From the NCBI GenBank assembly GCA_018240785.1, contig JAFEFC010000026.1:30363-94362 (forward strand): DNA of 64,000 nucleotides. The letters run 5' to 3'. A program made the translations under genes and the position numbers. Source of the DNA: Pseudomonadota bacterium (lineage in GTDB: Bacteria; Pseudomonadota; Gammaproteobacteria; Burkholderiales; Rhodocyclaceae). Of this stretch, positions 1 to 64,000 are shown piece after piece. A model generated the notes under the pieces. That model did no database searches and was not told where the DNA came from. It saw only the letters and a list, made by a program, of their open reading frames with translations. Within the stretch, counting starts at the first letter, position 1; each line of letters begins with the position of its first letter.

Positions 1-33
1 CGCGTCTGCAGGGGGATGCGCGGTTTCGACCAT
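1..33 (-). CDS. 5' end of an unidentified leftward gene (partial)
   Basis: An ATG at position 33 on the minus strand opens a frame (MVETAHPPADA) that runs off the left edge of the window. A GGAG-type ribosome binding site sits just upstream, about 5 bases from the ATG. Only eleven codons are visible, so no function can be assigned. It is transcribed divergently from the Rieske oxygenase gene, and the region between the two carries two copies of the recurring 18-bp motif described elsewhere, so it may belong to the same regulon. Confidence 0.45.
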   Translation of the reverse strand, partial: MVETAHPPADA

Positions 34-96
34 GGTGTCTCCGTCCTTGTCGTTGTTGTCCGAGCCTCACATTAGGCGGGGCCATCGGTCACGGAC

Positions 97-114
97 ACGT
101 CCAAAAGGACGATG
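97..114 (-). promoter_or_regulatory. Putative steroid-regulon operator, copy 1
   Basis: On the minus strand it reads CATCGTCCTTTTGGACGT, matching the recurring 18-bp motif of this window. The core CGTCC-N4-GGACG (98-111) is a perfect inverted repeat, the most symmetrical of the eight copies. It lies about 160 bases upstream of the Rieske oxygenase start. That it binds a regulator is inference from recurrence and symmetry. Confidence 0.5.
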
Positions 115-147
115 CCTGCCCCGGCCGCGAACCGACCATCATGTAGC

Positions 148-165
148 CATCGTCCAAACAGGGGA
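148..165 (+). promoter_or_regulatory. Putative steroid-regulon operator, copy 2
   Basis: Reads CATCGTCCAAACAGGGGA on the plus strand. The left half matches the consensus exactly and the right half is degenerate. Its centre is 51 bp from that of copy 1, in the same divergent promoter region between the partial leftward gene and the Rieske oxygenase gene. Confidence 0.42.
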
Positions 166-275
166 TGTGCGCGCCATTTCCGGCCACCAGAATCGGTCAC
201 GTTCGGGCTTTCAGGCCGGCACTTGGCGCCAACCCGATGGATTGCACATTGGATCACTACGAAGAGGAGGCCCGC

Positions 276-1382
276 ATGGCCACTACGAAAGACTATCGCC
301 TTGGTGAATTCACCTTCCCGCGCGGCTGGTTCATGATCGCGGACGCTTCTGAGCTCGACACCCACAAACCCTTGTCGGTGCGCTTCTTCGGTCAGGACTT
401 CGCACTCTACCGCGGCCGCGAAACCGGCAAGGTCGTGCTGCTCGACGCCTACTGTCCGCACATGAAGACGCACCTCGCCGCGCCGAACAACACCTCCTAC
501 GTCGTCATCGACGGCGGCGGCTCCAACGTCGAGGGCGACGGCATCCGCTGCCCCTACCATGGCTGGCGCTTCGGCACCGACGGCAAGTGCAACGACATTC
601 CGTATCACGATGGTCCGATTCCCGCGGCCGCGAAGGTGAAGTCGTGGCCGGTGGTCGAGAGCCTGGGCGCAATCTGGGTGTGGTACGACCCCGAGGGCGG
701 CGAGCCCGAGTGGGACCACCCGACCCTGAAGGAATGGGACGATCCGGCCTGGGTGCACTGGAAGTTCGACCACCTCGGCATGCTCCAGCAGCATCCGCAG
801 GAAGTCATCGACAACATCTGCGACTATGGTCACCTGAGCCCGATCCACGGCTCGACCGTGCAGCGCTACGAGAACGAGTTCAAGGCCCACCACGCCATCC
901 AGCGCCAGTGCGGCCCGCACCGCACCCTGGTCGGCGAGAACGGCGTCAGCCCGATCCTGCACACCATCACGATCTACCACGGTCCCGGCGTGCTCATCTC
1001 GCACCTGACCGGTCTCTACGACGCCGTGCTGATGATCACCCACACCCCGGTCGAGGATGGCTCGCTGAAGGTCTGGCACGCCCTGCTGGTGAAGTCGCCG
1101 AGCAACAGCGCGGTCGCGACGCACACCGACATGATCGCCGCGCGCCAGTTCCAGGAATCCAGCCGCCTCGCCTTCGCGCAGGACTTCGAGGTGTGGACCA
1201 ACAAGGCTCCGTGCCTGAACGGTCTCTTCATCCCCAGCGACGGCCCGTTCATGAAGGCGCGCATCTGGTACAAGCAGTTCTACAACCCGCGCGCGAAGAA
1301 GAACGAGTACCTCGAGCAGTGCGAGGGCTACTACGTCCCGAAGGGCATCCCGCCCTACACCGAGACCCCGGTCGCCGCCTGA
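276..1382 (+). CDS. KshA-like Rieske non-haem iron oxygenase, oxygenase subunit
   Basis: The 368-residue protein is a terminal oxygenase component that would take electrons from a separate reductase. The Rieske [2Fe-2S] ligands are C60-P-H62 and C92-P-Y-H95-G-W. The catalytic mononuclear iron site is N180..D183, H186 and H191 in an N-x2-D-x2-H-x4-H pattern. Overall resemblance, together with the many steroid catabolism genes in the window, suggests 3-ketosteroid 9-alpha-hydroxylase (KshA) or a close steroid hydroxylase. No KshB-like reductase is present here. The gap between the two halves of the Rieske motif is about 29 residues rather than the usual 15-17, so the cluster-binding domain has an insertion. 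I chose the start at 276 because GAGGAGG precedes it; an upstream in-frame start at 165 has no such site. A strong terminator follows. Substrate is inferred. Confidence 0.78.
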   Translation: MATTKDYRLGEFTFPRGWFMIADASELDTHKPLSVRFFGQDFALYRGRETGKVVLLDAYCPHMKTHLAAPNNTSYVVIDGGGSNVEGDGIRCPYHGWRFGTDGKCNDIPYHDGPIPAAAKVKSWPVVESLGAIWVWYDPEGGEPEWDHPTLKEWDDPAWVHWKFDHLGMLQQHPQEVIDNICDYGHLSPIHGSTVQRYENEFKAHHAIQRQCGPHRTLVGENGVSPILHTITIYHGPGVLISHLTGLYDAVLMITHTPVEDGSLKVWHALLVKSPSNSAVATHTDMIAARQFQESSRLAFAQDFEVWTNKAPCLNGLFIPSDGPFMKARIWYKQFYNPRAKKNEYLEQCEGYYVPKGIPPYTETPVAA

Positions 1383-1406
1383 ACACGGCTCACTTATGAA
1401 GCACGC

Positions 1407-1436
1407 ACGGCCTGTCCATCCGACAGGCCGTTTTTT
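1407..1436 (+). terminator. Rho-independent terminator after the Rieske oxygenase gene
   Basis: A 9-bp perfect stem (CGGCCTGTC at 1408-1416 with GACAGGCCG at 1422-1430), a 5-base loop and six T residues directly after it. The outer A1407-T1431 pair extends the stem. It ends the single-gene transcript. Confidence 0.9.
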
Positions 1437-1463
1437 CATCCACTGCGGAAAAGGACGCCAGAC

Positions 1464-1757
1464 ATGGCCATTGCATCGTTCGCACCCTGGGTCGGGCTGA
1501 TCGGCCTCATCGGCCTCGCCGGGCTCGCCGGCATCCGTCACCCGGTCCTTCGCGCGCGCTCCGGAGCGGCCATCCGCATGCTGGGCCTGCTCGGCCTGGC
1601 GGGGCTCGCCGGCATCTGGATCGACGGCGCCGGCGCCATGGGCGCCTTCGGCGCGCTGGGACTGTGGAACCATCAGTCACCGAAGCTCGCGTTCTGGGGG
1701 CGGCTGGGCTGGGCCGGCGTCGCCGGCCTCCCCTTCGCGCTCCGCGCCCTCGTCTGA
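1464..1757 (+). CDS. Small glycine-rich membrane protein, unknown function
   Basis: A 97-residue protein made of hydrophobic, Gly/Leu/Ala-rich stretches with a repeated GLxGLAGLAG segment (about residues 12-22 and 41-50), which suggests three or four short membrane helices. I do not recognise a family. An AAGGA site lies about 10 bases before the ATG. It sits alone between the Rieske gene terminator and a convergent aldehyde dehydrogenase gene. Codon bias fits the neighbours, which supports a real gene, but no function can be proposed. Confidence 0.5.
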   Translation: MAIASFAPWVGLIGLIGLAGLAGIRHPVLRARSGAAIRMLGLLGLAGLAGIWIDGAGAMGAFGALGLWNHQSPKLAFWGRLGWAGVAGLPFALRALV

Positions 1758-1763
1758 AACGGC

Positions 1764-1787
1764 GCGGCCCCGTCTGGACGGGGCCGC
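1764..1787. terminator. Stem-loop between convergent genes
   Basis: GCGGCCCCGT (1764-1773) pairs perfectly with ACGGGGCCGC (1778-1787) around a CTGG loop. It lies between the stop codons of the small membrane protein and the convergent aldehyde dehydrogenase. No T-tract follows on either strand, so it could be a bidirectional but weak terminator. Confidence 0.55.
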
Positions 1788-1793
1788 GATACG

Positions 1794-3245
1794 TCACACC
1801 TTCAGCGTCTTCGACAGGCGCCCGTAGAGCTTCGTCGAATAGGGCGGCAGCAGACCGAGGGCCTTGCGCGGGTCCCACCAGCCGCTGCGATACACCGTGC
1901 GCGGATGGCAGAACTCATTGAAGCCCTCGCGCCCGTGATACGCCCCCATGCCCGAAGCGCCGACGCCACCGAAGGGCGCGTCGTGCGCGGCGACCTGCAG
2001 CATCACGTCGTTGATCGCCACGCCACCGGACAGGGTGCCCTCCAGCACCTGGCGCTCCTCCCTGCGGTCGGCTCCGAAGTAATAGAGCGCGAGCGGACGC
2101 GGAGCGGCGTTGATGCGGTCGATGACGGCGGCGATGTCCGTGTAGCGCTCCACCTGCAGCACGGGGCCGAAGATCTCCTCCTGCGCTATCCGGCTGCCGG
2201 CAGGCGGGTCGACCACCAGATGCAGCGGCAGCTTGCGGCCGGCGGCGAGCAGCCCGCCCCCGCAGTCCACCACACGTCTTCCGGCTGCGCGGATCTCGTC
2301 CAGGTAGCCGCGGATGCGGGCGAAGTGGCGCGCGTCGATGATCGAGGTCAGCCCGGCATCGCCGGCGACCGGTGGAAACATGCGCCGATGAACCGCCTCG
2401 CACGCCGCGATGAAGGGCTCGACAAGCTCGTCCGCGACGAAAACCGTGTCCGGACTGACGCAGACCTGCCCACCGTTCATCACCTTTGCGCTCACGGTGC
2501 GCTCGGCGGCCAACGCCACATCCGCACTTCGACCGACGATCACCGGCGACTTGCCGCCCAGTTCCAGGGTGACGGGCACCAGGTTCTCGGCCGCTGCCCG
2601 CATCACCCGGATGCCGGTCGTCGTGCTGCCGGTAAGCACCAGGTGATCGAAGGGCAAGGCACTGAATGCCCCCGCCACCGCCGCATCGCCGGTGAACACG
2701 GCGACCTCGTCCGCAGCGAACAGGTCCTGCACCGCCGCCTGCAACAAGGCCGACGTCCGCGGCACGAACTCCGACGGCTTCAGCATCGCGCGGTTGCCGG
2801 CAGCGAGCGCGAAGGCCAGCGGCGCCAGGGTGGTGAACAGCGGCACGTTCCACGGCCCCAGGATGCCCACCACCCCCTTGGGCATGCGCTGCACCTCGAC
2901 CCGGGCCCCGAACAGGCTGAACGGGACGACGCCGTCGCGCCGGTCGGGCTTCATCCAGCTTCGGATCCGCCCGCGTGCGTACTTGACCGTGTTGAAGGTC
3001 GCCATGACGTCGCTCATCAGCGAGGTCTCGCGCGGCCGCCCGCCAAAATCGGCGTCGAGCGCGGCGCAGAATTCGTCCGCCCGATCACGGAGCAGAACCA
3101 GCAGCCGCGTCAGGCGATCCCTGCGCAGCGCCACATCCGGCGGGCCGTCACGCGTCTGCGAGGCCTTCATCGCCTCGAGGCAGGCGCGCAGCGTCGCCTC
3201 GTCCGCGCTTTGCAGCCGCGTCATCTCATCGCTGTTCATTCTCAT
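1794..3245 (-). CDS. Coniferyl-aldehyde-dehydrogenase-type aldehyde dehydrogenase
   Basis: A 483-residue NAD(P)-dependent aldehyde dehydrogenase that oxidises an aldehyde to the carboxylic acid. Signatures are the GPWNVPL region near residue 130, the LELGGKSP motif with general base E228, and NGGQVCV with catalytic C262. The overall sequence is closest in character to the coniferyl aldehyde dehydrogenase (CalB) subfamily. It is the last gene of a leftward operon (crotonase, nitroreductase, GMC oxidoreductase, this gene) and begins 31 bases after the GMC stop, so it most likely finishes oxidation of the aldehyde made by the GMC enzyme. I chose the ATG at 3245, 5 bases from a GAGGA site; an ATG two codons downstream is also possible. 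The physiological aldehyde is unknown. Confidence 0.85.
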   Translation of the reverse strand: MRMNSDEMTRLQSADEATLRACLEAMKASQTRDGPPDVALRRDRLTRLLVLLRDRADEFCAALDADFGGRPRETSLMSDVMATFNTVKYARGRIRSWMKPDRRDGVVPFSLFGARVEVQRMPKGVVGILGPWNVPLFTTLAPLAFALAAGNRAMLKPSEFVPRTSALLQAAVQDLFAADEVAVFTGDAAVAGAFSALPFDHLVLTGSTTTGIRVMRAAAENLVPVTLELGGKSPVIVGRSADVALAAERTVSAKVMNGGQVCVSPDTVFVADELVEPFIAACEAVHRRMFPPVAGDAGLTSIIDARHFARIRGYLDEIRAAGRRVVDCGGGLLAAGRKLPLHLVVDPPAGSRIAQEEIFGPVLQVERYTDIAAVIDRINAAPRPLALYYFGADRREERQVLEGTLSGGVAINDVMLQVAAHDAPFGGVGASGMGAYHGREGFNEFCHPRTVYRSGWWDPRKALGLLPPYSTKLYGRLSKTLKV

Positions 3246-3276
3246 CCCATTCCTCGCTTCAGCCGGATGGCCGACG

Positions 3277-4881
3277 TCAGCGCCGCGCTGCACGCGCGAA
3301 CTCGGCCGCGCGCTCGCCGATCGCGATCGCGGTGGCGTTGGTGTTGCCCGAGATCAGCCGCGGCATCACCGAGGCGTCGGCCACGCGCAGGCCGCTCACG
3401 CCGCGGACCGCCAGCGTGGTGTCGACCACGGTGGCGGCGTCATTGCCCATCCGGCAGGTGCCCACCGGATGGTGGCCGGTCGTGCCGGCACGGCGGGCGT
3501 AGTCCATCAGCTCGTCGCGCGTGCCTGCCGCCGCGCCCGGATACACCTCGCCCGCGGTGATCGCCGCAAGCGCGGGGGCAGCAGCGATGCGCCGGGCCCA
3601 TTCCATGCCCGCCAGCGTGACCTCGACGTCATGGTCGGTGCTCAGGTAGTTCATGCGCAGGCGCGGCCGCGCGGCGGGATCGGCCGAGGCGAGGGTGAGC
3701 ACGCCGCGCGAGGTCGGCCGGCAGACGTTGGGCGCCAGCGTGTAGCCCGGAAAGGCATGCAGCTTCTTCTGGTCGCCGTCTAGGTCGCCCGACAGAGGCA
3801 GCACGTGGAACTGAAGGTCCGGGCGCACGACATCCGCGCGGCTGCGCAGGAAGATGCCGACCTCCGCCGCCGGCATGGTCATCGCCCCGCGCTTGCGCAC
3901 GAGGTAGTTCAGCACCTCGAGCAGCACGCGCGCCCCGCCCAGGCGGGGGTTCATCGACGGCTGGCCGTCGCGCAGACGCCACATCAGCGGCACCACCAGA
4001 TGATCCTGCAGGTCCGCCCCCACCGCGGGCGCATCGACACGCACCGGAATGCCATGGCGCGCGAGTTCCGCGCCCGGCCCGATGCCAGACAGCATCAGGA
4101 TCTGCGGCGAGCCGATGGCGCCGGCGCAGAGGATCACCTCGGCGCGCGCCGATGCCACCCGCTCCTGCCCGCCGAGCTTGTAGCGCACCCCGGTTGCGCG
4201 CCCGCCCTCGATCACCACGCCGGCGACCAGTGCCCCCGTGTGCACCACAAGGTTGTGGCGTGCGCGTGCCGGTCGCAGGTAGCCATGCGCCGCCGAGCAG
4301 CGGCGCGCACGGGCGATCGTCGCCTGGTAGGGGCCGACGCCCTCCTGGCGCGCGCCGTTGAAGTCGCGAGTCCGCGGAACACCCGCCTGCTCGGCGGCCT
4401 GGATCATGACCTCGGCCAGCGGCGTCGGGTCGACCAGGTCGGACACCGCGATCGGGCCATCCTGGCCGTGGTGCTCATCGGCGATGCCGAGGTTGCGCTC
4501 CATGCGGCGGAAGTAGGGCGCGAGGTCGGCCCAGCCCCAGCCGGGCGCCCCGGCGGCGACCCAGTCGTCGTAGTCCTCGCGCTGGCCGCGGATGTAGATG
4601 AGGCCGTTGATGGCCGAGCTGCCACCCAGCACCTTGCCGCGCGGCAGGGGCACGCGCCGGCCACGGAGACCGGGCTCGGCCTCGGTTTCGAAGGCCCAGT
4701 TGAAGGGGCTGGCCGGGTCCTGCGTCTTGCCCCAGCCGGCCGGCATCTCGATCAGCAGATTGTCGTCGCGCCCGCCGGCCTCGAGCAGCAGCACGCTGCA
4801 GCCGGGGTCCTCGGAAAGGCGTGCCGCCACCGCGCAGCCGGCACTGCCTGCGCCCACCACGACGTAGTCGAAGCTGTCCAT
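3277..4881 (-). CDS. GMC-family FAD alcohol oxidoreductase
   Basis: A 534-residue glucose-methanol-choline family flavoprotein. The N-terminal FAD-binding GAGSAG (residues 10-15), the GMC signature GKVLGGSSAINGLIYIRG near residue 100, and a C-terminal HHPVGTCRMG with the active-site histidine are all clear. In the last motif (SGNTNATAIAIG) the second active-site position is Asn, as in choline-dehydrogenase-like members. Such enzymes oxidise primary alcohols to aldehydes. Its start lies 1 base after the nitroreductase stop and the aldehyde dehydrogenase follows, so the pair would carry out alcohol to aldehyde to acid. The substrate cannot be read from the sequence; a co-regulated sulfatase nearby suggests an alcohol released from a sulfate ester (inference). 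Confidence 0.88.
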   Translation of the reverse strand: MDSFDYVVVGAGSAGCAVAARLSEDPGCSVLLLEAGGRDDNLLIEMPAGWGKTQDPASPFNWAFETEAEPGLRGRRVPLPRGKVLGGSSAINGLIYIRGQREDYDDWVAAGAPGWGWADLAPYFRRMERNLGIADEHHGQDGPIAVSDLVDPTPLAEVMIQAAEQAGVPRTRDFNGARQEGVGPYQATIARARRCSAAHGYLRPARARHNLVVHTGALVAGVVIEGGRATGVRYKLGGQERVASARAEVILCAGAIGSPQILMLSGIGPGAELARHGIPVRVDAPAVGADLQDHLVVPLMWRLRDGQPSMNPRLGGARVLLEVLNYLVRKRGAMTMPAAEVGIFLRSRADVVRPDLQFHVLPLSGDLDGDQKKLHAFPGYTLAPNVCRPTSRGVLTLASADPAARPRLRMNYLSTDHDVEVTLAGMEWARRIAAAPALAAITAGEVYPGAAAGTRDELMDYARRAGTTGHHPVGTCRMGNDAATVVDTTLAVRGVSGLRVADASVMPRLISGNTNATAIAIGERAAEFARAARR

Positions 4882-4882
4882 C

Positions 4883-5581
4883 TCAATCCTCCCGGATCAG
4901 GGTGCAGGCGGCCACGTCGCGCGCCACGCGCACGGCATTGACCGGCGCAGCCGGATCGGGGCGACCGAAGGACACCCCGAACAGGAGCTGGGCGCCGGGC
5001 GCGATGTCGAACTCGGCGCGTACGCGCTCGGGGTGGAAGCTCAGCGCGGTCTGCGGGCAGCTCGCATGCCCCATGCTCGTGAGGGCCAGCATGAAGGTCT
5101 GCGCGCACATGCCGAGATCGGCGGCCTCGCGGACGCCGAAGCCCGCGGACAGGAAGAAGAAGGCGACGTGCGGCGCGCCGAAGAAGGCGTAGTTGCGCAT
5201 GAACTGCGCCTGCCGGCCGGCCTTGTCCTCGCGCGCGATGCCGGCGGCGCCATAGAGAGCCTCGGCGGCGGCGACCTGCCGCTCGCGGTAGACGCCGGCG
5301 TAGCGGCCGTCGTAGGGCAGGTCCGGCGCCATGTGGCCGCGCATCATGTCGGCGGAGATGGCAGCCGCCAGCCGGTCGCGGGCGGCGCCCGACGCCACCG
5401 CGATCGTCCACGGCTGCGTGTTGCAGTTCGACGGCGCCTGGCAGGCGAGCGCGAGGGCGCGCTCGATGTCGGCGCGCGGCAGCGGCTCGGCGAGAAAGGC
5501 GCGGGTCGAAGTTCGACGCGCGACGATGTCGGCAAAGGCCGCAGCGAGATCGGTCTGATTCTGTTGCATGAAAAAATTCAT
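4883..5581 (-). CDS. Nitroreductase-family FMN oxidoreductase
   Basis: A 232-residue member of the NADH-dependent FMN nitroreductase superfamily. The RRTSTRAF motif near residue 20 (FMN phosphate binding) and the APSNCNTQPW segment are typical. Members reduce nitro groups, quinones, enones or flavins; the true substrate is not visible. It is the second gene of the leftward crotonase-nitroreductase-GMC-ALDH operon, 65 bases after the crotonase stop and 1 base before GMC. I took the ATG at 5581; an ATG at 5569 (MQQNQT) is an alternative, since neither has a strong ribosome binding site. The open frame continues upstream but without family similarity. Confidence 0.8.
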   Translation of the reverse strand: MNFFMQQNQTDLAAAFADIVARRTSTRAFLAEPLPRADIERALALACQAPSNCNTQPWTIAVASGAARDRLAAAISADMMRGHMAPDLPYDGRYAGVYRERQVAAAEALYGAAGIAREDKAGRQAQFMRNYAFFGAPHVAFFFLSAGFGVREAADLGMCAQTFMLALTSMGHASCPQTALSFHPERVRAEFDIAPGAQLLFGVSFGRPDPAAPVNAVRVARDVAACTLIRED

Positions 5582-5646
5582 CCGGATTGATGCCGAAGGA
5601 TCGGCCTGATTCACCACCGCAGGGCCGCGCTCGGCGACCTGCCGCG

Positions 5647-6438
5647 TCAGCGCCCTTCCCACACCGGGGCGCGCTTCTGGTTGAAGGCCATGATGCCCTC
5701 GACCACGTCGCGGCTGCCGCGCATCGCCTCGATGGCCGGGTAGCCGCCCGCATCCTGGCGGCGGATCGCCTCGTCGAGCGGCAGCGCCAGGCCGTCGCGC
5801 ACCGCGGCCTTGGTCGCCCGCAGCGCCAGCGGCGCGTTGGCGCACAGCAGGTCGCACCAGCGCGCGATGGCGGCGTCCATGGCGCCGTCGCCCACCACCT
5901 CATTCACCAGCCCCCACTCCGCCGCCTGCGCGGCGTCGATGCTGCGCGCCGTCAGCAGCAGCTCCATCGCCCGCTTCATGCCGATCTGGCGCGGCAGGCG
6001 GTGCATGCCGCCGGCGTAGGCGACGGCGCCGATGCGCGGCTCGGGCAGCGCGAAACTGGAACTGCGGGTGGCCAGCACCAGGTCGCAGGCCATCGCCACC
6101 TCGAAGCCGCCGCCCATCGCAATGCCCTCCACTGCGGCGATCACCGGCTTGTCGAGGTCGAAGCGGCTGGTGAGGCCGCCGTAGCCGGTGGCAGGGATCG
6201 TGTAGGGGGCGCCGCCTTCGAGCGCGGTGCGCATGGCGCGGATGTCGCCGCCGGCCGAGAACGCCCGGCCGCCGGCGCCACGCACGACGGCGATCCAGAG
6301 TTCGTCATCGGCCGCGAAGGCATCGAAGGCCTCGGACATCAGCGCCTGGGTTTCCGGGTCGAGCGCGTTCATCGCCTCGGGCCGGTTGATGGTGACGGTC
6401 AGCACATGGCCGTCGATACGGGTCAAGACCTTGCTCAC
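5647..6438 (-). CDS. Enoyl-CoA hydratase/isomerase (crotonase family)
   Basis: A 263-residue crotonase-fold protein. The first oxyanion-hole segment is FSAGGDIRAM and the second is GIAMGGGFEVAMACD. The acidic position usually used for hydration is visible in PEPRIG, giving a hydratase or isomerase on an acyl-CoA. It is the first gene of a four-gene leftward operon with nitroreductase, GMC oxidoreductase and aldehyde dehydrogenase. Its promoter carries the AATGCGAAT-N22-TATACT arrangement also found before the sulfatase operon, so control by the adjacent TetR regulator is likely. The substrate is not determinable. Confidence 0.85.
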   Translation of the reverse strand: MSKVLTRIDGHVLTVTINRPEAMNALDPETQALMSEAFDAFAADDELWIAVVRGAGGRAFSAGGDIRAMRTALEGGAPYTIPATGYGGLTSRFDLDKPVIAAVEGIAMGGGFEVAMACDLVLATRSSSFALPEPRIGAVAYAGGMHRLPRQIGMKRAMELLLTARSIDAAQAAEWGLVNEVVGDGAMDAAIARWCDLLCANAPLALRATKAAVRDGLALPLDEAIRRQDAGGYPAIEAMRGSRDVVEGIMAFNQKRAPVWEGR

Positions 6439-6490
6439 GGGATGCAGCTCCTATCGCATCCGGCGCACACGCTGTCGCCGGGACGCCTCA

Positions 6491-6527
6491 AGTATAAGGA
6501 GCACCACCCGTCATCCTGATTCGCATT
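6491..6527 (-). promoter_or_regulatory. Promoter of the crotonase-to-ALDH operon with shared 9-mer
   Basis: Read on the minus strand, AATGCGAAT (6527-6519) is followed by exactly 22 bases and then a -10-like TATACT (6496-6491), about 53 bases before the crotonase ATG. The same 9-mer, spacing and -10 box occur before the sulfatase-maturase gene on the other side of the TetR gene. The 9-mer covers roughly the -45 to -36 zone, a usual place for an operator or activator site. No good -35 box is seen. Confidence 0.6.
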
Positions 6528-6606
6528 GAACGGATCCGAACATCGATCGCAAGCAACTGAATAAGCGAGGAAAAAAAACGTAGGCGCGATTCGGCGGGCG
6601 TGCGCG

Positions 6607-7314
6607 TCACGTTTCGCCAGGCCCACCCTGGCGCACTCGGCAGGGCAGGCGGGGGTCGAGCATCCCGAGCGCCATGGCGAGCAGGCAGTCGAGGAAGGCA
6701 CCCTGGCCCACCCGCTCGGGCGCGTCCTCGAGCGCCGCCCGGATCACCGAGCGCATCGCCATGCACAGCATGTAGGCCGCCATGTCGGCGCGCTCGGGCT
6801 CCAGCTCGGGGACGTAGAGCGTGACGAAGGGCAGCCAGGCGTCGTCGACGAACTCGCGCGAGCTCGCGTAGGGCCCGATGCGCATGCCCATCTGCAGTTC
6901 GGGGTGGTACTTGAGGTGGAACTCGGCGTGCAGCCGGTGCAGGCGCAGCTCGGTTCTCACCATGTCGCGCAGGATCTCGCGCAGCGCATCCTCCAGCGGC
7001 AGGCCGGCGACCGAGGCACGCAGCGCCGGCACCGACACGGCGGCCTCCTCACGCAGCACGTGTTCGAAGGCCTGGCCGAGCAGCGCCTCGATGTTGGGAA
7101 AGTACTGATAGAAGGAGCCGACCGCGACGCCCGACACCTCGGCCAGGCGGTTGACCGTCAGCGCCTCGCTGCCCTCCTCCTCCAGCACGCGTATGCAGGC
7201 TTCGATCAGCGCCGAGACGAGCGAGCGCGAGCGCGACTGGGAGGGCAGCTTGCGCGGTGCGGGGACGCGCCCCTTGCGGGACCGATCGGGGGAGACGGGC
7301 TTTCCTTGCGCCAT
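6607..7314 (-). CDS. TetR-family transcriptional regulator
   Basis: A 235-residue TetR/AcrR-type regulator. After a basic N-terminal tail, the helix-turn-helix (about residues 35-80) contains the classic VSGVAVGSFYQYFPNIEAL segment. The C-terminal helical region would bind an effector and dimerise. It is flanked by two operons that share an identical promoter element, which makes it their likely regulator. The start is uncertain: an ATG at 7347 gives a longer form, and neither start has a good ribosome binding site; 7314 gives a more usual N terminus. The effector is unknown and might be a sulfate ester, alcohol, acid or acyl-CoA of the pathway. Confidence 0.85.
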   Translation of the reverse strand: MAQGKPVSPDRSRKGRVPAPRKLPSQSRSRSLVSALIEACIRVLEEEGSEALTVNRLAEVSGVAVGSFYQYFPNIEALLGQAFEHVLREEAAVSVPALRASVAGLPLEDALREILRDMVRTELRLHRLHAEFHLKYHPELQMGMRIGPYASSREFVDDAWLPFVTLYVPELEPERADMAAYMLCMAMRSVIRAALEDAPERVGQGAFLDCLLAMALGMLDPRLPCRVRQGGPGET

Positions 7315-7405
7315 ATGCAATACGAAGACGGTTCCGGACCCAGCCATTCGAAAGCCTGAAGTCCCTTTTTAAACAGCCATTTAACGATGGCCAGCGAAGA
7401 TGGGG

Positions 7406-7442
7406 AATGCGAATTCCGACCGCTGCCCCCGCTACCTATACT
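7406..7442 (+). promoter_or_regulatory. Promoter of the sulfatase operon with shared 9-mer
   Basis: AATGCGAAT (7406-7414) is followed by exactly 22 bases and TATACT (7437-7442), identical in order and spacing to the promoter at 6491-6527. Transcription would start near 7450, leaving a leader of about 65 bases before the GTG at 7517. Confidence 0.6.
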
Positions 7443-7516
7443 CGGTTCCACCTGACGCCGCGTCCCGTATCGGCGGGTCGGACGGCAGGGGCACTGTAAC
7501 AAGGATGGAGGGAGAT

Positions 7517-8782
7517 GTGAGCCACGCCGACCCCGTGACCGCCACGCCGCGCTGCACGCTGCCGGCCCTGCCTGCCGGGCGGCACTACCGCTACCACGTC
7601 ATGGTCAAGCCGGCCGGCGCGCTGTGCAACCTCGACTGTCCGTACTGCTTCTACCTGCACAAGACCGACCTGCTGCAGCACGGCCGCAACGCGCGCATGG
7701 ACGAGGGGCTGCTGGAAACCCACATCCGCCAGTACATCGAGGCCCAGACCGGCGACGAGGTGGTGTTCTCCTGGCAGGGCGGCGAGCCCACGGTGATGGG
7801 ACTGGACTTCTTCCGCCGCGTGGTCGAACTGCAGGCGCGCCATCGCAAGCCAGGCCAGCGCATCGAGAACGACCTGCAGACCAACGGCCTGCTGCTCGAC
7901 GACGAATGGGTCGCCTTCCTGAAGGCGCACGGCTTCGTCGTCGGCCTCAGCATGGACGGCACGCGCGAGCTGCACGACCGCTACCGCCCGACCAAGGGCG
8001 GCGAGCCCACCTACGATCGAGTCATCGTCGCTGCCAACCGGCTGGCGGCCGGCGGCGTCCCCTTCTCCCTGCTGTGCGTGGTCAATCGCGACGTGGCACG
8101 GGCACCGCTCGAGGTCTATCGCAACCTGCGCGCGGTCCCGGGCAGCTTCCGCATCCAGTTCACGCCCTGCGTCGAGACGCGCGACTTCAAGCTGCGCGCG
8201 CCCGGCCTCGCCAGACCGAGCGACATGCCGCTGCTCGGCACCCCGCGCACGCGGCCCGATCACCCGCTGTCCATCGTCACCGAATGGTCGGTCGATGCCC
8301 GCGACTATGGCGACTTCCTCCGTGCCGTGTGGGCGGAATGGCTGGCGCACGACTTCGGCCGCCTGCACATCAACGTGTTCGAGACCGCGGTGGCGCAGTC
8401 GCTCGGCCTGCCGGCGCAGATGTGCACCAGCGCGCCGGTGTGCGGCAAGGCCATGGCGCTCGAGCACGACGGCGAGCTCTATGCCTGCGACCACTTCGTC
8501 TATCCGGAATACCGCCTCGGCAACATCCGCGAGATCCACCAGGGCGACCTCGCCTTCGCCGACAGGCAGGTCCGGTTCGGCCTCGCCAAGCACGACAGCC
8601 TGCCCGACTACTGCCGGCGCTGCCCGCACCTGCAGCTGTGCTGGGGCGAATGCCCGAAGAACCGGCTGCTGCGTGCGCCCGACGGCGAGACCGGCCTCAA
8701 CTACCTGTGCGAAGGCCTCGCACGCTTCTATGAACAGGTCCGCAAGGACATGCCCGCCATCCGGCGCAGGCTTGGCCGATAG
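7517..8782 (+). CDS. Anaerobic sulfatase-maturating enzyme (radical SAM/SPASM)
   Basis: A 421-residue radical SAM enzyme that oxidises an active-site Ser or Cys of a sulfatase to formylglycine in the cytoplasm without oxygen. The radical SAM cluster ligands are C37-x3-C41-x2-C44 (CNLDCPYC). A C-terminal SPASM region carries the auxiliary [4Fe-4S] ligands, including CGKAM, YACDH and the CRRC...CWGEC block. I chose the GTG at 7517 because GGAGG lies 5 bases upstream; an in-frame ATG at 7505 would place the initiation site inside that ribosome binding site. The gene is followed 38 bases later by a sulfatase whose signature begins with Ser, as expected of its client. Together they form a maturase-substrate pair under the 7406 promoter. 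Confidence 0.9.
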   Translation: MSHADPVTATPRCTLPALPAGRHYRYHVMVKPAGALCNLDCPYCFYLHKTDLLQHGRNARMDEGLLETHIRQYIEAQTGDEVVFSWQGGEPTVMGLDFFRRVVELQARHRKPGQRIENDLQTNGLLLDDEWVAFLKAHGFVVGLSMDGTRELHDRYRPTKGGEPTYDRVIVAANRLAAGGVPFSLLCVVNRDVARAPLEVYRNLRAVPGSFRIQFTPCVETRDFKLRAPGLARPSDMPLLGTPRTRPDHPLSIVTEWSVDARDYGDFLRAVWAEWLAHDFGRLHINVFETAVAQSLGLPAQMCTSAPVCGKAMALEHDGELYACDHFVYPEYRLGNIREIHQGDLAFADRQVRFGLAKHDSLPDYCRRCPHLQLCWGECPKNRLLRAPDGETGLNYLCEGLARFYEQVRKDMPAIRRRLGR

Positions 8783-8820
8783 CGGCAACCGACTACCTCG
8801 AGCTAGAAGGAGAAGGCAGC

Positions 8821-10350
8821 ATGAAAGCGCACAACCGCCACTGGAATCGTCTGGCACTGGCAGCAGCCATCGCCGCGCTCGGTACTACGCTCGCGCGCGC
8901 CGAGACCCCCAAGAAGCCGAACATCCTCGTCATCATGGGCGACGACATCGGCTACGCGAATCTGGGGATCTATAGTCACGGCATGATGGTGCCGACGCCC
9001 AACATCGACCGCATCGGACGCGAAGGCATCCTGTTCACGGATCACTACGGCCAACCGAGCTCGACGGCCGGACGCGCGGCCTTCATCACGGGCCAGTTAC
9101 CGATCCGCACCGGGCTGACCACGGTCGGCCTGCCCGGCTCGCCGATCGGAATCGACGAGCGCGACCCGACGTTGGCGGAACTGCTCAAGGAACTGGGCTA
9201 TCGCACCGGGCAGTTCGGCAAGAACCACCTGGGCGACCGCAACAACCACCTGCCTACGGTGCACGGTTTCGACGAATTCTACGGCAACCTGTACCACCTC
9301 AACGCCGAAGAGGAGCCCGAACTGCGGATGTGGCGCAAGGATCCGGGCTTCAACGCCCGCTACCGCCCGCGCGGCGTGATCGACAGCGTCGCAACCAAGG
9401 AGGACGACGCAACCGTCGACCCGCGCTTCGGCAAGATCGGCAAGCAGAAGGTGCGGGATACGGGCCCGCTCACCACCGAACGCATGGAAACCGTGGATGA
9501 GGAGTTCCTGGAACGCACCAAGCGTTTCATCACCAACTCCTCTCAGGCTGGCCAGCCATTCTTTGCCTGGCTCAACACCACGCGGATGCACATCTACACC
9601 CACCTCAAACCGGCGTCGCGCCAACTCGCCAGCGACATCTCGAGCGAATTTGACGTCTACGGCAGCGGACTCATGGAGCATGACCGCCACGTTGGCCAGT
9701 TGCTCGATCTCCTGGACAAGCTGAAGATCGCCGACAACACGATCGTCGTCTATACCACGGACAACGGCGCGATGGCCGCCTGGTGGCCCGACGCTGGCAC
9801 CACACCCTTCCGCGGCGAAAAGGCCACGACCTGGGAGGGCGGCGTGCGCGTCCCGATGCTCGTGCGCTGGCCGGCGAAGATCCCCGCAGGCAAAGTCTCC
9901 AACGGTATCCAGAGCCACGAGGACATCTTCACGACCCTGGCCACCGCTGCCGGCTACGGCGACGTTGCGGCAAAGCTCAAGACACGCAAGGGCGTCTGCA
10001 TCGACGGCGTCAACAACCTGTCGCACTGGACGGGCAGCGCGCCCTCAGCACGCAACGTGATCCACTACTACGATGAAAGCAAATACACCGCGATCCGCAT
10101 CGGCCCATGGAAGAGCCACTTCCAGACGCGCGAGGGCTTCTTCGATTCCCACAAACCTAGTTCGCTGGTGTTCAACCTTCGGATGGACCCATTCGAGCGA
10201 CACGACGGCCAGAAGAACAACGATCTCGCCATGAAGATGGGAGTTGGCTTCGGCGGGCAGGTGGCCGATGCAGTGGGCGCCCATCTCGCCAGCTTTCAGC
10301 AGTGTCCGCCGCGGCAGAAGGGCGGCTCGTTGCGAATGGGCGGGCAATGA
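8821..10350 (+). CDS. Exported Ser-type sulfatase
   Basis: A 509-residue arylsulfatase-family enzyme that hydrolyses sulfate esters. Residues 1-27 form a signal peptide (basic start, hydrophobic core, cleavage after ARA), so it acts in the periplasm. D41-D42 in the GDDIG motif bind the metal. The formylglycine signature reads S81-T-A-G-R85, the S-x-A-x-R variant of C/S-x-P/A-x-R. The Ser at the modified position means it should depend on a radical SAM maturase, and one is encoded directly upstream. A good AAGGAGAAGG site precedes the ATG. Its stop overlaps the MoxR start as ATGA, so both may be on one transcript. The substrate is unknown; a sulfated steroid or alkyl/aryl alcohol fits the context (inference). 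Confidence 0.88.
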   Translation: MKAHNRHWNRLALAAAIAALGTTLARAETPKKPNILVIMGDDIGYANLGIYSHGMMVPTPNIDRIGREGILFTDHYGQPSSTAGRAAFITGQLPIRTGLTTVGLPGSPIGIDERDPTLAELLKELGYRTGQFGKNHLGDRNNHLPTVHGFDEFYGNLYHLNAEEEPELRMWRKDPGFNARYRPRGVIDSVATKEDDATVDPRFGKIGKQKVRDTGPLTTERMETVDEEFLERTKRFITNSSQAGQPFFAWLNTTRMHIYTHLKPASRQLASDISSEFDVYGSGLMEHDRHVGQLLDLLDKLKIADNTIVVYTTDNGAMAAWWPDAGTTPFRGEKATTWEGGVRVPMLVRWPAKIPAGKVSNGIQSHEDIFTTLATAAGYGDVAAKLKTRKGVCIDGVNNLSHWTGSAPSARNVIHYYDESKYTAIRIGPWKSHFQTREGFFDSHKPSSLVFNLRMDPFERHDGQKNNDLAMKMGVGFGGQVADAVGAHLASFQQCPPRQKGGSLRMGGQ

Positions 10351-11417
10351 GCGTCGGCGCGCAGGCGGCATTCGCGAACCTGCGCGAGCGCCTCGGCAAG
10401 GCGATCATCGGCCAGCCGGCAGTGGTCGACGCGCTCCTGATCGGCCTGCTCGCCGATGGTCACCTGTTGCTCGAGGGCCTGCCCGGGCTGGCCAAGACGC
10501 GCGCGATCAAGGCGCTCGGGCAGGCTCTCAGCCTGCGCCTGTCGCGCATCCAGTTCACCCCCGACCTGCTGCCATCGGACCTCATCGGTGCCGAGGTCTA
10601 TCACCAGACCGAGCCGGGCCAGGGGCGCTTCGTCTTCGAGGCGGGCCCGGTGTTCGCCCCGCTGGTGCTGGCCGATGAGATCAATCGTGCGCCGGCGAAG
10701 GTGCAGTCCGCGCTGCTGGAGGCGATGGAGGAACGTCAGGTGACCGTCGCCGGGAAGACCCATCCCCTGCCCTGGCCCTTCCTCGTGATGGCGACGCAGA
10801 ATCCGATCGAGCATGAGGGCACCTATCCCCTGCCCGAGGCGCAGACGGACCGCTTCCTGATGAAGACACGGGTCGGCTATCCGGATTTCGATGCCGAACG
10901 CGACATCCTGCACCTGGTACGCGAGGAAGAAGGCCGGCGGCTCGCCGTCGCGCAGTGCCACCGCGACACTGATTCCGGCGGCCTCGCTGAACCGCCCGCA
11001 GAACCCATCTCCGCCTTCCTTCGCGAGCCCGAAGGCGGGCGGGCGCAGCCCGAACACACGCCTGTGGCGTGGCTGGCCGACGCCCGGCGGGCGGTTCATG
11101 CCGTGCATGTGTCGACCGCCATCGACACCTATCTGGTCGATCTGATCCAGGCCACGCGTACGCCCGAGCGCCTCAGCCCGGAGGTGGCGCGCTGGATCGA
11201 GGCAGGCGCCAGTCCGCGCGGCACGATCGCGCTCGACCGCTGCGCACGCGCTCATGCCTGGCTGCGCGGGCGCGACTTCGTCGGCCCCGACGACGTGCTC
11301 GCGGTGCTCCACCCCTGCCTCCGGCACCGGCTGGTACTCAGCCACGAAGCCCTGGCCGCGGGGGTGGAGGCCGACGCGATCATCGATCGCATTGCAGCGC
11401 TGGTTGCCGCGCCATGA
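10347..11417 (+). CDS. MoxR-family AAA+ ATPase
   Basis: A 356-residue AAA+ chaperone-like ATPase of the MoxR type. The Walker A motif EGLPGLAKT is at residues 43-51 and Walker B LVLADE at 106-111; the sensor segment MATQNPIEHEGTYPLPEAQ is typical. It starts the DUF58-DUF4381-BatA-BatB/C-BatD gene set, in which MoxR ATPases and VWA proteins are thought to assemble or remodel envelope or metalloprotein complexes. The chosen ATG overlaps the sulfatase stop (ATGA); an earlier in-frame ATG at 10302 lies inside the sulfatase gene. The next gene overlaps its stop in the same way, so translation is coupled. Confidence 0.9.
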   Translation: MSVGAQAAFANLRERLGKAIIGQPAVVDALLIGLLADGHLLLEGLPGLAKTRAIKALGQALSLRLSRIQFTPDLLPSDLIGAEVYHQTEPGQGRFVFEAGPVFAPLVLADEINRAPAKVQSALLEAMEERQVTVAGKTHPLPWPFLVMATQNPIEHEGTYPLPEAQTDRFLMKTRVGYPDFDAERDILHLVREEEGRRLAVAQCHRDTDSGGLAEPPAEPISAFLREPEGGRAQPEHTPVAWLADARRAVHAVHVSTAIDTYLVDLIQATRTPERLSPEVARWIEAGASPRGTIALDRCARAHAWLRGRDFVGPDDVLAVLHPCLRHRLVLSHEALAAGVEADAIIDRIAALVAAP

Positions 11418-12457
11418 CGCCGCTCCAGCGCCTGCTGCCCGGCGGCCGGTGGCCATGGTCGCGCGCGCACCCCACCGCGTCCGCCTCGCGCGCAGTGCCG
11501 ACGCCCGGCGCAGTGCCGACGCCCGGCGTCTACCTCGGGCTGGGCGATCTGCTGGCGCTGGAACATCCCGTCCGCCGGCTGCGCTGGCCCGCGCGCGGCG
11601 CGCCGGTCCACAGCCAGCTGGCCGGCCGCCATCGCGCCCGCGTGCGCGGCCGCGGCCTGGACTTCATCGAGCTGCGCCAGTACCTGCCGGGCGACGACAC
11701 CCGCAGCATCGACTGGCGAGCAAGCGTCCGCACCGGCAAGACCCAGCTCAGGGTGTATGGCGAGGAGCGGGAACACCCCACCTGGCTGGTGGTGGACCAG
11801 CGCATCTCGATGTTCTTCGCCCGGCGCGGCGCGCTGCGCTCGGTGGTGGCGGGCGAAGCCGCAGCCGTCTGGGGCTGGCGTGCGCTCGCTTCGGGTGACC
11901 GCGTCGGCGGGCTCGTGTTCGGCGACGACGGCATCGACGCCATCACGCCGAGTCGCGGTCGGCGTTCGCTGCTGCGCCTGCTCGACCGCCTGGTTGCCCG
12001 CAATCACCGACTGCGCGCCGACACCGCCTGTCCGGCTCGCCCTGCGCAGTTCGATGCCGCCCTGACACAACTGCTCGCCCGGGCGCCGCGCGATGCCGTC
12101 ATCGTCGTGCTGTCCGACTTCGATGGCATGGGCGCGCACAGCCGCGAGCAGCTCATCGCACTCGCCCGTCACAACGACCTGGTTCTGCTGCCGATCCGCG
12201 ACGATCCCGGCACCACGCGCCCGGCCCGCCTGGTCGTCACCGACGGCAGCCTCCAGCTTCCGATCGATCACACCGACGAGGTCGTGCGCAGCCGCCTGGC
12301 CGAGATCGCGCATGCGCGCATGGAAGGCCTGCTCGCGCTGCGCAGGGAGATCGGCTGCGCCGTCTTCCCGCTCAGCACCAGCGAACCGGCGCTGCTGCAG
12401 TTGGCACGCGGCATGGCCAGCCCGGCCGCACGTGCGCTGCGTCCGCGTGGCGGCTGA
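11414..12457 (+). CDS. DUF58 protein of the MoxR/Bat operon
   Basis: A 347-residue DUF58 protein, a VWA-like partner of MoxR ATPases. The defining segment RQYLPGDDTRSIDWRAS is present around residue 95, and a VWA-like core follows (LVVDQRISM and VVLSDFDGMG). The N-terminal 35 residues are low complexity and include a duplicated AVPTPG. The ATG overlaps the MoxR stop as ATGA. It probably works with MoxR and the two membrane VWA proteins downstream; the biochemical role of the family is not settled. Confidence 0.85.
   Translation: MTPLQRLLPGGRWPWSRAHPTASASRAVPTPGAVPTPGVYLGLGDLLALEHPVRRLRWPARGAPVHSQLAGRHRARVRGRGLDFIELRQYLPGDDTRSIDWRASVRTGKTQLRVYGEEREHPTWLVVDQRISMFFARRGALRSVVAGEAAAVWGWRALASGDRVGGLVFGDDGIDAITPSRGRRSLLRLLDRLVARNHRLRADTACPARPAQFDAALTQLLARAPRDAVIVVLSDFDGMGAHSREQLIALARHNDLVLLPIRDDPGTTRPARLVVTDGSLQLPIDHTDEVVRSRLAEIAHARMEGLLALRREIGCAVFPLSTSEPALLQLARGMASPAARALRPRGG
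11492..11527 (+). repeat. 18-bp tandem duplication inside the DUF58 gene
   Basis: GCAGTGCCGACGCCCGGC occurs twice head to tail (11492-11509 and 11510-11527), duplicating the residues AVPTPG. It keeps the frame and lies in the unstructured N terminus, so it is probably a neutral slippage duplication. Confidence 0.9.
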
Positions 12458-12464
12458 ACGATCG

Positions 12465-13055
12465 ATGCAGCCCCTCGACGCGCCGCGCCTGCTGCCCCAC
12501 GAGGCGGCGGACATGCCGCCCACGATCAACGCCCAGGCGGTGCTCGACCAGCTTCACCCGCTGCAGGTCCCGCCCGCTCCGGCCTGGTCGCCCCAGGCGC
12601 CGGGCTGGATGGTGCTTGCCGCCGTCGCGCTGACGGCATTGGCCGTGCTTGCATGGCGAACCTTCCGGCGCTGGCGGGCCGGCCGGCACCGACGCGCGGC
12701 CCTTGCGGAGCTTCAGCGTCTGCGCGCATCCATGCGGGACCCCGCCCTTCGGCTCGCGGCAGCCCGGGCGATCCCTGCGCTGGTGCGCCGGCTGGCCCTC
12801 GCCCATGCGCCGCGCGCCGAGGTCGCCGCCCTGCACGGCGCGGACTGGCATGCCTGGCTGGACCGCAGCCTGGGCGACCCCGCCCAGCCGTTCTCGAGTG
12901 GCGAGGGCCCGGGCCAGGGACTGGGCGATTGGGCCTATCGCCCCGCCGAAACCCTGCCCTGGGAACGGCTCGAGCCGAGCCTGGACCTGGTGGAGCGCTG
13001 GATCCGCACGCATTGCGTCGAGCACGACGCAGGCGGCCCGGGGAGGCGCGGATGA
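12465..13055 (+). CDS. DUF4381 membrane protein of the Bat operon
   Basis: A 196-residue protein with one transmembrane helix near residues 46-65 followed by a cytoplasmic basic/alpha-helical region (RRWRAGRHRRAALAEL). This layout, with an N-terminal LDQLHPLQ...P motif and a position between DUF58 and BatA, matches DUF4381. It starts 7 bases after the DUF58 stop, and its own stop overlaps the BatA start (ATGA). It presumably anchors or links the MoxR/VWA complex at the membrane (inference). Confidence 0.75.
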   Translation: MQPLDAPRLLPHEAADMPPTINAQAVLDQLHPLQVPPAPAWSPQAPGWMVLAAVALTALAVLAWRTFRRWRAGRHRRAALAELQRLRASMRDPALRLAAARAIPALVRRLALAHAPRAEVAALHGADWHAWLDRSLGDPAQPFSSGEGPGQGLGDWAYRPAETLPWERLEPSLDLVERWIRTHCVEHDAGGPGRRG

Positions 13056-14095
13056 GCGCGTGGCCGGGGGCGCACTGGCTGGCCAACGTCGACTGGGCAC
13101 ATCCCTGGGCGGCCCTGCTGTGGCCGCTCGCCCTGTTGTGGGTCGCCCTGCCACCGCACCGCGAGCGGCGTACCGCGCTGCGCGTGCCCTTCTTCGCGCT
13201 CGCGGTCGCCGGCAGCGGGGAGCGCCCGCGTGCCGGCGCCATCGTCCGCGCGCACGGCGCATGGGGCTGGCTGATGCTAGGCCTGGCGTGGAGCGCCGGC
13301 GTGCTCGCCGTGATGCAACCCCATTGGCTGGAGCCGCCGGTTCTGCGCGTGCAGTCCGCACGCGACTGGCTGCTGGCCATCGACCTGTCGCCTTCCATGC
13401 AGGCCACCGACTTCAAGGATGCCGATGGTCGTCCGGTGGACCGCCTGAGCGTCGTGCGCGGCGTGCTCGACGAGTTTCTTGCGCGGCGGGCGCACGACCG
13501 TATCGGCCTGCTGGTCTTCGCCGAGCAGGCCCATGTGCAGGCGCCCTTCACCCGGGACCACGGGGCGGTGAGCGCGCTGCTGGCCGATGCGCGGATCGGC
13601 ATGGCCGGCTCGCGCACGATGATCGGCGACGCGATTGGCATGGCGATAAAGGTCTTCGAGCAGTCGGCGGCCCCGCAGCGCACCCTGGTGCTGCTGACCG
13701 ACGGGGTCGACACCGGCAGCCGCATCCCGCCGGCCAAGGCAGCCGAGATCGCCGCCCGGCGCGGCGTACGCATCCACACCATCGCCATCGGCACCGCCAG
13801 CGCAGCGGCCGGCGAGCAGCCGGATCTCGAGGCACTGCGAGCCTGGGCCGCCATCACCGGCGGGCGCACATTCAGCGCCGACGACCGCGACGGCCTGGCC
13901 GATATCTACCGCGAACTGGACGCCCTCGAGGGGCGCGACCAGGCGCTCGCAGCCGAGCGCCCACGGCGCCCGCTCTTTCACTGGTTCGTGGCAACGGCGC
14001 TGGCGCTGATCATGGTCCACCAGGCCGCTGCCGCGCTGCGCGGCGGGCGGGCAGCGCGCGTCGTGGTCCGACACGGGTCCAGCCGCGATGAGTGA
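13052..14095 (+). CDS. batA: BatA-like membrane VWA protein
   Basis: A 347-residue protein with N-terminal transmembrane helices, a periplasmic or cytoplasmic von Willebrand factor A domain (about 105-300) and a C-terminal helix near residue 315. The metal-ion-dependent adhesion site is intact: D111-L-S-P-S115, with LLTDGVD later. It belongs to the Bat (Bacteroides aerotolerance) type set in the MoxR operon. The start overlaps the DUF4381 stop by four bases, and its end overlaps the BatB start by eight. A role in envelope stress or aerotolerance is established only by analogy. Confidence 0.83.
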   Translation: MSAWPGAHWLANVDWAHPWAALLWPLALLWVALPPHRERRTALRVPFFALAVAGSGERPRAGAIVRAHGAWGWLMLGLAWSAGVLAVMQPHWLEPPVLRVQSARDWLLAIDLSPSMQATDFKDADGRPVDRLSVVRGVLDEFLARRAHDRIGLLVFAEQAHVQAPFTRDHGAVSALLADARIGMAGSRTMIGDAIGMAIKVFEQSAAPQRTLVLLTDGVDTGSRIPPAKAAEIAARRGVRIHTIAIGTASAAAGEQPDLEALRAWAAITGGRTFSADDRDGLADIYRELDALEGRDQALAAERPRRPLFHWFVATALALIMVHQAAAALRGGRAARVVVRHGSSRDE

Positions 14096-15743
14096 ATGGT
14101 TCGAGGCCCTCCTGCCCGCGCACTGGCTGCGTCCGTGGGCGCTCGGCGGGCTGATCCTGGCGCTCTTGCTGGTCGTCCTTGGACGCCGTCGCAACGAGAT
14201 GCGTGTGCTGCGCGAAGTCATCGATCCGCAGCTGCTTCCGCACCTGCTCGTGCATGGCGGTCCCCGACGCGGGGTGCAGCCCGCCGACACGCTCGCTGTG
14301 GCGGTGGCCTGCTTCAGCATCGCGCTCGCAGGTCCGGCCTGGGAACGCGAGCCTCCTCCACTCGCGCGCGAACAGGCCGCGCTCATGGTGGTGGTCGACC
14401 TGTCGAGCGCAATGGATGCGACCGACCTGCCGCCCAGCCGGCTGGCCTGGGCGCGCTCGAAGCTGCACGCCCTGCTGGCGCGCCGCGGCGACGCACCCAC
14501 CGGCCTGATCGTGTATGCCGGCAGTGCCCACCTGGTGTTGCCTCCCACCGACGACCACCAGCTCCTCGCGTCCTACGTCGACGTCCTGTCCACCACACTG
14601 ATGCCCGCCGACGGCGCGCGTCCCGCCGCTGCCCTGGCGCTCGCGCATGCCTGGCTGGCGCGGACCGGGTTGCCCGGCACCGTGCTGTTCCTGACCACCG
14701 CCTGGCCGCAGGCGGAACAGACCGGCGCCGAGCGCGAGACTGCCACCTCCCGCCACCGCCTGATCGTGTGGGCGATCGGCACCGAGCGCGGCGGCCCGAT
14801 CCGGAACCCGGAGACGCGTGCCACTCCCGAGGCGAGCGGAACGCTGCGCCACGCCCGCCTCGAAGTCACCGAATTGCGCAGCCTGCGCGCGCGCAGCGGC
14901 GCAAACCTGGTGAGCGTGACTGCGGACGAAGGCGACCTGGAACGTATCCAGGCGCTCATCACCCGCCAGCAGGCCGAGGCCTCGGCCGCAGCGGCCGACA
15001 CGCGCTGGCGTGATCGCGGCGCGGACTGGGTCTGGCCCGCCCTGCTGGCGCTGTTGATGTCCTTCCGCCGTGGCTGGGTCGTCCCCTGGCGCGCCTTCTG
15101 CGGCCCGGTGCTCGCCAGCATGGTCGTGCTGTCCCTGCTTTCGATGCCCTCGCCCGCCCAGGCCGGCGATGACGATGCGGGCTGGACGAATCGCCTGTCA
15201 CAGCGCTTCGTCGACCTCTGGCTCACCCGCGACCAGCAGGGCCGCCTGTGGCTGGAACGCGGCGACCCGGCGCGCGCCGCGGACCTCTTCGACGACCCGC
15301 TCTGGCGCGGCATCGCCGCAGCCCGCGCCGGGCGCTGGCAGGCTGCGGCCGAGGCCTTCGCGCAGGCGGACTCGGGGGCGGCCTGGTTCAACCAGGCGCA
15401 GGCGCTCGCCCGCCTCGGCCGCTACGCCGAAGCGCTGGCCGCGTATGACCAGGCCCTGATCCGTGTGCCGGGCTGGCCCGAGGCGCTCGCCGACCGTGCG
15501 CGCGTGCGCAACCTGCTGTCCGCGCGCACGGTCGCAGACGAGGGCGAGCCCGCCACCGCCCCCGGCGAGGGCGACGAGCAGGGCGAGGACGGCGAGCGCA
15601 ACATCCAGCCACCCGCCGAGGCCGAGGCGGCCGACGCCTGGCTGCGCCGCCTCGACACCAGCCCGGCCGCCTTCCTGCGACGCAAGTTCGCCCTGCAGGC
15701 GCAGCCGTCTGCCGCCGAGCACCCAGGATCTGCAAACCGATGA
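14088..15743 (+). CDS. batB: BatB/BatC fusion: VWA domain plus TPR region
   Basis: A 551-residue protein joining a BatB-like half (two N-terminal helices, a VWA domain at about 95-310, a membrane helix around 330-365) to a BatC-like tail. The tail has tetratricopeptide-type helices (about residues 395-480, with WFNQAQALARLGRYAEALAAYDQAL) and an acidic low-complexity segment. In some bacteria these are separate genes. The VWA metal site is degenerate: D104-L-S-S-A108 in place of D-x-S-x-S, so metal binding may be lost. Start and stop overlap its neighbours (ATGAGTGA with BatA, ATGA with BatD), indicating tight translational coupling. Confidence 0.8.
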   Translation: MSEWFEALLPAHWLRPWALGGLILALLLVVLGRRRNEMRVLREVIDPQLLPHLLVHGGPRRGVQPADTLAVAVACFSIALAGPAWEREPPPLAREQAALMVVVDLSSAMDATDLPPSRLAWARSKLHALLARRGDAPTGLIVYAGSAHLVLPPTDDHQLLASYVDVLSTTLMPADGARPAAALALAHAWLARTGLPGTVLFLTTAWPQAEQTGAERETATSRHRLIVWAIGTERGGPIRNPETRATPEASGTLRHARLEVTELRSLRARSGANLVSVTADEGDLERIQALITRQQAEASAAAADTRWRDRGADWVWPALLALLMSFRRGWVVPWRAFCGPVLASMVVLSLLSMPSPAQAGDDDAGWTNRLSQRFVDLWLTRDQQGRLWLERGDPARAADLFDDPLWRGIAAARAGRWQAAAEAFAQADSGAAWFNQAQALARLGRYAEALAAYDQALIRVPGWPEALADRARVRNLLSARTVADEGEPATAPGEGDEQGEDGERNIQPPAEAEAADAWLRRLDTSPAAFLRRKFALQAQPSAAEHPGSANR

Positions 15744-17176
15744 ATATGCGCCCGATCCGACCCGACGCCCGACGCCGCCAGTTGCTGCGCATGACCGCAC
15801 TGCTCGCGGCGGCCGCCGCAGTCCCGGGGCGCAGCTTCGCCAGCGACCGCGCCACCCCCGAGGCGCGCCTGCGCTGGGCCGTCGATACGGCGGGGCGGAA
15901 CGATGACGCGGCATTCGAGCTCGGCGAGCCCGTCATCATTCGGCTGGAGGTCTGGGTCAGCACCTGGTTCCAGGCCCCGGTCGACTTCCCCGCCACGCTG
16001 GCGACCGAGTCTGCCATCGTCGAGGAGATCGGCGGTTCACCCGAAGCGACCTTCGACGACATCGACGGCCGGCGGTGGACCGGGCTGATCCGCCGTTACC
16101 GCGTCCATCCACTGCAACCCGGCGAGCTCGTCCTCGCACCGCCCGCAGCGCTCGAGATCCTGCCCGGACGCGGCGATGGCCGACCCTTGCGCGCATCGCC
16201 GCCGGCGCCGCTCCGCCTGGCCGTGCGCGTGCCGAAGGGCGCCGAGGGGCTGAAGCCCTTCGTTGCCGCGCGCGCGCTCGCGCTGGAGCAGCAGTGGGAG
16301 CCCGCGCCCGACCCGGACCAGGGCTGGCAGGTCGGCGACATGCTGCTGCGCCGGATCACGCTCGTCACCGACGCCCCTTCCCCGCTGCCGCCGACCGTGC
16401 CCGCGCTGGCGAGTGTCGAGGGCACCGAGTTGCAGCGCCACAGCGCGCCCGCCCGCACCGCGGAAGCGGACTCCGCCCGGACCGTCCAGGAGCACGTCGC
16501 GACGTACGTGCTGAAGGCGCCCGGCGAGCTGCATCTGCCTGCCGTCGAGCTGGCCTGGTGGGATCTCGACCAGCGCAAGGTGCGCATCAGCCAGCTGCCC
16601 GGCCGGACGGTGAAGGTCTCGGCGGCATCGATGCCCGCGGACCCGTTCGCCAAACCCGGCAGCGGGCTGGAGGCCGACGTGCCGGACGACTCGCATCGGG
16701 CCGTCACCGCGCAGGCCTGGCGCAGGATACCGACGGGCGCACTCGCGCTCGCGCTCGCCCCATTGGCCTGGCGACACCGCAGCGCGCTCGCCGCGGCGAT
16801 CCGCCGTCCGCTCCAGCGTTTGCACGCCAGCGAGACGACAGCACGCTGGCGCCTGCGTCGTGCCTGCCTGCAAAGCCGGCCAGCGCAGGCCGCCGCCGCG
16901 TTGCGCGTCTGGTTGCAGACCCTGGATCCAGCCTTGCGAAGGCGCATTCGCGCCGACACTGCCTGCGCCGAGGCCATGGAGGCGCTGGTGCGCCATCTGC
17001 ACGGCCCGCAGGCGCCACAACGCACGGCGCACTGGAACGGACCGGCGCTGTGGCACGCGGTGCAGCGCGCGCGTGCGGCCTTACCGAAGACGCAGGATCT
17101 GGACGCCGCACTCCCCGAGCTCAATCCCCGCATGCAGGGCGACGCAAAGCTTCCCCACCCGGCGTCACGCAGATGA
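15740..17176 (+). CDS. batD: BatD-like protein
   Basis: A 478-residue exported protein at the end of the Bat operon. The N terminus (RRRQLLRM followed by an Ala-rich stretch to about residue 35) looks like a signal peptide with a possible twin-arginine character. Beta-rich domains follow, with a transmembrane segment around 330-350 and a C-terminal helical region, the usual BatD plan. BatD family proteins are thought to sit in the envelope together with BatA and BatB. The start overlaps the BatB/C stop as ATGA. Sequence identity to characterised BatD is not obvious, and the name rests mainly on position and architecture. Confidence 0.7.
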   Translation: MNMRPIRPDARRRQLLRMTALLAAAAAVPGRSFASDRATPEARLRWAVDTAGRNDDAAFELGEPVIIRLEVWVSTWFQAPVDFPATLATESAIVEEIGGSPEATFDDIDGRRWTGLIRRYRVHPLQPGELVLAPPAALEILPGRGDGRPLRASPPAPLRLAVRVPKGAEGLKPFVAARALALEQQWEPAPDPDQGWQVGDMLLRRITLVTDAPSPLPPTVPALASVEGTELQRHSAPARTAEADSARTVQEHVATYVLKAPGELHLPAVELAWWDLDQRKVRISQLPGRTVKVSAASMPADPFAKPGSGLEADVPDDSHRAVTAQAWRRIPTGALALALAPLAWRHRSALAAAIRRPLQRLHASETTARWRLRRACLQSRPAQAAAALRVWLQTLDPALRRRIRADTACAEAMEALVRHLHGPQAPQRTAHWNGPALWHAVQRARAALPKTQDLDAALPELNPRMQGDAKLPHPASRR

Positions 17177-17259
17177 CGCCACCCACGGCACGGGCAGCCC
17201 GCGCAAGACCGGGCCCTTTGCCATCCACCAACCTAGAAAATGGAATCCCAGGCGTCCGC

Positions 17260-18156
17260 ATGGTGAATACCAAGCTTCTCCTGAAACGTAGCGCGATCTT
17301 CGCCCTCGTCATCCTGATGCTGCTGCTTGCAGGCCTGGGGGTGATCCTCCAGGGCCGCCCGGCGGAGGCCGCCGCCGGCGAGCGGGTCGTGATCACCGGC
17401 CCGGGTGGCGCCCTGGCCTATCAGCGCCTTGGTCAAGGCGAGGCGGTGGTGCTGTTGCCCAGCTTCGCCCGCTCGGCCGCCGACTTCAATCACCTGGCCC
17501 AGGCCCTGGCGAATGCCGGCTATCGCAGCCTGGCGGTTCAGCCGCGGGGCATCGAGGGTTCGGCGTTCGGTACCCTGGACGTGAGCCTGACTGACTACGC
17601 CGCCGACGTCGCCGCCGTGCTCGACGCCGAGGGCGTCGCCACCGCGCACGCGGTGATCGGCCACGCGTACGGAAACCGGGTGGCCCGGGTGTTCGCCGTC
17701 AAGCATCCGGAAAGAGTGCGCAAGCTCGTCCTGCTGGCCGCGGGGGGCGGCAAGCCGCCACCGCCCGAGATCAACGCGGCGATCCGCAAGGCCGTGTTCG
17801 GTTTCGACGGCGCGGCGCGGGAGGCGGCGATCGCGCTCGCCTTCTTCGCGGGCGAAACCGTGCCCGCGGCCTGGGTCACCGGCTGGTATCCGCTCGCGGC
17901 ACTGCACCAGACGCGCGCGACCACCGCGCAGGCCTATTCGAGCTGGAGCCATGGTGGCTCGGCCCCGATGCTGATCCTGCAGCCGGCTGACGACACGGCC
18001 GCCGCGCCCGCAGACTCGGAGAAGCTTGCGGCACAGCTCGGCGCGCGGGCGACCCGCCATGTGATCGCCAACGCCGGCCACGCCCTGCTGCCGGAGCAGC
18101 CCGAAGCGGTCGCCTCGCACATCCTGCGCTACCTGGACCCGCCCGGGAAACAGTGA
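17260..18156 (+). CDS. Alpha/beta-hydrolase-fold protein lacking the nucleophile Ser
   Basis: A 298-residue alpha/beta hydrolase with an N-terminal membrane anchor or signal (residues 10-31). The fold is complete, with a strand-elbow VIGHAYG, an acidic loop LQPADD and a final GHALLPEQP histidine. At the elbow, however, G134-H-A136-Y-G138 has Ala where hydrolases have the catalytic Ser. It may therefore be a non-hydrolytic binding protein or use another mechanism. It lies 84 bases after BatD on the same strand and could be read through from the Bat operon. A GC-rich inverted repeat follows it. Confidence 0.75.
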   Translation: MVNTKLLLKRSAIFALVILMLLLAGLGVILQGRPAEAAAGERVVITGPGGALAYQRLGQGEAVVLLPSFARSAADFNHLAQALANAGYRSLAVQPRGIEGSAFGTLDVSLTDYAADVAAVLDAEGVATAHAVIGHAYGNRVARVFAVKHPERVRKLVLLAAGGGKPPPPEINAAIRKAVFGFDGAAREAAIALAFFAGETVPAAWVTGWYPLAALHQTRATTAQAYSSWSHGGSAPMLILQPADDTAAAPADSEKLAAQLGARATRHVIANAGHALLPEQPEAVASHILRYLDPPGKQ

Positions 18157-18180
18157 TGCTCGTGCCGCGCGGTCCGCGGC

Positions 18181-18221
18181 CACCCACCGGCGGAGCTGCC
18201 GTTCAGGGCCGCCGGTGGGTG
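18181..18221. terminator. 13-bp inverted repeat between convergent genes
   Basis: CACCCACCGGCGG (18181-18193) is the exact reverse complement of CCGCCGGTGGGTG (18209-18221), with a 15-base loop. It covers the stop codon of the EthD gene and lies just after the hydrolase stop, so it could end transcription from both sides. There is no T-tract. Confidence 0.55.
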
Positions 18222-18880
18222 ATCCGGGTGAACATGCACACTGATCCGGCGGTGTCGACAGCGTCTGCCAGGGCCGGCGGCAGCCAGTGCCACACCGGCG
18301 GGCCGGCGAACGCGGCGGCCACGGCATCGACCGATTCGTACCAGGCCTCGACGATCGCGTCGTACTCGTAGCCAAGCGGTCGCTCGCCCGCCACCTCGTT
18401 CCAGACCAGGCGCGTCGCGGCCGACCACGGCGCGGCGGGGGCGCTGGCGAGATCAAGCGAACGCAAGCGCTGCCCCGGCAGCGCGCGCAGGAACAGCACG
18501 AGACACACGCCGGTCTCCGCGCCATCGACCAGCACCTGCTCACTTGCGACGAGGGTGAAGTCGCGCACGTAGGTCGAGAACACCCGCGGCTCGTCGGGCC
18601 GCATGATGCGCAGCGTCTCCTCGTCGTTCCAGATGTCGTCGGCGGCCTCGCGGTCGCGCAGCGACAGCAGGTTGACGCCGTCGTAGTCGACGCTGACGCC
18701 GTTCGGCACGCCCGGGCGGTCGAGTACCCGCGAGCACTGGCGCACCGCCTTGACCTTGTCCTGCACGTTGCGACACTCGCGGCCGAGCGCGGAGTGCTCG
18801 CGCCAGGCCTGGGGGAAATCCTCGGGCGCCAGCGTGGGGTTGCGCCGGGCGAGGTAGATCATCTTCCATTGCGCGCTCAT
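18203..18880 (-). CDS. EthD-type dimeric alpha-beta-barrel protein
   Basis: A 225-residue protein made of two similar ferredoxin-like halves (about 1-112 and 113-225). The first begins WKMIYLARRNPTLAPEDFPQAWREHSAL, with the x-R-x-P-x-x-S/T-x-E-x-F-x-x-x-W pattern of EthD domains. Such proteins are often found in steroid and aromatic catabolic clusters, but few have known reactions. Its ATG overlaps the stop of the upstream flavoprotein gene (ATGA), and it is the last gene of the leftward operon that starts with the IpdF-like SDR. The function is not known. Confidence 0.72.
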   Translation of the reverse strand: MSAQWKMIYLARRNPTLAPEDFPQAWREHSALGRECRNVQDKVKAVRQCSRVLDRPGVPNGVSVDYDGVNLLSLRDREAADDIWNDEETLRIMRPDEPRVFSTYVRDFTLVASEQVLVDGAETGVCLVLFLRALPGQRLRSLDLASAPAAPWSAATRLVWNEVAGERPLGYEYDAIVEAWYESVDAVAAAFAGPPVWHWLPPALADAVDTAGSVCMFTRITHRRP

Positions 18881-19893
18881 GCCAACGCTCCTGCCGACGA
18901 CCCTGTCGATATCCGGGCCGCTTCGGCAAAGGCGGCCGGTTGCACGGCTGCCTCCGTGTATTCATGCTTCATGCGCGCCACCAGTTCGGCCACGGCGGGC
19001 ACGTCATGGATGCTGCCGATCCCCTGTCCGGCCGACCACACGTCCTTCCACGCCTTGGGCTTGCTGTCGAGACTGGCAAAAAGGTCGTCCTTGCCGCCGT
19101 CCTGGCGGCCCTCGAGCGCGTCGGGGTCGATCCCCGCCGCGCGCACGCTGTTCTTCAGGTAGTTGGCCCAGATGCCGCTGAACACCGGGGTGTAGACGAC
19201 GTCCGCCGCGCCGTCGCGCACGATCATGTCCTTGTGTCCGGCGTCGGCCGCCGCCTCGCGGGTGGCGATGAAGCGCGTGCCCATGTAGCCCAGGTCGGCG
19301 CCCATGACCTCGGCCGCGCGCAGCGCGCGTCCGCTGGACAAGGCGCCGGCGAGCACCAGCGGGCCGTCCCAGAACGCGCGCACCTCGGCCACCAGGGCGA
19401 AGGGCGACAGCGTGCCGCCGTGGCCGCCCGCCCCTGCGCACACCAGGATCAGTCCGTCGACACCGCTGGCGGCGGCCTTGCGCGCATGCTCGACGTTGAT
19501 GACGTCGTGGAAGACCAGGCCGCCGTAGCCGTGCACACGCTCGACCACCGCATCGGGACGCCCGACCGAGGTGATCACGAAGGGCACGCGGTGCCTGACC
19601 ACGCATTCGAGATCGGCCTCGCGCCGCGGGTTCGACCTGTGCAGGATCAGGTTGGCGCCGAACGGGGCCGACGGCCGATCCGGGTGGTCGAGGTCCCACT
19701 GCGCCAGCTCGGCCGCGATGCGCGCCAGCCACTGGTCGAGCAGCTCGGGCGTGCGCGCGTTCAGCGTCGGGAAGCTGCCCGCGACGCCCGCCTTGCACTG
19801 CGCCAGCACCAGCTCCTGGCCGCTGGCGAGGAACATCGGCGAGCCGATCAGCGGCAGCGCGAGCCGCCCGCGAAACATCTCGGGAATGGGCAT
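18877..19893 (-). CDS. Nitronate-monooxygenase-like FMN protein
   Basis: A 338-residue TIM-barrel flavoprotein of the nitronate monooxygenase/2-nitropropane dioxygenase family. FMN-binding segments LILVCAGAGGHGG (around 150) and GADLGYMGTRF (around 210) are clear. Many members in catabolic clusters, such as IpdC, act as CoA-thioester oxidoreductases rather than on nitronates, so a role in steroid-derived acyl-CoA metabolism is plausible. GGAGGTGAG lies just before the ATG at 19893; the open frame continues upstream only as an artefact. It is followed by the EthD gene (ATGA overlap) and preceded by the FadE pair. Confidence 0.82.
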   Translation of the reverse strand: MPIPEMFRGRLALPLIGSPMFLASGQELVLAQCKAGVAGSFPTLNARTPELLDQWLARIAAELAQWDLDHPDRPSAPFGANLILHRSNPRREADLECVVRHRVPFVITSVGRPDAVVERVHGYGGLVFHDVINVEHARKAAASGVDGLILVCAGAGGHGGTLSPFALVAEVRAFWDGPLVLAGALSSGRALRAAEVMGADLGYMGTRFIATREAAADAGHKDMIVRDGAADVVYTPVFSGIWANYLKNSVRAAGIDPDALEGRQDGGKDDLFASLDSKPKAWKDVWSAGQGIGSIHDVPAVAELVARMKHEYTEAAVQPAAFAEAARISTGSSAGALA

Positions 19894-19949
19894 CCCCTCA
19901 CCTCCATGGAAAGGCCGGGCAGCGAGCGCGGCCGCCCGGCGCGGCCGGC

Positions 19950-21113
19950 TCAGCCGCGCGGCATGCCCAGCCCGCGCTCGGCGATGATGTTGAGCTGGAT
20001 CTCGTTGGTGCCGGCGTAGATCGTGTCGGCGCGCGAGAAGAAGAACACCTGCTGCAGCCGGCGCAGCGCGTCGTCGTCCGAGCGCACGTCGCCCGCCACG
20101 CCGATCACGTCCATCGCCAGCTGGCCCAGCTCGCGGTGCCAGTTCGACCAGGCGTACTTGTAGATCAGCGCCTCGGGCCGGACCTTGGTCGAGCTCGTGT
20201 CCTCCTCCAGCATGCGCAGGCCGTTGTAGCGCAGGCCCTGCAGGCCCACCCAGGCGTCGGCGATGCGCTGGCGGATCGCCGGGTCGCGCGCGGCGCCGTT
20301 GGCGCGGGCGACGTCGATCACCAGTTGCAGCTCGTGGCTGAAGTGCATCTGCTGGCCGAGCGTGGACACGCCACGCTCGAAGCCGAGCAGCGCCATCGCC
20401 ACCTTCCAGCCCTCGCCCGGCTTGCCGACGATGCAGTCGGCCTCGGTCACCGCGCCGTCGAAGAACACCGAGTTGAACTCGGCCTCGCCGGTCATCTGGC
20501 GGATCGGGTGGATCTCGATGCCCGGCTGGTCGAGCGGCACCAGCAGGAAGGACAGGCCTTCGCGTCCCACCGAGCCCGGCGTGCTGCGCGCGACCACGAA
20601 GATCCATTCGGATTCGTGCGCGAGCGAGGTCCACACCTTCTGCCCCTGCAGCCGCCAGCGGCCGTCCTCGTCCTGCCAGCAGCGCGTGGTGATGGCGGCG
20701 AGGTCGGAGCCGGCGCCCGGCTCGGAGTAGCCCTGCGCCCAGTATTCACGCCCTTCACGGATGCCGGGAAGGAAGCGCGCCTGCTGCGCGGGCGTGCCGA
20801 GCGCGATCAGCGTCGGCGCCATCAGCGTCTCGCCGATGTGGCCGATGCGGCCCGGACCGCCGGCACGCACGTATTCCTCGTGGAAGGCGAGCTGCAGCGC
20901 CAGCGGCAGGTCACGCCCGCCGTGCGCCTTCGGCCAGCCCAGGCCGACCCAGCCGCCGGCGGCCAGTTCCTGCTCCCATTCCTTGCGCAGCGCCGGGAAG
21001 GCTTCCTCGTCGCCCGGGCCACCGCGGTGCTTCAGGCAGGCGAAGCGGCCGACCAGGTGGGTCGCCATCCAGTCGGCGACCTCCCGGCGAAATTCCTGTT
21101 CGTTCATGCTCAT
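19950..21113 (-). CDS. Acyl-CoA dehydrogenase, catalytic subunit of a heteromeric FadE pair
   Basis: A 387-residue acyl-CoA dehydrogenase. It has the QGYSEPGAGSDLA segment (about 127-139) and a C-terminal IYAGTNEIQ where the medium-chain-type Glu is Ala. A Glu is present instead at E246 in GFERG, the position used by isovaleryl-CoA-type enzymes. The adjacent gene encodes a second dehydrogenase subunit lacking this Glu. This complementary arrangement is known for the alpha2-beta2 steroid acyl-CoA dehydrogenases of actinobacteria (FadE26/27, FadE28/29). It probably desaturates a steroid side-chain or ring-derived CoA ester. It starts 18 bases after the partner gene's stop. Confidence 0.86.
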   Translation of the reverse strand: MSMNEQEFRREVADWMATHLVGRFACLKHRGGPGDEEAFPALRKEWEQELAAGGWVGLGWPKAHGGRDLPLALQLAFHEEYVRAGGPGRIGHIGETLMAPTLIALGTPAQQARFLPGIREGREYWAQGYSEPGAGSDLAAITTRCWQDEDGRWRLQGQKVWTSLAHESEWIFVVARSTPGSVGREGLSFLLVPLDQPGIEIHPIRQMTGEAEFNSVFFDGAVTEADCIVGKPGEGWKVAMALLGFERGVSTLGQQMHFSHELQLVIDVARANGAARDPAIRQRIADAWVGLQGLRYNGLRMLEEDTSSTKVRPEALIYKYAWSNWHRELGQLAMDVIGVAGDVRSDDDALRRLQQVFFFSRADTIYAGTNEIQLNIIAERGLGMPRG

Positions 21114-21131
21114 CGGTCCTTGTCGGTCCTG

Positions 21132-22256
21132 TCAGGCGGCGTCGAGCAGATGGGCGGCGAGCGCCTCGCGCCAGTCGCGGCTGGGGCCGAACCACTGGCT
21201 CGCCCACTGCGCGCGCTTGAAATGCATCTGCGGGTCGTATTCCCAGGTGAAGCCCACCCCGCCGTGGAGCTGGATGGCTTCCTGCGCGCAGTAGCGATAG
21301 GCCTCGGTGGCCTGCACGCGCGCGGCGGCGACTTCCGCGGCCAGCGCGGCGTCGTCGAGTCCGTTCCCCTGCGCGCCCTGCGCCACCCGGGCCGCCACGC
21401 CGAGCACCGTGGAACGCGCGGTTTCCATGCGTACCATCATCTCGGCCGCGCGGTGCTTGATCGCCTGGAAGCTCGCCACCGTCTTGCCGAACTGCACGCG
21501 CTCCTTGGTGTAGTCGACCGCGAGCTGCAGGCACTGCGCCGCACCGCCGACCTGCTCCGCCGCCACCTGCAGCGCCGCCAGCACGCGGGTGCGCACAAGG
21601 CCGGCCAGCACCCGCGTCGGATCATCGACGCGCGCGTCGGCCGTCAGGCGGACTTCATCGAAGCGCCAGCACGCCTGCGGACGAGTCAGGTCCCACACCT
21701 CGAGCGGCGTGCGCGACAGCCCGGCGGCGTCCACCGCCAGCTCGAAGAGCGCAACGCCCGGCGCCTCCTCGATGCGTGCCGCCAGGTAGGCGTGGGTCAG
21801 CAGCCCGTCGTCGAGCACCTGCGCGGCCTCGCCGGCCAGCACCCAGCCTTCGCCATCGCGACGCGCCTTCACCGTCAGCGACGCCGGCTGCGCATCCAGG
21901 CCCGGGCCGAGGATCAGCGTGGCGGTGCGCTCGCCGTAGGCCAGCGCCGCCAGCGCGCGCTGTTGCGCCTCCGCGCTTGCGGCCTGCAGCAGCGCGGTCT
22001 GCGCCAGCACCACGTTGGCGAGGAAGGGCGTGCGCGCCAGGCGCCGGCCCATTTCCTCCATCAGCAGCACCAGCTCGACCGGCCCCAGGCCGAGGCCGTC
22101 GAGGTCTTCCGGCACCTGCACCGCCGCCCAGCCCAGCTCGACGATGCGCGACCACAGCCCGGCATCGGCATCCGCTTCCTTGCGCGCATTGGTATGGGCG
22201 GCGAGGAAGTCGGCCGCCGTCTCCTGCAGCGCACGCTGTTCGTCGGACAGGTTCAT
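21132..22256 (-). CDS. Acyl-CoA dehydrogenase, non-catalytic partner subunit
   Basis: A 374-residue acyl-CoA dehydrogenase paralogue. It keeps the C-terminal FAD contact region (KERVQFGKTVASFQAIKH) and the QLHGGVGFTWEYDPQMHFKRA motif. At the position matching E246 of the neighbouring subunit it has no Glu (GLVRTRVLAAL), so it is expected to supply FAD-binding rather than the base in a heterotetramer. Its ATG overlaps the thiolase stop (TGATG) and the partner gene follows 18 bases later, so translation is coupled. The start was placed at 22256; the open frame upstream lies in the thiolase gene. Confidence 0.84.
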   Translation of the reverse strand: MNLSDEQRALQETAADFLAAHTNARKEADADAGLWSRIVELGWAAVQVPEDLDGLGLGPVELVLLMEEMGRRLARTPFLANVVLAQTALLQAASAEAQQRALAALAYGERTATLILGPGLDAQPASLTVKARRDGEGWVLAGEAAQVLDDGLLTHAYLAARIEEAPGVALFELAVDAAGLSRTPLEVWDLTRPQACWRFDEVRLTADARVDDPTRVLAGLVRTRVLAALQVAAEQVGGAAQCLQLAVDYTKERVQFGKTVASFQAIKHRAAEMMVRMETARSTVLGVAARVAQGAQGNGLDDAALAAEVAAARVQATEAYRYCAQEAIQLHGGVGFTWEYDPQMHFKRAQWASQWFGPSRDWREALAAHLLDAA

Positions 22257-23458
22257 CACAGCACCTCGAACAGGCCCGCCGCGCCCATGCCGCCGCCGAT
22301 GCACATCGACACCACCACGTAGCGCACGCCACGGCGACGGCCTTCGATCAGCGCGTGGCCCACCATGCGCGCGCCCGACATGCCGAAGGGGTGACCGATG
22401 GCGATCGCGCCGCCGTTGACGTTCAGGCGGTCGTTGGGGATGCCGAGCTTGTCGCGGCTGTACAGCACCTGGCAGGCGAAGGCCTCGTTGATCTCCCACA
22501 GGCCGATGTCGCTCACCTTGAGGTTGAAGCGCTCGAGCAGCTTGGGGATGGCGAACACCGGGCCGATGCCCATCTCGTCGGGCGCGCAGCCGGCGACCGC
22601 GATGCCGCGGTAGGCGCCCAGCGGCGCGATGCCGCGGCGCTCGGCCTCGTCACGGCTCATCACCAGCGCGGCCGAGGCCCCGTCGGAGAGCTGCGAGGCG
22701 TTGCCGGCGGTGACGAATTCGCCCTGCTTCACCCACTGGCCGTCCTTGACCACCGGATTCAGCTTGGTGAGATCGGCCAGCGTGGTCGAGGCGCGGTTGC
22801 ACTCGTCGCGGGTGGCGATCACATCCTCGTGGCCCACCGGCTTGCCTTCCTTGTCGAACACGAGCTTCCTCGCCGCCAGCGGCACGATCTCGGCGTCGAA
22901 CAGGCCGGCGGCCTGCGCGGCGGCGGTGCGCTGCTGGCTCTGCAGCGAGAATTCGTCCTGCGCGGCGCGCGAGATGCCGTAGCGCGCCGACACGATCTCG
23001 GCCGTCTCCAGCATCGGGATGTAGGCCGCGGGCACGATCGCCTTCACTGCCTCGGACTGCGCGCGGTAGGTGTTCTTGTGCTTGGTCTGGGTCAGCGACA
23101 GCGACTCGACGCCGCCCGCCACCGCGATCTTCATCTCGCCGGCCAGGATGTTCTTGGCAGCAACGCCGATCGTCATCAGCCCGGAGGCGCACATGCGGTC
23201 GAGCGCCATGCCCGGCACGCTGTCCGGCAGGCCGCCGGTGTAGGCGCACAGGCGGCCGATGTTGTAGGCCTGAGTGCCCTGCTGCACGGCGGCGCCCATG
23301 ATCACGTCCTCGACCGCGGCGGGCTCGATGCCGGCACGCTCGACGACGGCGCGCACCACATGGCCGCCCAGCACCGGCGCCTCGGTGTCGTTGAAGGAAC
23401 CGCGGAAGGACTTGGTCAGTGCGGTACGGGCGGTGGAAACGATGACGGCTTCGGTCAT
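22256..23458 (-). CDS. Thiolase, FadA5-like acetyl-CoA acyltransferase
   Basis: A 400-residue degradative thiolase that cleaves 3-ketoacyl-CoA with CoA. The nucleophile is C90 in LDRMCASG; the C-terminal GHPFGMSG histidine and SMCIGGGMG cysteine are in place. In a steroid cluster the expected substrate is a 3-keto steroid side-chain CoA (as for FadA5) or a ring-derived ketoacyl-CoA. It follows the MaoC gene by 72 bases and overlaps the next FadE start. Assignment to thiolase is firm; the steroid substrate is inferred from the operon. Confidence 0.88.
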
Positions 23459-23530
23459 GGCGATGCTCTCTCTCGGAATTCGGGAATGTGGGTGCGGATG
23501 TCTGGGTTCGGGTGGCTGAGGGCAGCGGCC

Positions 23531-23992
23531 TCAGTCGTTGAAGGTGTAGCGGCTGATGGTGTCGACGACGCAGCCCGGGCGCTCGCTGCCCTCGATCTCG
23601 ATGGTCACGCGCACGGTGGATTGCACCGCGTCCTTGATGCGTTCGACCTTGAGGATCTCGCCGCGACCGCGGATGCGCGAGCCGGCCTTGACCGGCGCCG
23701 GAAAGCGCACGCGGTCACAGCCGACGTTGACGCCCATCTTCAGGTTGTCGGCGCGGATCAGTTGCGGCAGGAACAGGTTGGCGAGCGCCAGCGTCAGGTA
23801 GCCGTGCGCGATGCAGGCGCCGAAGGGGCCGTCCTTGGCGCGCACCGGGTCGACGTGGATCCACTGGTGGTCGTCGGTGGCATCGGCAAACTTGTCGATG
23901 CGGCCCTGGTCGAGCGCGACCCAGTCGGTCGCGCCCAGATCCTGGCCTTCGGCCGCGACCAGCTGCTCGGCGCTGGAGAAAACCATGGTCAT
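23531..23992 (-). CDS. MaoC-like (R)-specific enoyl-CoA hydratase
   Basis: A 153-residue single hot-dog-fold hydratase. The catalytic Asp/His of the R-hydratase motif appear in ADATDDHQWIHVDP (about residues 37-50), followed by GACIAHGYLTLAL. It would add water to a trans-2-enoyl-CoA made by an acyl-CoA dehydrogenase. It begins 11 bases after the IpdF-like SDR stop, with GAGAGG before the ATG at 23992. The downstream thiolase and FadE pair complete a beta-oxidation set. Confidence 0.87.
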   Translation of the reverse strand: MTMVFSSAEQLVAAEGQDLGATDWVALDQGRIDKFADATDDHQWIHVDPVRAKDGPFGACIAHGYLTLALANLFLPQLIRADNLKMGVNVGCDRVRFPAPVKAGSRIRGRGEILKVERIKDAVQSTVRVTIEIEGSERPGCVVDTISRYTFND

Positions 23993-24003
23993 CGCGAAAC
24001 CTC

Positions 24004-24822
24004 TCAGGCGTGCTGCGAGCTGACGGAGAGCACTTCGCCCGTCATGTAGGAGGCGTAATCGCTGGCAAGGAAGACCATCACGTTGGCCACTTCCCAGACT
24101 TCGGCGGCACGGCCGAAGGCTTCGCGGCTGGCGAGCTGGGCGAGCAGCTCCTCGCTCGAGGCCTTCTTCAGGAACTCGTGCAGCGCAATCGACGGCGACA
24201 CCGCGTTGATGCGCACGCCATGCTCGGCCGCTTCCACCGCCGAACAGCGCGTCAGCGCCATCACCCCGGCCTTGGCCGCGGCGTAGTGGGCCTGACCCTT
24301 CTGCGCGCGCCAGCCGAGCACCGAGGCGTTGTTGACGATGGCGCCGCGGCCGCGCTTCTCCATGTGCGGCAGCATCGCGCGCGTCATGCGGAAGGTGCCG
24401 GTGAGAGTGATGTCGAGCACCCGGCTCCACTCGTCGTCGGTCATCTCGGTGACGCGCTTCTCGCCACCGAGGCCGGCGTTGTTGATCAGCACGTCGACGC
24501 CGCCGAGCTTGTCCTCGGCCGCGGCGACCAGCGCCTGCACTTCTTCTTCATTGGTCACGTTGCAGAGCTGACCCCAGACGTTCTGCAGCCCGGTGTCGGC
24601 CTTCAGCTTCGCCACCGCCTCTTCGAGGCGGCGCGGATGGATGTCGGAAATCATCAGCGCGCGGCAGCCCTCCTCCGCGCACTTGTGCGCGGCGGCAAAG
24701 CCGATGCCGGCGCCGGCCGCTGCGGTGATCAGGACGGACTTGCCAGCGAGCAACTGGTGACCGGGGACATAGGCGGGAGCTTCTTTCACGGCGTGAACCT
24801 CGAAGGGTGGATACGCCGTCAT
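24004..24822 (-). CDS. ipdF: IpdF-like short-chain dehydrogenase/reductase
   Basis: A 272-residue SDR. The cofactor motif is unusual (TAAAGAGIG around residue 33), followed by NNAGLGG and catalytic Y-x3-K in HYAAAKAG, and it ends in SVSSQHA. This glycine motif, the SVLGWRAQKGQAHYAAAK block and the C terminus are features I associate with IpdF, which oxidises a hydroxylated C/D-ring intermediate (HIP-CoA pathway) in steroid degradation. It is the first gene of the leftward operon, and the recurring 18-bp motif lies 26 bases before its ATG. The resemblance is from memory rather than an alignment. Confidence 0.76.
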   Translation of the reverse strand: MTAYPPFEVHAVKEAPAYVPGHQLLAGKSVLITAAAGAGIGFAAAHKCAEEGCRALMISDIHPRRLEEAVAKLKADTGLQNVWGQLCNVTNEEEVQALVAAAEDKLGGVDVLINNAGLGGEKRVTEMTDDEWSRVLDITLTGTFRMTRAMLPHMEKRGRGAIVNNASVLGWRAQKGQAHYAAAKAGVMALTRCSAVEAAEHGVRINAVSPSIALHEFLKKASSEELLAQLASREAFGRAAEVWEVANVMVFLASDYASYMTGEVLSVSSQHA

Positions 24823-24847
24823 TTATAGGGGGGTCGCCGCCGGGCGG

Positions 24848-24865
24848 CATCGTCAAAACGGACGG
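24848..24865 (+). promoter_or_regulatory. Putative steroid-regulon operator, copy 3
   Basis: Reads CATCGTCAAAACGGACGG on the plus strand, 26 bases upstream of the leftward IpdF-like gene. The ATCGTC half and the GGAC half are kept; position 8 is A instead of C. Its closeness to the start codon suggests repression if it binds a regulator. Confidence 0.45.
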
Positions 24866-24928
24866 GGCGGCCATCCATCGGCACCACCGCCCTCGCCGCA
24901 ACCGCTTGCCAGGCCTGGGCGAGTCGAT

Positions 24929-24957
24929 TTGCCAGCCACGGGGCTGGCGCTTATGCT
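24929..24957 (+). promoter_or_regulatory. Sigma-70-type promoter of the NsrR gene
   Basis: TTGCCA (24929-24934) and TATGCT (24952-24957) are separated by 17 bases. Between and partly within them, GCCAGCC and GGCTGGC form an inverted repeat (24931-24948) that could be an operator. The NsrR ATG is 34 bases after the -10 box. Confidence 0.5.
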
Positions 24958-24990
24958 CAGCCTGGACTCCTCCCCCGACCCGCAAGATCG

Positions 24991-25500
24991 ATGAAACTCA
25001 CGGTCTATACCGACTACACGCTGCGCGTACTGATGTACCTGAGCTTGCGCCATGAGAGCGGCGCGCTCACCACGATCGACGAGATCGCGGCCGCGTACGA
25101 CATCTCGCGCAGCCACCTGATGAAGATCGTGCATCAGATGGGAGCGGCCGGCCTGCTCGAGACGGTGCGCGGGCGTAATGGCGGCGTGCGACTGGCGCGC
25201 GATCCGGCCGCGATCTCGATCGGCATGGTGGTGCGGATCGCGGAAGGCGATTTTGCCCTGGTCGAGTGCTTCGAGGCCGGCAAGGAGGATTGCTGCGCGA
25301 TCTCGCCGGCCTGCAACCTTACCCGTGGGCTGCGCCGTGCGCTCGATGCCTTCATGCTCGAGCTCGACAGGATGACGTTGCGCGACGCGGTCGCGGCGCC
25401 GAGCGTGGCGGCGTCGCTGCTCGGGATCGAAGGCGCTCAGCGGCGGGTCATTCCGCTCGCGCGTCCGTCCGCGCCGGGCGCCAGACGATCACGCGGCTGA
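24991..25500 (+). CDS. nsrR: NsrR-type Rrf2-family nitric-oxide-sensing regulator
   Basis: A 169-residue Rrf2-family protein. It has a winged helix (about 1-65, with YDISRSHLMKIVHQM) and a cysteine cluster C93, C101/C102, C108 for an iron-sulfur cluster. D8 (TDYT) matches the fourth ligand known for NsrR. NsrR represses NO-detoxification genes until its cluster is nitrosylated. It is divergent from the IpdF-like gene and converges on the neighbouring oxidase operon, overlapping the last gene of that operon by 64 bases at the 3' ends. The link to NO stress fits the truncated haemoglobin gene encoded nearby. Confidence 0.83.
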   Translation: MKLTVYTDYTLRVLMYLSLRHESGALTTIDEIAAAYDISRSHLMKIVHQMGAAGLLETVRGRNGGVRLARDPAAISIGMVVRIAEGDFALVECFEAGKEDCCAISPACNLTRGLRRALDAFMLELDRMTLRDAVAAPSVAASLLGIEGAQRRVIPLARPSAPGARRSRG

Positions 25501-26078
25501 ATCGCCGCCGGGCGCAGCGCGACGACGACGCGGTGCAGCGCGAGGCCGGCGAGCAGGAGCGCCAGCACGATCAGCCCCTTTCCGGCGACGACCTGTTCAT
25601 CAACGAGGTAGCTCACGCACAGGCGCTGCCCTTCGTCCTGGTACAGCAGCCCGGCGGTGGCCAGCATCCAGGCCATGTTGCCGGCGAAGAAGGCGGCGAT
25701 CTCGGGTTCGCTTCGGCGCCAGCTTGCGCGCAGCACCACGCCGGAGAACCACCACGCACCGTACTTCGCCCACTGCACGCCGGCATCGAGAAGACTGAGG
25801 TCGAGCATCGAGGGGATCATCCACAGCGCGCCCACGCAGCTCGCGAACGCGAGCCCCAGCACGCCGTTGGCATCGATGAGACGTGGCAGCCCTGCGGGCA
25901 GGCGGTGGTGCGCGAGCACGGCGCCGGCGGCCCAGCCACTCGCCACAAGCAGCGGCAGCTCCACCAGCATGTGCAGCGCCATGCTGCCTTCGAGCAACTG
26001 GCGCAGGGGCGCCCACAGCAGCAGGAGCGGCAGCGCCGCCAGCAGCCCTGTCGGTAGCCGTCGACTCCCGCTGTTCAT
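25437..26078 (-). CDS. Multi-pass membrane protein of the oxidase/SCO operon
   Basis: A 213-residue protein with about five or six hydrophobic helices (near 10-25, 33-57, 68-88, 105-120, 128-145, 160-185). I do not recognise a named family; its position after SCO and cbb3-type subunit genes suggests an oxidase assembly or copper-handling role (inference). It contains HMLVELPLL near residue 36, where the His and Glu could bind metal. The ATG overlaps the SCO stop (ATGA). Its 3' end overlaps the convergent NsrR gene by 64 bases. Confidence 0.7.
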   Translation of the reverse strand: MNSGSRRLPTGLLAALPLLLLWAPLRQLLEGSMALHMLVELPLLVASGWAAGAVLAHHRLPAGLPRLIDANGVLGLAFASCVGALWMIPSMLDLSLLDAGVQWAKYGAWWFSGVVLRASWRRSEPEIAAFFAGNMAWMLATAGLLYQDEGQRLCVSYLVDEQVVAGKGLIVLALLLAGLALHRVVVALRPAAIQPRDRLAPGADGRASGMTRR

Positions 26079-26746
26079 GAACGTCCCGCGCCGGCGAGCG
26101 CCAGTGCCCGCTCGAGCGCCTGCGGCCAGCGCTCGACATCGTAGATGCCTCGCACGGTGCCGCTGGCGTCGATGAGGTGGATCGCACCGTTATGCACGAA
26201 GCCCCCCATCCCGTCGGGCACCGCGACCACGCCGAGGGACCGCAGCAACGCCTCCTGCGCCGCCGCATCGACCGGGGTGCCGATCTGCCACAGCTCGGCC
26301 TCCTGCCGGTGGGTGAAGCCGTATTCCCGCAGGGCGGCGGGCGTGTCGTGCGCGCGGTCGAAGGCGATCGACACGAGACGGATCGGGCTGTCGGCGCCGA
26401 AGCGCTCGCGCAGTGCGCGCTGCATGCGCGTGTATTCGGCGCCGAGGGCGCTGCATACGGTCGGGCAGCGGGTATAGATGAAGTCGACCAGGAAGACTTC
26501 GCCCGCCTGTCCCGGCCAGGGCGTCGGCGCCGGACCGTACGCACCGGAAAGCTCGACCCCGCGGGCCAGCAGCCGCGCCTTCGCCGCGTCGTCGCGACGC
26601 AAGGCCTCGAAGGTCCAGTATTCGAAGCCGCGGGTCAGCTGGCCCACCAGGGCGACGAAGCCCACCAGCAGCCCCAGGGCTGCAAGCAGGGTTGCCACCA
26701 GCGCGCGCGGACGCGCTGCGGCAGCGCTGCTGCGCGCGCCCGGCAC
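26075..26746 (-). CDS. SCO1/SenC copper chaperone
   Basis: A 223-residue membrane-anchored SCO protein. A helix spans about residues 16-36; the copper site is C94-x3-C98 (TRCPTVC) with a later H185 (GFVHNG). SCO proteins deliver copper to cytochrome oxidase. The start is a GTG that shares its first base with the TAG stop of the haemoglobin gene, so translation is coupled. Its presence in the operon supports a copper-containing (oxygen-reducing) terminal oxidase. Confidence 0.87.
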   Translation of the reverse strand: MPGARSSAAAARPRALVATLLAALGLLVGFVALVGQLTRGFEYWTFEALRRDDAAKARLLARGVELSGAYGPAPTPWPGQAGEVFLVDFIYTRCPTVCSALGAEYTRMQRALRERFGADSPIRLVSIAFDRAHDTPAALREYGFTHRQEAELWQIGTPVDAAAQEALLRSLGVVAVPDGMGGFVHNGAIHLIDASGTVRGIYDVERWPQALERALALAGAGRS

Positions 26747-27198
26747 TAGCCCCGCTCCACGGTGACGCGCCCCTCGTCATCGGCGGTGAACGTCGCCGGG
26801 CGGTTGAAGAACCCGAGAAACAGGCTGCGTCCGATCATCCCGGCGACCTCGCGCAGCCGCTCGCGCGCGGCGGTCTCGAAGCCGGCCTCGGTGTGGCGGT
26901 ACCACAGCGTCATCCAGCGCGCGAAGTGTTCCGGCTCGACGCCCTTGAGCTGCATGTGGGTGGTGTACACGCTGCCGGAGAAGGTGCGGGTGTCGAGGAT
27001 CATCGTCGACCAGAACTCGACCATGCGTCCGAGGTGGGTGTCCCAGTGGTCGCCGATGGCCGCGTCGAACACCGGGGCCAGCAAGGAGTCGCGGCGCACG
27101 TCGGCATAGAAGGCATGCACCAGGCGGTGAAGGTCGTCACGCGTCAAGGCGTCGGCTGCGGTCGTGGCGGAGGCGTTGGGTGGGCTGTTGGCGGTCAT
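26746..27198 (-). CDS. Group III truncated haemoglobin
   Basis: A 150-residue truncated globin. The proximal haem ligand is H91 in VEPEHFARW; the THMQLKG segment before it (H81) and the final RSLFLGFFNR are typical of group III. These globins bind O2 or NO and are often linked to microaerobic growth or NO handling. It sits between the membrane cytochrome c gene and SCO in the oxidase operon next to nsrR, which favours NO detoxification or delivery of reducing equivalents. The start at 27198 was chosen because the upstream frame overlaps the cytochrome gene. Confidence 0.85.
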   Translation of the reverse strand: MTANSPPNASATTAADALTRDDLHRLVHAFYADVRRDSLLAPVFDAAIGDHWDTHLGRMVEFWSTMILDTRTFSGSVYTTHMQLKGVEPEHFARWMTLWYRHTEAGFETAARERLREVAGMIGRSLFLGFFNRPATFTADDEGRVTVERG

Positions 27199-27205
27199 GG
27201 CGTGT

Positions 27206-27799
27206 TCAGGGAAGCGCGGCGAGTTCAGCGCCGCCGGAGAAGGGTTGCTTGCGGTCCGCGAGGCGGGCCCGCGCCGCCGCCACGGCCGCGGCGTCGATCG
27301 GCGATGCGGCGTTGCCCCAAGTGCTGCGGATGTGGGTGAGCACGGCAGCGATCTCGGCATCTCCCAGCGAGCCGCCGAACGCAGGCATCGCGCCCTGGTA
27401 GGCCGTGCCCTTGACCTCGATCGAGCCATTGATGCCATGCAGCAGGATGGCGGCGAGCGTGTCGGGTTTGCCGAGCACCCATTCCGAGCCGGCCAGGGGC
27501 GGAAAGACGCCCGGCAGACCTAGTCCCGTGGGCTGGTGGCAGGCGGCACACATCGAAGTGAAGATGGCGCCGCCATCCACCTTGGCGCCCGCTGCCGGCT
27601 TGTCGCCGGCCAGCTCCGCCGCGCTGCGGCCGTCACCCCAGATCGCCGGCGCATCGAGGTTCGAACGGGAGATGTAAACGACACCGAACGCGGCGAGCGC
27701 CAGCGCGAGCGCGAGGACGAGCCAGGGGATGGGCGTGCGGCCCTCCTCCGGATCGGGATTCTCGCGGCGCTGCTGCGGCAGGATTTCGGGCTTGTTCAT
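27206..27799 (-). CDS. Membrane-anchored monohaem cytochrome c
   Basis: A 197-residue protein with an N-terminal anchor (about 24-44) and one class I cytochrome c domain. Haem is attached at C84-A-A-C-H88, and the axial Met is likely in GAMPAFGG. It follows the CcoO-like gene by 16 bases. A separate single-haem cytochrome in this position probably replaces the dihaem CcoP of a standard cbb3 oxidase, since no ccoP or ccoQ is present. Confidence 0.85.
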   Translation of the reverse strand: MNKPEILPQQRRENPDPEEGRTPIPWLVLALALALAAFGVVYISRSNLDAPAIWGDGRSAAELAGDKPAAGAKVDGGAIFTSMCAACHQPTGLGLPGVFPPLAGSEWVLGKPDTLAAILLHGINGSIEVKGTAYQGAMPAFGGSLGDAEIAAVLTHIRSTWGNAASPIDAAAVAAARARLADRKQPFSGGAELAALP

Positions 27800-27815
27800 G
27801 GGCGTCCTCTTCCGC

Positions 27816-28406
27816 TCAGTTCACGCTTGCCGCATCGACGACCGGATAACTGCGGTCGAGCGACTTCAGGTAGCTCACCAGATCGAGCGCCTCCGGGCGT
27901 GCGACGACGACCTTGCCCTTCGGGGTGAAGTCGGGCGGCAGGGTCACCACGGTCTCGCCCGCTTCGGCCTTGTCGCGAACCTCGAACAGGAAGGGATAGG
28001 CCGGCATGATGCTGCCCGGCGCGTAGGCGCGCGGCTGGTAAAGATGACCCAGATGCCACTGGTCACTCGGCTGACGAACGCCGATGTTCATCAGGTCCGG
28101 GCCGGTGCGCATCGTACCGAGCAAGGGCGGGTCGTCATAGGCGTAGTCGCCGGCCACCGTGGCCCGCCCCCAGGCGCGTCTGGCATCGGGCGCGAACGCC
28201 TGGGCGCGCGGCTGCTGCGAATGGCAATACATGCAGCCATGCTGGATGTATTGCGTTCGCCCACGCAGTTGGGCCGAGGTATAGGGCTTGAGACCTGCGA
28301 CGGGCGGCGTGTCGCGGACCGTCAGGTAGGGCAGCACGACGAGCGCAGCCGTGGCGACCGCCAGCGTGGTCAGGCCACCGAAGATCAGGCGTGTTTCGCT
28401 GTGCAT
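27816..28406 (-). CDS. ccoO: CcoO-like monohaem cytochrome c subunit
   Basis: A 196-residue membrane-anchored cytochrome c (helix about 8-28). Haem is bound at C58-M-Y-C-H62 in the CcoO-typical YIQHGCMYCHSQQ, and the distal Met is in GSIMPAYPFLF. It is the second subunit of the cbb3-type oxidase. The start codon overlaps the CcoN stop (TGATG). It is close in size to standard CcoO. Confidence 0.88.
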   Translation of the reverse strand: MHSETRLIFGGLTTLAVATAALVVLPYLTVRDTPPVAGLKPYTSAQLRGRTQYIQHGCMYCHSQQPRAQAFAPDARRAWGRATVAGDYAYDDPPLLGTMRTGPDLMNIGVRQPSDQWHLGHLYQPRAYAPGSIMPAYPFLFEVRDKAEAGETVVTLPPDFTPKGKVVVARPEALDLVSYLKSLDRSYPVVDAASVN

Positions 28407-30007
28407 CAGATCGCTCCAGGTGCGGAAAGACGGGTGGACGATTGATCCGTGCGGCCCGCGCCGCCGATCAGCAGGCGGACGAAGTGCGCGGCAAACACGA
28501 CATGGCTGAGCACCATCAGGGCACCGCCCACGCTGCGGCCCTGCAGGTAGGGCAGCGTGATCCGCACCGACTCCATGAACCCGCGGCTCTCGTCGAGCAT
28601 CGCGCTGCCCTGCAGCCAGCCGCCGATGGTCAGCGACACGAAATAGATCGCGATGCCGGTCGCGGCCAGCCAGAAATGCAGGCTGATGAGCCGCGGCCAC
28701 GGCCAGTCGCGGCCGGTGACGCGTGGCACGACGAAATAGATCGCACCGAAGAAGACCATCGTGACGAAGCCATAGAGGCCGAGATGGGCGTGGGCCACCG
28801 TGTAGTGGGTGAAGTGGGTGATGACGTTGACGCTTCGCAGCGCCTCGAACGAGCCCTGCACCGAACTCGCCGTGTACATCAGCCCGCCGAGGCAGATGAA
28901 CTGCAGCGTCGGGGAATGGCGCAGCGCGCCGAGGTGGCCCTTGAGCGTCAGGTGCTGGTTCACCGTGAAGGCGACGACCGGCAGGATCATCATCATGCTC
29001 TGCACGATCGACAGGGTGACCAGCCAGGCGGGAACCGGGCCGCCGACGAGATGGTGCCCGCCGACCTGGCCGTAGAAGAAGGCGAGCCCCCAGAAGCCCA
29101 CCAGCGACAGGTTGTAGGACTGGATCGGCCGGCCGATGAGCTTGGGCAGGAAGTAGTAGATCGAGGCCAGCGCCAGCGGCGTGTAGAACAGTCCGAGCAC
29201 GTTGTGGCCGAACCACCAGTTCATCGTCGCCGCTTCCACGCCGCGGTGAAGGCCGGGGACGTTGGCGACGAAGAACAGCACCGGAAACCAGAACAACGCG
29301 CACCCCATGTACCAGACCGATACGTAGAGATGGGCGACCTTGCGCCTGAGCAGGGTGAGGATCAGCGGCAGGCCCACGAGGGCGCCGCCGGCGACGAACA
29401 GGATGTCGATCTGCCACGGGATCTCGAGCCACTCCATGCCGTCGCTGACGCCATAGGCGAGACTGCCCAGCCCGGCGACCAGCGCCGCGTTCCACAGCGC
29501 CCCGCCGAGCAACGCGTAGCGGCCGCCGACGAGCTCGGTCTTGAGCAGGCGCGGGATGATGAACAGCGCCGTGCCCAGGCCGGCCATCGGCGCCCAGCCG
29601 TAGGCCACGGCGTTGAGGTGCAGGGTGCGGATGCGGCCGAAGCTGAGCCAGGCCTCCGACACCAGCCAGTCGGGCGCATGGAGCTTGATCGAGGCGGTGA
29701 GCCCCGCCGCCGAGGCCACGAGCAGCCAGACGAAGGCACAGCAGTAGAAGAAGAACACCACCGCCGCGGTCGAGGCATCCGCCGCGGCGCGATCGAGCAA
29801 TTCCTGGCTGTCCACCGTGCCGGCACCGGCCTTCAAAGAACGATCCGGCGTCAATGTTTCCGGGTGGCCAATCTCGCCGCGGGCGAAGATCACCTCGCTG
29901 CCATCGGCGCTTCGGCTCAGCAGGCGGCTGCGCTGCGACCAGATGAAGAAGCCGAGGCCGACGAGCGAGAGCACGAAGGCCGACATCAGGATCGATAGGG
30001 TGTTCAT
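28406..30007 (-). CDS. ccoN: cbb3-type oxidase subunit I with N-terminal extension
   Basis: A 533-residue haem-copper oxidase catalytic subunit, about 60 residues longer than usual CcoN. Haem b ligand H130 (RTLHLNA), CuB ligands H268, H318 and H319, and haem ligands H406/H408 (VAHAHLG) are present. Y312 sits six residues before H318, where the cross-linked Tyr of cbb3 oxidases lies, so it should reduce O2 and is not a NorB-type NO reductase. The extra N terminus (1-70: a helix at 6-22, then a basic/acidic stretch) resembles a fused CcoS-like segment. The operon also holds CcoO, a monohaem cytochrome c, a truncated globin, SCO and a membrane protein. No strong ribosome binding site is visible before the ATG at 30007. 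Confidence 0.86.
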   Translation of the reverse strand: MNTLSILMSAFVLSLVGLGFFIWSQRSRLLSRSADGSEVIFARGEIGHPETLTPDRSLKAGAGTVDSQELLDRAAADASTAAVVFFFYCCAFVWLLVASAAGLTASIKLHAPDWLVSEAWLSFGRIRTLHLNAVAYGWAPMAGLGTALFIIPRLLKTELVGGRYALLGGALWNAALVAGLGSLAYGVSDGMEWLEIPWQIDILFVAGGALVGLPLILTLLRRKVAHLYVSVWYMGCALFWFPVLFFVANVPGLHRGVEAATMNWWFGHNVLGLFYTPLALASIYYFLPKLIGRPIQSYNLSLVGFWGLAFFYGQVGGHHLVGGPVPAWLVTLSIVQSMMMILPVVAFTVNQHLTLKGHLGALRHSPTLQFICLGGLMYTASSVQGSFEALRSVNVITHFTHYTVAHAHLGLYGFVTMVFFGAIYFVVPRVTGRDWPWPRLISLHFWLAATGIAIYFVSLTIGGWLQGSAMLDESRGFMESVRITLPYLQGRSVGGALMVLSHVVFAAHFVRLLIGGAGRTDQSSTRLSAPGAI

Positions 30008-30145
30008 GGAAGATTTGCCTGTAAAGCACGGGCCCTGGGCCGCCCGAGGCCTGGCATCGGTTCGGAAGGCGATCCGCAGCAAGCGCCAGGCCATGCCCGC
30101 CCGCGACCCACCTGGGGAACCCGGGAAGAGCAGCAGATACGCCCG

Positions 30146-30192
30146 GACGCCATCTCAAAGCTCTACGCACGGTAAATCTTTTAGATGGCGTC
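30146..30192. promoter_or_regulatory. 10-bp inverted repeat in the ccoN upstream region
   Basis: GACGCCATCT (30146-30155) is the exact reverse complement of AGATGGCGTC (30183-30192), with 27 bases between. It lies about 140-185 bases upstream of ccoN and on the far side of the hip operators. No T-run follows, so an operator pair or an RNA hairpin is more likely than a terminator. It does not match the NsrR or FNR consensus as I know them. Confidence 0.4.
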
Positions 30193-30236
30193 TGCAAGAC
30201 CTGTCGGCAGAGCGAACGATCCCGGCCCCTGCTGCA

Positions 30237-30351
30237 TTCCCGACCGGGAAATTCTTGCCCCGTGGGCATCCCTTTCCTATGTACATTTCCCGATCGGGAA
30301 AACTCACTGGCGCCATGCGGAAGCCTGGCCCATAATTTCCCGAACGGGAAA
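30237..30351 (+). promoter_or_regulatory. Three HipB-type palindromic operators at 50-bp spacing
   Basis: Three near-identical palindromes lie before hipB: TTCCCGACCGGGAA (30237-30250), TTTCCCGATCGGGAAA (30286-30301) and TTTCCCGAACGGGAAA (30336-30351). Their centres are exactly 50 bp apart. The last one ends 12 bases before the hipB ATG and touches its ribosome binding site. The remaining part of the 355-base gap between ccoN and hipB holds the inverted repeat at 30146-30192 and nothing else recognised. Autoregulation by HipB is the expected role. Confidence 0.78.
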
Positions 30352-30362
30352 TGAGGATAGCC

Positions 30363-30623
30363 ATGACGTCCATTCGCTCCGCCCAACAACTCGGCGACGC
30401 CCTGCGTGCCGCCCGCAAGCAGCTCGGCCTGACCCAGCCTCAATTGGCGCTGGCCGCGGGCGTGGGCGTGCGCTTCATCGTCGACCTCGAAGCTGGCAAA
30501 TCGACCGTAAGGCTCGAGAATGTCCTGCGGGTGATCGACGCATTGGGGGGAGAATTCCAGTTGAGTGGTTTGCCCGCAGTGGATGCCGATCACTCGACCG
30601 AAGGCAGCGACCATGACGCATGA
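30363..30623 (+). CDS. hipB: HipB-like antitoxin/regulator
   Basis: An 86-residue Xre-family helix-turn-helix protein (LGLTQPQLALAAGVGVRFIVDLEAG, about residues 21-45). It would neutralise HipA and repress the operon through the three upstream palindromes. I chose the ATG at 30363 because GAGGA lies 6 bases before it; an in-frame ATG at 30351 falls inside the third operator. Its stop lies 11 bases inside the HipA coding sequence, the usual arrangement of hipBA. Confidence 0.88.
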   Translation: MTSIRSAQQLGDALRAARKQLGLTQPQLALAAGVGVRFIVDLEAGKSTVRLENVLRVIDALGGEFQLSGLPAVDADHSTEGSDHDA

Positions 30624-31887
30624 GCTGCAGGTCTGGCTGTTTTCCGACCGCGTAGGCACCCTGTCGCTGGTCGATGGGCGCCTCGGCTTCTGCTACACCC
30701 CCGGCTGGCTGTCGCGGCCGAACGCGGTCGCCCTGTCGCACTCGCTGCCCCTGCGGGCCGAGCCGTTCGAGGATCGCGAAACGCGCCCCTTCTTTGCCGG
30801 CCTGCTGCCGGAAGGACAGATGCGTCGCCTGATCGCGCGGCAATTCCAGGTCTCGGGCGAGAACGACTTCGCCCTGCTCGACCACATCGGCGGCGAATGC
30901 GCCGGGGCCGTGACCTTCCTCGCGCCCGGGCAGACGCTTCCAACGCCCGCGCAGACTGGCGAGGTTCGATGGCTGAGTGACGAGGAAATCGTCGCGGTAC
31001 TGGACGAACTGCCTCGTCGCCCCATGCTGGCGGGCAAGGACGGCTTGCGGCTCTCGCTGGCGGGTGCCCAGGACAAGCTGCCGGTGGTCTTCGATGGCGA
31101 GCGCCTCGGCCTCCCCCTCAACGGCACGCCGAGCTCCCACATCCTCAAGCCCGCCATCCACGCCGTCGAGGACAGCGTGATCAACGAAGGATTCTGCATG
31201 ACGCTGGCCGAGGCCCTGCAGCTCAAGCCGGCGAAGGTGAGCGTCCATGCCGTATTGAATCGCCCCTTCCTGCTGGTCGAACGCTATGACCGCGTGCTGG
31301 ATGCACAGGGGCGCCGCCTGCGCCTTCACCAGGAGGATTTGTGCCAGGCACTCGGCGTGGTACCCGAGATGAAGTACCAGAACGAGGGCGGACCGGACCT
31401 GGCGCAATGCTTCGATCTGGTACGCCGTGCGACTCGCCCGAGTGCGCCCCAGGTGCTGCGGCTGTTGGATTACGTGATCTTAAACGCGCTCATCGGCAAT
31501 CACGATGCGCACGCGAAGAACTTCTCCTTGCTCTACTCGGGCAGGATGCCGGTTCTGGCCCCGCTCTACGACACGCTCTCGACCGCCGTCTATCCGACCT
31601 TGACGCTAAAGATGGCGATGAAGATCGGCAGCAAGTACAAGTTCAGCGAAGTCGAGGCCCGTCACTGGGAGCAGTTCGCCGAGAGCGCAGGTCTTGCCAA
31701 GGCGCAGGCACGGCGGCGCATCCTGGAATTGACAAGCTCACTTCCCCGCGCCGCGCGCGCGCTGCAGTCCGACCGCACGCTTGGTTTTGCCGGGAACAGC
31801 GTGGTTGAAAGAATCGTCGCCTTGATCGACCAACGCTGCGCGCTGACGCTTCGCAGGCTGAACGCTCCCGCCTCTCGTGATCGATAG
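30613..31887 (+). CDS. hipA: HipA-like serine/threonine kinase toxin
   Basis: A 424-residue HipA. It has an N-terminal HipA_N-like domain (about 1-105), an ATP-loop segment LSLAGAQDKLP (148-157), the catalytic NHDAHAKN (297-304, base D298, metal N303) and the metal-binding PLYDTLST. HipA kinases phosphorylate a translation component, glutamyl-tRNA synthetase in E. coli, and cause growth arrest. The reading frame is intact with no missing catalytic residue. It overlaps hipB by 11 bases. Confidence 0.9.
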   Translation: MTHELQVWLFSDRVGTLSLVDGRLGFCYTPGWLSRPNAVALSHSLPLRAEPFEDRETRPFFAGLLPEGQMRRLIARQFQVSGENDFALLDHIGGECAGAVTFLAPGQTLPTPAQTGEVRWLSDEEIVAVLDELPRRPMLAGKDGLRLSLAGAQDKLPVVFDGERLGLPLNGTPSSHILKPAIHAVEDSVINEGFCMTLAEALQLKPAKVSVHAVLNRPFLLVERYDRVLDAQGRRLRLHQEDLCQALGVVPEMKYQNEGGPDLAQCFDLVRRATRPSAPQVLRLLDYVILNALIGNHDAHAKNFSLLYSGRMPVLAPLYDTLSTAVYPTLTLKMAMKIGSKYKFSEVEARHWEQFAESAGLAKAQARRRILELTSSLPRAARALQSDRTLGFAGNSVVERIVALIDQRCALTLRRLNAPASRDR

Positions 31888-31901
31888 AGCTCTGCCCACC
31901 C

Positions 31902-31998
31902 ACTGTGAGCGAACAAAGGTGGACTCGACCTGGCATGAAGGCCGAGCATGGCTGAGTTTCAACTCTCGCCAGCAGCGGTTCGAGATCTCAAGAGCAAG
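31902..31998 (+). pseudogene. Remnant of a parDE toxin-antitoxin pair
   Basis: Two overlapping frames look like the junction of a ParD-ParE pair. One ends ...RPGMKAEHG-stop (to 31955), like the C terminus of ParD antitoxins. The other starts at the ATG at 31948 inside that stop region and reads MAEFQLSPAAVRDLKS, the typical start of ParE toxins. After about residue 16 the ParE similarity ends and the sequence runs into the end of the leftward SnoaL gene. Both partners are therefore truncated. It sits directly after hipA, which suggests a spot where toxin-antitoxin modules inserted and decayed. Confidence 0.5.
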
Positions 31999-32008
31999 AA
32001 AGCGCGGG

Positions 32009-32434
32009 CTACACCGCCACCAGTATCCGCGACCGCGTCGCCACGATCTTCCACGCCCCGTCGATGCGGCGATACTCGTCGTCGTACATCACGCCCAGCC
32101 GGCGGGTCGCGCCGGTTTCGGCGTCGAGGTTGAAGTAGGACAGCGCCCAGCGTCCGCGCGCGTGGTCGTCGCCGAGCAGCTCGATCTCGGGATTGGCGCC
32201 GTGGTGGCTGTCGCGCACGCGCGGGTGGCAGGCGAGCGACTGGTAGAGGGCGACGAAGCTGTCGCGGTCCTCGAAGCGGCCGACGGCTTCGTAGTCGACC
32301 ACGATCGGGCCGGTGGCGAAGCAGTCGCGGATGCTCTCGACCTCCTTGAGGTCGCAGGCGTTCAGGTAGCGGTGCTTGAGCTGGCGGATGGCTTCCAGCG
32401 CCTCGAGCCGCGCGATGCGTTGTTCAAGCGTCAT
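32009..32434 (-). CDS. SnoaL/NTF2-fold protein resembling BaiE-type steroid dehydratases
   Basis: A 141-residue SnoaL-like protein. The start (MTLEQRIARLEALEAIRQLKHRYLNACD) resembles BaiE bile-acid 7-alpha-dehydratase. Y23 and D28 match its Tyr30/Asp35, and H77 (SHHGANPEI) matches His83; the position of Asp106 is Tyr here. It could be a hydroxysteroid dehydratase or ketosteroid isomerase-like protein. It is the last of 14 genes in the operon starting with the extradiol dioxygenase, with GGGAGGGG before its ATG, 11 bases after the SDR stop. The activity is inferred from fold and context. Confidence 0.72.
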   Translation of the reverse strand: MTLEQRIARLEALEAIRQLKHRYLNACDLKEVESIRDCFATGPIVVDYEAVGRFEDRDSFVALYQSLACHPRVRDSHHGANPEIELLGDDHARGRWALSYFNLDAETGATRRLGVMYDDEYRRIDGAWKIVATRSRILVAV

Positions 32435-32445
32435 CGCCCCCTCCC

Positions 32446-33327
32446 TCAGCTCACTCGCGCCGGATGGAAGGCGCAGGGTGCGCCCAAGATGTTGCGCCAG
32501 GTCGGCGGCTCGCGGCCGTCCTCGTCGCGCACGCCGTAGCGCTGCGCAAGTTCGGCGACGATCTGCGTGCGCCCGGACAGCGCGGCCCGTTCCGGATCGC
32601 GCCACAGCGCGTGGATGACCCGCCCGACGAACTGCGGGCTTTCGCTGCGCGCCATGAAGTCGCCGTAGGCGTCGCCCCGCAGGCGGGCGGCGATCTCGGT
32701 GCGTTCGGTGCGCTGCACGCCCAGCCACAGCGAGACCGCGGCGACGCCGGTGCCTTCGAAATCCACCGCCATGTCGGCGGCCATCTTGTCGCAGCCGGCC
32801 TTCTGTGCGCCATAGGCCGGGCCGTGCATGTAGCAGCCGGCGCCATACGAGGAGGTGAACGCGACCAGCCCTTTCCCCGCCTTCAGCAGCAGCGGCGCGG
32901 CGTACCAGGCGGCGACGTAGTTCGAGCGCAGGCCGACGTCGAACATGTCGGCCTGGGCGAGCGGCTTGGTCCAGAACGGGCCGGGCTCGATCAGGCTGTC
33001 GTCGATGCAGAGGGCGTTGTTCACCAGGATGTCGAGGCGGCCCTGCTCGCGCTCGACGCGCTCGAACAGCGCCTTCACCTGGGCGTCGTCGCCATGGTCG
33101 CAAGGCACCGCGATGCCCTGCCCGCCCGCGGCGGTGACCGCGGCGGCGGCGTCGTGGATGGTGCCGTGCAGCGGCGTGTCGCCGATGCGCGATGCGCCGT
33201 CGGTGGTGCTGCGTCCGGTCACGTAGACCGTCATGCCGGCGGCGCCGAGCGCTTCGGCCACGCCGCGGCCCACGCCGCGGCTGGCGCCGGTGACGACCGC
33301 AACGCCCTGTGAGGCGGATGTATTCAT
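32446..33327 (-). CDS. DHRS1-like short-chain dehydrogenase
   Basis: A 293-residue SDR with TGASRGVGRG (cofactor binding, about 13-22) and catalytic Y-x3-K in PAYGAQKAGCDKMAAD. The usual NNAG is NNAL. The pattern FWTKPL...GLRSNYVAAWYAAPLLL and the long C terminus resemble the DHRS1 subfamily, whose mammalian members act on steroids and retinoids. AAGGAG lies 6 bases before the ATG. Situated in the C/D-ring operon between another SDR and the SnoaL gene, it probably acts on a hydroxy- or keto-steroid or its degradation product; the exact step is unknown. Confidence 0.8.
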   Translation of the reverse strand: MNTSASQGVAVVTGASRGVGRGVAEALGAAGMTVYVTGRSTTDGASRIGDTPLHGTIHDAAAAVTAAGGQGIAVPCDHGDDAQVKALFERVEREQGRLDILVNNALCIDDSLIEPGPFWTKPLAQADMFDVGLRSNYVAAWYAAPLLLKAGKGLVAFTSSYGAGCYMHGPAYGAQKAGCDKMAADMAVDFEGTGVAAVSLWLGVQRTERTEIAARLRGDAYGDFMARSESPQFVGRVIHALWRDPERAALSGRTQIVAELAQRYGVRDEDGREPPTWRNILGAPCAFHPARVS

Positions 33328-33379
33328 CGGTACTCCTTCGGAATGAGGCGCGGGGATGCGCCGGTCGGGCACTGACCGC

Positions 33380-34204
33380 TTATCGCCCGGCCACTTGCCC
33401 GCCATCGACGCTGTAGAGCTGGCCGCTGATCCACGCGCCCTGGGTGCTGCACAGATACACCACCATGCCGGCGATTTCCGCCGGCGCGCCCGCCCGCTTC
33501 AGGGGCACGTAGGTGTCGATGATGGCGTCCCATTGCGCGGGCGACAGATCGTCCAGACGCGACGTGGAGACGATGCCCGGGCAGATCGCATTGACGCGGA
33601 TCCCGTACCGCCCCACCTCGCCCGCCATCGCCGCGGTCAGCGCATGCACCCCGGCCTTGCTGGCGGCGTAGGCGGCCGTGTTGGGCGCCATCAGCTTGCC
33701 GCCCACGGACGAGATGTTGATGATGACGCCGCCCTCGCCCTGCTCGATCAGCCGGCGACCGAACACCTGGCTCATGTAGAAGCTGCCGTTGAGGTTGACG
33801 TCAATCACGTTGCGCCAGGCCGCAGGATCGACATCGACCACCGGAGCGCGGTCGCCGGCGCGTGCGGCACCGGCGTTGTTGATGACGAAATCCACCCGGC
33901 CGAACTCGCGCATCACCGTGTCGGCCAGGGCCGCGACGGCATCGGGATCGGCGACGTTGCTGACCACCGGCAGCGCGCGCCTGCCGAGCGCACGGATCTC
34001 CTCCGCAGTCGATTCGATGTCGCGCCAGCCGGCCGCCTTCTCGTCCGCCGGGAAGGAATCCGGCGAACGGCCGCTGCCGGTGATCGCGACGTCGCAACCC
34101 GCGCGGGCGAGCTCGACCGCAATCGAGCGGCCGATGCTGCGCATGCGGCCCGCGCCGGTGACGACGGCGACTTTGCCTTCGAGGCCCGTCAGTGTGTAAG
34201 CCAA
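33380..34204 (-). CDS. Short-chain dehydrogenase/reductase
   Basis: A 274-residue classical SDR: TGAGRMRSIGRS in the cofactor site (an insertion relative to TGxxxGIG), NNAG, SSVGG with catalytic Ser, and YAASKAG with Y-x3-K. It ends with a typical GGQ segment. NAD(P) preference is not clear. It lies 18 bases after the amidase stop in the large leftward operon, suggesting oxidation of a hydroxyl group on the steroid nucleus or a ring-cleavage product. The substrate is not predictable. Confidence 0.83.
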   Translation of the reverse strand: MAYTLTGLEGKVAVVTGAGRMRSIGRSIAVELARAGCDVAITGSGRSPDSFPADEKAAGWRDIESTAEEIRALGRRALPVVSNVADPDAVAALADTVMREFGRVDFVINNAGAARAGDRAPVVDVDPAAWRNVIDVNLNGSFYMSQVFGRRLIEQGEGGVIINISSVGGKLMAPNTAAYAASKAGVHALTAAMAGEVGRYGIRVNAICPGIVSTSRLDDLSPAQWDAIIDTYVPLKRAGAPAEIAGMVVYLCSTQGAWISGQLYSVDGGQVAGR

Positions 34205-34222
34205 GGCGGATATCCCCGTCGA

Positions 34223-35791
34223 TCAGCCGAGACGCGGCGGGCGGCGATCTGCCCAGGGCGCCGCCTTTTCGAGCTGCGCGGCAAGCGCGATCAGCCGCGC
34301 CTCGCCGCCATAGGGCGCGGCGAACTGAACACCGATCGGCAGCCCCTCGGCACTCCAGTGCAGCGGTACCGACATCGCCGGCAGGCCGGTCATGTTGAAC
34401 ATCGAGGTGAAGGCCGACGCCTGCACGGCGTTGCGCGCGAAATCCTCGAAGGGCTGATCGAGCGACAGTTCGCCGAGCTTCGGCGGCAATGCGGCAGTGG
34501 TGGGCGACAGGATCAGGTCGTAACGCGCGAACAACTCATCGAGCACGCGTGCGCCGCGGTCGAACACATTGCGCGCGGCGAGGATCTGTTCGGCGGTATA
34601 GGTCTTGGCCTTCTGCATGCTGCGCCAGTCGAGGGGCTCGAACTCGTCCTCGCGCCCCTCGCGGCCGATGGCCTTCTCCCGCTCCCGCACCGAGTACAGC
34701 ATGCCGCTGGAGGTGACGACGCCCATGCTGCCCGCCATTTCGAGAAACGGCAGCGCCGACAGGTCGACCGGCTCGACGTGATGGCCCAGGCCGGCGCACA
34801 GCGTGGCCGCCTTGTTCGACGCTTCCAGGCATTCCGGATGTACGCCGCTGCCGAACAGATTGGTCTGGAACAGTCCGATCCTGAGCCCGCGTGGCGCCTT
34901 CGCCAGCGCGGCGAGCAGGTCAGCCGTGGGCGGCGTGGTGCGCGTGCCCGCCTCGGGCCCCTGGCTGAGCTGCATCAGCAGCGCGGTGTCGCGCACGCTG
35001 CGGCTGATGACGTTGGTCACCGACAGGCCCAGCCAGCTTTCGAGCACGCGCGGCCCCATCGGCATCAGGCCGCGGCTGGGCTTGAGCCCGAACAGGCCGC
35101 AGTGCGACGCCGGGATACGGATCGAGCCGCCGCCGTCGCTCGCATGGGCTGCGGGCAGCACGCCGGCGGCGACCGCCGCTGCCGAGCCGCCGGACGAACC
35201 GCCGGTGCTGCGTTCGAGATTCCACGGATTGCGCGTGAGTCCGAACAGGCGCGACTCGGTGGTGCCGGTCTGGCCGAATTCGGGCGACGTGAGCTTGGCG
35301 AAGATGTTGAGTCCGGCCGCCTGGTAGCGCTGAACCAGGGTGGAGTCATAGTCGGCGACCGCATCCTTGAAGAAGGCACAGCCGTTGGTCGTCACCGTCC
35401 CCTTGAGGGCGATGCCCAAGTCCTTCAGTGCGAAAGGCACGCCGGCAAGCGGCGGGCGTGCCTCGCGCTCGGCCCGCCCGGCACCGTCAAGCTGGCGTGC
35501 GAGCTCGCGTGCGCGGTCGAAATGCCGTGCGGCCACCGCATTGATCGCGGAGTACGTCTCGGCGCGTGCGATCGCTGCTTCCAGCACCTCGCCGGGCTTG
35601 ATGTCTCCGCGCCGGATCCGGCGTGCGATCTCGGTTGCATCCCAGCGCTCGTATTCCGGCAGGGGCAGCGCCGAGCCCGTCGCCGCGGCGGCCGGCGAAG
35701 CCAGACCCAGACCGGTCGCTGCGGCGCCACCGAGCGCGGCGCCCGCCTTCAGGAATTCCCGGCGCCCCTGCGCCACGGCCCGTTCGCTCAC
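34223..35791 (-). CDS. Tat-exported amidase-signature hydrolase
   Basis: A 522-residue amidase. A twin-arginine signal (GR10R11EFLKAG, then a hydrophobic Ala/Gly stretch to about 37) predicts folded export. The amidase triad is visible: K123 (FALKD), S199 (GGSSGGSAAAV) and S223 (DGGGSIRIP). An exported amidase inside a steroid operon could remove an amide-linked group, for example glycine or taurine from conjugated bile salts, or hydrolyse a lactam; this is inference. It starts 1 base after the upstream SDR stop, so it is firmly part of the operon. Confidence 0.85.
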   Translation of the reverse strand: MSERAVAQGRREFLKAGAALGGAAATGLGLASPAAAATGSALPLPEYERWDATEIARRIRRGDIKPGEVLEAAIARAETYSAINAVAARHFDRARELARQLDGAGRAEREARPPLAGVPFALKDLGIALKGTVTTNGCAFFKDAVADYDSTLVQRYQAAGLNIFAKLTSPEFGQTGTTESRLFGLTRNPWNLERSTGGSSGGSAAAVAAGVLPAAHASDGGGSIRIPASHCGLFGLKPSRGLMPMGPRVLESWLGLSVTNVISRSVRDTALLMQLSQGPEAGTRTTPPTADLLAALAKAPRGLRIGLFQTNLFGSGVHPECLEASNKAATLCAGLGHHVEPVDLSALPFLEMAGSMGVVTSSGMLYSVREREKAIGREGREDEFEPLDWRSMQKAKTYTAEQILAARNVFDRGARVLDELFARYDLILSPTTAALPPKLGELSLDQPFEDFARNAVQASAFTSMFNMTGLPAMSVPLHWSAEGLPIGVQFAAPYGGEARLIALAAQLEKAAPWADRRPPRLG

Positions 35792-35792
35792 C

Positions 35793-36671
35793 TCAGCTCC
35801 CCCACACTTTCTGCGCAGGCACGGCCTGCGTCATGAGTTCATCCACCGCCGCGCCGGCTTCCAGCGGCGTCAGGCGCGCGCCCTTGTCCTTCTGCGGGCC
35901 GGTGCGCCAGCCGTCGCACACCGAGATGCGCCCGCCCTGGCTCTCGAACACCTGCCCGGTGACGTGCGAGGACAGCTCGCTGCCCAGCCACACCACCAGC
36001 GGCGCGACATTCTCGGCGGCCCACAGGTCGAAGCTGCCGTCCTCGGGCTTCCTGACCACGTCAGCCATCGCACTCTCGGTCATCGAGGTGCGCGCCGACG
36101 GCGCCAGCGCATTGGCGGTGACGCCGTAGCGCCCCATCTCGGCCGCCTGCACCAGCGTCAGCGTGGCGATGCCGCCCTTGGCCGCGGAATAGTTCGACTG
36201 CCCGATCGAGCCCTGCAGGCCCGCGCCCGAACTGGTGTTGATGATGCGCGCGGCGATCCTGTTGCCGGCCTTGGCCTGATCGCGCCAGCGCTTGCCGAGG
36301 ATGTTGGCGAGGCAGAAATGACCCTTCAGGTGCACCCGCATGACCTGGTCCCAGTCGTCCTCGGACAGGCTGATGAACATGCGGTCGCGCAGGATGCCGG
36401 CGTTGTTCACCACCACATGCACCTCGCCGAAGGCCGCCACTGCGGCATCGACGATCTGCTGCGCGGTCTCGATGCGGGTGATGTCGTCGGCGTTGGCGAT
36501 CGCCTTGCCGCCCGCGGCGGCGATCTCGGCCACGACGGCGTCGGCGGCCTCCTTGCGGATGTCGTTGACGACGACGTTGGCGCCCTCGGCCGCGAAGGCC
36601 AGCGCATAGGCGCGACCCAGGCCGCCGCCGGCGCCGGTGATGATGACGGTGCGTCCTTCACAAATACCCAT
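35793..36671 (-). CDS. 17-beta-HSD4/ChsB1-type short-chain dehydrogenase
   Basis: A 292-residue SDR similar to the dehydrogenase domain of peroxisomal multifunctional enzyme type 2. Motifs are TGAGGGLGRAYALAFA (12-27), VVVNDI, NNAGILRD and SNYSAAKGG (Y-x3-K). This group oxidises (3R)-hydroxyacyl-CoA and, in steroid degraders, 3-hydroxy side-chain CoA or 17-hydroxy groups (ChsB1/Hsd4A). It follows FadA6 by 14 bases and is followed by the amidase after 1 base. The hydratase-dehydrogenase-thiolase sequence of neighbours supports a beta-oxidation step. Confidence 0.82.
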   Translation of the reverse strand: MGICEGRTVIITGAGGGLGRAYALAFAAEGANVVVNDIRKEAADAVVAEIAAAGGKAIANADDITRIETAQQIVDAAVAAFGEVHVVVNNAGILRDRMFISLSEDDWDQVMRVHLKGHFCLANILGKRWRDQAKAGNRIAARIINTSSGAGLQGSIGQSNYSAAKGGIATLTLVQAAEMGRYGVTANALAPSARTSMTESAMADVVRKPEDGSFDLWAAENVAPLVVWLGSELSSHVTGQVFESQGGRISVCDGWRTGPQKDKGARLTPLEAGAAVDELMTQAVPAQKVWGS

Positions 36672-36685
36672 GTCGGTCCCTTCCC

Positions 36686-37839
<1,154 letters not shown>

Positions 37840-37843
<4 letters not shown>

Positions 37844-38898
37844 TCCTCGAAAGTGTGGCCGGGACCGAGGGCCGCGCCCTCGACCAGGATCGCATCGGCG
37901 ACGCGCGCCTTGTGGAAACCGCGGTCACCCCAGGCGGCATCCAGCGCCCAGGCGCGCTTCATGAACATCTGCAGATCGACTTCCCAGGTGTAGCCCATCG
38001 CACCATGCACCTGGATGCCGTGGCGCGCAGCCAGCCAGGCGGCTTCGCCGCAGGCGAGCTTGGCGTGCGAGACGCGCGCATCGGCGCCGGCCTCGCCGTG
38101 GGCGAGCGCGTAGGCGGCGCGGTAAAGCACCGGCTTGGCGAACTCGATCTTCGTGGCGACGTCGGCGAGGTGGTGCTTGACCGCCTGGAAGCTGCCGATC
38201 GGCTTGCCGAACTGCTTGCGCTGGGCGACGTAATCGACCGAGAGGTCGAGCATGCGCTGCGCCAGGCCCAGCAACTGGCCGGCGGCCGACAGCACGCCGC
38301 GGTTGAGCGTCTGCGCCCACAACGCGCGGCCGCTCTCGCCGTCGGCGATCAGGGTGGCGGTGGCCGGCGTCCAGCGCACGCGCGCCAGGCGGCGCGACAG
38401 GTCGATGCTGGGGTTGGCCTCGACGTCGACCTGTTCGCGCGGCACGGCATGCACCGCGTCGCCGTCGGCGAGCAGCAGCAGGTTGGCCGGGTTGGCGTCG
38501 GCTACCAGCGGATTGACCGGATGACCGACCGCGATGCGGATGCTGCCCTCGGCGATGCGGGCCAGCCATTCCTCGCGCGACGCGGTGCCGGCAGGCAGCG
38601 CGGTGATGAGGCCGGCGGCGACGTAGGCGGCATCGGCGAGCGAGTCGGGGATCGCGTAGTAGCCGAGCTCCTGCGTCATCAGCGCCCAGGCGACGTCGTC
38701 CATGCCCAGGCCGCCGCAGTCCTCGGGCACCGACAGCGCGGTGAGGCCCTGCTCGGCGATGTTTTTGCGCAGCTCGGGCGAGCGCCCGCTGTCGGTCTCC
38801 CAGATCTCGCGCAGCATTTCGGGCGCGGCTTCGGTCATCAGGAAGCGGCTCACCGCCTCGCGGAAGGTGAGCTGGTCGTCGGTGAAGGTGAAGTCCAT
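37840..38898 (-). CDS. Acyl-CoA dehydrogenase, non-catalytic partner subunit (C/D-ring operon)
   Basis: A 352-residue acyl-CoA dehydrogenase paralogue. It keeps RKQFGKPIGSFQAVKH for FAD contact and HGAMGYTWEVDLQMFMKRA. At the catalytic-base position it has TLNRGVL, with no Glu. The upstream gene encodes a subunit with that Glu, so the two probably form a heteromer like the steroid FadE complexes. It starts 13 bases after the partner stop and overlaps the FadA6 start. Confidence 0.83.
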
Positions 38899-38911
38899 GG
38901 CGGCCCCTTCC

Positions 38912-40081
38912 TTATTTCGGCAGGCCGAGCATGCGCTCGGCGATGATGTTGCGCTGGATCTCGTTGGTGCCGGCGTAGATCGGCCCGGCCTGGGCGAACA
39001 GGAAGCCGTCCAGCCAGCGTGCGGCCTCGCGCGCCTCCGGCGCGTCGCCGGTGAGCTCGGCGAAGGGGCCGAGGATGCGCATCGCGGTCTCGTGCATCTT
39101 GAGGTCGAGTTCGGACCAGAAGATCTTGTTGGTGCTGGCCTCGGCGCCGATGCGGGCACCCTTCGCCAGGCGGCCGACGGTGTGGTAGGCCGACAGCGCG
39201 TAGGCCTCGGTGCCGGTCCAGGCCTCAATCACGGCGTCGCGGATGCTCGGGTCGCGGTCGGCGACCTCGCGGTTCGCCTTGTAGAGCTCGACCAGCCTGC
39301 GCGCGGTGTATTGGAAGCGTGCCGGCGAGCGCAGCAGCAGGCCGCGCTCGAAGCCGGCGGTGGCCATCGCCACGTGCCAGCCCTGGCCTTCGTCACCAAT
39401 GCGGTTCTCCACGGGCACCTTGACGTCGTCGAAGAAGATCTCGGCGAAAGCCTGCTTGCCGTTGAGCGCCTGGATCGGGCGGATGGTCACGCCCGGCGCG
39501 TCCAGCGGCACCGCGAGGTAGGACAGGCCGTGGTGGCGGCTCGAGCCCGGATCGCTGCGGAACAGGCCGAACAGCCAGTCGGCGAAGCTCGCCCGCGTCG
39601 ACCAGGTCTTCTGGCCATTGACCACGTAATGCGTGCCGTCGGCCGACAGGATCGCCTTGCTGGTGATCGCCGCCATGTCGGAGCCGGCATTGGGCTCGGA
39701 CCAGCCCTGCGCCCACATGTCCTCGCTCGAGGCCATGCGCGGCAGGAAGCGCGCCTTCTGCTCCTCGGTGCCGAACTCGATCAGCGTCGGGCCGAGCAGC
39801 AACTGGCCGTTCTGGTTCACCCGCATCGGTGCGCCGGCGCCGTAGTACTCCTCCTCGAAGATCAGCCATTCGATGAGGTCGCAGCCGCGACCGCCGAGGG
39901 CTTCAGGCCAGATCACCATCGACAGGCGCGCGTCGAACAGCTTGCGCTCCCATTCGCGGTGCTGCTCGAAGCCCTCGCGGGTGTCGTAGCTGGCCAGCGG
40001 CTCGCGCGGCAGGTTGGCCGCGAGCCAGGCGCGCACTTCCTCGCGGAAGGCCTTCTGCCGGGGGGTATAGGCGAGATCCAT
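38912..40081 (-). CDS. Acyl-CoA dehydrogenase, catalytic subunit (FadE30-like)
   Basis: A 389-residue acyl-CoA dehydrogenase with GWSEPNAGSDMA (about 126-137), a Glu base at E245 (GFERG), IYAGTNEIQRN at the C terminus and Ala at the alternative base position. In operon context it is the best candidate for the FadE30-type enzyme that desaturates the HIP-CoA propionyl side chain, or for the FadE32/33 type. I chose the ATG at 40081, which follows GAGGACACC, over 40117, which lies in the crotonase gene. It starts 7 bases after the EchA20-like stop. Confidence 0.84.
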   Translation of the reverse strand: MDLAYTPRQKAFREEVRAWLAANLPREPLASYDTREGFEQHREWERKLFDARLSMVIWPEALGGRGCDLIEWLIFEEEYYGAGAPMRVNQNGQLLLGPTLIEFGTEEQKARFLPRMASSEDMWAQGWSEPNAGSDMAAITSKAILSADGTHYVVNGQKTWSTRASFADWLFGLFRSDPGSSRHHGLSYLAVPLDAPGVTIRPIQALNGKQAFAEIFFDDVKVPVENRIGDEGQGWHVAMATAGFERGLLLRSPARFQYTARRLVELYKANREVADRDPSIRDAVIEAWTGTEAYALSAYHTVGRLAKGARIGAEASTNKIFWSELDLKMHETAMRILGPFAELTGDAPEAREAARWLDGFLFAQAGPIYAGTNEIQRNIIAERMLGLPK

Positions 40082-40088
40082 GGTGTCC

Positions 40089-40841
40089 TCAGAACTTGGC
40101 TTCGCGTTTCTCGACAAAGGCGCGGCGGGTTTCCGCCGAGTCGGGGCTGGTGTAGGCCTGCAGCGTGAAACCCTGCTCCCAGCGGTACTTGTCTTCCAGG
40201 TTGCCGTCCTCGATGCCGTTCAGCGCCTCCTTGGCGATGCGGATCATGGCCAGGCTCTTGGCGGCGATCTTGCGGGCGATCTCCATCGCGGCCTCGCGCA
40301 GCTCGGCTTTCGCCACGACGCGCTCGATGAAGCCGTAGCGCTCGGCCTCGCGCGCGCCGATCTTCTCGCCGGTGAAGAACAGGTAGCGCACCTTCTGCAC
40401 CGGGAACAGGCGCTGCAGGTGGGCGCCGCCACCCATCGCGCCGCGATCGACCTCGGGCAGCGCGAAGGTGGCGCAGTCGGAGGCGACCACGATGTCGGCC
40501 GCGCCGGTGATGCCGATGCCGCCGCCGAGCACGAAGCCGTGCACCGCGACGATGACCGGCACCGGGTTGCGGTGCACCGCCTTGAAGGTGGCGTAGTTGC
40601 CGCCGTTGACCGCGACGATGCGCTCGGGATGGGCGTCGAGCTCCTTGATGTCGACGCCGGCGCAGAAGCCGCGGCCCTCGGCGCGGATCACGATCACGCG
40701 CACTTCGGGGTCGTGGCCGAGTTCGTCGATGCGGCGCGCGAGCGCGAACCACTCGCTGCTGTCGAGCGCATTGACCGGCGGTTTGTTGATGACGAGTTCG
40801 GCGATGCCGCCGTCGATCGTTGTCTGGAAGGCCTGGCTCAC
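40089..40841 (-). CDS. echA20: EchA20-like ring-opening crotonase
   Basis: A 250-residue crotonase-family protein. Features shared with EchA20, the enzyme that hydrolytically opens a ring of the HIEC-CoA intermediate in steroid degradation, include NKPPVNALDSSEWF, RAEGRGFCAGVDIKEL, GFVLGGGIGITG, LPEVDRGAMGGGAHL and WEQGFT near the C terminus. Neighbouring IpdC and IpdAB act on the next steps. It starts 53 bases after the IpdC stop. The similarity is recalled, not computed, but is strong along the whole length. Confidence 0.83.
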   Translation of the reverse strand: MSQAFQTTIDGGIAELVINKPPVNALDSSEWFALARRIDELGHDPEVRVIVIRAEGRGFCAGVDIKELDAHPERIVAVNGGNYATFKAVHRNPVPVIVAVHGFVLGGGIGITGAADIVVASDCATFALPEVDRGAMGGGAHLQRLFPVQKVRYLFFTGEKIGAREAERYGFIERVVAKAELREAAMEIARKIAAKSLAMIRIAKEALNGIEDGNLEDKYRWEQGFTLQAYTSPDSAETRRAFVEKREAKF

Positions 40842-40894
40842 GTTATCGGGCTCCGTTGGGTCTCTTGTCGGGTATCGGTTCTCGGGCTGCGCGC

Positions 40895-42037
40895 TCAGGC
40901 GACGGCCGCGGTCTCTTTGCAGGGTTCGGTGCCGCGCGCGTCGTCGAGGCGGGCGTACAGCGTGGCGAGGCAGGTCTCGGCTTCGGCGGCGATGCCGTGG
41001 ATGACGTCCTCGCAGCTCTCGAGCTTGCCGATCGCCGCCGCCACTTGGCCGCTGGGCAGGATGCCTTCGTCGGGGAAGCCGTCCACCATCGAGCGCTGCA
41101 GCAGCACCGGCTGGTTGGCCGACATCACGGTCTGCGACACCGCGCCCGGGTCTTCCTTGAGCGCCTGGCGGAACACGCCGAGCATGTGGCCCAGGCTCAT
41201 GCCGGTCTGCTGCTTCCAGTGCCAGGCGCTCTTCAGTGCGATCAGCAGCCGGCCCATCGGGCTGGCGGACTCGAGCTTGTTGATGAAGGGGTTCTCGATC
41301 ATGCGGTGGCGCATGCCATCGACCGCCAGCGTCACGCGCACCTTCTGCGGGTCGTCGACCTTGACGTAGCGCTCGAGCGTGGCCGGCGGCGTCGGCGAAT
41401 CCGTGGTCATCAGGAAGCGCGTGCCCATCGCGATGCCGGCCGCACCGGCAGCCAGCGCCGCGGCCAGGCCGCGCCCGGTGGAGTAGCCGCCGGCGGCGAT
41501 CACCGGCACCTTCACCGCCGCCAGCACCTGCGGCAGCAGGATGGTGGTGGGCACGCCGCCAGTGTGGCCGCCGCCCTCGCCGCCCTGGATGGTGATCATG
41601 TCAGCGCCGAGCTCGACCGCCTTGATCGCATGCTTCAGTGCGCCCACGGTGGGGATGCACAGCACGCCGGCTTCCTTGAAGCGCGCAATGGTCTTCTTGT
41701 CCGGCCCGCGGCCGTAGCTCACCGCGCGCAGCTTGTACTGGATCGCCAGGTCGACGCACTGCGCGGCGTTCTCCTGGAACATGTGGAAGTTGAGGCCGAA
41801 GTTGCTGCCGCCGGTGGCGGCGATGACCTTCTGGATCTCGCCTTCGAGCTTGTCGGCGTCGATGGTGGCGCCGGCCAGGAAGCCGAAGCCGCCCGCCTTG
41901 GTGGTGGCGATCACCAGGTTGGCGTCCGCCACCCAGCCCATCGCGGTCTGGATGACGGGGTAGCGGCAGCCGAGGCGCTCGGTGAGCGGCGTGCGCAGCA
42001 GCGCGGAGAAATCGGGATTCATGGCGGAGGGACTCAT
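40895..42037 (-). CDS. ipdC: IpdC-like flavin-dependent oxidoreductase
   Basis: A 380-residue FMN protein of the nitronate monooxygenase family, with PVIQTAMGWVADANLV (about 27-42), IQGGEGGGHTGG (around 150) and GAAGIAMGTRFLMT. In steroid degraders this type (IpdC) reduces the hydroxylated indane CoA intermediate before C/D-ring opening. Its neighbours EchA20, IpdA and IpdB are the expected pathway partners. The ATG overlaps the upstream crotonase stop (ATGA). Confidence 0.84.
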   Translation of the reverse strand: MSPSAMNPDFSALLRTPLTERLGCRYPVIQTAMGWVADANLVIATTKAGGFGFLAGATIDADKLEGEIQKVIAATGGSNFGLNFHMFQENAAQCVDLAIQYKLRAVSYGRGPDKKTIARFKEAGVLCIPTVGALKHAIKAVELGADMITIQGGEGGGHTGGVPTTILLPQVLAAVKVPVIAAGGYSTGRGLAAALAAGAAGIAMGTRFLMTTDSPTPPATLERYVKVDDPQKVRVTLAVDGMRHRMIENPFINKLESASPMGRLLIALKSAWHWKQQTGMSLGHMLGVFRQALKEDPGAVSQTVMSANQPVLLQRSMVDGFPDEGILPSGQVAAAIGKLESCEDVIHGIAAEAETCLATLYARLDDARGTEPCKETAAVA

Positions 42038-42945
42038 GCCTTGTGCTCGCCGGCGGCCTGCTTGTTGGCGCTCGCCATGGCTTTAGCATCGTAGCCGCCG
42101 AGCTTGTCGCCCGACAGCAGTTCGTTGTGGGTGTGGGCGAAGTGGTGCCAGGCGAACACCGCGTCCATCGCAGTGCGCTTGCCCTGCAGATCCTCGACGT
42201 GGTTGATCGCCTGCTTGGTCAGCGCCAGGCCCATGCGCGGCTGCTTGGCGACGCGCGCGGCGAGCGCGTAGGTCTCGGCCTCGAGCTGCGCGCGCGCCAC
42301 CACGCGGTTGACCATGCCCATCTGGTACGCGCGCTCGGCTCCCATGCGATCGCCGGTCATGAGGAATTCCTTGGCGATGCGCGGATTGAGCTCGTAGGGA
42401 TGGGCGAAATACTCCACGCCGGGGATGCCCATGCGCACGACCGGGTCCTGGAAGAAGGCGTCGTCGCTGGCGACGATCAGGTCGCACACCCAGGCCAGCA
42501 TCAGCCCGCCGGCGACGCAGGCGCCCTGCACCATCGCAATCGTCGGCTTGGGCAGCTCGCGCCAGCGCCGGCACATGTTCAGGTAGACCTCCTGCTCGCG
42601 CACGTAGAGGTACTCGCCGCCGGGCTTGTTGGTGTGGTCCCACCACAGGTGCACGCGGTCGAAGGGCTTGTTGATGTCGCGCCCCGGCGTACCGATGTCG
42701 TGGCCGGCGGAAAAATGCTTGCCATCGCCGCGCAGCACGATGACCTTGACCGCGTCGTCGTCCACCGCACGGCGGAAGGCGGCGTCCAGCGCATAGGTCA
42801 TCTGCGAGTTCTGCGCGTTGTTGAACTCGGTACGGCTCATCGTCACCGTGGCGATGCCGTCGGCCACGGCGTAATGCACCGGGCTGTCGGTCTCGTACAC
42901 CGCGTTGTCGGGGCGGGCGACGAAGTTCTGGTCGGGGGCGCTCAT
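42034..42945 (-). CDS. Crotonase-family enoyl-CoA hydratase (303 aa)
   Basis: A crotonase-fold protein of 303 residues with an extra N-terminal tail and a longer middle segment. The first oxyanion-hole motif is FSAGHDIGTPG, the second ACVAGGLMLAWVCD; the acidic loop is FFQDPVVRMGIPGVEYF. It is a sister of long actinobacterial EchA proteins found in steroid clusters. It begins 20 bases after the IpdB stop with AAGGAAG upstream. It may hydrate a ring-derived enoyl-CoA; the exact step is unknown. Confidence 0.82.
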   Translation of the reverse strand: MSAPDQNFVARPDNAVYETDSPVHYAVADGIATVTMSRTEFNNAQNSQMTYALDAAFRRAVDDDAVKVIVLRGDGKHFSAGHDIGTPGRDINKPFDRVHLWWDHTNKPGGEYLYVREQEVYLNMCRRWRELPKPTIAMVQGACVAGGLMLAWVCDLIVASDDAFFQDPVVRMGIPGVEYFAHPYELNPRIAKEFLMTGDRMGAERAYQMGMVNRVVARAQLEAETYALAARVAKQPRMGLALTKQAINHVEDLQGKRTAMDAVFAWHHFAHTHNELLSGDKLGGYDAKAMASANKQAAGEHKA

Positions 42946-42965
42946 GGGCTTCTTCCTTGGCCTGA

Positions 42966-43766
42966 TCAGGCAGCGGCGCGGATGCCGGGCGGGTTGCCCT
43001 TGATCTGCGCGCCGCGAAGGTCGTGCGGATCCAGCCGGCGGATGATCTCCAGCTGCGCCGCGGTCGGGTGCGGGGTTTCGCCCAGCTCCGGCGCCTTCAG
43101 CAGCGGGAAGCCGGTCTTCTCCTGCACCTCGTCGAAGCTGACTCCCGGGTGCAGCGAGCGCACGCGGATGGCGTGATCCGGACCTTCGAAGTCCAGCACG
43201 CAGAGGTCGGTGACGATGCGGCGGATGTCCATGAAATCCTGCTTCATGCCGGGCGCCCAGCGCGCCGGGTTGAAGCCGACGCCGGACACCATGTCCACCT
43301 CGCCCTCGACGAAGACGCGCTTGCTGTGGTTGGGCACGAAGAAGGAGTTGATGTGGTTGATGCTGTTGCCGGGCAGGCCGCGCACGCCGAGGATGGCGGC
43401 CTTGGGCTTCTTGTAGTCGCCCACCACCGACAGGTTGGTCTGGCCGAAGCGGTCGATCTGGGTCGGGCCGATCATGGCGTGGCGGCGGCCGCCCCACACG
43501 CACTCGAAGACGCGCTCGAAGGACATGTAGCCGGAGTACTTCGGCACGTAGTCGCCGCGCGGGCCGAGCGGGATCGGCTCCTCGACCAGGAAGCATTCGC
43601 TGTCGGTCATCAGCAGCTCGGGGGCGTAGGTCAGCTTGGCCAGGCTGGCGCCCAGGCGCGGGATCACGCCGATGCCCGAGGCCAGCACCTCGCCGTCGCC
43701 GCGCCAGGCTTCCGAAGCCGCGACGATCATCAGCTCGGCCAGGGTGACTTCAGTGTTGTTGCTCAT
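42966..43766 (-). CDS. ipdB: IpdB-like subunit of the COCHEA-CoA hydrolase
   Basis: A 266-residue protein of the class I CoA-transferase beta-subunit fold. IpdA and IpdB together hydrolyse the last ring of the steroid nucleus (COCHEA-CoA) rather than moving CoA. Typical blocks are SGIGVIPRLGASLAK, PIPLGPRGDYVPKYSGYMSFERVFECVWGGRRHAMIG and LRGAQIKGNPPG. The ATG at 43766 has AGGAG 10 bases upstream; an upstream TTG overlapping the IpdA stop is a less likely start. Confidence 0.86.
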   Translation of the reverse strand: MSNNTEVTLAELMIVAASEAWRGDGEVLASGIGVIPRLGASLAKLTYAPELLMTDSECFLVEEPIPLGPRGDYVPKYSGYMSFERVFECVWGGRRHAMIGPTQIDRFGQTNLSVVGDYKKPKAAILGVRGLPGNSINHINSFFVPNHSKRVFVEGEVDMVSGVGFNPARWAPGMKQDFMDIRRIVTDLCVLDFEGPDHAIRVRSLHPGVSFDEVQEKTGFPLLKAPELGETPHPTAAQLEIIRRLDPHDLRGAQIKGNPPGIRAAA

Positions 43767-43780
43767 GCCGCTCGCGCTCC

Positions 43781-44656
43781 TCAAAACACCGGCAGGGGCA
43801 GCTTGCCCATGCGCTCGACGCCACCGTTCCGTTCCTGGTAGGCAGCCTCGCCCGGGGTGACGAATTCATCCATGTAGGCCTGCCAGCCGCCCTCTTCCGC
43901 CGCGCTCGCCACGTAGCGCTTGAAGTGGCTCATGTCCCAGCCGTACTCGGGCGCGCAGGTGGTGGGGTGGGCGCCGCAGGGCGCATGCACCACGCCTTTC
44001 ACCAGGTAGCGCTCGAAGGTGTTGAAGCGGGCCTGGTCGGGGGTGAGCGCCAGGCGCTCCTCGACACGCTCGGCCGACACGTAGCAGGCGTCCGCCGCAC
44101 GCGCGACGAGGTGGTCGAAATACGGGTCGCCGCCCTGGATCAGGGTGTTGCCGAGCTGGTCGGCAACATTGACGTGCACCAGCGCGACGTCGAGCTTCAA
44201 GGCCGGCATCGCCAGCAGCACTTCGCCGTCGGCGTAAGGTGACTGGATGGTCTTGAGCTCGGGATTGAGCTTGGTGATGTCGGTGGCCAGACCGCAGCGG
44301 GTGGGCAGGAAGGGCACGCGCATGCCGGCGGCACGCAGGCCCCACTGCCACATGCCCTCGTCGAGCTCCATCAGCTCCAGACCGCCGGCCTCGCGCACCT
44401 TGCGGTACCAGGGCTCGAGCGGGATGGCGTCGAGCGTGGCGAAGCCGAAGATCAGCTTCTTCACCTTGCCTGCAGCGCACAGCATGCCCACGTCCGGACC
44501 GCCGTACGACACCACGGTGAGGTCCTTGACGTCCGAGCGCAGGATCTCGCGCACGATCGCCATCGGCTTGCGCCGCGGGCCCCAGCCACCGAAACCGATG
44601 GTCATGCCATCGCGCAATTGGGCGACGACATCGGCCGTCGTCATGAGTTTGTTCAT
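43781..44656 (-). CDS. ipdA: IpdA-like subunit of the COCHEA-CoA hydrolase
   Basis: A 291-residue protein of the class I CoA-transferase alpha-subunit fold, paired with IpdB. The start MNKLMTTADVVAQLRDGMTIGFGGWGPRRKPM is typical. E100 in LMELDEGMWQWGLRAAG is the likely catalytic Glu by position. AGGAAAG precedes the ATG, which lies 26 bases after the extradiol dioxygenase stop. With IpdB, EchA20, IpdC and FadA6 in one operon, C/D-ring degradation of steroids is the most economical explanation. Confidence 0.86.
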   Translation of the reverse strand: MNKLMTTADVVAQLRDGMTIGFGGWGPRRKPMAIVREILRSDVKDLTVVSYGGPDVGMLCAAGKVKKLIFGFATLDAIPLEPWYRKVREAGGLELMELDEGMWQWGLRAAGMRVPFLPTRCGLATDITKLNPELKTIQSPYADGEVLLAMPALKLDVALVHVNVADQLGNTLIQGGDPYFDHLVARAADACYVSAERVEERLALTPDQARFNTFERYLVKGVVHAPCGAHPTTCAPEYGWDMSHFKRYVASAAEEGGWQAYMDEFVTPGEAAYQERNGGVERMGKLPLPVF

Positions 44657-44682
44657 GGATGCTTTCCTGTTGCTGGCCGCGC

Positions 44683-45585
44683 TCAGGCGGCCTGTTCCTG
44701 CTGACCCACGCCGAAGTCGTGGCCCCAGATGCTGACGCGGGTGAATTCGAAGGGCGAATGGCGCTCCCAGTCGAGCTGCAGGCCGCCATAGCCGTATTCG
44801 AGGTCGAAGCCCGAAGGCGTCTTCATGTAGAAGGAGATCATGCGGTCGTTGAGGTGCTGACCCAGGGTGGCCGACAGCGGCACCTTGTGCGCGATGCGAC
44901 GGTCATGGGCGCGGCCGACCTCGGTCATCGAATCGACCTCGACCATCACGTGCACGCAGCCGCTCGGCACCGGGTACTCGGCGATCGCCAGGCTGTGGTG
45001 GCGGGCGTTGTTGCAGTGCAGGAAGTGGATGCGCACCGGCGGCGCCGACGGGTCGGGACGGAAGTTGAAGATGTCCGACAGGCCGAACCCGAGCACATCG
45101 CGGAAGAAGGCCGCGGTGGCGTCGAAGTTGGGCGCCGGCATCACGGTGTGGCCCAGACCCATGTCGCCGGTGAGGAAGCGCGGCACGCCCTGCGGCGACA
45201 CGAAGGGCTGGCAGTCCGACAGGTGGCCCCAGCACAGCTCGTGGCGGTTGCCCGAGGGGTCGCTCACCAGGGCGACGGCCTGCATGCCGCGCTGGGCGAC
45301 GGTGGCGGCATCGGCAAGCTCGTAGCCCACGCCCTTGGCATCGAGCTCGGCGAGCGCGGCCTTGAAGGCGCCCTCACCCGCAAGCTCCCAGCCCGAAGAC
45401 AGGTAGCGACGCTCGGCGCCCTGCACCACCAGGATGCGGAAGGGGCGCTCGTCCATCTTGATGTACAGGCCGCCACCAGGCGCGGTCGAGGTCATCATGC
45501 CGAGCACGTTCTCGGCGTAATGCTTCCATTCGGCGAGGTCGTCGATCTGGGCGACGAAGTAGGCCAAACCGCGGATGTCGATCAT
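44683..45585 (-). CDS. hsaC: HsaC/TesB-like extradiol ring-cleavage dioxygenase
   Basis: A 300-residue two-domain type I extradiol dioxygenase, the size of HsaC. Iron ligands are H146 (LGHTVMPAP), one of H196/H197 (ARHHSLAIAE) and E263 (FDLEYGYGG). It would cleave the catecholic ring A of 3,4-dihydroxy-9,10-secosteroid (DHSA). It is the first gene of a 14-gene leftward operon; the recurring 18-bp motif lies about 62-79 bases upstream. I chose the ATG at 45585 (MIDIRGLAYF); an upstream in-frame start adds four residues. The hydrolase that acts next is encoded at 57346. Confidence 0.87.
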   Translation of the reverse strand: MIDIRGLAYFVAQIDDLAEWKHYAENVLGMMTSTAPGGGLYIKMDERPFRILVVQGAERRYLSSGWELAGEGAFKAALAELDAKGVGYELADAATVAQRGMQAVALVSDPSGNRHELCWGHLSDCQPFVSPQGVPRFLTGDMGLGHTVMPAPNFDATAAFFRDVLGFGLSDIFNFRPDPSAPPVRIHFLHCNNARHHSLAIAEYPVPSGCVHVMVEVDSMTEVGRAHDRRIAHKVPLSATLGQHLNDRMISFYMKTPSGFDLEYGYGGLQLDWERHSPFEFTRVSIWGHDFGVGQQEQAA

Positions 45586-45646
45586 TGCTGCCCCCAAAGA
45601 TTGGTCGGATACGTGGGGGCATTGTGCGAACAGGCGGCCGAGCCAT

Positions 45647-45664
45647 CATCGTCCGTTGAGACTA
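45647..45664 (+). promoter_or_regulatory. Putative steroid-regulon operator, copy 4
   Basis: Reads CATCGTCCGTTGAGACTA on the plus strand: perfect outer halves with a varied centre. It lies in the promoter region of the hsaC-to-SnoaL operon, which starts 62 bases to the left. Confidence 0.5.
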
Positions 45665-45731
45665 CGAAAAATGAACGCCGGCGCCGGCGGCGGCGCCCTC
45701 ATGCCCGGCCCGCTACCGCCTGGCGCCGGAT

Positions 45732-47252
45732 CTAGGGCGCGATGCCCGCCACCCGCCGCGGCCCCGGCACCTCTGCATAGCGGCCCTCGCTGAGTTCGAG
45801 CCCCCGCAGGAGCGCATTGCGCAGCTCACGCGGATCGATTACGTCGTCATAGGCCATGCGGTCTGCGAGGCGGTAGGCGCCCCCTATCTGCTCGGCCTCG
45901 ATCCGTGCGCGGGTGGCCGCGTCCAGCTTGGCCGAATCCGCGCCGCCAGCAACGGGCAGGGAACCCAGCGTCACTGCGGGAAATGCCAGGCTGAGCGTCT
46001 GCCCATCGAACGGGTTCATCGCCATGACCGAGGAGCCGAAGCCGAACGCCTTGCGCAAGGTGACGTGCAGCTTCGGAACCTGCAGGCGGTGTTGTGCCAC
46101 GAACATGCGGGCGGCGTGGCGCAGCGCGCCCGACTGCTCGGCCCGCGTGCCGCTCATTACGCCGGGGTTGTCGGCGAGGAAGATCATCGGCAGATGGAAG
46201 GCGCCGGCGACGTCCATGAAGTGGGTCGCCTTGTCGGCCCCGTCGGCATCGATGGTGCCCGCCATCACGCCGGGATCATTGGCGACGATGCCCACACTCC
46301 GGCCGCCGAGACGGGCGAGCGCCACCACCACGGAGGCCCCGAACTTCGGCTGAATCTCGAGCATGCTGCCCTCATCGACCAGCAGCTTCAGCACATTCCG
46401 CATCCGATACGGCTTGCGTGGGTTTGGGCTGATCAGGTCGAGAATCCCGTCCAGCCGGCGCTCGCCAGTGTCGCCGACGACCTTGCGCGGCGGCCGCTCC
46501 CAGGCATTCCCCGGGAAATAGGACAGGTAGCGGCGAGCGAGCGCGATCGCCGCCTCGTCGTCCGCCACGAGGTTGTGCGCAACACCGGAGACAAGCACGT
46601 GCACCTGGGGGCCGCCAAGCTGCTCCTTGGTCACCACCTCGCCGGTGGCGGCCTTGACCAGCGGAGGCCCCGCCGCAAAGAGGGAGGCGGCCTCCGTCAT
46701 GACCACGAAATCCGACATGGGGGCGGTCAGCGCGCCGTGCCCGGCGGCGGCGCCCATGACCAGGCAGACGATCGGGACCTGGCCGGACAGCTCGGCGAGC
46801 CCCTGGAGGTCGTTGGGGCGCCTGCCCGCGTGGGTGTTGGTCAGGCGGTGGCCTGCGCCTTCGAGCATGAAGACCAGGGGCACACGCTCCTGCGCCGCGA
46901 GCTGGGTGAGCCGGTAGCGCTTGTCTGCGGCACCGTCGCCGATGGAGCCGCCCAGCACGGTGAAGTCCTCGGCGCATGCCAGCGCGGGCCGGCCATCGAT
47001 CTTGCCGAAACCGGCCACCAGCGCATCGGCCGGGGCGGGCGCGCCGCCTTCCGCGGCCACGCCGCCGACGAATGCCCCCAGCTCCACGAAACTGCCGACA
47101 TCGAACAGTTTCAGCAGTCGCTGGCGCGCATCCAGCTTGCCGGCGCTTCGATGGCGCAGGACTTTCTCCTCGCCGCCCATGGCCTCGGCGGCCTCACGAC
47201 GCTGCTGCAGGTCCCGCAGAATCGGACCCCATTCATGGTGATCATTCGTCAA
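45732..47252 (-). CDS. Acyl-CoA carboxylase carboxyltransferase (beta) subunit
   Basis: A 506-residue biotin-dependent carboxyltransferase subunit of the propionyl/methylcrotonyl-CoA carboxylase type. It has GKLDARQRLLKLFD near the N terminus, crotonase-fold halves with MGAAAGHGA, and IFLADNPGVMSGTRAEQ. No biotin carboxylase or biotin carrier gene is nearby, so it needs a partner encoded elsewhere. I chose a TTG at 47252 (TNDHHEWGPIL...) with AGGGAG about 9 bases upstream; the ATG at 47351 would extend translation through a terminator-like hairpin and has no binding site. In this cluster it may handle propionyl-CoA or a related acid from steroid breakdown (inference). Confidence 0.78.
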   Translation of the reverse strand: MTNDHHEWGPILRDLQQRREAAEAMGGEEKVLRHRSAGKLDARQRLLKLFDVGSFVELGAFVGGVAAEGGAPAPADALVAGFGKIDGRPALACAEDFTVLGGSIGDGAADKRYRLTQLAAQERVPLVFMLEGAGHRLTNTHAGRRPNDLQGLAELSGQVPIVCLVMGAAAGHGALTAPMSDFVVMTEAASLFAAGPPLVKAATGEVVTKEQLGGPQVHVLVSGVAHNLVADDEAAIALARRYLSYFPGNAWERPPRKVVGDTGERRLDGILDLISPNPRKPYRMRNVLKLLVDEGSMLEIQPKFGASVVVALARLGGRSVGIVANDPGVMAGTIDADGADKATHFMDVAGAFHLPMIFLADNPGVMSGTRAEQSGALRHAARMFVAQHRLQVPKLHVTLRKAFGFGSSVMAMNPFDGQTLSLAFPAVTLGSLPVAGGADSAKLDAATRARIEAEQIGGAYRLADRMAYDDVIDPRELRNALLRGLELSEGRYAEVPGPRRVAGIAP

Positions 47253-47291
47253 CTCAATGTCTCCCTGGATTCTTTCTCGAGCCGCCTCCTC

Positions 47292-47328
47292 AAAAAAAAC
47301 GGCCGCCAACCCGTGCGGGGAGGCGGCC
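47292..47328 (-). terminator. Rho-independent terminator before the carboxylase gene
   Basis: On the minus strand GGCCGCC (47328-47322) pairs with GGCGGCC (47307-47301) and is followed by G and eight T residues (47299-47292). It ends the Ltp2-like/DUF35-MaoC transcript. It lies only 40 bases before the carboxylase TTG, so it may also act as an attenuator. The remainder of the 170-base gap shows no other signal. Confidence 0.8.
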
Positions 47329-47422
47329 TCGAAGAGAGGAGGGACAACCATGCAACAGAACTTCAGGTACTACGCGCGCTACAGGAACAACTTGACATCG
47401 AGCACCGCGGGACGGCGGCGCC

Positions 47423-48391
47423 TTACATGTAGAGGATCACGAGGTCGTTGATGACGGACGGACGCTCGCTGCCGACGATATGGGTGGCGATCTCGATCGT
47501 CATCTGCATGCCCTTGGGCAGCTTGTCGACCGACTTCACCCGCGAGTGCGCGTGGATGCGCGAACCGGCCGGCACCGGCGCCGGAAAGCGCAGGCGGTCG
47601 GAGCCGTAGTTGAGCATGTTGTTGAAACCGACGACCTCGTAGTCGAGCGGAATGCGGAAGCGCGACTGCAGCACCTGCACCAGCGCGCCGTGGGCGATGG
47701 TGCCGCCGAAGGGGCTCTGCTTGCGCGCGCGATCGGGATCGGTGTGGATCCAGTAGTCGTCGCCCGACAGCTTGGCGAACTCGTCGATCAGCGCCTGATC
47801 GACCACGACCTGATTGCTCCAGGCTGAGTAGGTCTCGCTGACCAGCGCCTTCATCGCCACCTCGTCGTCGAAGCGCACCTGGCGCTTCGCGGCCGCCGGC
47901 TCGGCGCTCGCCTGGGCCTCGGCGGCCGCGGCGAGCGCGGCCGGGGTGCTGTCGATGCGCGACGGGAAATCCTTGTCCGCCGCGGTGAAGCGCAGCAGCG
48001 CGGTGCCGTCGGATTGCACGGTGTCGAACACCGGCTTCACGCGCATGCCGACCTTGACCTCGCCTTCATCGAGACCGATCAGCGTGGTGTTGATGCGCAC
48101 GCCTTCGTCGAGCTCGACCACCGCCATCTTCTGCGGCATCTCGTCGGCGAAGTCGGGCAGCGTCGGAACGCGGGTCAGGGTGTAGGTGTAGAGCGTGCCG
48201 GTGCCCTTGACCTCTTTCCACTCCAGGTCCTGCGACCAGCATTTGTCGCAGTGGCGGCGGGGAAAGAAGACCCAGTGACCGCAGGACTTGCAATGCGGAA
48301 TCGTGAGCCGGCCTTCCTTGAGGCCGTTCCAGAACGGTGCCGAGATCTCGGTTGCCTTCGGCAGCGGTTTGTTGGTCGACATGCTCGTCAT
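47423..48391 (-). CDS. DUF35 (Zn-ribbon/OB) - MaoC fusion, ChsH2-like with swapped domain order
   Basis: A 322-residue fusion. Residues 1-150 form a DUF35 acyl-CoA-binding unit with a zinc ribbon (C34, C37, C48, C51) and an OB fold. An Ala-rich linker (155-175) leads to a MaoC hot-dog domain (about 185-322) with GDDYWIHTDP. In actinobacterial ChsH2 the MaoC part comes first and DUF35 last. DUF35 domains bind Ltp2-type aldolases, and the upstream gene encodes such a protein with an ATGA overlap. The two probably hydrate and then cleave a steroid side-chain enoyl-CoA. The next feature downstream is a terminator. Confidence 0.84.
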   Translation of the reverse strand: MTSMSTNKPLPKATEISAPFWNGLKEGRLTIPHCKSCGHWVFFPRRHCDKCWSQDLEWKEVKGTGTLYTYTLTRVPTLPDFADEMPQKMAVVELDEGVRINTTLIGLDEGEVKVGMRVKPVFDTVQSDGTALLRFTAADKDFPSRIDSTPAALAAAAEAQASAEPAAAKRQVRFDDEVAMKALVSETYSAWSNQVVVDQALIDEFAKLSGDDYWIHTDPDRARKQSPFGGTIAHGALVQVLQSRFRIPLDYEVVGFNNMLNYGSDRLRFPAPVPAGSRIHAHSRVKSVDKLPKGMQMTIEIATHIVGSERPSVINDLVILYM

Positions 48392-49599
48392 GCTCCCTGG
48401 AGAATCAGTGCGCCCTGCTCGCTCATCACGCCACCGGTACCGGAAACGAACACGGTGTCGCAGCGCTTCAACTGGCGGTCGCCGGCGCGGCCGGAAATCT
48501 GGTGGAAGGCCTCGATGACCTGCGACATGCCGCCCGCGGTGCCGCTCTGGCCGAAGCTGAGCTGGCCGCCGTGGGTGTTCATCGGGAAGTTGCCCTTGTA
48601 GGTCAGGTCGTGCTCGCGCACCCAGCGCATGCCTTCGCCCTTGGGCGCGAAGCCGGCGTCTTCGAGCGTCAGCAGCACGGTGATGGTGTAGCAGTCATAG
48701 ATCTGCGCGGCGTGGATGTCGCTGCGCTTGATGCCGGCCATCGCGAAGGCGCGCTCGGCGGCGGGACCGATCGGGGTATCGGTCATTTCGGTCGCGTAGG
48801 TCGGCGACTTGAAGTACAGGTGCTCGCCGAAGCCGGTGATGCAGGCGCCGCGGTTCTTCGCCCTCGCCGCCACTTCCTTGGAGGCGACGATCACCGCCGC
48901 ACCGCCGGCCACCGGCATCACGATCTCGAGCACGCGCAGCGGCTCGGCGACCATCTTGCTGGAGAGCACCTCCTCGATCGAGAGCGGCTTGCCGAAGAAG
49001 CTGGCTTGCGGGTTGGCCAGGGCGTTGGTGCGCTGGTCGACCGCGATCTTCGCCATCGCCACCGGGTCGTAACCGTACTTGGCCGCGTAGCGCTGGGCGA
49101 TCATCGCGTAGCCGGTGTTCTGGCCCATGTGGCCGTAGGGCAGGTCGAACTCCGCCTCGGGCGCGCCGAAGGCGGTGCTGTGGCCGCCGAAGCGCATCGC
49201 ACGCGCCATCCAGCTCGGATCCTCGTCCGGCCCGAAGGGCGCCATGCGCGCGGGAATCACGCACAGCACGGCCTGGCACAAGCCCATCTCGACCGCCATC
49301 GCCGCTCGCCACACCGCCGCCACCGAGGAGCATCCGCCCAGGTCGACGACCTCGGCGAAGTTCAGCGACAGGCCGAGATACTCGGCCGCCATCGCCGGCA
49401 CGAACACCTGCGCCTCGTGGAACTGCGGACCGTGGATGACCAGGCCGTCGATGTCGGATGCCTTCAGGCCGGCGTCAGCCAGCGCGCTGCCGGCAAGGTC
49501 GGCCACCTGCTCCAGATGAAACATCCGCGGCGCGGTCGCGTACTTCTCCGGCTTGTACTGCGCGGCGCCGACGATTGCTGCGTTTCCTTTCAGACCCAT
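48388..49599 (-). CDS. Ltp2/SCPx-like thiolase-fold protein, probable steroid side-chain aldolase
   Basis: A 403-residue thiolase-superfamily protein of the lipid-transfer (Ltp/SCPx) group. C90 is kept in DLGGCSSVAAV. At the thiolase GHP position the sequence is SFGQSGTAGG, so the catalytic His is Gln and normal thiolysis is unlikely. YDCYTITVLLTLEDAGF resembles the Tyr-containing block of Ltp2-type retroaldolases. With the DUF35-MaoC gene directly after (ATGA overlap), a retroaldol cleavage of a hydroxylated side-chain CoA is the likely role. AAGGGAG precedes the ATG. Confidence 0.8.
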   Translation of the reverse strand: MGLKGNAAIVGAAQYKPEKYATAPRMFHLEQVADLAGSALADAGLKASDIDGLVIHGPQFHEAQVFVPAMAAEYLGLSLNFAEVVDLGGCSSVAAVWRAAMAVEMGLCQAVLCVIPARMAPFGPDEDPSWMARAMRFGGHSTAFGAPEAEFDLPYGHMGQNTGYAMIAQRYAAKYGYDPVAMAKIAVDQRTNALANPQASFFGKPLSIEEVLSSKMVAEPLRVLEIVMPVAGGAAVIVASKEVAARAKNRGACITGFGEHLYFKSPTYATEMTDTPIGPAAERAFAMAGIKRSDIHAAQIYDCYTITVLLTLEDAGFAPKGEGMRWVREHDLTYKGNFPMNTHGGQLSFGQSGTAGGMSQVIEAFHQISGRAGDRQLKRCDTVFVSGTGGVMSEQGALILQGA

Positions 49600-49675
49600 G
49601 CTCCCTTACCTCGCTGTTCCGGGCCCTGTCCGGCCCCGTGTTGGGCGCAACGATGCCACAGGCGCGCCGGCCGAC

Positions 49676-49693
49676 AATCGTTCAAATCGACTA
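49676..49693 (+). promoter_or_regulatory. Putative steroid-regulon operator, copy 5
   Basis: Reads AATCGTTCAAATCGACTA on the plus strand, differing from the best consensus at several central positions but keeping ATCGT and GACTA at the same spacing. It lies between the leftward Ltp2-like gene and the rightward PQQ dehydrogenase gene, which starts 24 bases to its right, and could serve either. Confidence 0.42.
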
Positions 49694-49716
49694 GGCAGGG
49701 CGGAGGAGACCTCCGG

Positions 49717-51906
49717 ATGGACGATTCGTCGGCGCAGCAACCGACCGACCATGCACCACCGATCAACACTTCAGGCGGACGGCGCACGTCCGCACGGGAT
49801 CCCGCCATGCGTCCATTCATGCTCGGACCACTGCTCGTCACGATGGCCATTGCCGGCGCTCTTGCCGGCCATTGGGCCACTGGCCACGCCGCCCCTGCCG
49901 CACCCGTCACCGGTACCAGCTCGACCGAATGGCGCCGGCACGGATACGACGCGGCAGAAACACGCTTCAGCCCCCTGTCCGCCATCAATACCGGCAACGT
50001 CGCGCACCTGGGCCCGGCCTGGCATTTCCGCTTCGACCGCCCGCGCGGCGTCGAGGCCACCCCCATCATGGTCGACGGCACCCTTTACGTCAGCGGCCCA
50101 TGGGGGGTGGTGTATGCGCTCGACGCCCGCAATGGCCGACCGAAGTGGAAGCATGACCCTCAGGTACCGGCGGGCAAGGGCATCCACGCCTGTTGCGACG
50201 TGGTCAATCGCGGCGTGGCGGTGGACAATGGCCGCGTCTTCGTCGCCACCATCGACGGCCGCCTGCAGGCACTCGACAGCCGCAGCGGACGCCTGCTGTG
50301 GTCGACGCGCAGCTTCGATCCCGCCAGGCCCTACACCATCACCGGCGCGCCACGGGTGGTGCGCGACCTGGTCGTGATCGGCAATGCGGGCGCCGAGTAT
50401 GGCGTGCGCGGCTTCGTGTCGGCGTACGACGCGGCTACCGGCGACCTGCGCTGGCGCTTCTACACCGTGCCCGGCAATCCCGCCGACGGCCCGGACAGCG
50501 CGGTTTCCGATCGTCCACTGCGCGATCTCGCGCTGCCGACCTGGCGCGGCGAGTGGTGGCGCTACGGCGGTGGCGGCACCGTGTGGGACGCGATGGCCTG
50601 GGACCCCGATCTCGACCTGCTGTATTTCGGCGTCGGCAACGGCTCACCGCACGATCGGGACGTGCGCAGCCCCGGCGGTGGCGACAACCTGTTCCTGTCG
50701 TCGATCGTCGCGGTACGGCCTGCCACCGGCGAATACGTCTGGCACTACCAGACGACGCCCGGCGACAGTTGGGACTACACCGCGACCCAGCACATGATCC
50801 TCACCGACCTGGAGATCGGCGGACGATCGCGCAAGGTGCTGATGCAGGCGCCGAAGAACGGCTTCTTCTATGTGCTGGACCGCGCCACCGGCGAACTGCT
50901 TTCGGCCGACAAGTACGTGCCGGTCAACTGGGCGAGCCATGTCGACCTTGCCAGCGGCCGCCCGGTCGAGAACGAAGGGGCCCGCTACCCGACCGGCAAG
51001 CCCTTCCTCGTGCAGCCTTCGCAGCTCGGTGGGCACAACTGGCAGCCGATGGCCTGGAGCCCCCTCACCGGCCTGGTCTACATTCCAGCCCAGGAAAACA
51101 CGGGCTTCATGATGAAGGAGCCGGGTTTCCGCTTCGAGCGCGATCGCTGGAACACCGGCGTGCTGAATCCGCCGATGCCGCCCGATCCGGCGGTGCTGAA
51201 GCAGGCCCGGGATTCGATGCGCGGCCACCTGCTGGCCTGGGACCCGGTGCGGCGCACCGCGGTGTGGCGCACCCCGCACGCCAGTTCGTGGAACGGCGGC
51301 GTGCTGGCGACGGCCGGCAACCTGGTGTTCCAGGGGGTGGGCGGCGGCGGGCTGGCAGCCTTCGATGCGCGCGACGGACGCCGCCTGTGGCAGTCCGACA
51401 CCTGGCTGGACATCGTCGGCGGACCGATCAGCTACGAACTCGACGGCCAACAGTACATCGCCGCCGCAGCCGGCTTCGGCAGTTCGATCCATCTCACGTC
51501 GAGCGCGCTGCTGCCGCGCACCGGAGCGCCCGTGCCGGGCGGGCTGTTCGTGTGGAAGCTGGGGGGCAAGGCGGCGATGCCGCACGCCAGCGAACGGCCG
51601 ACGCTGCCACCTCCGCCCGACCACGGCAGCGACGCCGACGTGGGCCGCGGCGCCATGCTCTACGCTCGCTACTGCATGCAATGCCACGGCGCGGGTGCGA
51701 TGGCCGGCGGCGGCATGCCGGATCTGCGCCATTCGCCCTACCTGGCCGATGCGGCCCTGTTCAGCCGCCCGCTGCTCGAAGGCATCCTCGCCGCGCGCGG
51801 CATGCCCGACTTCCGCGACACGTTGCGGCCGGAAGACACCGAGGCGATCCGCGCGTACGTGGTTCGCATGGCGCACGTCATGAGCGGGGAAGCCGGCACC
51901 CGCTGA
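49717..51906 (+). CDS. Quinohaemoprotein alcohol dehydrogenase (PQQ plus cytochrome c)
   Basis: A 729-residue periplasmic dehydrogenase. After a long N-terminal region with a signal helix (about 36-58), an eight-bladed PQQ propeller follows, with the vicinal disulfide C159-C160 and repeated tryptophan-docking segments. A C-terminal cytochrome c domain binds haem at C653-M-Q-C-H657. These type I/II-like quinohaemoproteins oxidise alcohols and pass electrons to the respiratory chain. The ATG at 49717 has GGAGGAG upstream; an internal ATG at 49807 would give a more standard signal peptide. In a steroid cluster it may oxidise a side-chain or nuclear alcohol; the substrate is not known. Confidence 0.86.
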   Translation: MDDSSAQQPTDHAPPINTSGGRRTSARDPAMRPFMLGPLLVTMAIAGALAGHWATGHAAPAAPVTGTSSTEWRRHGYDAAETRFSPLSAINTGNVAHLGPAWHFRFDRPRGVEATPIMVDGTLYVSGPWGVVYALDARNGRPKWKHDPQVPAGKGIHACCDVVNRGVAVDNGRVFVATIDGRLQALDSRSGRLLWSTRSFDPARPYTITGAPRVVRDLVVIGNAGAEYGVRGFVSAYDAATGDLRWRFYTVPGNPADGPDSAVSDRPLRDLALPTWRGEWWRYGGGGTVWDAMAWDPDLDLLYFGVGNGSPHDRDVRSPGGGDNLFLSSIVAVRPATGEYVWHYQTTPGDSWDYTATQHMILTDLEIGGRSRKVLMQAPKNGFFYVLDRATGELLSADKYVPVNWASHVDLASGRPVENEGARYPTGKPFLVQPSQLGGHNWQPMAWSPLTGLVYIPAQENTGFMMKEPGFRFERDRWNTGVLNPPMPPDPAVLKQARDSMRGHLLAWDPVRRTAVWRTPHASSWNGGVLATAGNLVFQGVGGGGLAAFDARDGRRLWQSDTWLDIVGGPISYELDGQQYIAAAAGFGSSIHLTSSALLPRTGAPVPGGLFVWKLGGKAAMPHASERPTLPPPPDHGSDADVGRGAMLYARYCMQCHGAGAMAGGGMPDLRHSPYLADAALFSRPLLEGILAARGMPDFRDTLRPEDTEAIRAYVVRMAHVMSGEAGTR

Positions 51907-51918
51907 GGCAGGTTGCTC

Positions 51919-51968
51919 CCGGGCGCCGCTTCCAGGCGCCCGGCATTGCGGCGCCGGACGGCGCCGCA
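51919..51968. terminator. Two GC-rich hairpins between convergent genes
   Basis: CCGGGCGCC (51919-51927) pairs with GGCGCCCGG (51935-51943), and TGCGGCGCC (51947-51955) with GGCGCCGCA (51960-51968). They lie between the PQQ dehydrogenase stop and the end of the convergent small gene. Neither has a T-tract; they are candidate bidirectional terminators. Confidence 0.5.
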
Positions 51969-51975
51969 GCAGAAA

Positions 51976-52173
51976 TCAGTTGGCCGCCAGCATGGCCAGG
52001 AAGCGATCGGTACTGGCGCGCGGCTGCATCCCCGCGCAGCCTGAACCGCCCGTGCCGCAGGAGGGAAGCTGAACCGTTTCGTCGCTCGATCCAGCAGCAC
52101 TGCGATCGAACAGGGAAGTCAGCGCCGAGACGCAGCCAACCACCAGGCTGCAGACCAGAATCTTGGTGAACAT
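51976..52173 (-). CDS. Small secreted Cys-containing peptide, unknown
   Basis: A 65-residue protein with an N-terminal signal (MFTKILVCSLVVGCVSALTSL). Cys in VVGC could be a weak lipobox. A short mature part contains a C-GTGGSG-C motif (around residues 39-46). A strong AAGGAAGGAGAGAGG site precedes the ATG, which argues for real expression. A copy of the 18-bp motif lies about 145 bases upstream. No family is recognised; the two close cysteines could bind metal or form a disulfide. Confidence 0.55.
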   Translation of the reverse strand: MFTKILVCSLVVGCVSALTSLFDRSAAGSSDETVQLPSCGTGGSGCAGMQPRASTDRFLAMLAAN

Positions 52174-52317
52174 TCCTCTCTCCTTCCTTTCCCGGATATC
52201 AGGTGCGCAGATGCACCAACGAGGCAGGAACCCGGTTCAGCGCCGCTTCGCCTGCGGCTGCCACCCAAGTGTCTCCTCCTGCATGGTCGGCAGATTGTCG
52301 CGACCGGACCAGCGGCG

Positions 52318-52335
52318 CATCGTCCAATCAGACTA
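52318..52335 (+). promoter_or_regulatory. Putative steroid-regulon operator, copy 6 (consensus copy)
   Basis: Reads CATCGTCCAATCAGACTA on the plus strand, the sequence used here as consensus. It lies between the terminator of the fadD operon and the small secreted peptide gene, in the orientation seen for the other leftward operons. Confidence 0.5.
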
Positions 52336-52340
52336 GGCGC

Positions 52341-52366
52341 AAAAAAAAGGGAGCCGAACGGCTCCC
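52341..52366 (-). terminator. Rho-independent terminator of the SDR-SnoaL-fadD operon
   Basis: On the minus strand a 7-bp stem GGGAGCC/GGCTCCC (52366-52349, loop GTTC) is followed by eight T residues (52348-52341). It lies 23 bases after the acyl-CoA synthetase stop. Confidence 0.92.
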
Positions 52367-52388
52367 CGCACTACTTTCCGCGCTCCGG

Positions 52389-54239
52389 TCAGCCGGCGAA
52401 AGGCGGCAGTCCCGCGTTCTTCAGTGCTTCATCCGAATACGGCTGGTAGGTTCCGGCCTTGTCGTCGCGCACATAGAGCGGATCGTCGAAGGCCCTGGGG
52501 TCGTAGCCGTGGCGCTGCAGGTCCACCTTGCGCAGCTTGAAGGTGGCCGTCAGGTCCGCGGCCTGCGACACGCGCACGAACTGCGGCGCGGCGTAGCGCG
52601 GAATGCGGGCCTCGGTCAGATCGTAGAAAGCCTTCGGATCGAAGGTGTAGCCGGGCTGCATGACGATGGCCGCCATGCCGGCGCGGCCCTCGTGCTCGGG
52701 CACCTTCACGCCGTAGATGTTGATCAGCTCCAGCCCCGGGAAGTCGGACAGGGCGTCGGCGACCTCGGCCGTCGACACGTTCTCGCTCTTCCAGCGGAAA
52801 GTGTCGCCAATGCGATCGACGAAGTAGAAGTAACCGTCCTCGTCATAGCGCAGCAGATCGCCCGAGCTCCAGTAGGCGTCGCCCTCGACGAACACGTTGC
52901 GCAGGATCTTCTTCTCGGTGGCTTCCGCCGACGTATAGCCTTCGAAGCGCCCGGCGCCGATCTCGGGGTGGTCGACGATGTAGCCGATGCCCTCGCCCAC
53001 TTCGCCCGGCTTGCACAGGATGTAGCGGCCGTTCTCGTCGCGCGGGTGCGACTCGGTCTCGACGTCGTAGCGCACCAGGCGGAAGTTGGTCTTGTCCCAG
53101 TCCGGCACGCGTCCGCAGGAACCCACGTAATTGTCGACGTTGATCAGCGCGGTGTTCGCTTCGGTCGACCCCCAGCCTTCGAAGACCTGGATCGGCCCGA
53201 AGCGCTCGATCCAGCGCACCCAGCTCTCGGGCGTCAGGCCCGCGCCAAGCATGCAGCGCAGGCTATGTTCGCGGTCGTTCGGCTGCGGCGGAGCGTTCAG
53301 CAGATAGCGACAGATCTCGCCGATGTACTGGAAAATCGTGATGCGGTGCCGGCGGACGTCGTTCCAGAACTCTCGTGTGCTGAACCTGCGCCGCACGACG
53401 ATGCTGCCGCCCGCCTTCAGCGCCGTCGACGTCACCGACGTCGCCGCAGCGCCGTGGTACAGCGGCAGGCAGCAGTAGAAGACGTCTTCCGGCGTGACGT
53501 CGAGCGTCACTTCCATCACATCGCCGGACGACATCCAGCGCATGTGGCTGTAGCGCGCCGCCTTGGGCAGGCCAGTGGTGCCCGAGGTGAAGATCAGCAG
53601 CATCGACGAATCGGCGCGCACCGCCGCGCGCCCGTCGCGCGCAAATGCGGCGCGCGATGCCGCCGCGACCTCCTCGCTGATGTCCGCCGCGGCGATCTCG
53701 CGCAGCGCGGCCGCAGCCGGCTTCTCGGCATCGCTGACGACATACAGCGGCTGCTCCGGCCGGCCGGTGGTCACGGCGAAATTCTCCAGGCATTCCTCGC
53801 CGACGATTGCCGCACGCGCCTGGGTGCTTTCCAGCGCATGCACCAGCGGGCGGCCGGTCACCTGGGTATTGATGACGGCGGTGACGACGCCCAGCTTGGC
53901 CAGCCCGAACCAGTAGAAGAAGAACTCGGGGCGGTTCTCCATCGCCAGCGCGCAGACGTCGCCGCAACGCAGGCCACGAGCCTGGAGGGCGTGAGCAACC
54001 TGGTTGGCACGCGCGTCGACTTCGGCGTAGCTGTAGCGTCGATCGCCATAGACGACGAAGTCGCGATCGCCGAATCGACGGGCCTGTTCCTCCAGCCGGT
54101 CGGCGACGGTGTACAGATCACCCGGCCTGGTCAGATTGGCCGCGCGCGAGCGCAGGTCGAGCTTGGCATGGGTGGCCTCGCGCGACACGATCTTGCCGCG
54201 CGCGGAAACGGGGTCCATAAGGACGGCGGAATCGGACAT
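52389..54239 (-). CDS. FATP-type long-chain/steroid acyl-CoA synthetase
   Basis: A 616-residue adenylate-forming enzyme of the very-long-chain/FATP (FadD6-like) group that activates a carboxylic acid with ATP and CoA. The AMP-binding motif FTSGTTGLPKA is at 217-227; FEGWGSTEAN and YWSSGDLLRYDEDGYFYFVDRIGDTFRWKSENVST are the later conserved blocks. It is the last gene of an operon with an SDR and a SnoaL protein, under a copy of the 18-bp motif, which points to activation of a steroid side-chain or bile-acid carboxylate. GGAGA precedes the ATG; an in-frame ATG seven codons on is possible. Confidence 0.85.
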   Translation of the reverse strand: MSDSAVLMDPVSARGKIVSREATHAKLDLRSRAANLTRPGDLYTVADRLEEQARRFGDRDFVVYGDRRYSYAEVDARANQVAHALQARGLRCGDVCALAMENRPEFFFYWFGLAKLGVVTAVINTQVTGRPLVHALESTQARAAIVGEECLENFAVTTGRPEQPLYVVSDAEKPAAAALREIAAADISEEVAAASRAAFARDGRAAVRADSSMLLIFTSGTTGLPKAARYSHMRWMSSGDVMEVTLDVTPEDVFYCCLPLYHGAAATSVTSTALKAGGSIVVRRRFSTREFWNDVRRHRITIFQYIGEICRYLLNAPPQPNDREHSLRCMLGAGLTPESWVRWIERFGPIQVFEGWGSTEANTALINVDNYVGSCGRVPDWDKTNFRLVRYDVETESHPRDENGRYILCKPGEVGEGIGYIVDHPEIGAGRFEGYTSAEATEKKILRNVFVEGDAYWSSGDLLRYDEDGYFYFVDRIGDTFRWKSENVSTAEVADALSDFPGLELINIYGVKVPEHEGRAGMAAIVMQPGYTFDPKAFYDLTEARIPRYAAPQFVRVSQAADLTATFKLRKVDLQRHGYDPRAFDDPLYVRDDKAGTYQPYSDEALKNAGLPPFAG

Positions 54240-54296
54240 GCGTCCATCTCCAATGATTTTCGTGAAGTCTCTCGGAAGGCCGTGGTGGCGCGGGCT

Positions 54297-54938
54297 TCAG
54301 CGCACGCGGATCTTCGGCTCGGGCGCGCCGCGCCGCATCGTTGCCAGGAATTTCTCCATCGGCGCCGGCGCGGCGACCTCGGGCAGATGCTCCTTGCCGG
54401 GCCGTTCCGCCCAGAACGCCTTCCACGACGGGAAGAGCTCGTGGAAGGTGCCTTCGTACGGCTCGCGCCCCGGCCAGCGCATCTTGCGATCGCCGATCGG
54501 CGGCTTGTTCAGGTCGGTGGCATACCAGTAGCACGGCAGGCGGCGGCGGAAACACCACTGCCCATCTATTCTCTCGTAATCGTCCCAATACAACATCTGC
54601 ATGATCACCCATTCCGGGCCGGTCTCATGCTCGTTCTTGGAATACACCACGCCGCTGGCGTGATCGGGGTCGGAGAACTCGATGATGTGCTGGCCGACGT
54701 GGTGGGACGTGCCCGAGAACTGGTTGCGCAGCGTGTCGTCCACCCAGGCCTTCAGGTGGGCGCGGCCCACCTTCTCGCGCCCGACGCGGATGTCCGGCGC
54801 GAACAGGTTCACATGGGCGTCGAGGTCGCGCATGTCGAGCGACAGCGAATACTTGGCGACCAACTGGCGGATGGCATCGAGCGACTCGAGCCGATCGATG
54901 CGCGCCAGCAGCTCGGCCGGAACGGTGGCGGTGGTCAT
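54297..54938 (-). CDS. SnoaL/NTF2-fold protein with BaiE-like catalytic residues
   Basis: A 213-residue SnoaL-like protein with a C-terminal extension. Y30 and D35 (KYSLSLDMRD) and H79/H80 (TSHHVGQHI) match the Tyr30, Asp35 and His83 of BaiE bile-acid dehydratase in position; the fourth acidic residue is Asn. It could eliminate water from a hydroxysteroid-CoA or isomerise a keto-steroid. It sits between the SDR (11 bases) and the acyl-CoA synthetase (57 bases). The proposed activity is inferred from these residues and the neighbours. Confidence 0.74.
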   Translation of the reverse strand: MTTATVPAELLARIDRLESLDAIRQLVAKYSLSLDMRDLDAHVNLFAPDIRVGREKVGRAHLKAWVDDTLRNQFSGTSHHVGQHIIEFSDPDHASGVVYSKNEHETGPEWVIMQMLYWDDYERIDGQWCFRRRLPCYWYATDLNKPPIGDRKMRWPGREPYEGTFHELFPSWKAFWAERPGKEHLPEVAAPAPMEKFLATMRRGAPEPKIRVR

Positions 54939-54949
54939 GCCGGCGCCGC

Positions 54950-55684
54950 TCAGATGAAGGCCATGCCGCCGTTGACGGCGATGTTCTGGCCGGTGATGAA
55001 GCTGGCGTCGTCGCTGGCGAGGAAGGCAGCGACGCGGGCGATTTCCTCCGGTTCGCACATGCGTCCCAGCGGAATGGCCTTGATCATCGACTGCATCCAC
55101 TCGTCGGGGATGCCCGCCATCATCGGCGTGTTGGTCGGCCCCGGCACGATGGTGTTCACGCGGATGCCGCTGGCGGCCAGCTCGCGCGCGATGCTGCGCG
55201 TCAGGCCCATCACGCCCGCCTTGGACGCGCAATAGTGGCTCGGCCCTTCGCCGGACATCGCCGCCGTGCTCGACACGTTGATGATCGCGCCTTTCGTGCC
55301 GCTCTTCTGCATCAGGCGGGCGCCTTCACGACAGCACAGGAAGGTGCCGGTGAGATTCACGCCGACCACGCGCGTCCAGTTGTCGTCAGGCGTATCGAGA
55401 AAGGCATCGACCGAACCGATGCCGGCACTGTTGACGACGACATCGACGCGACCGAAGCGCTCGCCGACGGCGTCGAAGGCGGCCCTGACCGAAGCCGGCT
55501 CGGCAACGTTGCAGCTCAGCGCGAGGCCGCGCTCGCCCAGTGCGGCGACCGCCTCACCGGCGGCTGCGGCGTTGATGTCCGCGGCCACGACTTTCGCGCC
55601 CAGCGCGCCGAAATGGGCCACGATCGCACGCCCCATGCCCTGGGCCGCACCCGTCACGAATACCACCTTGCCTTCAAAGCTCAT
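54950..55684 (-). CDS. Short-chain dehydrogenase/reductase (hydroxysteroid-dehydrogenase-like)
   Basis: A 244-residue classical SDR with TGAAQGMGRAI (11-21), an Asp (AADI) after strand 2 suggesting NAD preference, NSAGIGS in place of NNAG, SSTAAMSGEG and HYCASKAG (Y-x3-K). Size and motifs suit a hydroxysteroid dehydrogenase. It is first in the operon SDR-SnoaL-FadD, and copy 7 of the 18-bp motif lies about 100 bases upstream. The position of the oxidised hydroxyl group is unknown. Confidence 0.84.
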   Translation of the reverse strand: MSFEGKVVFVTGAAQGMGRAIVAHFGALGAKVVAADINAAAAGEAVAALGERGLALSCNVAEPASVRAAFDAVGERFGRVDVVVNSAGIGSVDAFLDTPDDNWTRVVGVNLTGTFLCCREGARLMQKSGTKGAIINVSSTAAMSGEGPSHYCASKAGVMGLTRSIARELAASGIRVNTIVPGPTNTPMMAGIPDEWMQSMIKAIPLGRMCEPEEIARVAAFLASDDASFITGQNIAVNGGMAFI

Positions 55685-55782
55685 CTGCCGTCTCCGTCAT
55701 CGTGTTTATGGCAACACTCCCGCACCGGGGGACCGGCGAGGGACGCGATGGAGCGCAGTTTTCTCGCGATGACGCAGGTCGG

Positions 55783-55800
55783 CATCGTCCAATGGGACTA
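55783..55800 (+). promoter_or_regulatory. Putative steroid-regulon operator, copy 7
   Basis: Reads CATCGTCCAATGGGACTA on the plus strand; GTCC-N4-GGAC is a perfect inverted repeat. It lies upstream of the leftward SDR operon, with its centre 72 bp from that of copy 8 in the same divergent region. Confidence 0.52.
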
Positions 55801-55854
55801 AGGGCGCGGCGCGCAGCCGCACTGCGGCGGCCATGACGGCTCGCTGCGGCCCAT

Positions 55855-55872
55855 TCGTCTGAATGGACGATG
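55855..55872 (-). promoter_or_regulatory. Putative steroid-regulon operator, copy 8
   Basis: On the minus strand it reads CATCGTCCATTCAGACGA. It lies about 88 bases upstream of the rightward MFS transporter start, in the mirror orientation to copy 7, so each divergent operon has one copy pointing towards it. Confidence 0.5.
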
Positions 55873-55959
55873 CCGCGCATGAAGGGGAACGGGACGATAG
55901 TCGGCAGACAAGACCCGGACCGCAGTGTCGGCACCCGGGCAATCCACGGAGACAACGCA

Positions 55960-57303
55960 GTGAGCACGAGCCCCGCAACCCCGCAACGCCCGACCTGGCA
56001 CACGCACTATGCGCTGCTCATGCTGGCGACGATCTACGTCTTCAATTACATCGACCGGCTGGTGATCTCGATCCTGATCGAGCCGATCAAGCTCGAGTTC
56101 GGCATCTCCGACACGCAGGTCGGCCTGCTGTCGGGGGTGGCCTTCGCGCTCTTCTATACCGTGTTCGGATTTCCCGCCGGCCGGCTGTCGGACCGGATCG
56201 GCCGCAAGCCCGTCATCGCCCTCGCCTGCATCGCCTGGAGTGGCATGACCATGCTGTGCGGCCTGGCAACCAGCTTCGCCATGCTGCTGCTGTTCCGCAT
56301 CGGCGTCGCGGTCGGCGAGGCCGGCGGCACGGCGCCTTCGGTCGCGATGGTGTCGGATCTCTATCCGCCCGAGAAGCGCTCGCGGGCGCTGTCGGTGTTC
56401 CTCATGGGACCGAGCCTGGGTGCGGTGTTCGGCCTCGGCCTCGGCGGCTGGATCGCCCAGACCTACGGCTGGCGTACCGCCTTCATCGCCATCGGCGCAC
56501 CAGGCGTGCTGCTCGGTCTGCTGCTGTGGCTCACGGTGCGCAGTCCGGCTGCGCCGACGCAGGCCGTGGCGAAGAATCATCCAGCGAAGGAAGACTGGCG
56601 CACGACCCTGGGTCAGTTGCTCGCCACGCCGGCATTCCTGCTCATCGTCGCCGCCGGAACGCTTGCGGCGGTCATGGGCTACGCCATCGGCACCTGGAAT
56701 CCGAGCTTCCTGATTCGCTCGCACGGGCTGACGATGCAGCAGGCGGGTCTGCTCGTCGGCCTCGGTGGCGGCATCTGCTCGACCGTGGGCACCCTGCTCT
56801 GCGGCAGCGTCACCGATCGCATGGTGGCGCGGGATCCGGGCTGGCAACTGGTCATCCCGTTGATCGGCTGCCTGGTCAGCGTTCCGCTCGGGCTCGCCTT
56901 CTACCTCTGGCCCGTCGGCATCGCCTTTCATGTCGGCACCCTGCCCGTCCCCACCGCCTTCCTCTTCTACCTCGCCTTCAGCTTCACCGCGATCTGGTGG
57001 TCGGTGCCCTGCTTCGGCGCCATCAGCCATCTGTTTCCGGCCTACCGCTTGGGCCAGGCCACGGCGATCTTCGTGATGTCGATGACGCTGCTCGGCGTCG
57101 GACTCGGGCCGATCATCGTCGGCTCGCTGAGCGATTTCCTCAACCCTCGCCTGGGGCAGGAAGCCCTGCGCTACGCCCTGGCGGGCTCGGTGCTGTTGTA
57201 CCTGCTGACGGCGGCGTGCCTGCTCGCAGCCGTCCCGCGCTACCGCCAGAAGCTGCTCGGCGAGCGACGACCCGGCGCCGCCGTGGCGCTGGCCAACTCC
57301 TGA
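55960..57303 (+). CDS. MFS transporter, spinster-like, probable steroid uptake
   Basis: A 447-residue major facilitator with twelve predicted helices. The loop 2-3 motif is GRLSDRIGRKP (about 74-84), and the N-terminal half contains FNYIDRLVIS, typical of the spinster-like group. I chose the GTG at 55960, 8 bases after GGAGA; an ATG at 55870 would start inside the putative operator. It heads the operon MFS-HsaD-flavoenzyme-SnoaL under operator copy 8, which suggests uptake of a steroid or bile acid, or export of an intermediate (inference). Confidence 0.84.
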   Translation: MSTSPATPQRPTWHTHYALLMLATIYVFNYIDRLVISILIEPIKLEFGISDTQVGLLSGVAFALFYTVFGFPAGRLSDRIGRKPVIALACIAWSGMTMLCGLATSFAMLLLFRIGVAVGEAGGTAPSVAMVSDLYPPEKRSRALSVFLMGPSLGAVFGLGLGGWIAQTYGWRTAFIAIGAPGVLLGLLLWLTVRSPAAPTQAVAKNHPAKEDWRTTLGQLLATPAFLLIVAAGTLAAVMGYAIGTWNPSFLIRSHGLTMQQAGLLVGLGGGICSTVGTLLCGSVTDRMVARDPGWQLVIPLIGCLVSVPLGLAFYLWPVGIAFHVGTLPVPTAFLFYLAFSFTAIWWSVPCFGAISHLFPAYRLGQATAIFVMSMTLLGVGLGPIIVGSLSDFLNPRLGQEALRYALAGSVLLYLLTAACLLAAVPRYRQKLLGERRPGAAVALANS

Positions 57304-57345
57304 CATGTCGATTCCACATCCGAAAGCAAAGCCGGAGACTCACCA

Positions 57346-58176
57346 ATGACCTCACCCGACCTGCCCATCCCGCTGGACCAGTTTGCCGAGCTCGACAACG
57401 GCCTGCGCCTGCACTACCTCGACGTCGGCCAGGGGCCGGTGGTCGTCTGGCTGCATGGCAGCGGCCCCGGCGCGAGCGGCTACAGCAACTTCAAGGGCAA
57501 CTACCCGGCGTTTGCGGAGGCAGGCTTCCGCAACATCGTGCTTGACCTGCCCGGCTTCGGCCGCTCCGACAAGCCCGCGGACGTCCATTACAACCTCGAT
57601 TTCTTCGTCTCCAGCCTGGACGCCTTCCTGAAGAAGATCGGCGTGGCCCGATGCACGCTGCTCGGCAACTCGCTGGGCGGCGCGATTGCGCTCGGCCAGG
57701 CGCTGGCCCATCCGGAGACGGTGGAACGGCTGATCCTCATGGCGCCGGGCGGCGTCGAGGAGCGCGAGACCTACTTCAAGATGGAAGGCATCGTGCGCAT
57801 GGTGGAAACCTTCGCCAAGGGCCCGATGGGGCCCGCCGAGATGCGCCATGTGATGAGCCTGCAGGTGTTCGATCCCGACCTGCTCGACGACACGATCATC
57901 AACGAGCGTTCCGCCATCGCCCCCTCGCAACCGGCCAACCTGTTCTCGACCATGATGGTCCCGAACATGACCACGCGCCTGCATGAGATCAAGGCGCCGA
58001 TCTTCGGCTTCTGGGGCACCGACGACAAGTTCAACCCGCACGCCGGCGCGCTGAAGGTGGTCGAGAACGCACCCGATGCGCGCATGATCCTGCTCAACCG
58101 CTGCGGACACTGGGTGCAGGTGGAACACCGTGACCTGTTCAACCGCAGTTGCATCGATTTCCTGACCAAGGGGTAA
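57346..58176 (+). CDS. hsaD: HsaD/TesD-like meta-cleavage product hydrolase
   Basis: A 276-residue alpha/beta hydrolase of the meta-cleavage product type. The oxyanion segment HGSGPGASGYSNF (37-49), nucleophile S109 (GNSLGG), D226/D227 and H255 (CGHWVQVEH) form the complete active site. It would hydrolyse the 4,9-DSHA-type product made by the HsaC-like dioxygenase, giving HIP and a C5 dienoate. It begins 42 bases after the transporter and is followed 8 bases later by the flavoenzyme. Other meta-cleavage hydrolases cannot be excluded, but the steroid neighbours favour HsaD. Confidence 0.86.
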   Translation: MTSPDLPIPLDQFAELDNGLRLHYLDVGQGPVVVWLHGSGPGASGYSNFKGNYPAFAEAGFRNIVLDLPGFGRSDKPADVHYNLDFFVSSLDAFLKKIGVARCTLLGNSLGGAIALGQALAHPETVERLILMAPGGVEERETYFKMEGIVRMVETFAKGPMGPAEMRHVMSLQVFDPDLLDDTIINERSAIAPSQPANLFSTMMVPNMTTRLHEIKAPIFGFWGTDDKFNPHAGALKVVENAPDARMILLNRCGHWVQVEHRDLFNRSCIDFLTKG

Positions 58177-58184
58177 GCCACGCC

Positions 58185-60317
58185 ATGGGAGCCTTCGACA
58201 ACCTGCTGCAGCCCGGCCGCATCGGCAATCTGGAGCTTCGGAACCGCATCGTGATGGCGCCGATGGGGTCCAACTTCGCCGAATCCGACGGCACTTGCGG
58301 CGAACGCATCCAGGCCTACTACGAAGCCCGCGCCGCGGGCGGCGCCGGCCTGCTGACGATGGGCGTGGTGTCCATCGCCTATCCGCACGGCACCGCCGAG
58401 CCTTACCAGGTGGGCATTTCCGACGACAAGTTCATCCCCGGCCTGAAGGGCATCGTCGACCGCGTGCACAAGCATGGCGCCAAGATCGCAGTGCAACTCC
58501 AGCACGCCGGCAAGTCCTCGGTGCGCGACCTCGCAGAAGGCCGCGAGCTGTGGGTGCCGTCGATGCCGCCGGCGCTCAAGACCGACATGTTCGCCGCGCT
58601 CACACAGGAAGAACTCGGCGCCTTCGTGAGCTCGTCCAAGGGCCGCGAGAAAGCCGGCGTGAAGATCCGCGTGATGGACAAGGCCGACATCGCGCAGATG
58701 ATCGAATGGTTCGCCGCCGCGGCCGACCGCGCCAGGCGCGCCGGCTTCGACGGCGTGGAGATCCACGCCGCGCACACTTACATCATCGCCGGCTTCCTGT
58801 CGGGCTACTACAACAAGCGTGACGACGAATACGGCGGCCCGCTGCAGAACCGCGCCCGCTTCCTGCTCGAGGTGATCGCCGCGGTGCGCGCGCGCGTCGG
58901 TGCCGACTACCCGGTGTGGCTGCGGCTGGACGCCTGTGAGCTGCGCACGGAAGGCGGCATCACGCTGGAAGACGCCAAGGCAGTGGCGAAGATGGCCGAA
59001 GCCGCCGGCTGCGATGCCGTCAGCGTGTCCGCCTACGCCAACATCAGCACCGGCGTGGCCTTCACCGAAGCGCCGCTGGTGCAGCAGAAGGCCGGTTTCC
59101 TGCATTGGGCGGCCGAGATCAAGGACGGGCTGAAGATCCCGGTGATCGCGGTCGGCCGTCTCGAACCCGAAGTGGCGGACAACGCCATCGCCGCCGGCCA
59201 GTGCGACTTCGTCGCCATGGCGCGCAAGATGCTGGCCGACCCCGAGCTGCCGAAGAAACTCGTCGAGAACCGGCCCGAGGACATCCGCCCCTGCATCTAC
59301 TGCTATGCCTGCGTCAGCCAGATCTTCATCAATGAGCGGGTCAAGTGCGCGGTCAACCCGATGACCGGCCACGAGGCCGAGATGCGGCTCGTGCAGGCGG
59401 AAAAGCCCGGCCATGTGCTGGTCGTCGGCGGCGGCCCGGCCGGCATGGAGGCGGCCCGCACGGCCGCACTGCGCGGCCACAAGGTCACGCTGGTCGAACG
59501 CGGCAGCCGGCTGGGCGGCACGCTGTTCTTCGCCGCGCTGGCCTACGCGGAAAACGGCGCCCTGCTCGACTACCTGACCACGCAGGTGAAGAAGCTGAAC
59601 GTCGATGTGCGCCTGAACACTGTCGCCACGCCTGAACTCATCCGCCAGCTCGGCGCCACCGCCGTGATCGTCGCCACCGGCGCCGAACGCAACGCGCCAC
59701 CGATCCCCGGCGCCGACCTGGACCACGTGTGGTCGGGGGACGAGCTGCGTCGCCTGATGACCGACGACCGCGCCGACGAGATCGCCAAGCGCAAGCTGTC
59801 CTTCACCCAGCGCACGCTGATGAAGGCCGGCAGCCTGGTCGGCGTGACCGACAGCACCGACGCCATCCAGAACCTGTCGCGGGTGTGGATGCCGCTGGGC
59901 AAGAAGGTCGCCATCATCGGCGGCGGCCTGGTCGGTGTCGAGCTGGCGGAGTTCCTGGTCGACCGTGGCCGCGAGGTCGTGGTGCTGGAAGAAGGCCCGA
60001 GCCTGGGTCGCGAGCTGTCGATCGTGCGCCGCTGGCGCGTGCTCGACACCCTGCGCGAGCATGGCGTGGCGCTGCACACGAAGGTGAAGATCGAGTCGAT
60101 CGACAAGAAGGCGGTGCGCTACACCGACGCCGAAGGCCAGGCCCATACGCTCGCCGCCGACTCGGTGGTGCTCGCCGTCGGCGCGCGGCCCGACGACAGC
60201 CTGGCGCGCTCGCTCGAAGCCGCTGGCGTGCCGGTGAGCTCGGTCGGCGACGGCGCGCAGATCGGCTACATCGAAGGCGCCGTCAAGTCGGGCATGCTCG
60301 CCGGCCTGTCGGCCTGA
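58185..60317 (+). CDS. FadH/BaiH-like iron-sulfur flavoenzyme (old-yellow-enzyme family)
   Basis: A 710-residue NADH:flavin oxidoreductase. The TIM barrel (1-360) binds FMN and carries H194/H197 and Y199 (HAAHTYI). A [4Fe-4S] site follows (C370-x2-C373-x2-C376-x11-C388, the trimethylamine-dehydrogenase spacing). FAD/NAD domains follow with VVGGGPAGMEAA and IIGGGLVGVELAEF. Related enzymes reduce 2,4-dienoyl-CoA or 3-keto-Delta4 or Delta6 bonds of bile acids (BaiCD/BaiH). Here it may reduce a steroid enone or a dienoyl product of ring cleavage. It begins 8 bases after the HsaD-like stop. Confidence 0.84.
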   Translation: MGAFDNLLQPGRIGNLELRNRIVMAPMGSNFAESDGTCGERIQAYYEARAAGGAGLLTMGVVSIAYPHGTAEPYQVGISDDKFIPGLKGIVDRVHKHGAKIAVQLQHAGKSSVRDLAEGRELWVPSMPPALKTDMFAALTQEELGAFVSSSKGREKAGVKIRVMDKADIAQMIEWFAAAADRARRAGFDGVEIHAAHTYIIAGFLSGYYNKRDDEYGGPLQNRARFLLEVIAAVRARVGADYPVWLRLDACELRTEGGITLEDAKAVAKMAEAAGCDAVSVSAYANISTGVAFTEAPLVQQKAGFLHWAAEIKDGLKIPVIAVGRLEPEVADNAIAAGQCDFVAMARKMLADPELPKKLVENRPEDIRPCIYCYACVSQIFINERVKCAVNPMTGHEAEMRLVQAEKPGHVLVVGGGPAGMEAARTAALRGHKVTLVERGSRLGGTLFFAALAYAENGALLDYLTTQVKKLNVDVRLNTVATPELIRQLGATAVIVATGAERNAPPIPGADLDHVWSGDELRRLMTDDRADEIAKRKLSFTQRTLMKAGSLVGVTDSTDAIQNLSRVWMPLGKKVAIIGGGLVGVELAEFLVDRGREVVVLEEGPSLGRELSIVRRWRVLDTLREHGVALHTKVKIESIDKKAVRYTDAEGQAHTLAADSVVLAVGARPDDSLARSLEAAGVPVSSVGDGAQIGYIEGAVKSGMLAGLSA

Positions 60318-60429
60318 CCGGACCCTCCCGTCGTCCCTCTGCCGGGTGTGCGGCGCTCATGCCGCCACCCGGCTTTCTTCTTTCCAACCGCCCGCCGCGC
60401 ACGCGGCAGGCGCATCAACGGAGCGCACG

Positions 60430-60885
60430 ATGAGCACTTCCGCCACCGAGATCTGCAACCTCCTCTACCGCTACGCGGAAGCCATCGACGAAGGCCGCCT
60501 CGAGCATGCCGCCGCCCTCTTCCGCCACGCCCGCGTCGAGACCGGCGGCGCCGGTCCGCTCGATGCCGACGGCCTGCTCGCCCTGTGGCGCCGCATCCTG
60601 GTGATCCACCCCTGCGGCACGCTGCGCACCCGCCACCTCGTCACCAACCCCATCCTCGACATCGACGAAGCCGCCGGCACCGCCAGGGTCAGCTCCTGCT
60701 TCACCGTGCTGCAGGCCGCCGACGACTTCCCGCTGCAGATCATCGCCAGCGGCCGCTATCGCGACCGCTTCGCGCGCATCGACGGCCAATGGTGCTTCGT
60801 CGAGCGCGACTACCGGCAGCTCGACTTCACCGGCGACCTCAGCCGGCACCTGCGCGTCCCCGTCAAGGCAGGGAATCGAAGCTGA
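60430..60885 (+). CDS. SnoaL/NTF2-fold protein
   Basis: A 151-residue SnoaL-like protein (YRYAEAIDEGRLEHAAALF near the start). Y15, D20 and H69 (TRHLVTNPILDID) fall at the positions used by BaiE-type dehydratases. GGAG lies 6 bases before the ATG. It follows the flavoenzyme by 112 bases and is the third SnoaL protein in the window, each in a different putative steroid operon. It could be a dehydratase, isomerase or the small partner of a hydroxylase; the role is not settled. Confidence 0.72.
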   Translation: MSTSATEICNLLYRYAEAIDEGRLEHAAALFRHARVETGGAGPLDADGLLALWRRILVIHPCGTLRTRHLVTNPILDIDEAAGTARVSSCFTVLQAADDFPLQIIASGRYRDRFARIDGQWCFVERDYRQLDFTGDLSRHLRVPVKAGNRS

Positions 60886-60903
60886 GCGCGCTCCCTTGCG
60901 TGA

Positions 60904-61113
60904 TCAGCGGCACAGCCACGTCGCAACCAGCCGGGTGTAGTGCGACATGATCGCGTAGGTCATCAGGAACACGATCGCCCCCGCGACGAGCAGCTTGCCG
61001 AGCAGGAAGCCGCCCGGCCCGTCGAGCATCCGCAACAGCGCACCGAACGCCCAGGGCACGACGATGGTGACCGGGCCCTCGGCGGCCGCGTCCGTCTGCT
61101 TCACATGATCCAT
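60904..61113 (-). CDS. Small single-helix membrane protein, unknown
   Basis: A 69-residue protein with a hydrophobic segment at about 32-58 (LLGKLLVAGAIVFLMTYAIMSHYT) and a hydrophilic N terminus. AAGGAGGAG precedes the ATG at 61113, which supports expression; an in-frame ATG 13 codons earlier lacks such a site. It is convergent with the SnoaL gene and lies 93 bases after the YcaC-like gene on the same strand. No family is recognised. Confidence 0.5.
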   Translation of the reverse strand: MDHVKQTDAAAEGPVTIVVPWAFGALLRMLDGPGGFLLGKLLVAGAIVFLMTYAIMSHYTRLVATWLCR

Positions 61114-61206
61114 CGCAAACTCCTCCTTGAGATGCGGCCGGTCCGCAGGCACATGGACCGGCCGTTGGGCGAGTTGCGGCTCGAGGCCGCCCGCGCTACC
61201 CGCTCC

Positions 61207-61833
61207 TTACCTGCCGCTGGTCAGCGTGTTATAGCTCGTCATGAGGTTGCGGTAGTCGGGGAGGTGATTCGAGAACAGCGTGCCCAGGCCCTCGATGTCG
61301 TTGCGCCAGTCGCGGTGTAGCTCGCAGGCGACGGCGAACCAGGTCATGAGCTGGGCACCGGCGGCCGACATGCGATCCCAGGCCGAATCGCGGGTCAGTT
61401 CGTTGAAGGTGCCCGAGGCGTCGGTGACGACGAAGACCTCGAAGCCTTCCTCGAGCGCGGACAACGCCGGGAAGGCGACGCAGACCTCGGTGACGACACC
61501 GGCGATGATCAACTGCTTCTTGCCGGTGGCCTTGACCGCCTGGACGAAGTCGGCGTTGTCCCAGGCGTTGATCTGCCCGGGCCGGGCGATGTAGGGCGCA
61601 TCCGGGAAGGTCTCCTTCAACTCGGGCACGAGCGGCCCGTTGGGGCCCTGCTCGAAGCTCGTCGTGAGGATGGTGGGCAGGCGGAAATACCTGGCCAGAT
61701 CAGCCAGCGCGAGAACGTTGTTCTTGAAGCGGTCGGGATCGATATCGCGTACCAGCGACAGCAGGCCAGCCTGATGATCGACCAGCAGCACGGCGGCGTC
61801 GTTCTTATCGAGGCGCACGTAGGGCTTGCTCAT
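61207..61833 (-). CDS. YcaC-type isochorismatase-family hydrolase
   Basis: A 208-residue cysteine hydrolase of the isochorismatase superfamily, the size of YcaC. The catalytic residues D19 (LLVDHQAG), R84 (YIARPGQ) and C118 (VVTEVCVAF) are at the positions known for YcaC. The true substrate of this group is unknown; amide or N-containing compounds are likely. It is divergent from a LysR regulator gene, which may control it. Confidence 0.86.
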   Translation of the reverse strand: MSKPYVRLDKNDAAVLLVDHQAGLLSLVRDIDPDRFKNNVLALADLARYFRLPTILTTSFEQGPNGPLVPELKETFPDAPYIARPGQINAWDNADFVQAVKATGKKQLIIAGVVTEVCVAFPALSALEEGFEVFVVTDASGTFNELTRDSAWDRMSAAGAQLMTWFAVACELHRDWRNDIEGLGTLFSNHLPDYRNLMTSYNTLTSGR

Positions 61834-62141
61834 GGTGAAACTCCTTCTTCTCTCTCTCGGGGTGGAATGGCTGACCAGGCGCCCGTCTCGGGACGATCCC
61901 TGGCCAACCGCGGTGGCACCCGGCTCGTGCCGGGCACCGGTTCAGGATTCGCGACTCGGGGCGGCCAGGCCGCCACGCGGCCAGAGCGGCACGTCATGAA
62001 ATCGGCGCGCGCCCGTGCGGCCTCGCATCTCTTTCATGGTGTTCTCCCGGCTGCGTTCTCGTTACGTGAATCAACTATAGAATCGAGTCGCCGCATCCAA
62101 TAGACGGCAAAATCCGGTTGCAGCGTCACACAGGTAGAACG
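61834..62141. other. Divergent YcaC-LysR intergenic region
   Basis: This 308-base gap should carry both promoters. Visible are two direct GAATC repeats seven bases apart around TATAG (near 62078-62094), a possible LysR target and -10 region. There is also a short minus-strand frame of 31 codons (61942-62037, MKEMRGRTGARRFHDVP) with GGGAGA before its ATG, and a GC-rich hairpin CCCGGC-TCGT-GCCGGG near 61919-61934. The short frame has no known relatives and is not called as a gene. Confidence 0.4.
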
Positions 62142-63056
62142 ATGATCCCGGTGCAGGACCTCAACGATCTCCACTACTTCGTGCGAGTGGTCGATCACGC
62201 CAGCTTCGCCGCCGCCGGCCGCGCCCTGGGGATCCCGAAATCGAAGCTCAGCCGCCGCATCGCGCTGCTCGAGGAGCGGCTTGGCGTGCGGCTGATCCAG
62301 CGCTCGAGCCGTCATTTCTCGGTAACGGAAGTGGGTCGTGCCTACTACGAGCATTGCCGCGCGATGCTGGTCGAGGCCGAGGCCGCCCAGGAGGCGATCG
62401 AGCGGACTCGCGCCGAGCCACGTGGCGTCATCCGCCTGAGCTGCCCCATCGCGCTGTTGCACGCGCATGTCGACCGCATGCTCGCCGAATACATGGCGGC
62501 CTGCCCGCTGGTGTCGATCCATCTCGAGGCGACCAATCGGCGCGTGTCGCTGGTCAGCGAAGGCTTCGATCTCGCCATCCGCGTCCGCCCGCCTCCGCTG
62601 GAGGACAGCGATCTCGTCCTGCGCGTCCTGTCCGATCGAAGCCAGTGCCTGGTGGCCAGCCCGGCCTTGGTCGCCCGTCTCGGCCCCCCTGCCCGGCCCG
62701 CCGACCTGAGCGCCTACCCCAGCCTCGCCCTCGGCCCGCCTCAGGACGATCCCGCATGGACACTATTCGGACCCGACGGGGCACAGGTCGTGCAGCGCCA
62801 TCGTCCGCGATTCGTCACCAGCGACATGATCGCGCTGCGGCGCGCTGCGCTCGCCGGGGTGGGGATCGTGCAGTTGCCGACGCTGATGGTCCGCGACGAA
62901 CTCGCCAGCGGTGAGCTGGTGAGGCCGCTGCCGGATTGGGCGCCGCGCCACGAGATCATCCATGTGGTCTACCCGTCGCGACGCGGCCTGCTGCCCGCCG
63001 TCCGGTCCTTGATCGACCACCTCGCGGCCAGCTACGCGTCCCTCGACGAAGCCTAG
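62142..63056 (+). CDS. LysR-family transcriptional regulator
   Basis: A 304-residue LysR regulator. The winged helix-turn-helix spans about 5-65 (DLNDLHYFVRVVDHASFAAAGRALGIPKSKLSRRIALLEERLGVRL). The effector-binding domain follows (about 90-300). The AAGRALGIPKSKLSRRI pattern belongs to the large group that often controls oxidoreductases or aromatic metabolism. The ATG at 62142 follows an AGGT site; an ATG eight codons earlier is possible. It is divergent from the YcaC-like gene, its most probable target. Confidence 0.88.
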   Translation: MIPVQDLNDLHYFVRVVDHASFAAAGRALGIPKSKLSRRIALLEERLGVRLIQRSSRHFSVTEVGRAYYEHCRAMLVEAEAAQEAIERTRAEPRGVIRLSCPIALLHAHVDRMLAEYMAACPLVSIHLEATNRRVSLVSEGFDLAIRVRPPPLEDSDLVLRVLSDRSQCLVASPALVARLGPPARPADLSAYPSLALGPPQDDPAWTLFGPDGAQVVQRHRPRFVTSDMIALRRAALAGVGIVQLPTLMVRDELASGELVRPLPDWAPRHEIIHVVYPSRRGLLPAVRSLIDHLAASYASLDEA

Positions 63057-63162
63057 CCCGCGGCCTTCCATCGTCGGTTGGGCGGCAGGATCGCCGAACG
63101 CCCGCAGCGTGCCGCCGTCTTCAAATAGACTGACGGCCCCGACCTCACCCCCGCGCAAACCG

Positions 63163-63474
63163 ATGAAGATCGACCAGCTCCCGCCCGGCGCCCGCTTCCA
63201 GTGGAGGGGCCGCAACTACACCAAGGTCGGCCCGATGACCGCGGCCGCGGATTCCGGCGGCGTGGACTTCATCCCCAAGCACGCGAACCTGCAACCGATC
63301 CCCGGCGAAGCCCCGCCCGCCGCGCCGGAAGAAGCCACCGCACCGCCACTCGACGCCGCCAGGGTCAAGGCCGCCTTCGAGGCCTACCACCGCACCGCGC
63401 TGCACGTCACGGACGAAGCCGGGCGGCTGACGCTCGAGAGCGCGCGGGTACGGTTTCTGGCGGCGATCGGCTAG
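63163..63474 (+). CDS. Small hypothetical protein
   Basis: A 103-residue protein. The first 50 residues (PPGARFQWRGRNYTKVGPMTAAAD..GVDFIPKHANLQPI) look like a small beta-rich domain. A Pro/Ala-rich linker follows, then a C-terminal helix (AARVKAAFEAYHRTAL). No function is recognised. The start was placed at the ATG at 63163; the ribosome binding site is weak. It stands alone between LysR and a convergent cupin gene. Confidence 0.5.
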   Translation: MKIDQLPPGARFQWRGRNYTKVGPMTAAADSGGVDFIPKHANLQPIPGEAPPAAPEEATAPPLDAARVKAAFEAYHRTALHVTDEAGRLTLESARVRFLAAIG

Positions 63475-63505
63475 CGCCGTTCGTATCGGGCAGTCGTGCC
63501 AGCGC

Positions 63506-63850
63506 TCACGCCCGCCTGACGATATCCACCGAAATCTCCACCGCCGGAATCGTCCCGCGGTTCTCCAGCCAGTGCGTCGTGTTCCTGTCCTCGGGCCATC
63601 CCAAGCCGGGCCCGTAGTCGGTCGCGACGCCATCCCGATGGTCGGTGATCGTCCCCTGCAGGATGTAGACGATGCCCGGCCGGTCCTTGTGGTCATGAAC
63701 CGGACCGAAGACGCCTCCCGGCTCGATCGTGACCATCCGCATCCGAAGCTCACGCCCCGCCATGCCCTCGATCTCGGGGCCTAGGTCAACGCTCCCGAGC
63801 AAAGTCACCGTCACGCCTCTCGTCTCGTGTGTCATCTGTTCGCTGGACAT
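63506..63850 (-). CDS. Small cupin-domain protein
   Basis: A 114-residue single-domain cupin. VHDHKDRPGIVYILQGTITDH and the later THWLENRG give the two cupin motifs with metal-binding histidines. AAGGAGGT lies 5 bases before the ATG at 63850, an excellent site that decides the start. Such cupins are often quercetinase-like or small sensor or isomerase proteins. It is divergent from a probable HxlR-type gene at the window end, which may regulate it. Confidence 0.8.
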   Translation of the reverse strand: MSSEQMTHETRGVTVTLLGSVDLGPEIEGMAGRELRMRMVTIEPGGVFGPVHDHKDRPGIVYILQGTITDHRDGVATDYGPGLGWPEDRNTTHWLENRGTIPAVEISVDIVRRA

Positions 63851-63913
63851 CGTGACCTCCTTTCCATGCTTCCTGAAGCGGCCCCTGTCGTGGAGCGACC
63901 AGGTGCTGCGCAG

Positions 63914-63935
63914 ACTTACTAACTTTCCCGTAAGT
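63914..63935. promoter_or_regulatory. Inverted repeat in the cupin-regulator intergenic region
   Basis: ACTTAC (63914-63919) and GTAAGT (63930-63935) form an inverted repeat around 10 bases. It lies between the cupin gene and the divergent gene at the right edge, in AT-richer DNA. A GATAAT -10-like box is at 63950-63955. A regulator operator is likely. Confidence 0.45.
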
Positions 63936-63962
63936 AGTTTCATTTGAGCGATAATATGCCCC

Positions 63963-64000
63963 ATGAAATGCAAACAACTTTCCAACGGTCGCGCCCTCGA
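63963..64000 (+). CDS. 5' end of a gene, possibly an HxlR-family regulator (partial)
   Basis: An ATG at 63963 opens MKCKQLSNGRAL and continues past the right edge. The short start, the divergent cupin gene and an inverted repeat upstream fit an HxlR-type regulator, but twelve codons are too few to be sure. Confidence 0.35.
   Translation, partial: MKCKQLSNGRAL

What the first reader, a model, noticed from the sequence alone, without database searches (positions are those of the whole stretch)
97..55872. An 18-bp motif recurs before every putative steroid operon
Eight intergenic copies of a motif close to CATCGTCCAATCAGACTA were found: 97-114(-), 148-165(+), 24848-24865(+), 45647-45664(+), 49676-49693(+), 52318-52335(+), 55783-55800(+) and 55855-55872(-). 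The core GTCC-N4-GGAC is an inverted repeat, perfect in copies 1 and 7. Copies 1, 3, 4, 7 and 8 lie before the Rieske oxygenase, the IpdF operon, the hsaC operon, the SDR-fadD operon and the MFS-hsaD operon. Copies 2, 5 and 6 fall before the left-edge gene, the Ltp2/PQQ region and a small secreted peptide. I saw none before the Bat, NsrR/oxidase, hip or sulfatase operons. This suggests an undescribed steroid regulon operator whose regulator is not obvious in the window.
Basis: partly seen in the sequence, partly recalled or inferred. Interest (0 to 1): 0.86.

Follow-up and report, generated by a model that had tools for sequence, protein, structure and literature searches.

The report
Shared switch sequence for steroid-eating genes
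Bacteria that eat steroids carry the same short DNA switch at a fixed distance in front of many of their steroid-breakdown genes, and a regulator protein found in the same genomes very probably turns these genes on by binding it.

Summary
The motif is real and marks a steroid regulon. A matrix trained only on other species ranks copies 4-8 far above chance; copies 1-3 are weak and copy 2 is doubtful. The window belongs to a Thauera-like genome. Its ten copies of CATCGTC-N6-GACTA all lie on two contigs that hold steroid genes. The box stands about 57-78 bp before hsaC in 80 of 80 named loci, from Thauera to Pseudomonas and Vibrio, and before relatives of other steroid genes. It is directional: a sigma70-type -10 element most often follows exactly 20 nt downstream (62 of 87 non-hsaC sites). 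This puts its centre near -42.5, where LuxR-type class II activators bind. The missing regulator is probably a 379-aa LuxR-type protein on the same contig, 26 kb left of the window. Relatives of it occur in 48 of 48 box-carrying genomes searched, and three paralog genes carry the box at their own promoter. Best reading: a TeiR/TesR-like LuxR activator that switches on steroid catabolism in many Proteobacteria. Binding is untested. I found no description of the box in the papers searched.

The parts
97..114 (-). Box copy 1, upstream of the KshA-type Rieske oxygenase (weak match, 11.8 bits)
134..139 (+). -10-like GACCAT for the KshA promoter, 19 nt after the box (one base off the usual 20)
   Evidence: sequence
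276..1382 (+). KshA-type 3-ketosteroid 9alpha-hydroxylase oxygenase (Rieske + KshA_C)
   Evidence: Pfam
148..165 (+). Box copy 2, facing the MBL-fold gene at the left edge; weak (12.2 bits), no -10 at the expected place; doubtful
   Evidence: MBL fold
24848..24865 (+).
24822..24827 (-). -10-like TATAAA exactly 20 nt after box 3 (does not fit NANNNT at its last base)
24004..24789 (-). SDR family oxidoreductase (NF005880, over its cut-off), first gene of the operon behind box 3
45647..45664 (+). Box copy 4, upstream of hsaC; same place in 80 of 80 named loci
45621..45626 (-). -10 element CACAAT, 20 nt after box 4; 41 of 44 deduplicated hsaC promoters fit NANNNT here
44683..45585 (-). HsaC-type extradiol dioxygenase, first gene of a long leftward run of genes
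   Evidence: NCBIfam NF045631 269.7 bits (below its 450-bit cut-off); gene order
49676..49693 (+).
49650..49655 (-). -10-like CATCGT, 20 nt after box 5
52318..52335 (+). Box copy 6, the strongest in the window (32.1 bits), upstream of a 65-aa ORF
52292..52297 (-). -10-like CAATCT, 20 nt after box 6
51976..52173 (-). 65-aa ORF with a hydrophobic N-terminus; a short ORF (57-70 aa) follows the equivalent box in the 10 loci inspected, similar in sequence in 5
55783..55800 (+). Box copy 7, upstream of the leftward SDR operon; box before 30 of 30 relatives
55757..55762 (-). -10-like AAAACT, 20 nt after box 7
54950..55684 (-). SDR gene behind box 7
   Evidence: Pfam
55855..55872 (-). Box copy 8, upstream of the rightward MFS transporter gene; box before 6 of 6 relatives
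55893..55898 (+). -10-like GACGAT, 20 nt after box 8
55960..57303 (+). MFS transporter behind box 8
   Evidence: Pfam

Best explanation
The motif is the binding site ('steroid box', TNGTC-N6-GACGATG in gene orientation) of a transcriptional activator of steroid catabolism. It lies 20 nt upstream of a sigma70-type -10 element, with nothing conserved in between, so its centre is at about -42.5 and it covers the -35 region: the class II activator position. The activator is most likely the LuxR-type protein encoded at C18:2965-4104 of this genome (379 aa, C-terminal GerE helix-turn-helix, possibly a GAF/PAS-like sensor part), a relative in kind of TeiR/TesR of Comamonas testosteroni. In the presence of a steroid or a steroid metabolite its dimer would bind the inverted repeat, contact RNA polymerase and switch on hsa, ksh, kstD, ring-degradation and transport operons. 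It would also raise its own level, because it is the last gene of a gene run whose promoter carries a box. Shown: the sites, their geometry and orientation, their conservation, and the co-occurrence with the regulator. Inferred: binding, the transcription start, activation rather than repression, and the ligand.
For: (1) Confinement: 10 of 10 own-genome matches to CATCGTC-N6-GACTA are on C18 or C55. A 46-nt model trained only on other genomes puts all ten own-genome hits with E<0.05 there; three congeneric genomes without a regulator hit have best E of 0.22, 0.118 and 0.0073. (2) Conservation: box before hsaC in 80 of 80 named loci; before relatives (>=50% identity) of the genes of copy 3 (21 of 28), copy 5 (22 of 25), copy 7 (30 of 30) and copy 8 (6 of 6). 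(3) Geometry: NANNNT exactly 20 nt after the box in 11 of 22 own sites (next best offset 4), 62 of 87 deduplicated non-hsaC sites (next best 18, at offset 21) and 41 of 44 deduplicated hsaC sites; background about 2.5% per offset. Columns between box and -10 carry at most 0.33 bits. (4) Regulator: of 13 GerE matches in the genome, 12 over the family cut-off, one lies among the boxes on C18; another is on C55 but 82 kb from the nearest box known there. Hits over 600 bits occur in 6 of 199 family genomes, which have 5-13 box matches; >=5 matches in 10 of 14 genomes with a hit of >=180 bits versus 0 of 185 others. In 399 genomes of the order the four with the regulator (E<=1e-60) are exactly the four with hsaC, and all four have a box before hsaC, one of them weak (15 bits). 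48 of 48 searched genomes behind the named box loci have it. (5) Regulator-first test: of 87 plasmid records with a homolog I fetched six; the five with 37-54% identity all have boxes, 12 in all, 9 with the -10 at offset 20; the sixth, with 30%, has none. Loci of 11 other LuxR proteins of this genome have none. (6) Three paralog genes have a box with -10 at offset 20 before themselves: in G139, G289, G475.
Against: No binding, expression or start-site data. Co-occurrence of regulator and box could reflect that both travel with the steroid gene package. Within 10 kb of hsaC the regulator is present in only 9 of the 80 loci. Genomes G022 and G129 carry 9 and 6 regulator hits but 1 and 2 box matches. 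hsaC relatives of 39-56% identity have no box (5 of 5). The own second paralog (C14, 40%) has no box nearby, and G114 has a box before its paralog but no -10 at 20 nt. Boxes are rare before relatives of the SDR heading the regulator's gene run (3 of 30) and of KstD (2 of 5). Copies 1-3 of the window are weak. G103, without the regulator, has one partial model hit at E 0.0073. Homology with TeiR/TesR was not tested by sequence, and TeiR has been described as a kinase that signals through phosphorylation (PMC8399759, PMC6678751, passages read). On re-checking, the comparison with TetR/AraC genes proved weaker than I first took it, so I lowered this confidence slightly.
Confidence: 0.78

Rival explanations
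1. The box is bound by another, unidentified activator of the steroid gene package; the LuxR-type protein merely co-occurs or acts upstream of it, for example by signalling.
For: Regulator and hsaC co-occur so tightly that any steroid-linked regulator would show the same pattern; TeiR was described as a kinase (PMC8399759, PMC6678751, passages read). I did not search all regulators of these genomes.
Against: Paralogs of the LuxR protein carry the box at their own promoters. Five genomes with the regulator and 5 box matches have no hsaC hit at E<=1e-60 (G044, G027, G087, G114, G131; two more, G132 and G162, have 4, which genomes without the regulator can also have). Three TetR and one AraC gene of these contigs have no relative in the 80 hsaC loci, against 9 of 80 for the LuxR protein.
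Confidence: 0.12
2. The box is the operator of a TetR-type repressor, as KstR and KstR2 are in actinobacteria.
For: It is an inverted repeat; three TetR genes lie on these contigs.
Against: The fixed 20-nt distance to the -10, the fixed orientation and the box in place of a -35 are activator features. None of the three TetR proteins has a relative in the 80 hsaC loci or the 14 regulator loci. A review states that KstR homologs are absent from bile-acid-degrading Proteobacteria (PMC8399759, passage read).
Confidence: 0.05
3. Box plus -10 form the promoter of an alternative sigma factor.
For: Fixed spacing and orientation; the gene-proximal half GGACGATG is well conserved; a sigma-factor gene of ECF type lies on C55.
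Against: The outer half is a real inverted repeat of the inner one (T1-A16 and G3-C14 complementary in 65 of 65, C5-G12 in 60 of 65). Second boxes occur 56-80 bp upstream of a first one. The -10 looks like a sigma70 element.
Confidence: 0.03
4. Chance or coding bias in a GC-rich genome.
For: Relaxed patterns with three mismatches hit many places; copies 1-3 alone are near the noise.
Against: The conservation and geometry results listed for the best explanation.
Confidence: 0.01

Closest known systems
TeiR/TesR of Comamonas testosteroni (LuxR-type positive regulator of testosterone degradation)
   Same: LuxR-type, encoded in the steroid cluster, positive regulator of steroid genes including the tesB-tesR cluster (as cited in PMC6895838, PMC6678751 and PMC13101464, passages read)
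   Different: I found no operator described for TeiR/TesR; its sequence was not compared here; it is reported to be a membrane-associated kinase
lux box / LuxR-type class II activation (recalled)
   Same: about 18-20 bp inverted repeat centred near -42.5, overlapping the -35 region, bound by a GerE-domain protein
   Different: different sequence (TNGTC-N6-GACGATG); possibly a PAS/GAF-like sensor part instead of an AHL-binding domain
KstR / KstR2 regulons of actinobacteria
   Same: a dedicated regulator for dispersed steroid operons
   Different: TetR repressors; none of the three TetR candidates tested goes with this box
EdcR operator of Caenibius tardaugens
   Same: palindromic site before steroid (estrogen) operons (PMC8700777, passages read)
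   Different: its sequence TnnCnnTACnAnTnGTAnnGnnA is unrelated and it overlaps the -10, as a repressor site does

Membership tests
LuxR (GerE)-type regulators | C-terminal GerE HTH above the curated cut-off | tested here: met
   28.2 bits against cut-off 23.5, residues 314-367 of 379
TeiR/TesR family | sequence orthology to C. testosteroni TeiR/TesR | not testable with these tools
   no TeiR/TesR sequence was on hand; only architecture, cluster position and role match
TeiR/TesR family | gene lies with the ring-degradation genes and is needed for their induction | tested here: inconclusive
   location met: last gene of an SDR/FMN-oxidoreductase/MaoC/Etf/Etf run on the steroid contig; requirement for induction not tested
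Class II activator site | site centred near -41.5/-42.5 at a fixed distance from a -10, covering the -35 region | tested here: met
   NANNNT exactly 20 nt after the box: 11/22 own, 62/87 and 41/44 in other species; start sites not mapped, so -42.5 is inferred
Class II activator site | loss of the site abolishes expression | not testable with these tools
   needs a reporter assay
TetR-type repressor operator (KstR-like) | a conserved TetR gene accompanies the sites | tested here: inconclusive
   0 of 94 loci for three TetR candidates; a genome-wide TetR search was not done
Regulon operator (comparative-genomics criterion) | sites conserved before related genes in several genera | tested here: met
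   hsaC 80/80; four other window genes

The most novel reading that the evidence does not exclude
One regulator-and-box grammar (inverted repeat, 20 nt, -10, box in place of the -35) governs steroid catabolism across beta- and gammaproteobacteria, and on one Sphingobium plasmid site also alphaproteobacteria. It has moved with the gene package, including onto plasmids and into genomes without an hsaC hit. Its strongest target in this window is not a catabolic enzyme but a small peptide of unknown function, with a similar arrangement in related genera.
Probability: 0.6. Interest if true: 0.72.

Novelty: new member of a known kind. Interest (0 to 1): 0.63.

Why it matters
[quoted passage not shown] testosteroni (PMC6895838, passage read). 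A defined operator with a candidate regulator in 48 of 48 searched genomes makes the question directly testable. It lets steroid regulons be read from sequence, flags unknown genes as probably steroid-induced, and offers promoter parts for steroid biosensors and bioremediation strains.

Tried and rejected
Three TetR genes and one AraC gene on C18 and C55 were considered and set aside: none has a relative in the 94 loci searched. That comparison is limited, since 14 of the 94 loci had been fetched for the LuxR gene; among the 80 others the LuxR protein is found in 9 and the four candidates in 0. NCBIfam gave no equivalog over its cut-off for the regulator. The profile of nine regulators matched no solved structure by sequence at E<=0.01. 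The AlphaFold model from nine sequences is only fair (mean pLDDT 69, pTM 0.51); Foldseek hits to PAS/GAF proteins and to PAS- or AHL-type LuxR regulators have low whole-chain TM-scores, so the sensor fold stays a guess. The idea that GGACGATG is a ribosome-binding site plus start codon was dropped: only at copy 8 does a listed ORF of 100 aa or more begin there, and the -10 lies downstream of it. Loose patterns (914 + 938 hits with up to 2 mismatches) were too unspecific. Literature: ten searches found no description of this box; for most papers I saw only the listing, for eight the matching passages. The library lacks most subscription papers, and the original TeiR paper was not held.
Full report
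Observation. All eight 18-mers are at the stated coordinates and strands. Read in the direction of the gene each one is assigned to, they give TNGTC-N6-GACGATG; the motif strand is opposite to that gene. With a matrix trained only on other genomes, copies 4-8 score 21-32 bits and nothing in 60 simulated windows reaches 20; copies 1-3 score about 12 and are not convincing by sequence alone.

Genome. The window is C18:30363-94362 of a 4.71-Mb assembly. The nearest named hsaC relatives are Thauera (97% to Thauera sp. 28). CATCGTC-N6-GACTA occurs ten times, all on C18 or C55 (reversed control pattern 1 and 0). With CATCGTCC-N5-GAC-N-A, 12 of 17 exact matches are on these two contigs, which make up 4.9% of the assembly. 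Outside the window boxes precede an HsaA-type monooxygenase, a DUF1329 protein, a gene run ending in the LuxR-type regulator, a KstD-type protein, an HsaB-type reductase and others. Inside it they precede a KshA-type oxygenase, an SDR, an HsaC-type dioxygenase, a thiolase-fold protein, a 65-aa ORF, a second SDR and an MFS transporter. The HsaA-, HsaB-, HsaC- and KstD-type proteins score below NCBIfam's equivalog cut-offs, so these names are by type. The HsaA box lies 5 bp from my predicted start, but the HsaA profile begins at residue 56, so the true start is probably further downstream.

Conservation. Eighty named hsaC loci (67-97% identity; Thauera, Zoogloea, Aromatoleum, Pseudomonas, Halopseudomonas, Marinobacterium, Marinobacter, Vibrio and others; the best 80 of 129 relatives found) were scanned. 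All 80 have the box about 57-78 bp before hsaC, although the sequence between diverges. Boxes also precede relatives (at least 50% identity, orthology not tested) of other target genes: 21 of 28, 22 of 25, 30 of 30 and 6 of 6 for copies 3, 5, 7 and 8; 4 of 6 for HsaA; 6 of 8 for DUF1329; 1 of 1 for HsaB; but only 3 of 30 for the SDR that heads the regulator's gene run and 2 of 5 for KstD. hsaC relatives of 39-56% identity (5 of 5) have no box within the fetched 1.0-1.5 kb flanks.

Geometry. Counting NANNNT at every offset downstream of the box gives a main peak at exactly 20 nt: 11 of 22 own sites, next best offset 4; 62 of 87 non-hsaC sites in other species after removing near-duplicates, next best 18 at offset 21, background 2.5% per offset; 41 of 44 hsaC promoters, next best 18 at offset 23. 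In two tandem pairs on C55 only the gene-proximal box has the -10; in the third the distal one has a possible -10 at offset 19. In the 65-site alignment T1-A16 and G3-C14 are always complementary, T4-A13 in 58 and C5-G12 in 60 of 65, while A2-G15 is asymmetric; the columns between box and -10 carry at most 0.33 bits. If the -10 hexamer spans -12 to -7, the centre of symmetry is at -42.5 (arithmetic from these offsets), the class II position used by LuxR-type activators (recalled).

Regulator. The own genome has 13 GerE matches, 12 over the family cut-off. One of these, C18:2965-4104, lies among the boxes of C18, 26 kb left of the window; another is on C55, about 82 kb from the last box found there. 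In 199 family genomes the six with >600-bit hits have 5-13 box matches; >=5 matches occur in 10 of 14 genomes with hits of 180 bits or more and in 0 of 185 others (Fisher p = 5e-14, not corrected for relatedness). In 399 genomes of the order the four with the regulator (E<=1e-60) are exactly the four with hsaC, and all four have a box before hsaC, the one in G437 weak. Of 50 named box loci sent, 48 genomes were held and 48 of 48 have the regulator (best E 2.4e-129 or lower, 55-99% identity); 30 of the 80 loci were not sent. It is within 10 kb of hsaC in only 9 of the 80 loci. Starting from the regulator instead, I fetched six of 87 plasmid records with a homolog. The five with 37-54% identity (Vibrio alfacsensis, Burkholderia arboris, Cupriavidus necator, Caballeronia, Sphingobium) all contain boxes: 12 in total, 9 with the -10 at offset 20. 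The Sphingobium one is upstream of a gene annotated as KshA. The sixth, a Mesorhizobium region around a 30% homolog, has none, nor do 34.8 kb around 11 other LuxR genes of this genome. Three paralog genes, in G139, G289 and G475, carry a box with the -10 at offset 20 before themselves.

Against. G022 and G129 have 9 and 6 regulator hits but 1 and 2 box matches, so distant paralogs may use other sites. The own C14 paralog has no box nearby; G114 has a box before its paralog but no -10 at 20 nt. G103, a congener without the regulator, has one partial model hit at E 0.0073. The tight link of regulator and hsaC is also what simple co-inheritance would give. Paralog self-boxes and genomes with regulator and 5 box matches but no hsaC hit argue for a direct role but do not prove binding. 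That four TetR/AraC candidates have no relative in the 94 loci helps only a little, since 14 of those loci were fetched for the LuxR gene.

Known. TeiR/TesR of C. testosteroni is a LuxR-type positive regulator of steroid genes, and P. stutzeri Chol1 has two TeiR-like genes; deleting one strongly delays cholate degradation (unpublished data cited in review PMC8399759, passage read). A LuxR-family gene of Caenibius tardaugens is upregulated on progesterone and likened to TesR (PMC12239570, passage read). I found no description of this box in ten full-text searches of the open-licence library or in the passages read of eight papers.

Verdict. A real, widely conserved operator of steroid catabolism with a strong regulator candidate: a new, well-supported member of a known kind of system (LuxR-type activator and box), with binding still to be shown.

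Noticed in passing
window 51976-52173 (-), box at 52318: The strongest box of the window precedes a 65-aa ORF with a hydrophobic N-terminus. A short ORF of 57-70 aa follows the equivalent box in the 10 Thauera-, Zoogloea- and Aromatoleum-type loci inspected; tblastn sees clear similarity (E<1e-5) in 5 of them. Function unknown.
   Followed up: partly
window 49843-51906 (+): A PQQ-dependent dehydrogenase with a cytochrome domain lies between boxes 5 and 6; in L090 the two equivalent boxes are only 492 bp apart, so the gene looks inserted here.
   Followed up: partly
C55 33892/33972, 48916/48976, 52151/52207: Tandem boxes 56-80 bp apart; in two of the three pairs only the gene-proximal one has the -10 at 20 nt, in the third the distal one has a possible -10 at 19 nt.
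   Followed up: partly
C14:159907-161022 of the own genome (L255): A second LuxR-type paralog (40% identity) without a nearby box.
   Followed up: partly
G022 and G129: Two genomes of one genus with 9 and 6 hits to the LuxR-type regulator but 1 and 2 box matches: a possible paralog expansion with other targets.
   Followed up: no
L264 (Vibrio alfacsensis plasmid, NZ_CP140104.1): A plasmid region with an HsaA-type relative (75%), a gene order Etf beta - FAD-binding protein - LuxR-type regulator like that of C18, and three boxes.
   Followed up: partly
L051:12013-14481: An MMPL-type transporter with a sterol-sensing-domain match, after a BNR-repeat gene preceded by a weaker box at C18:10912.
   Followed up: no
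G960, G979, G985 (genomes behind L101, L131 and L142): Two or three LuxR-type regulator genes stand side by side (for example G960:C81:3682, 5006 and 6299).
   Followed up: no
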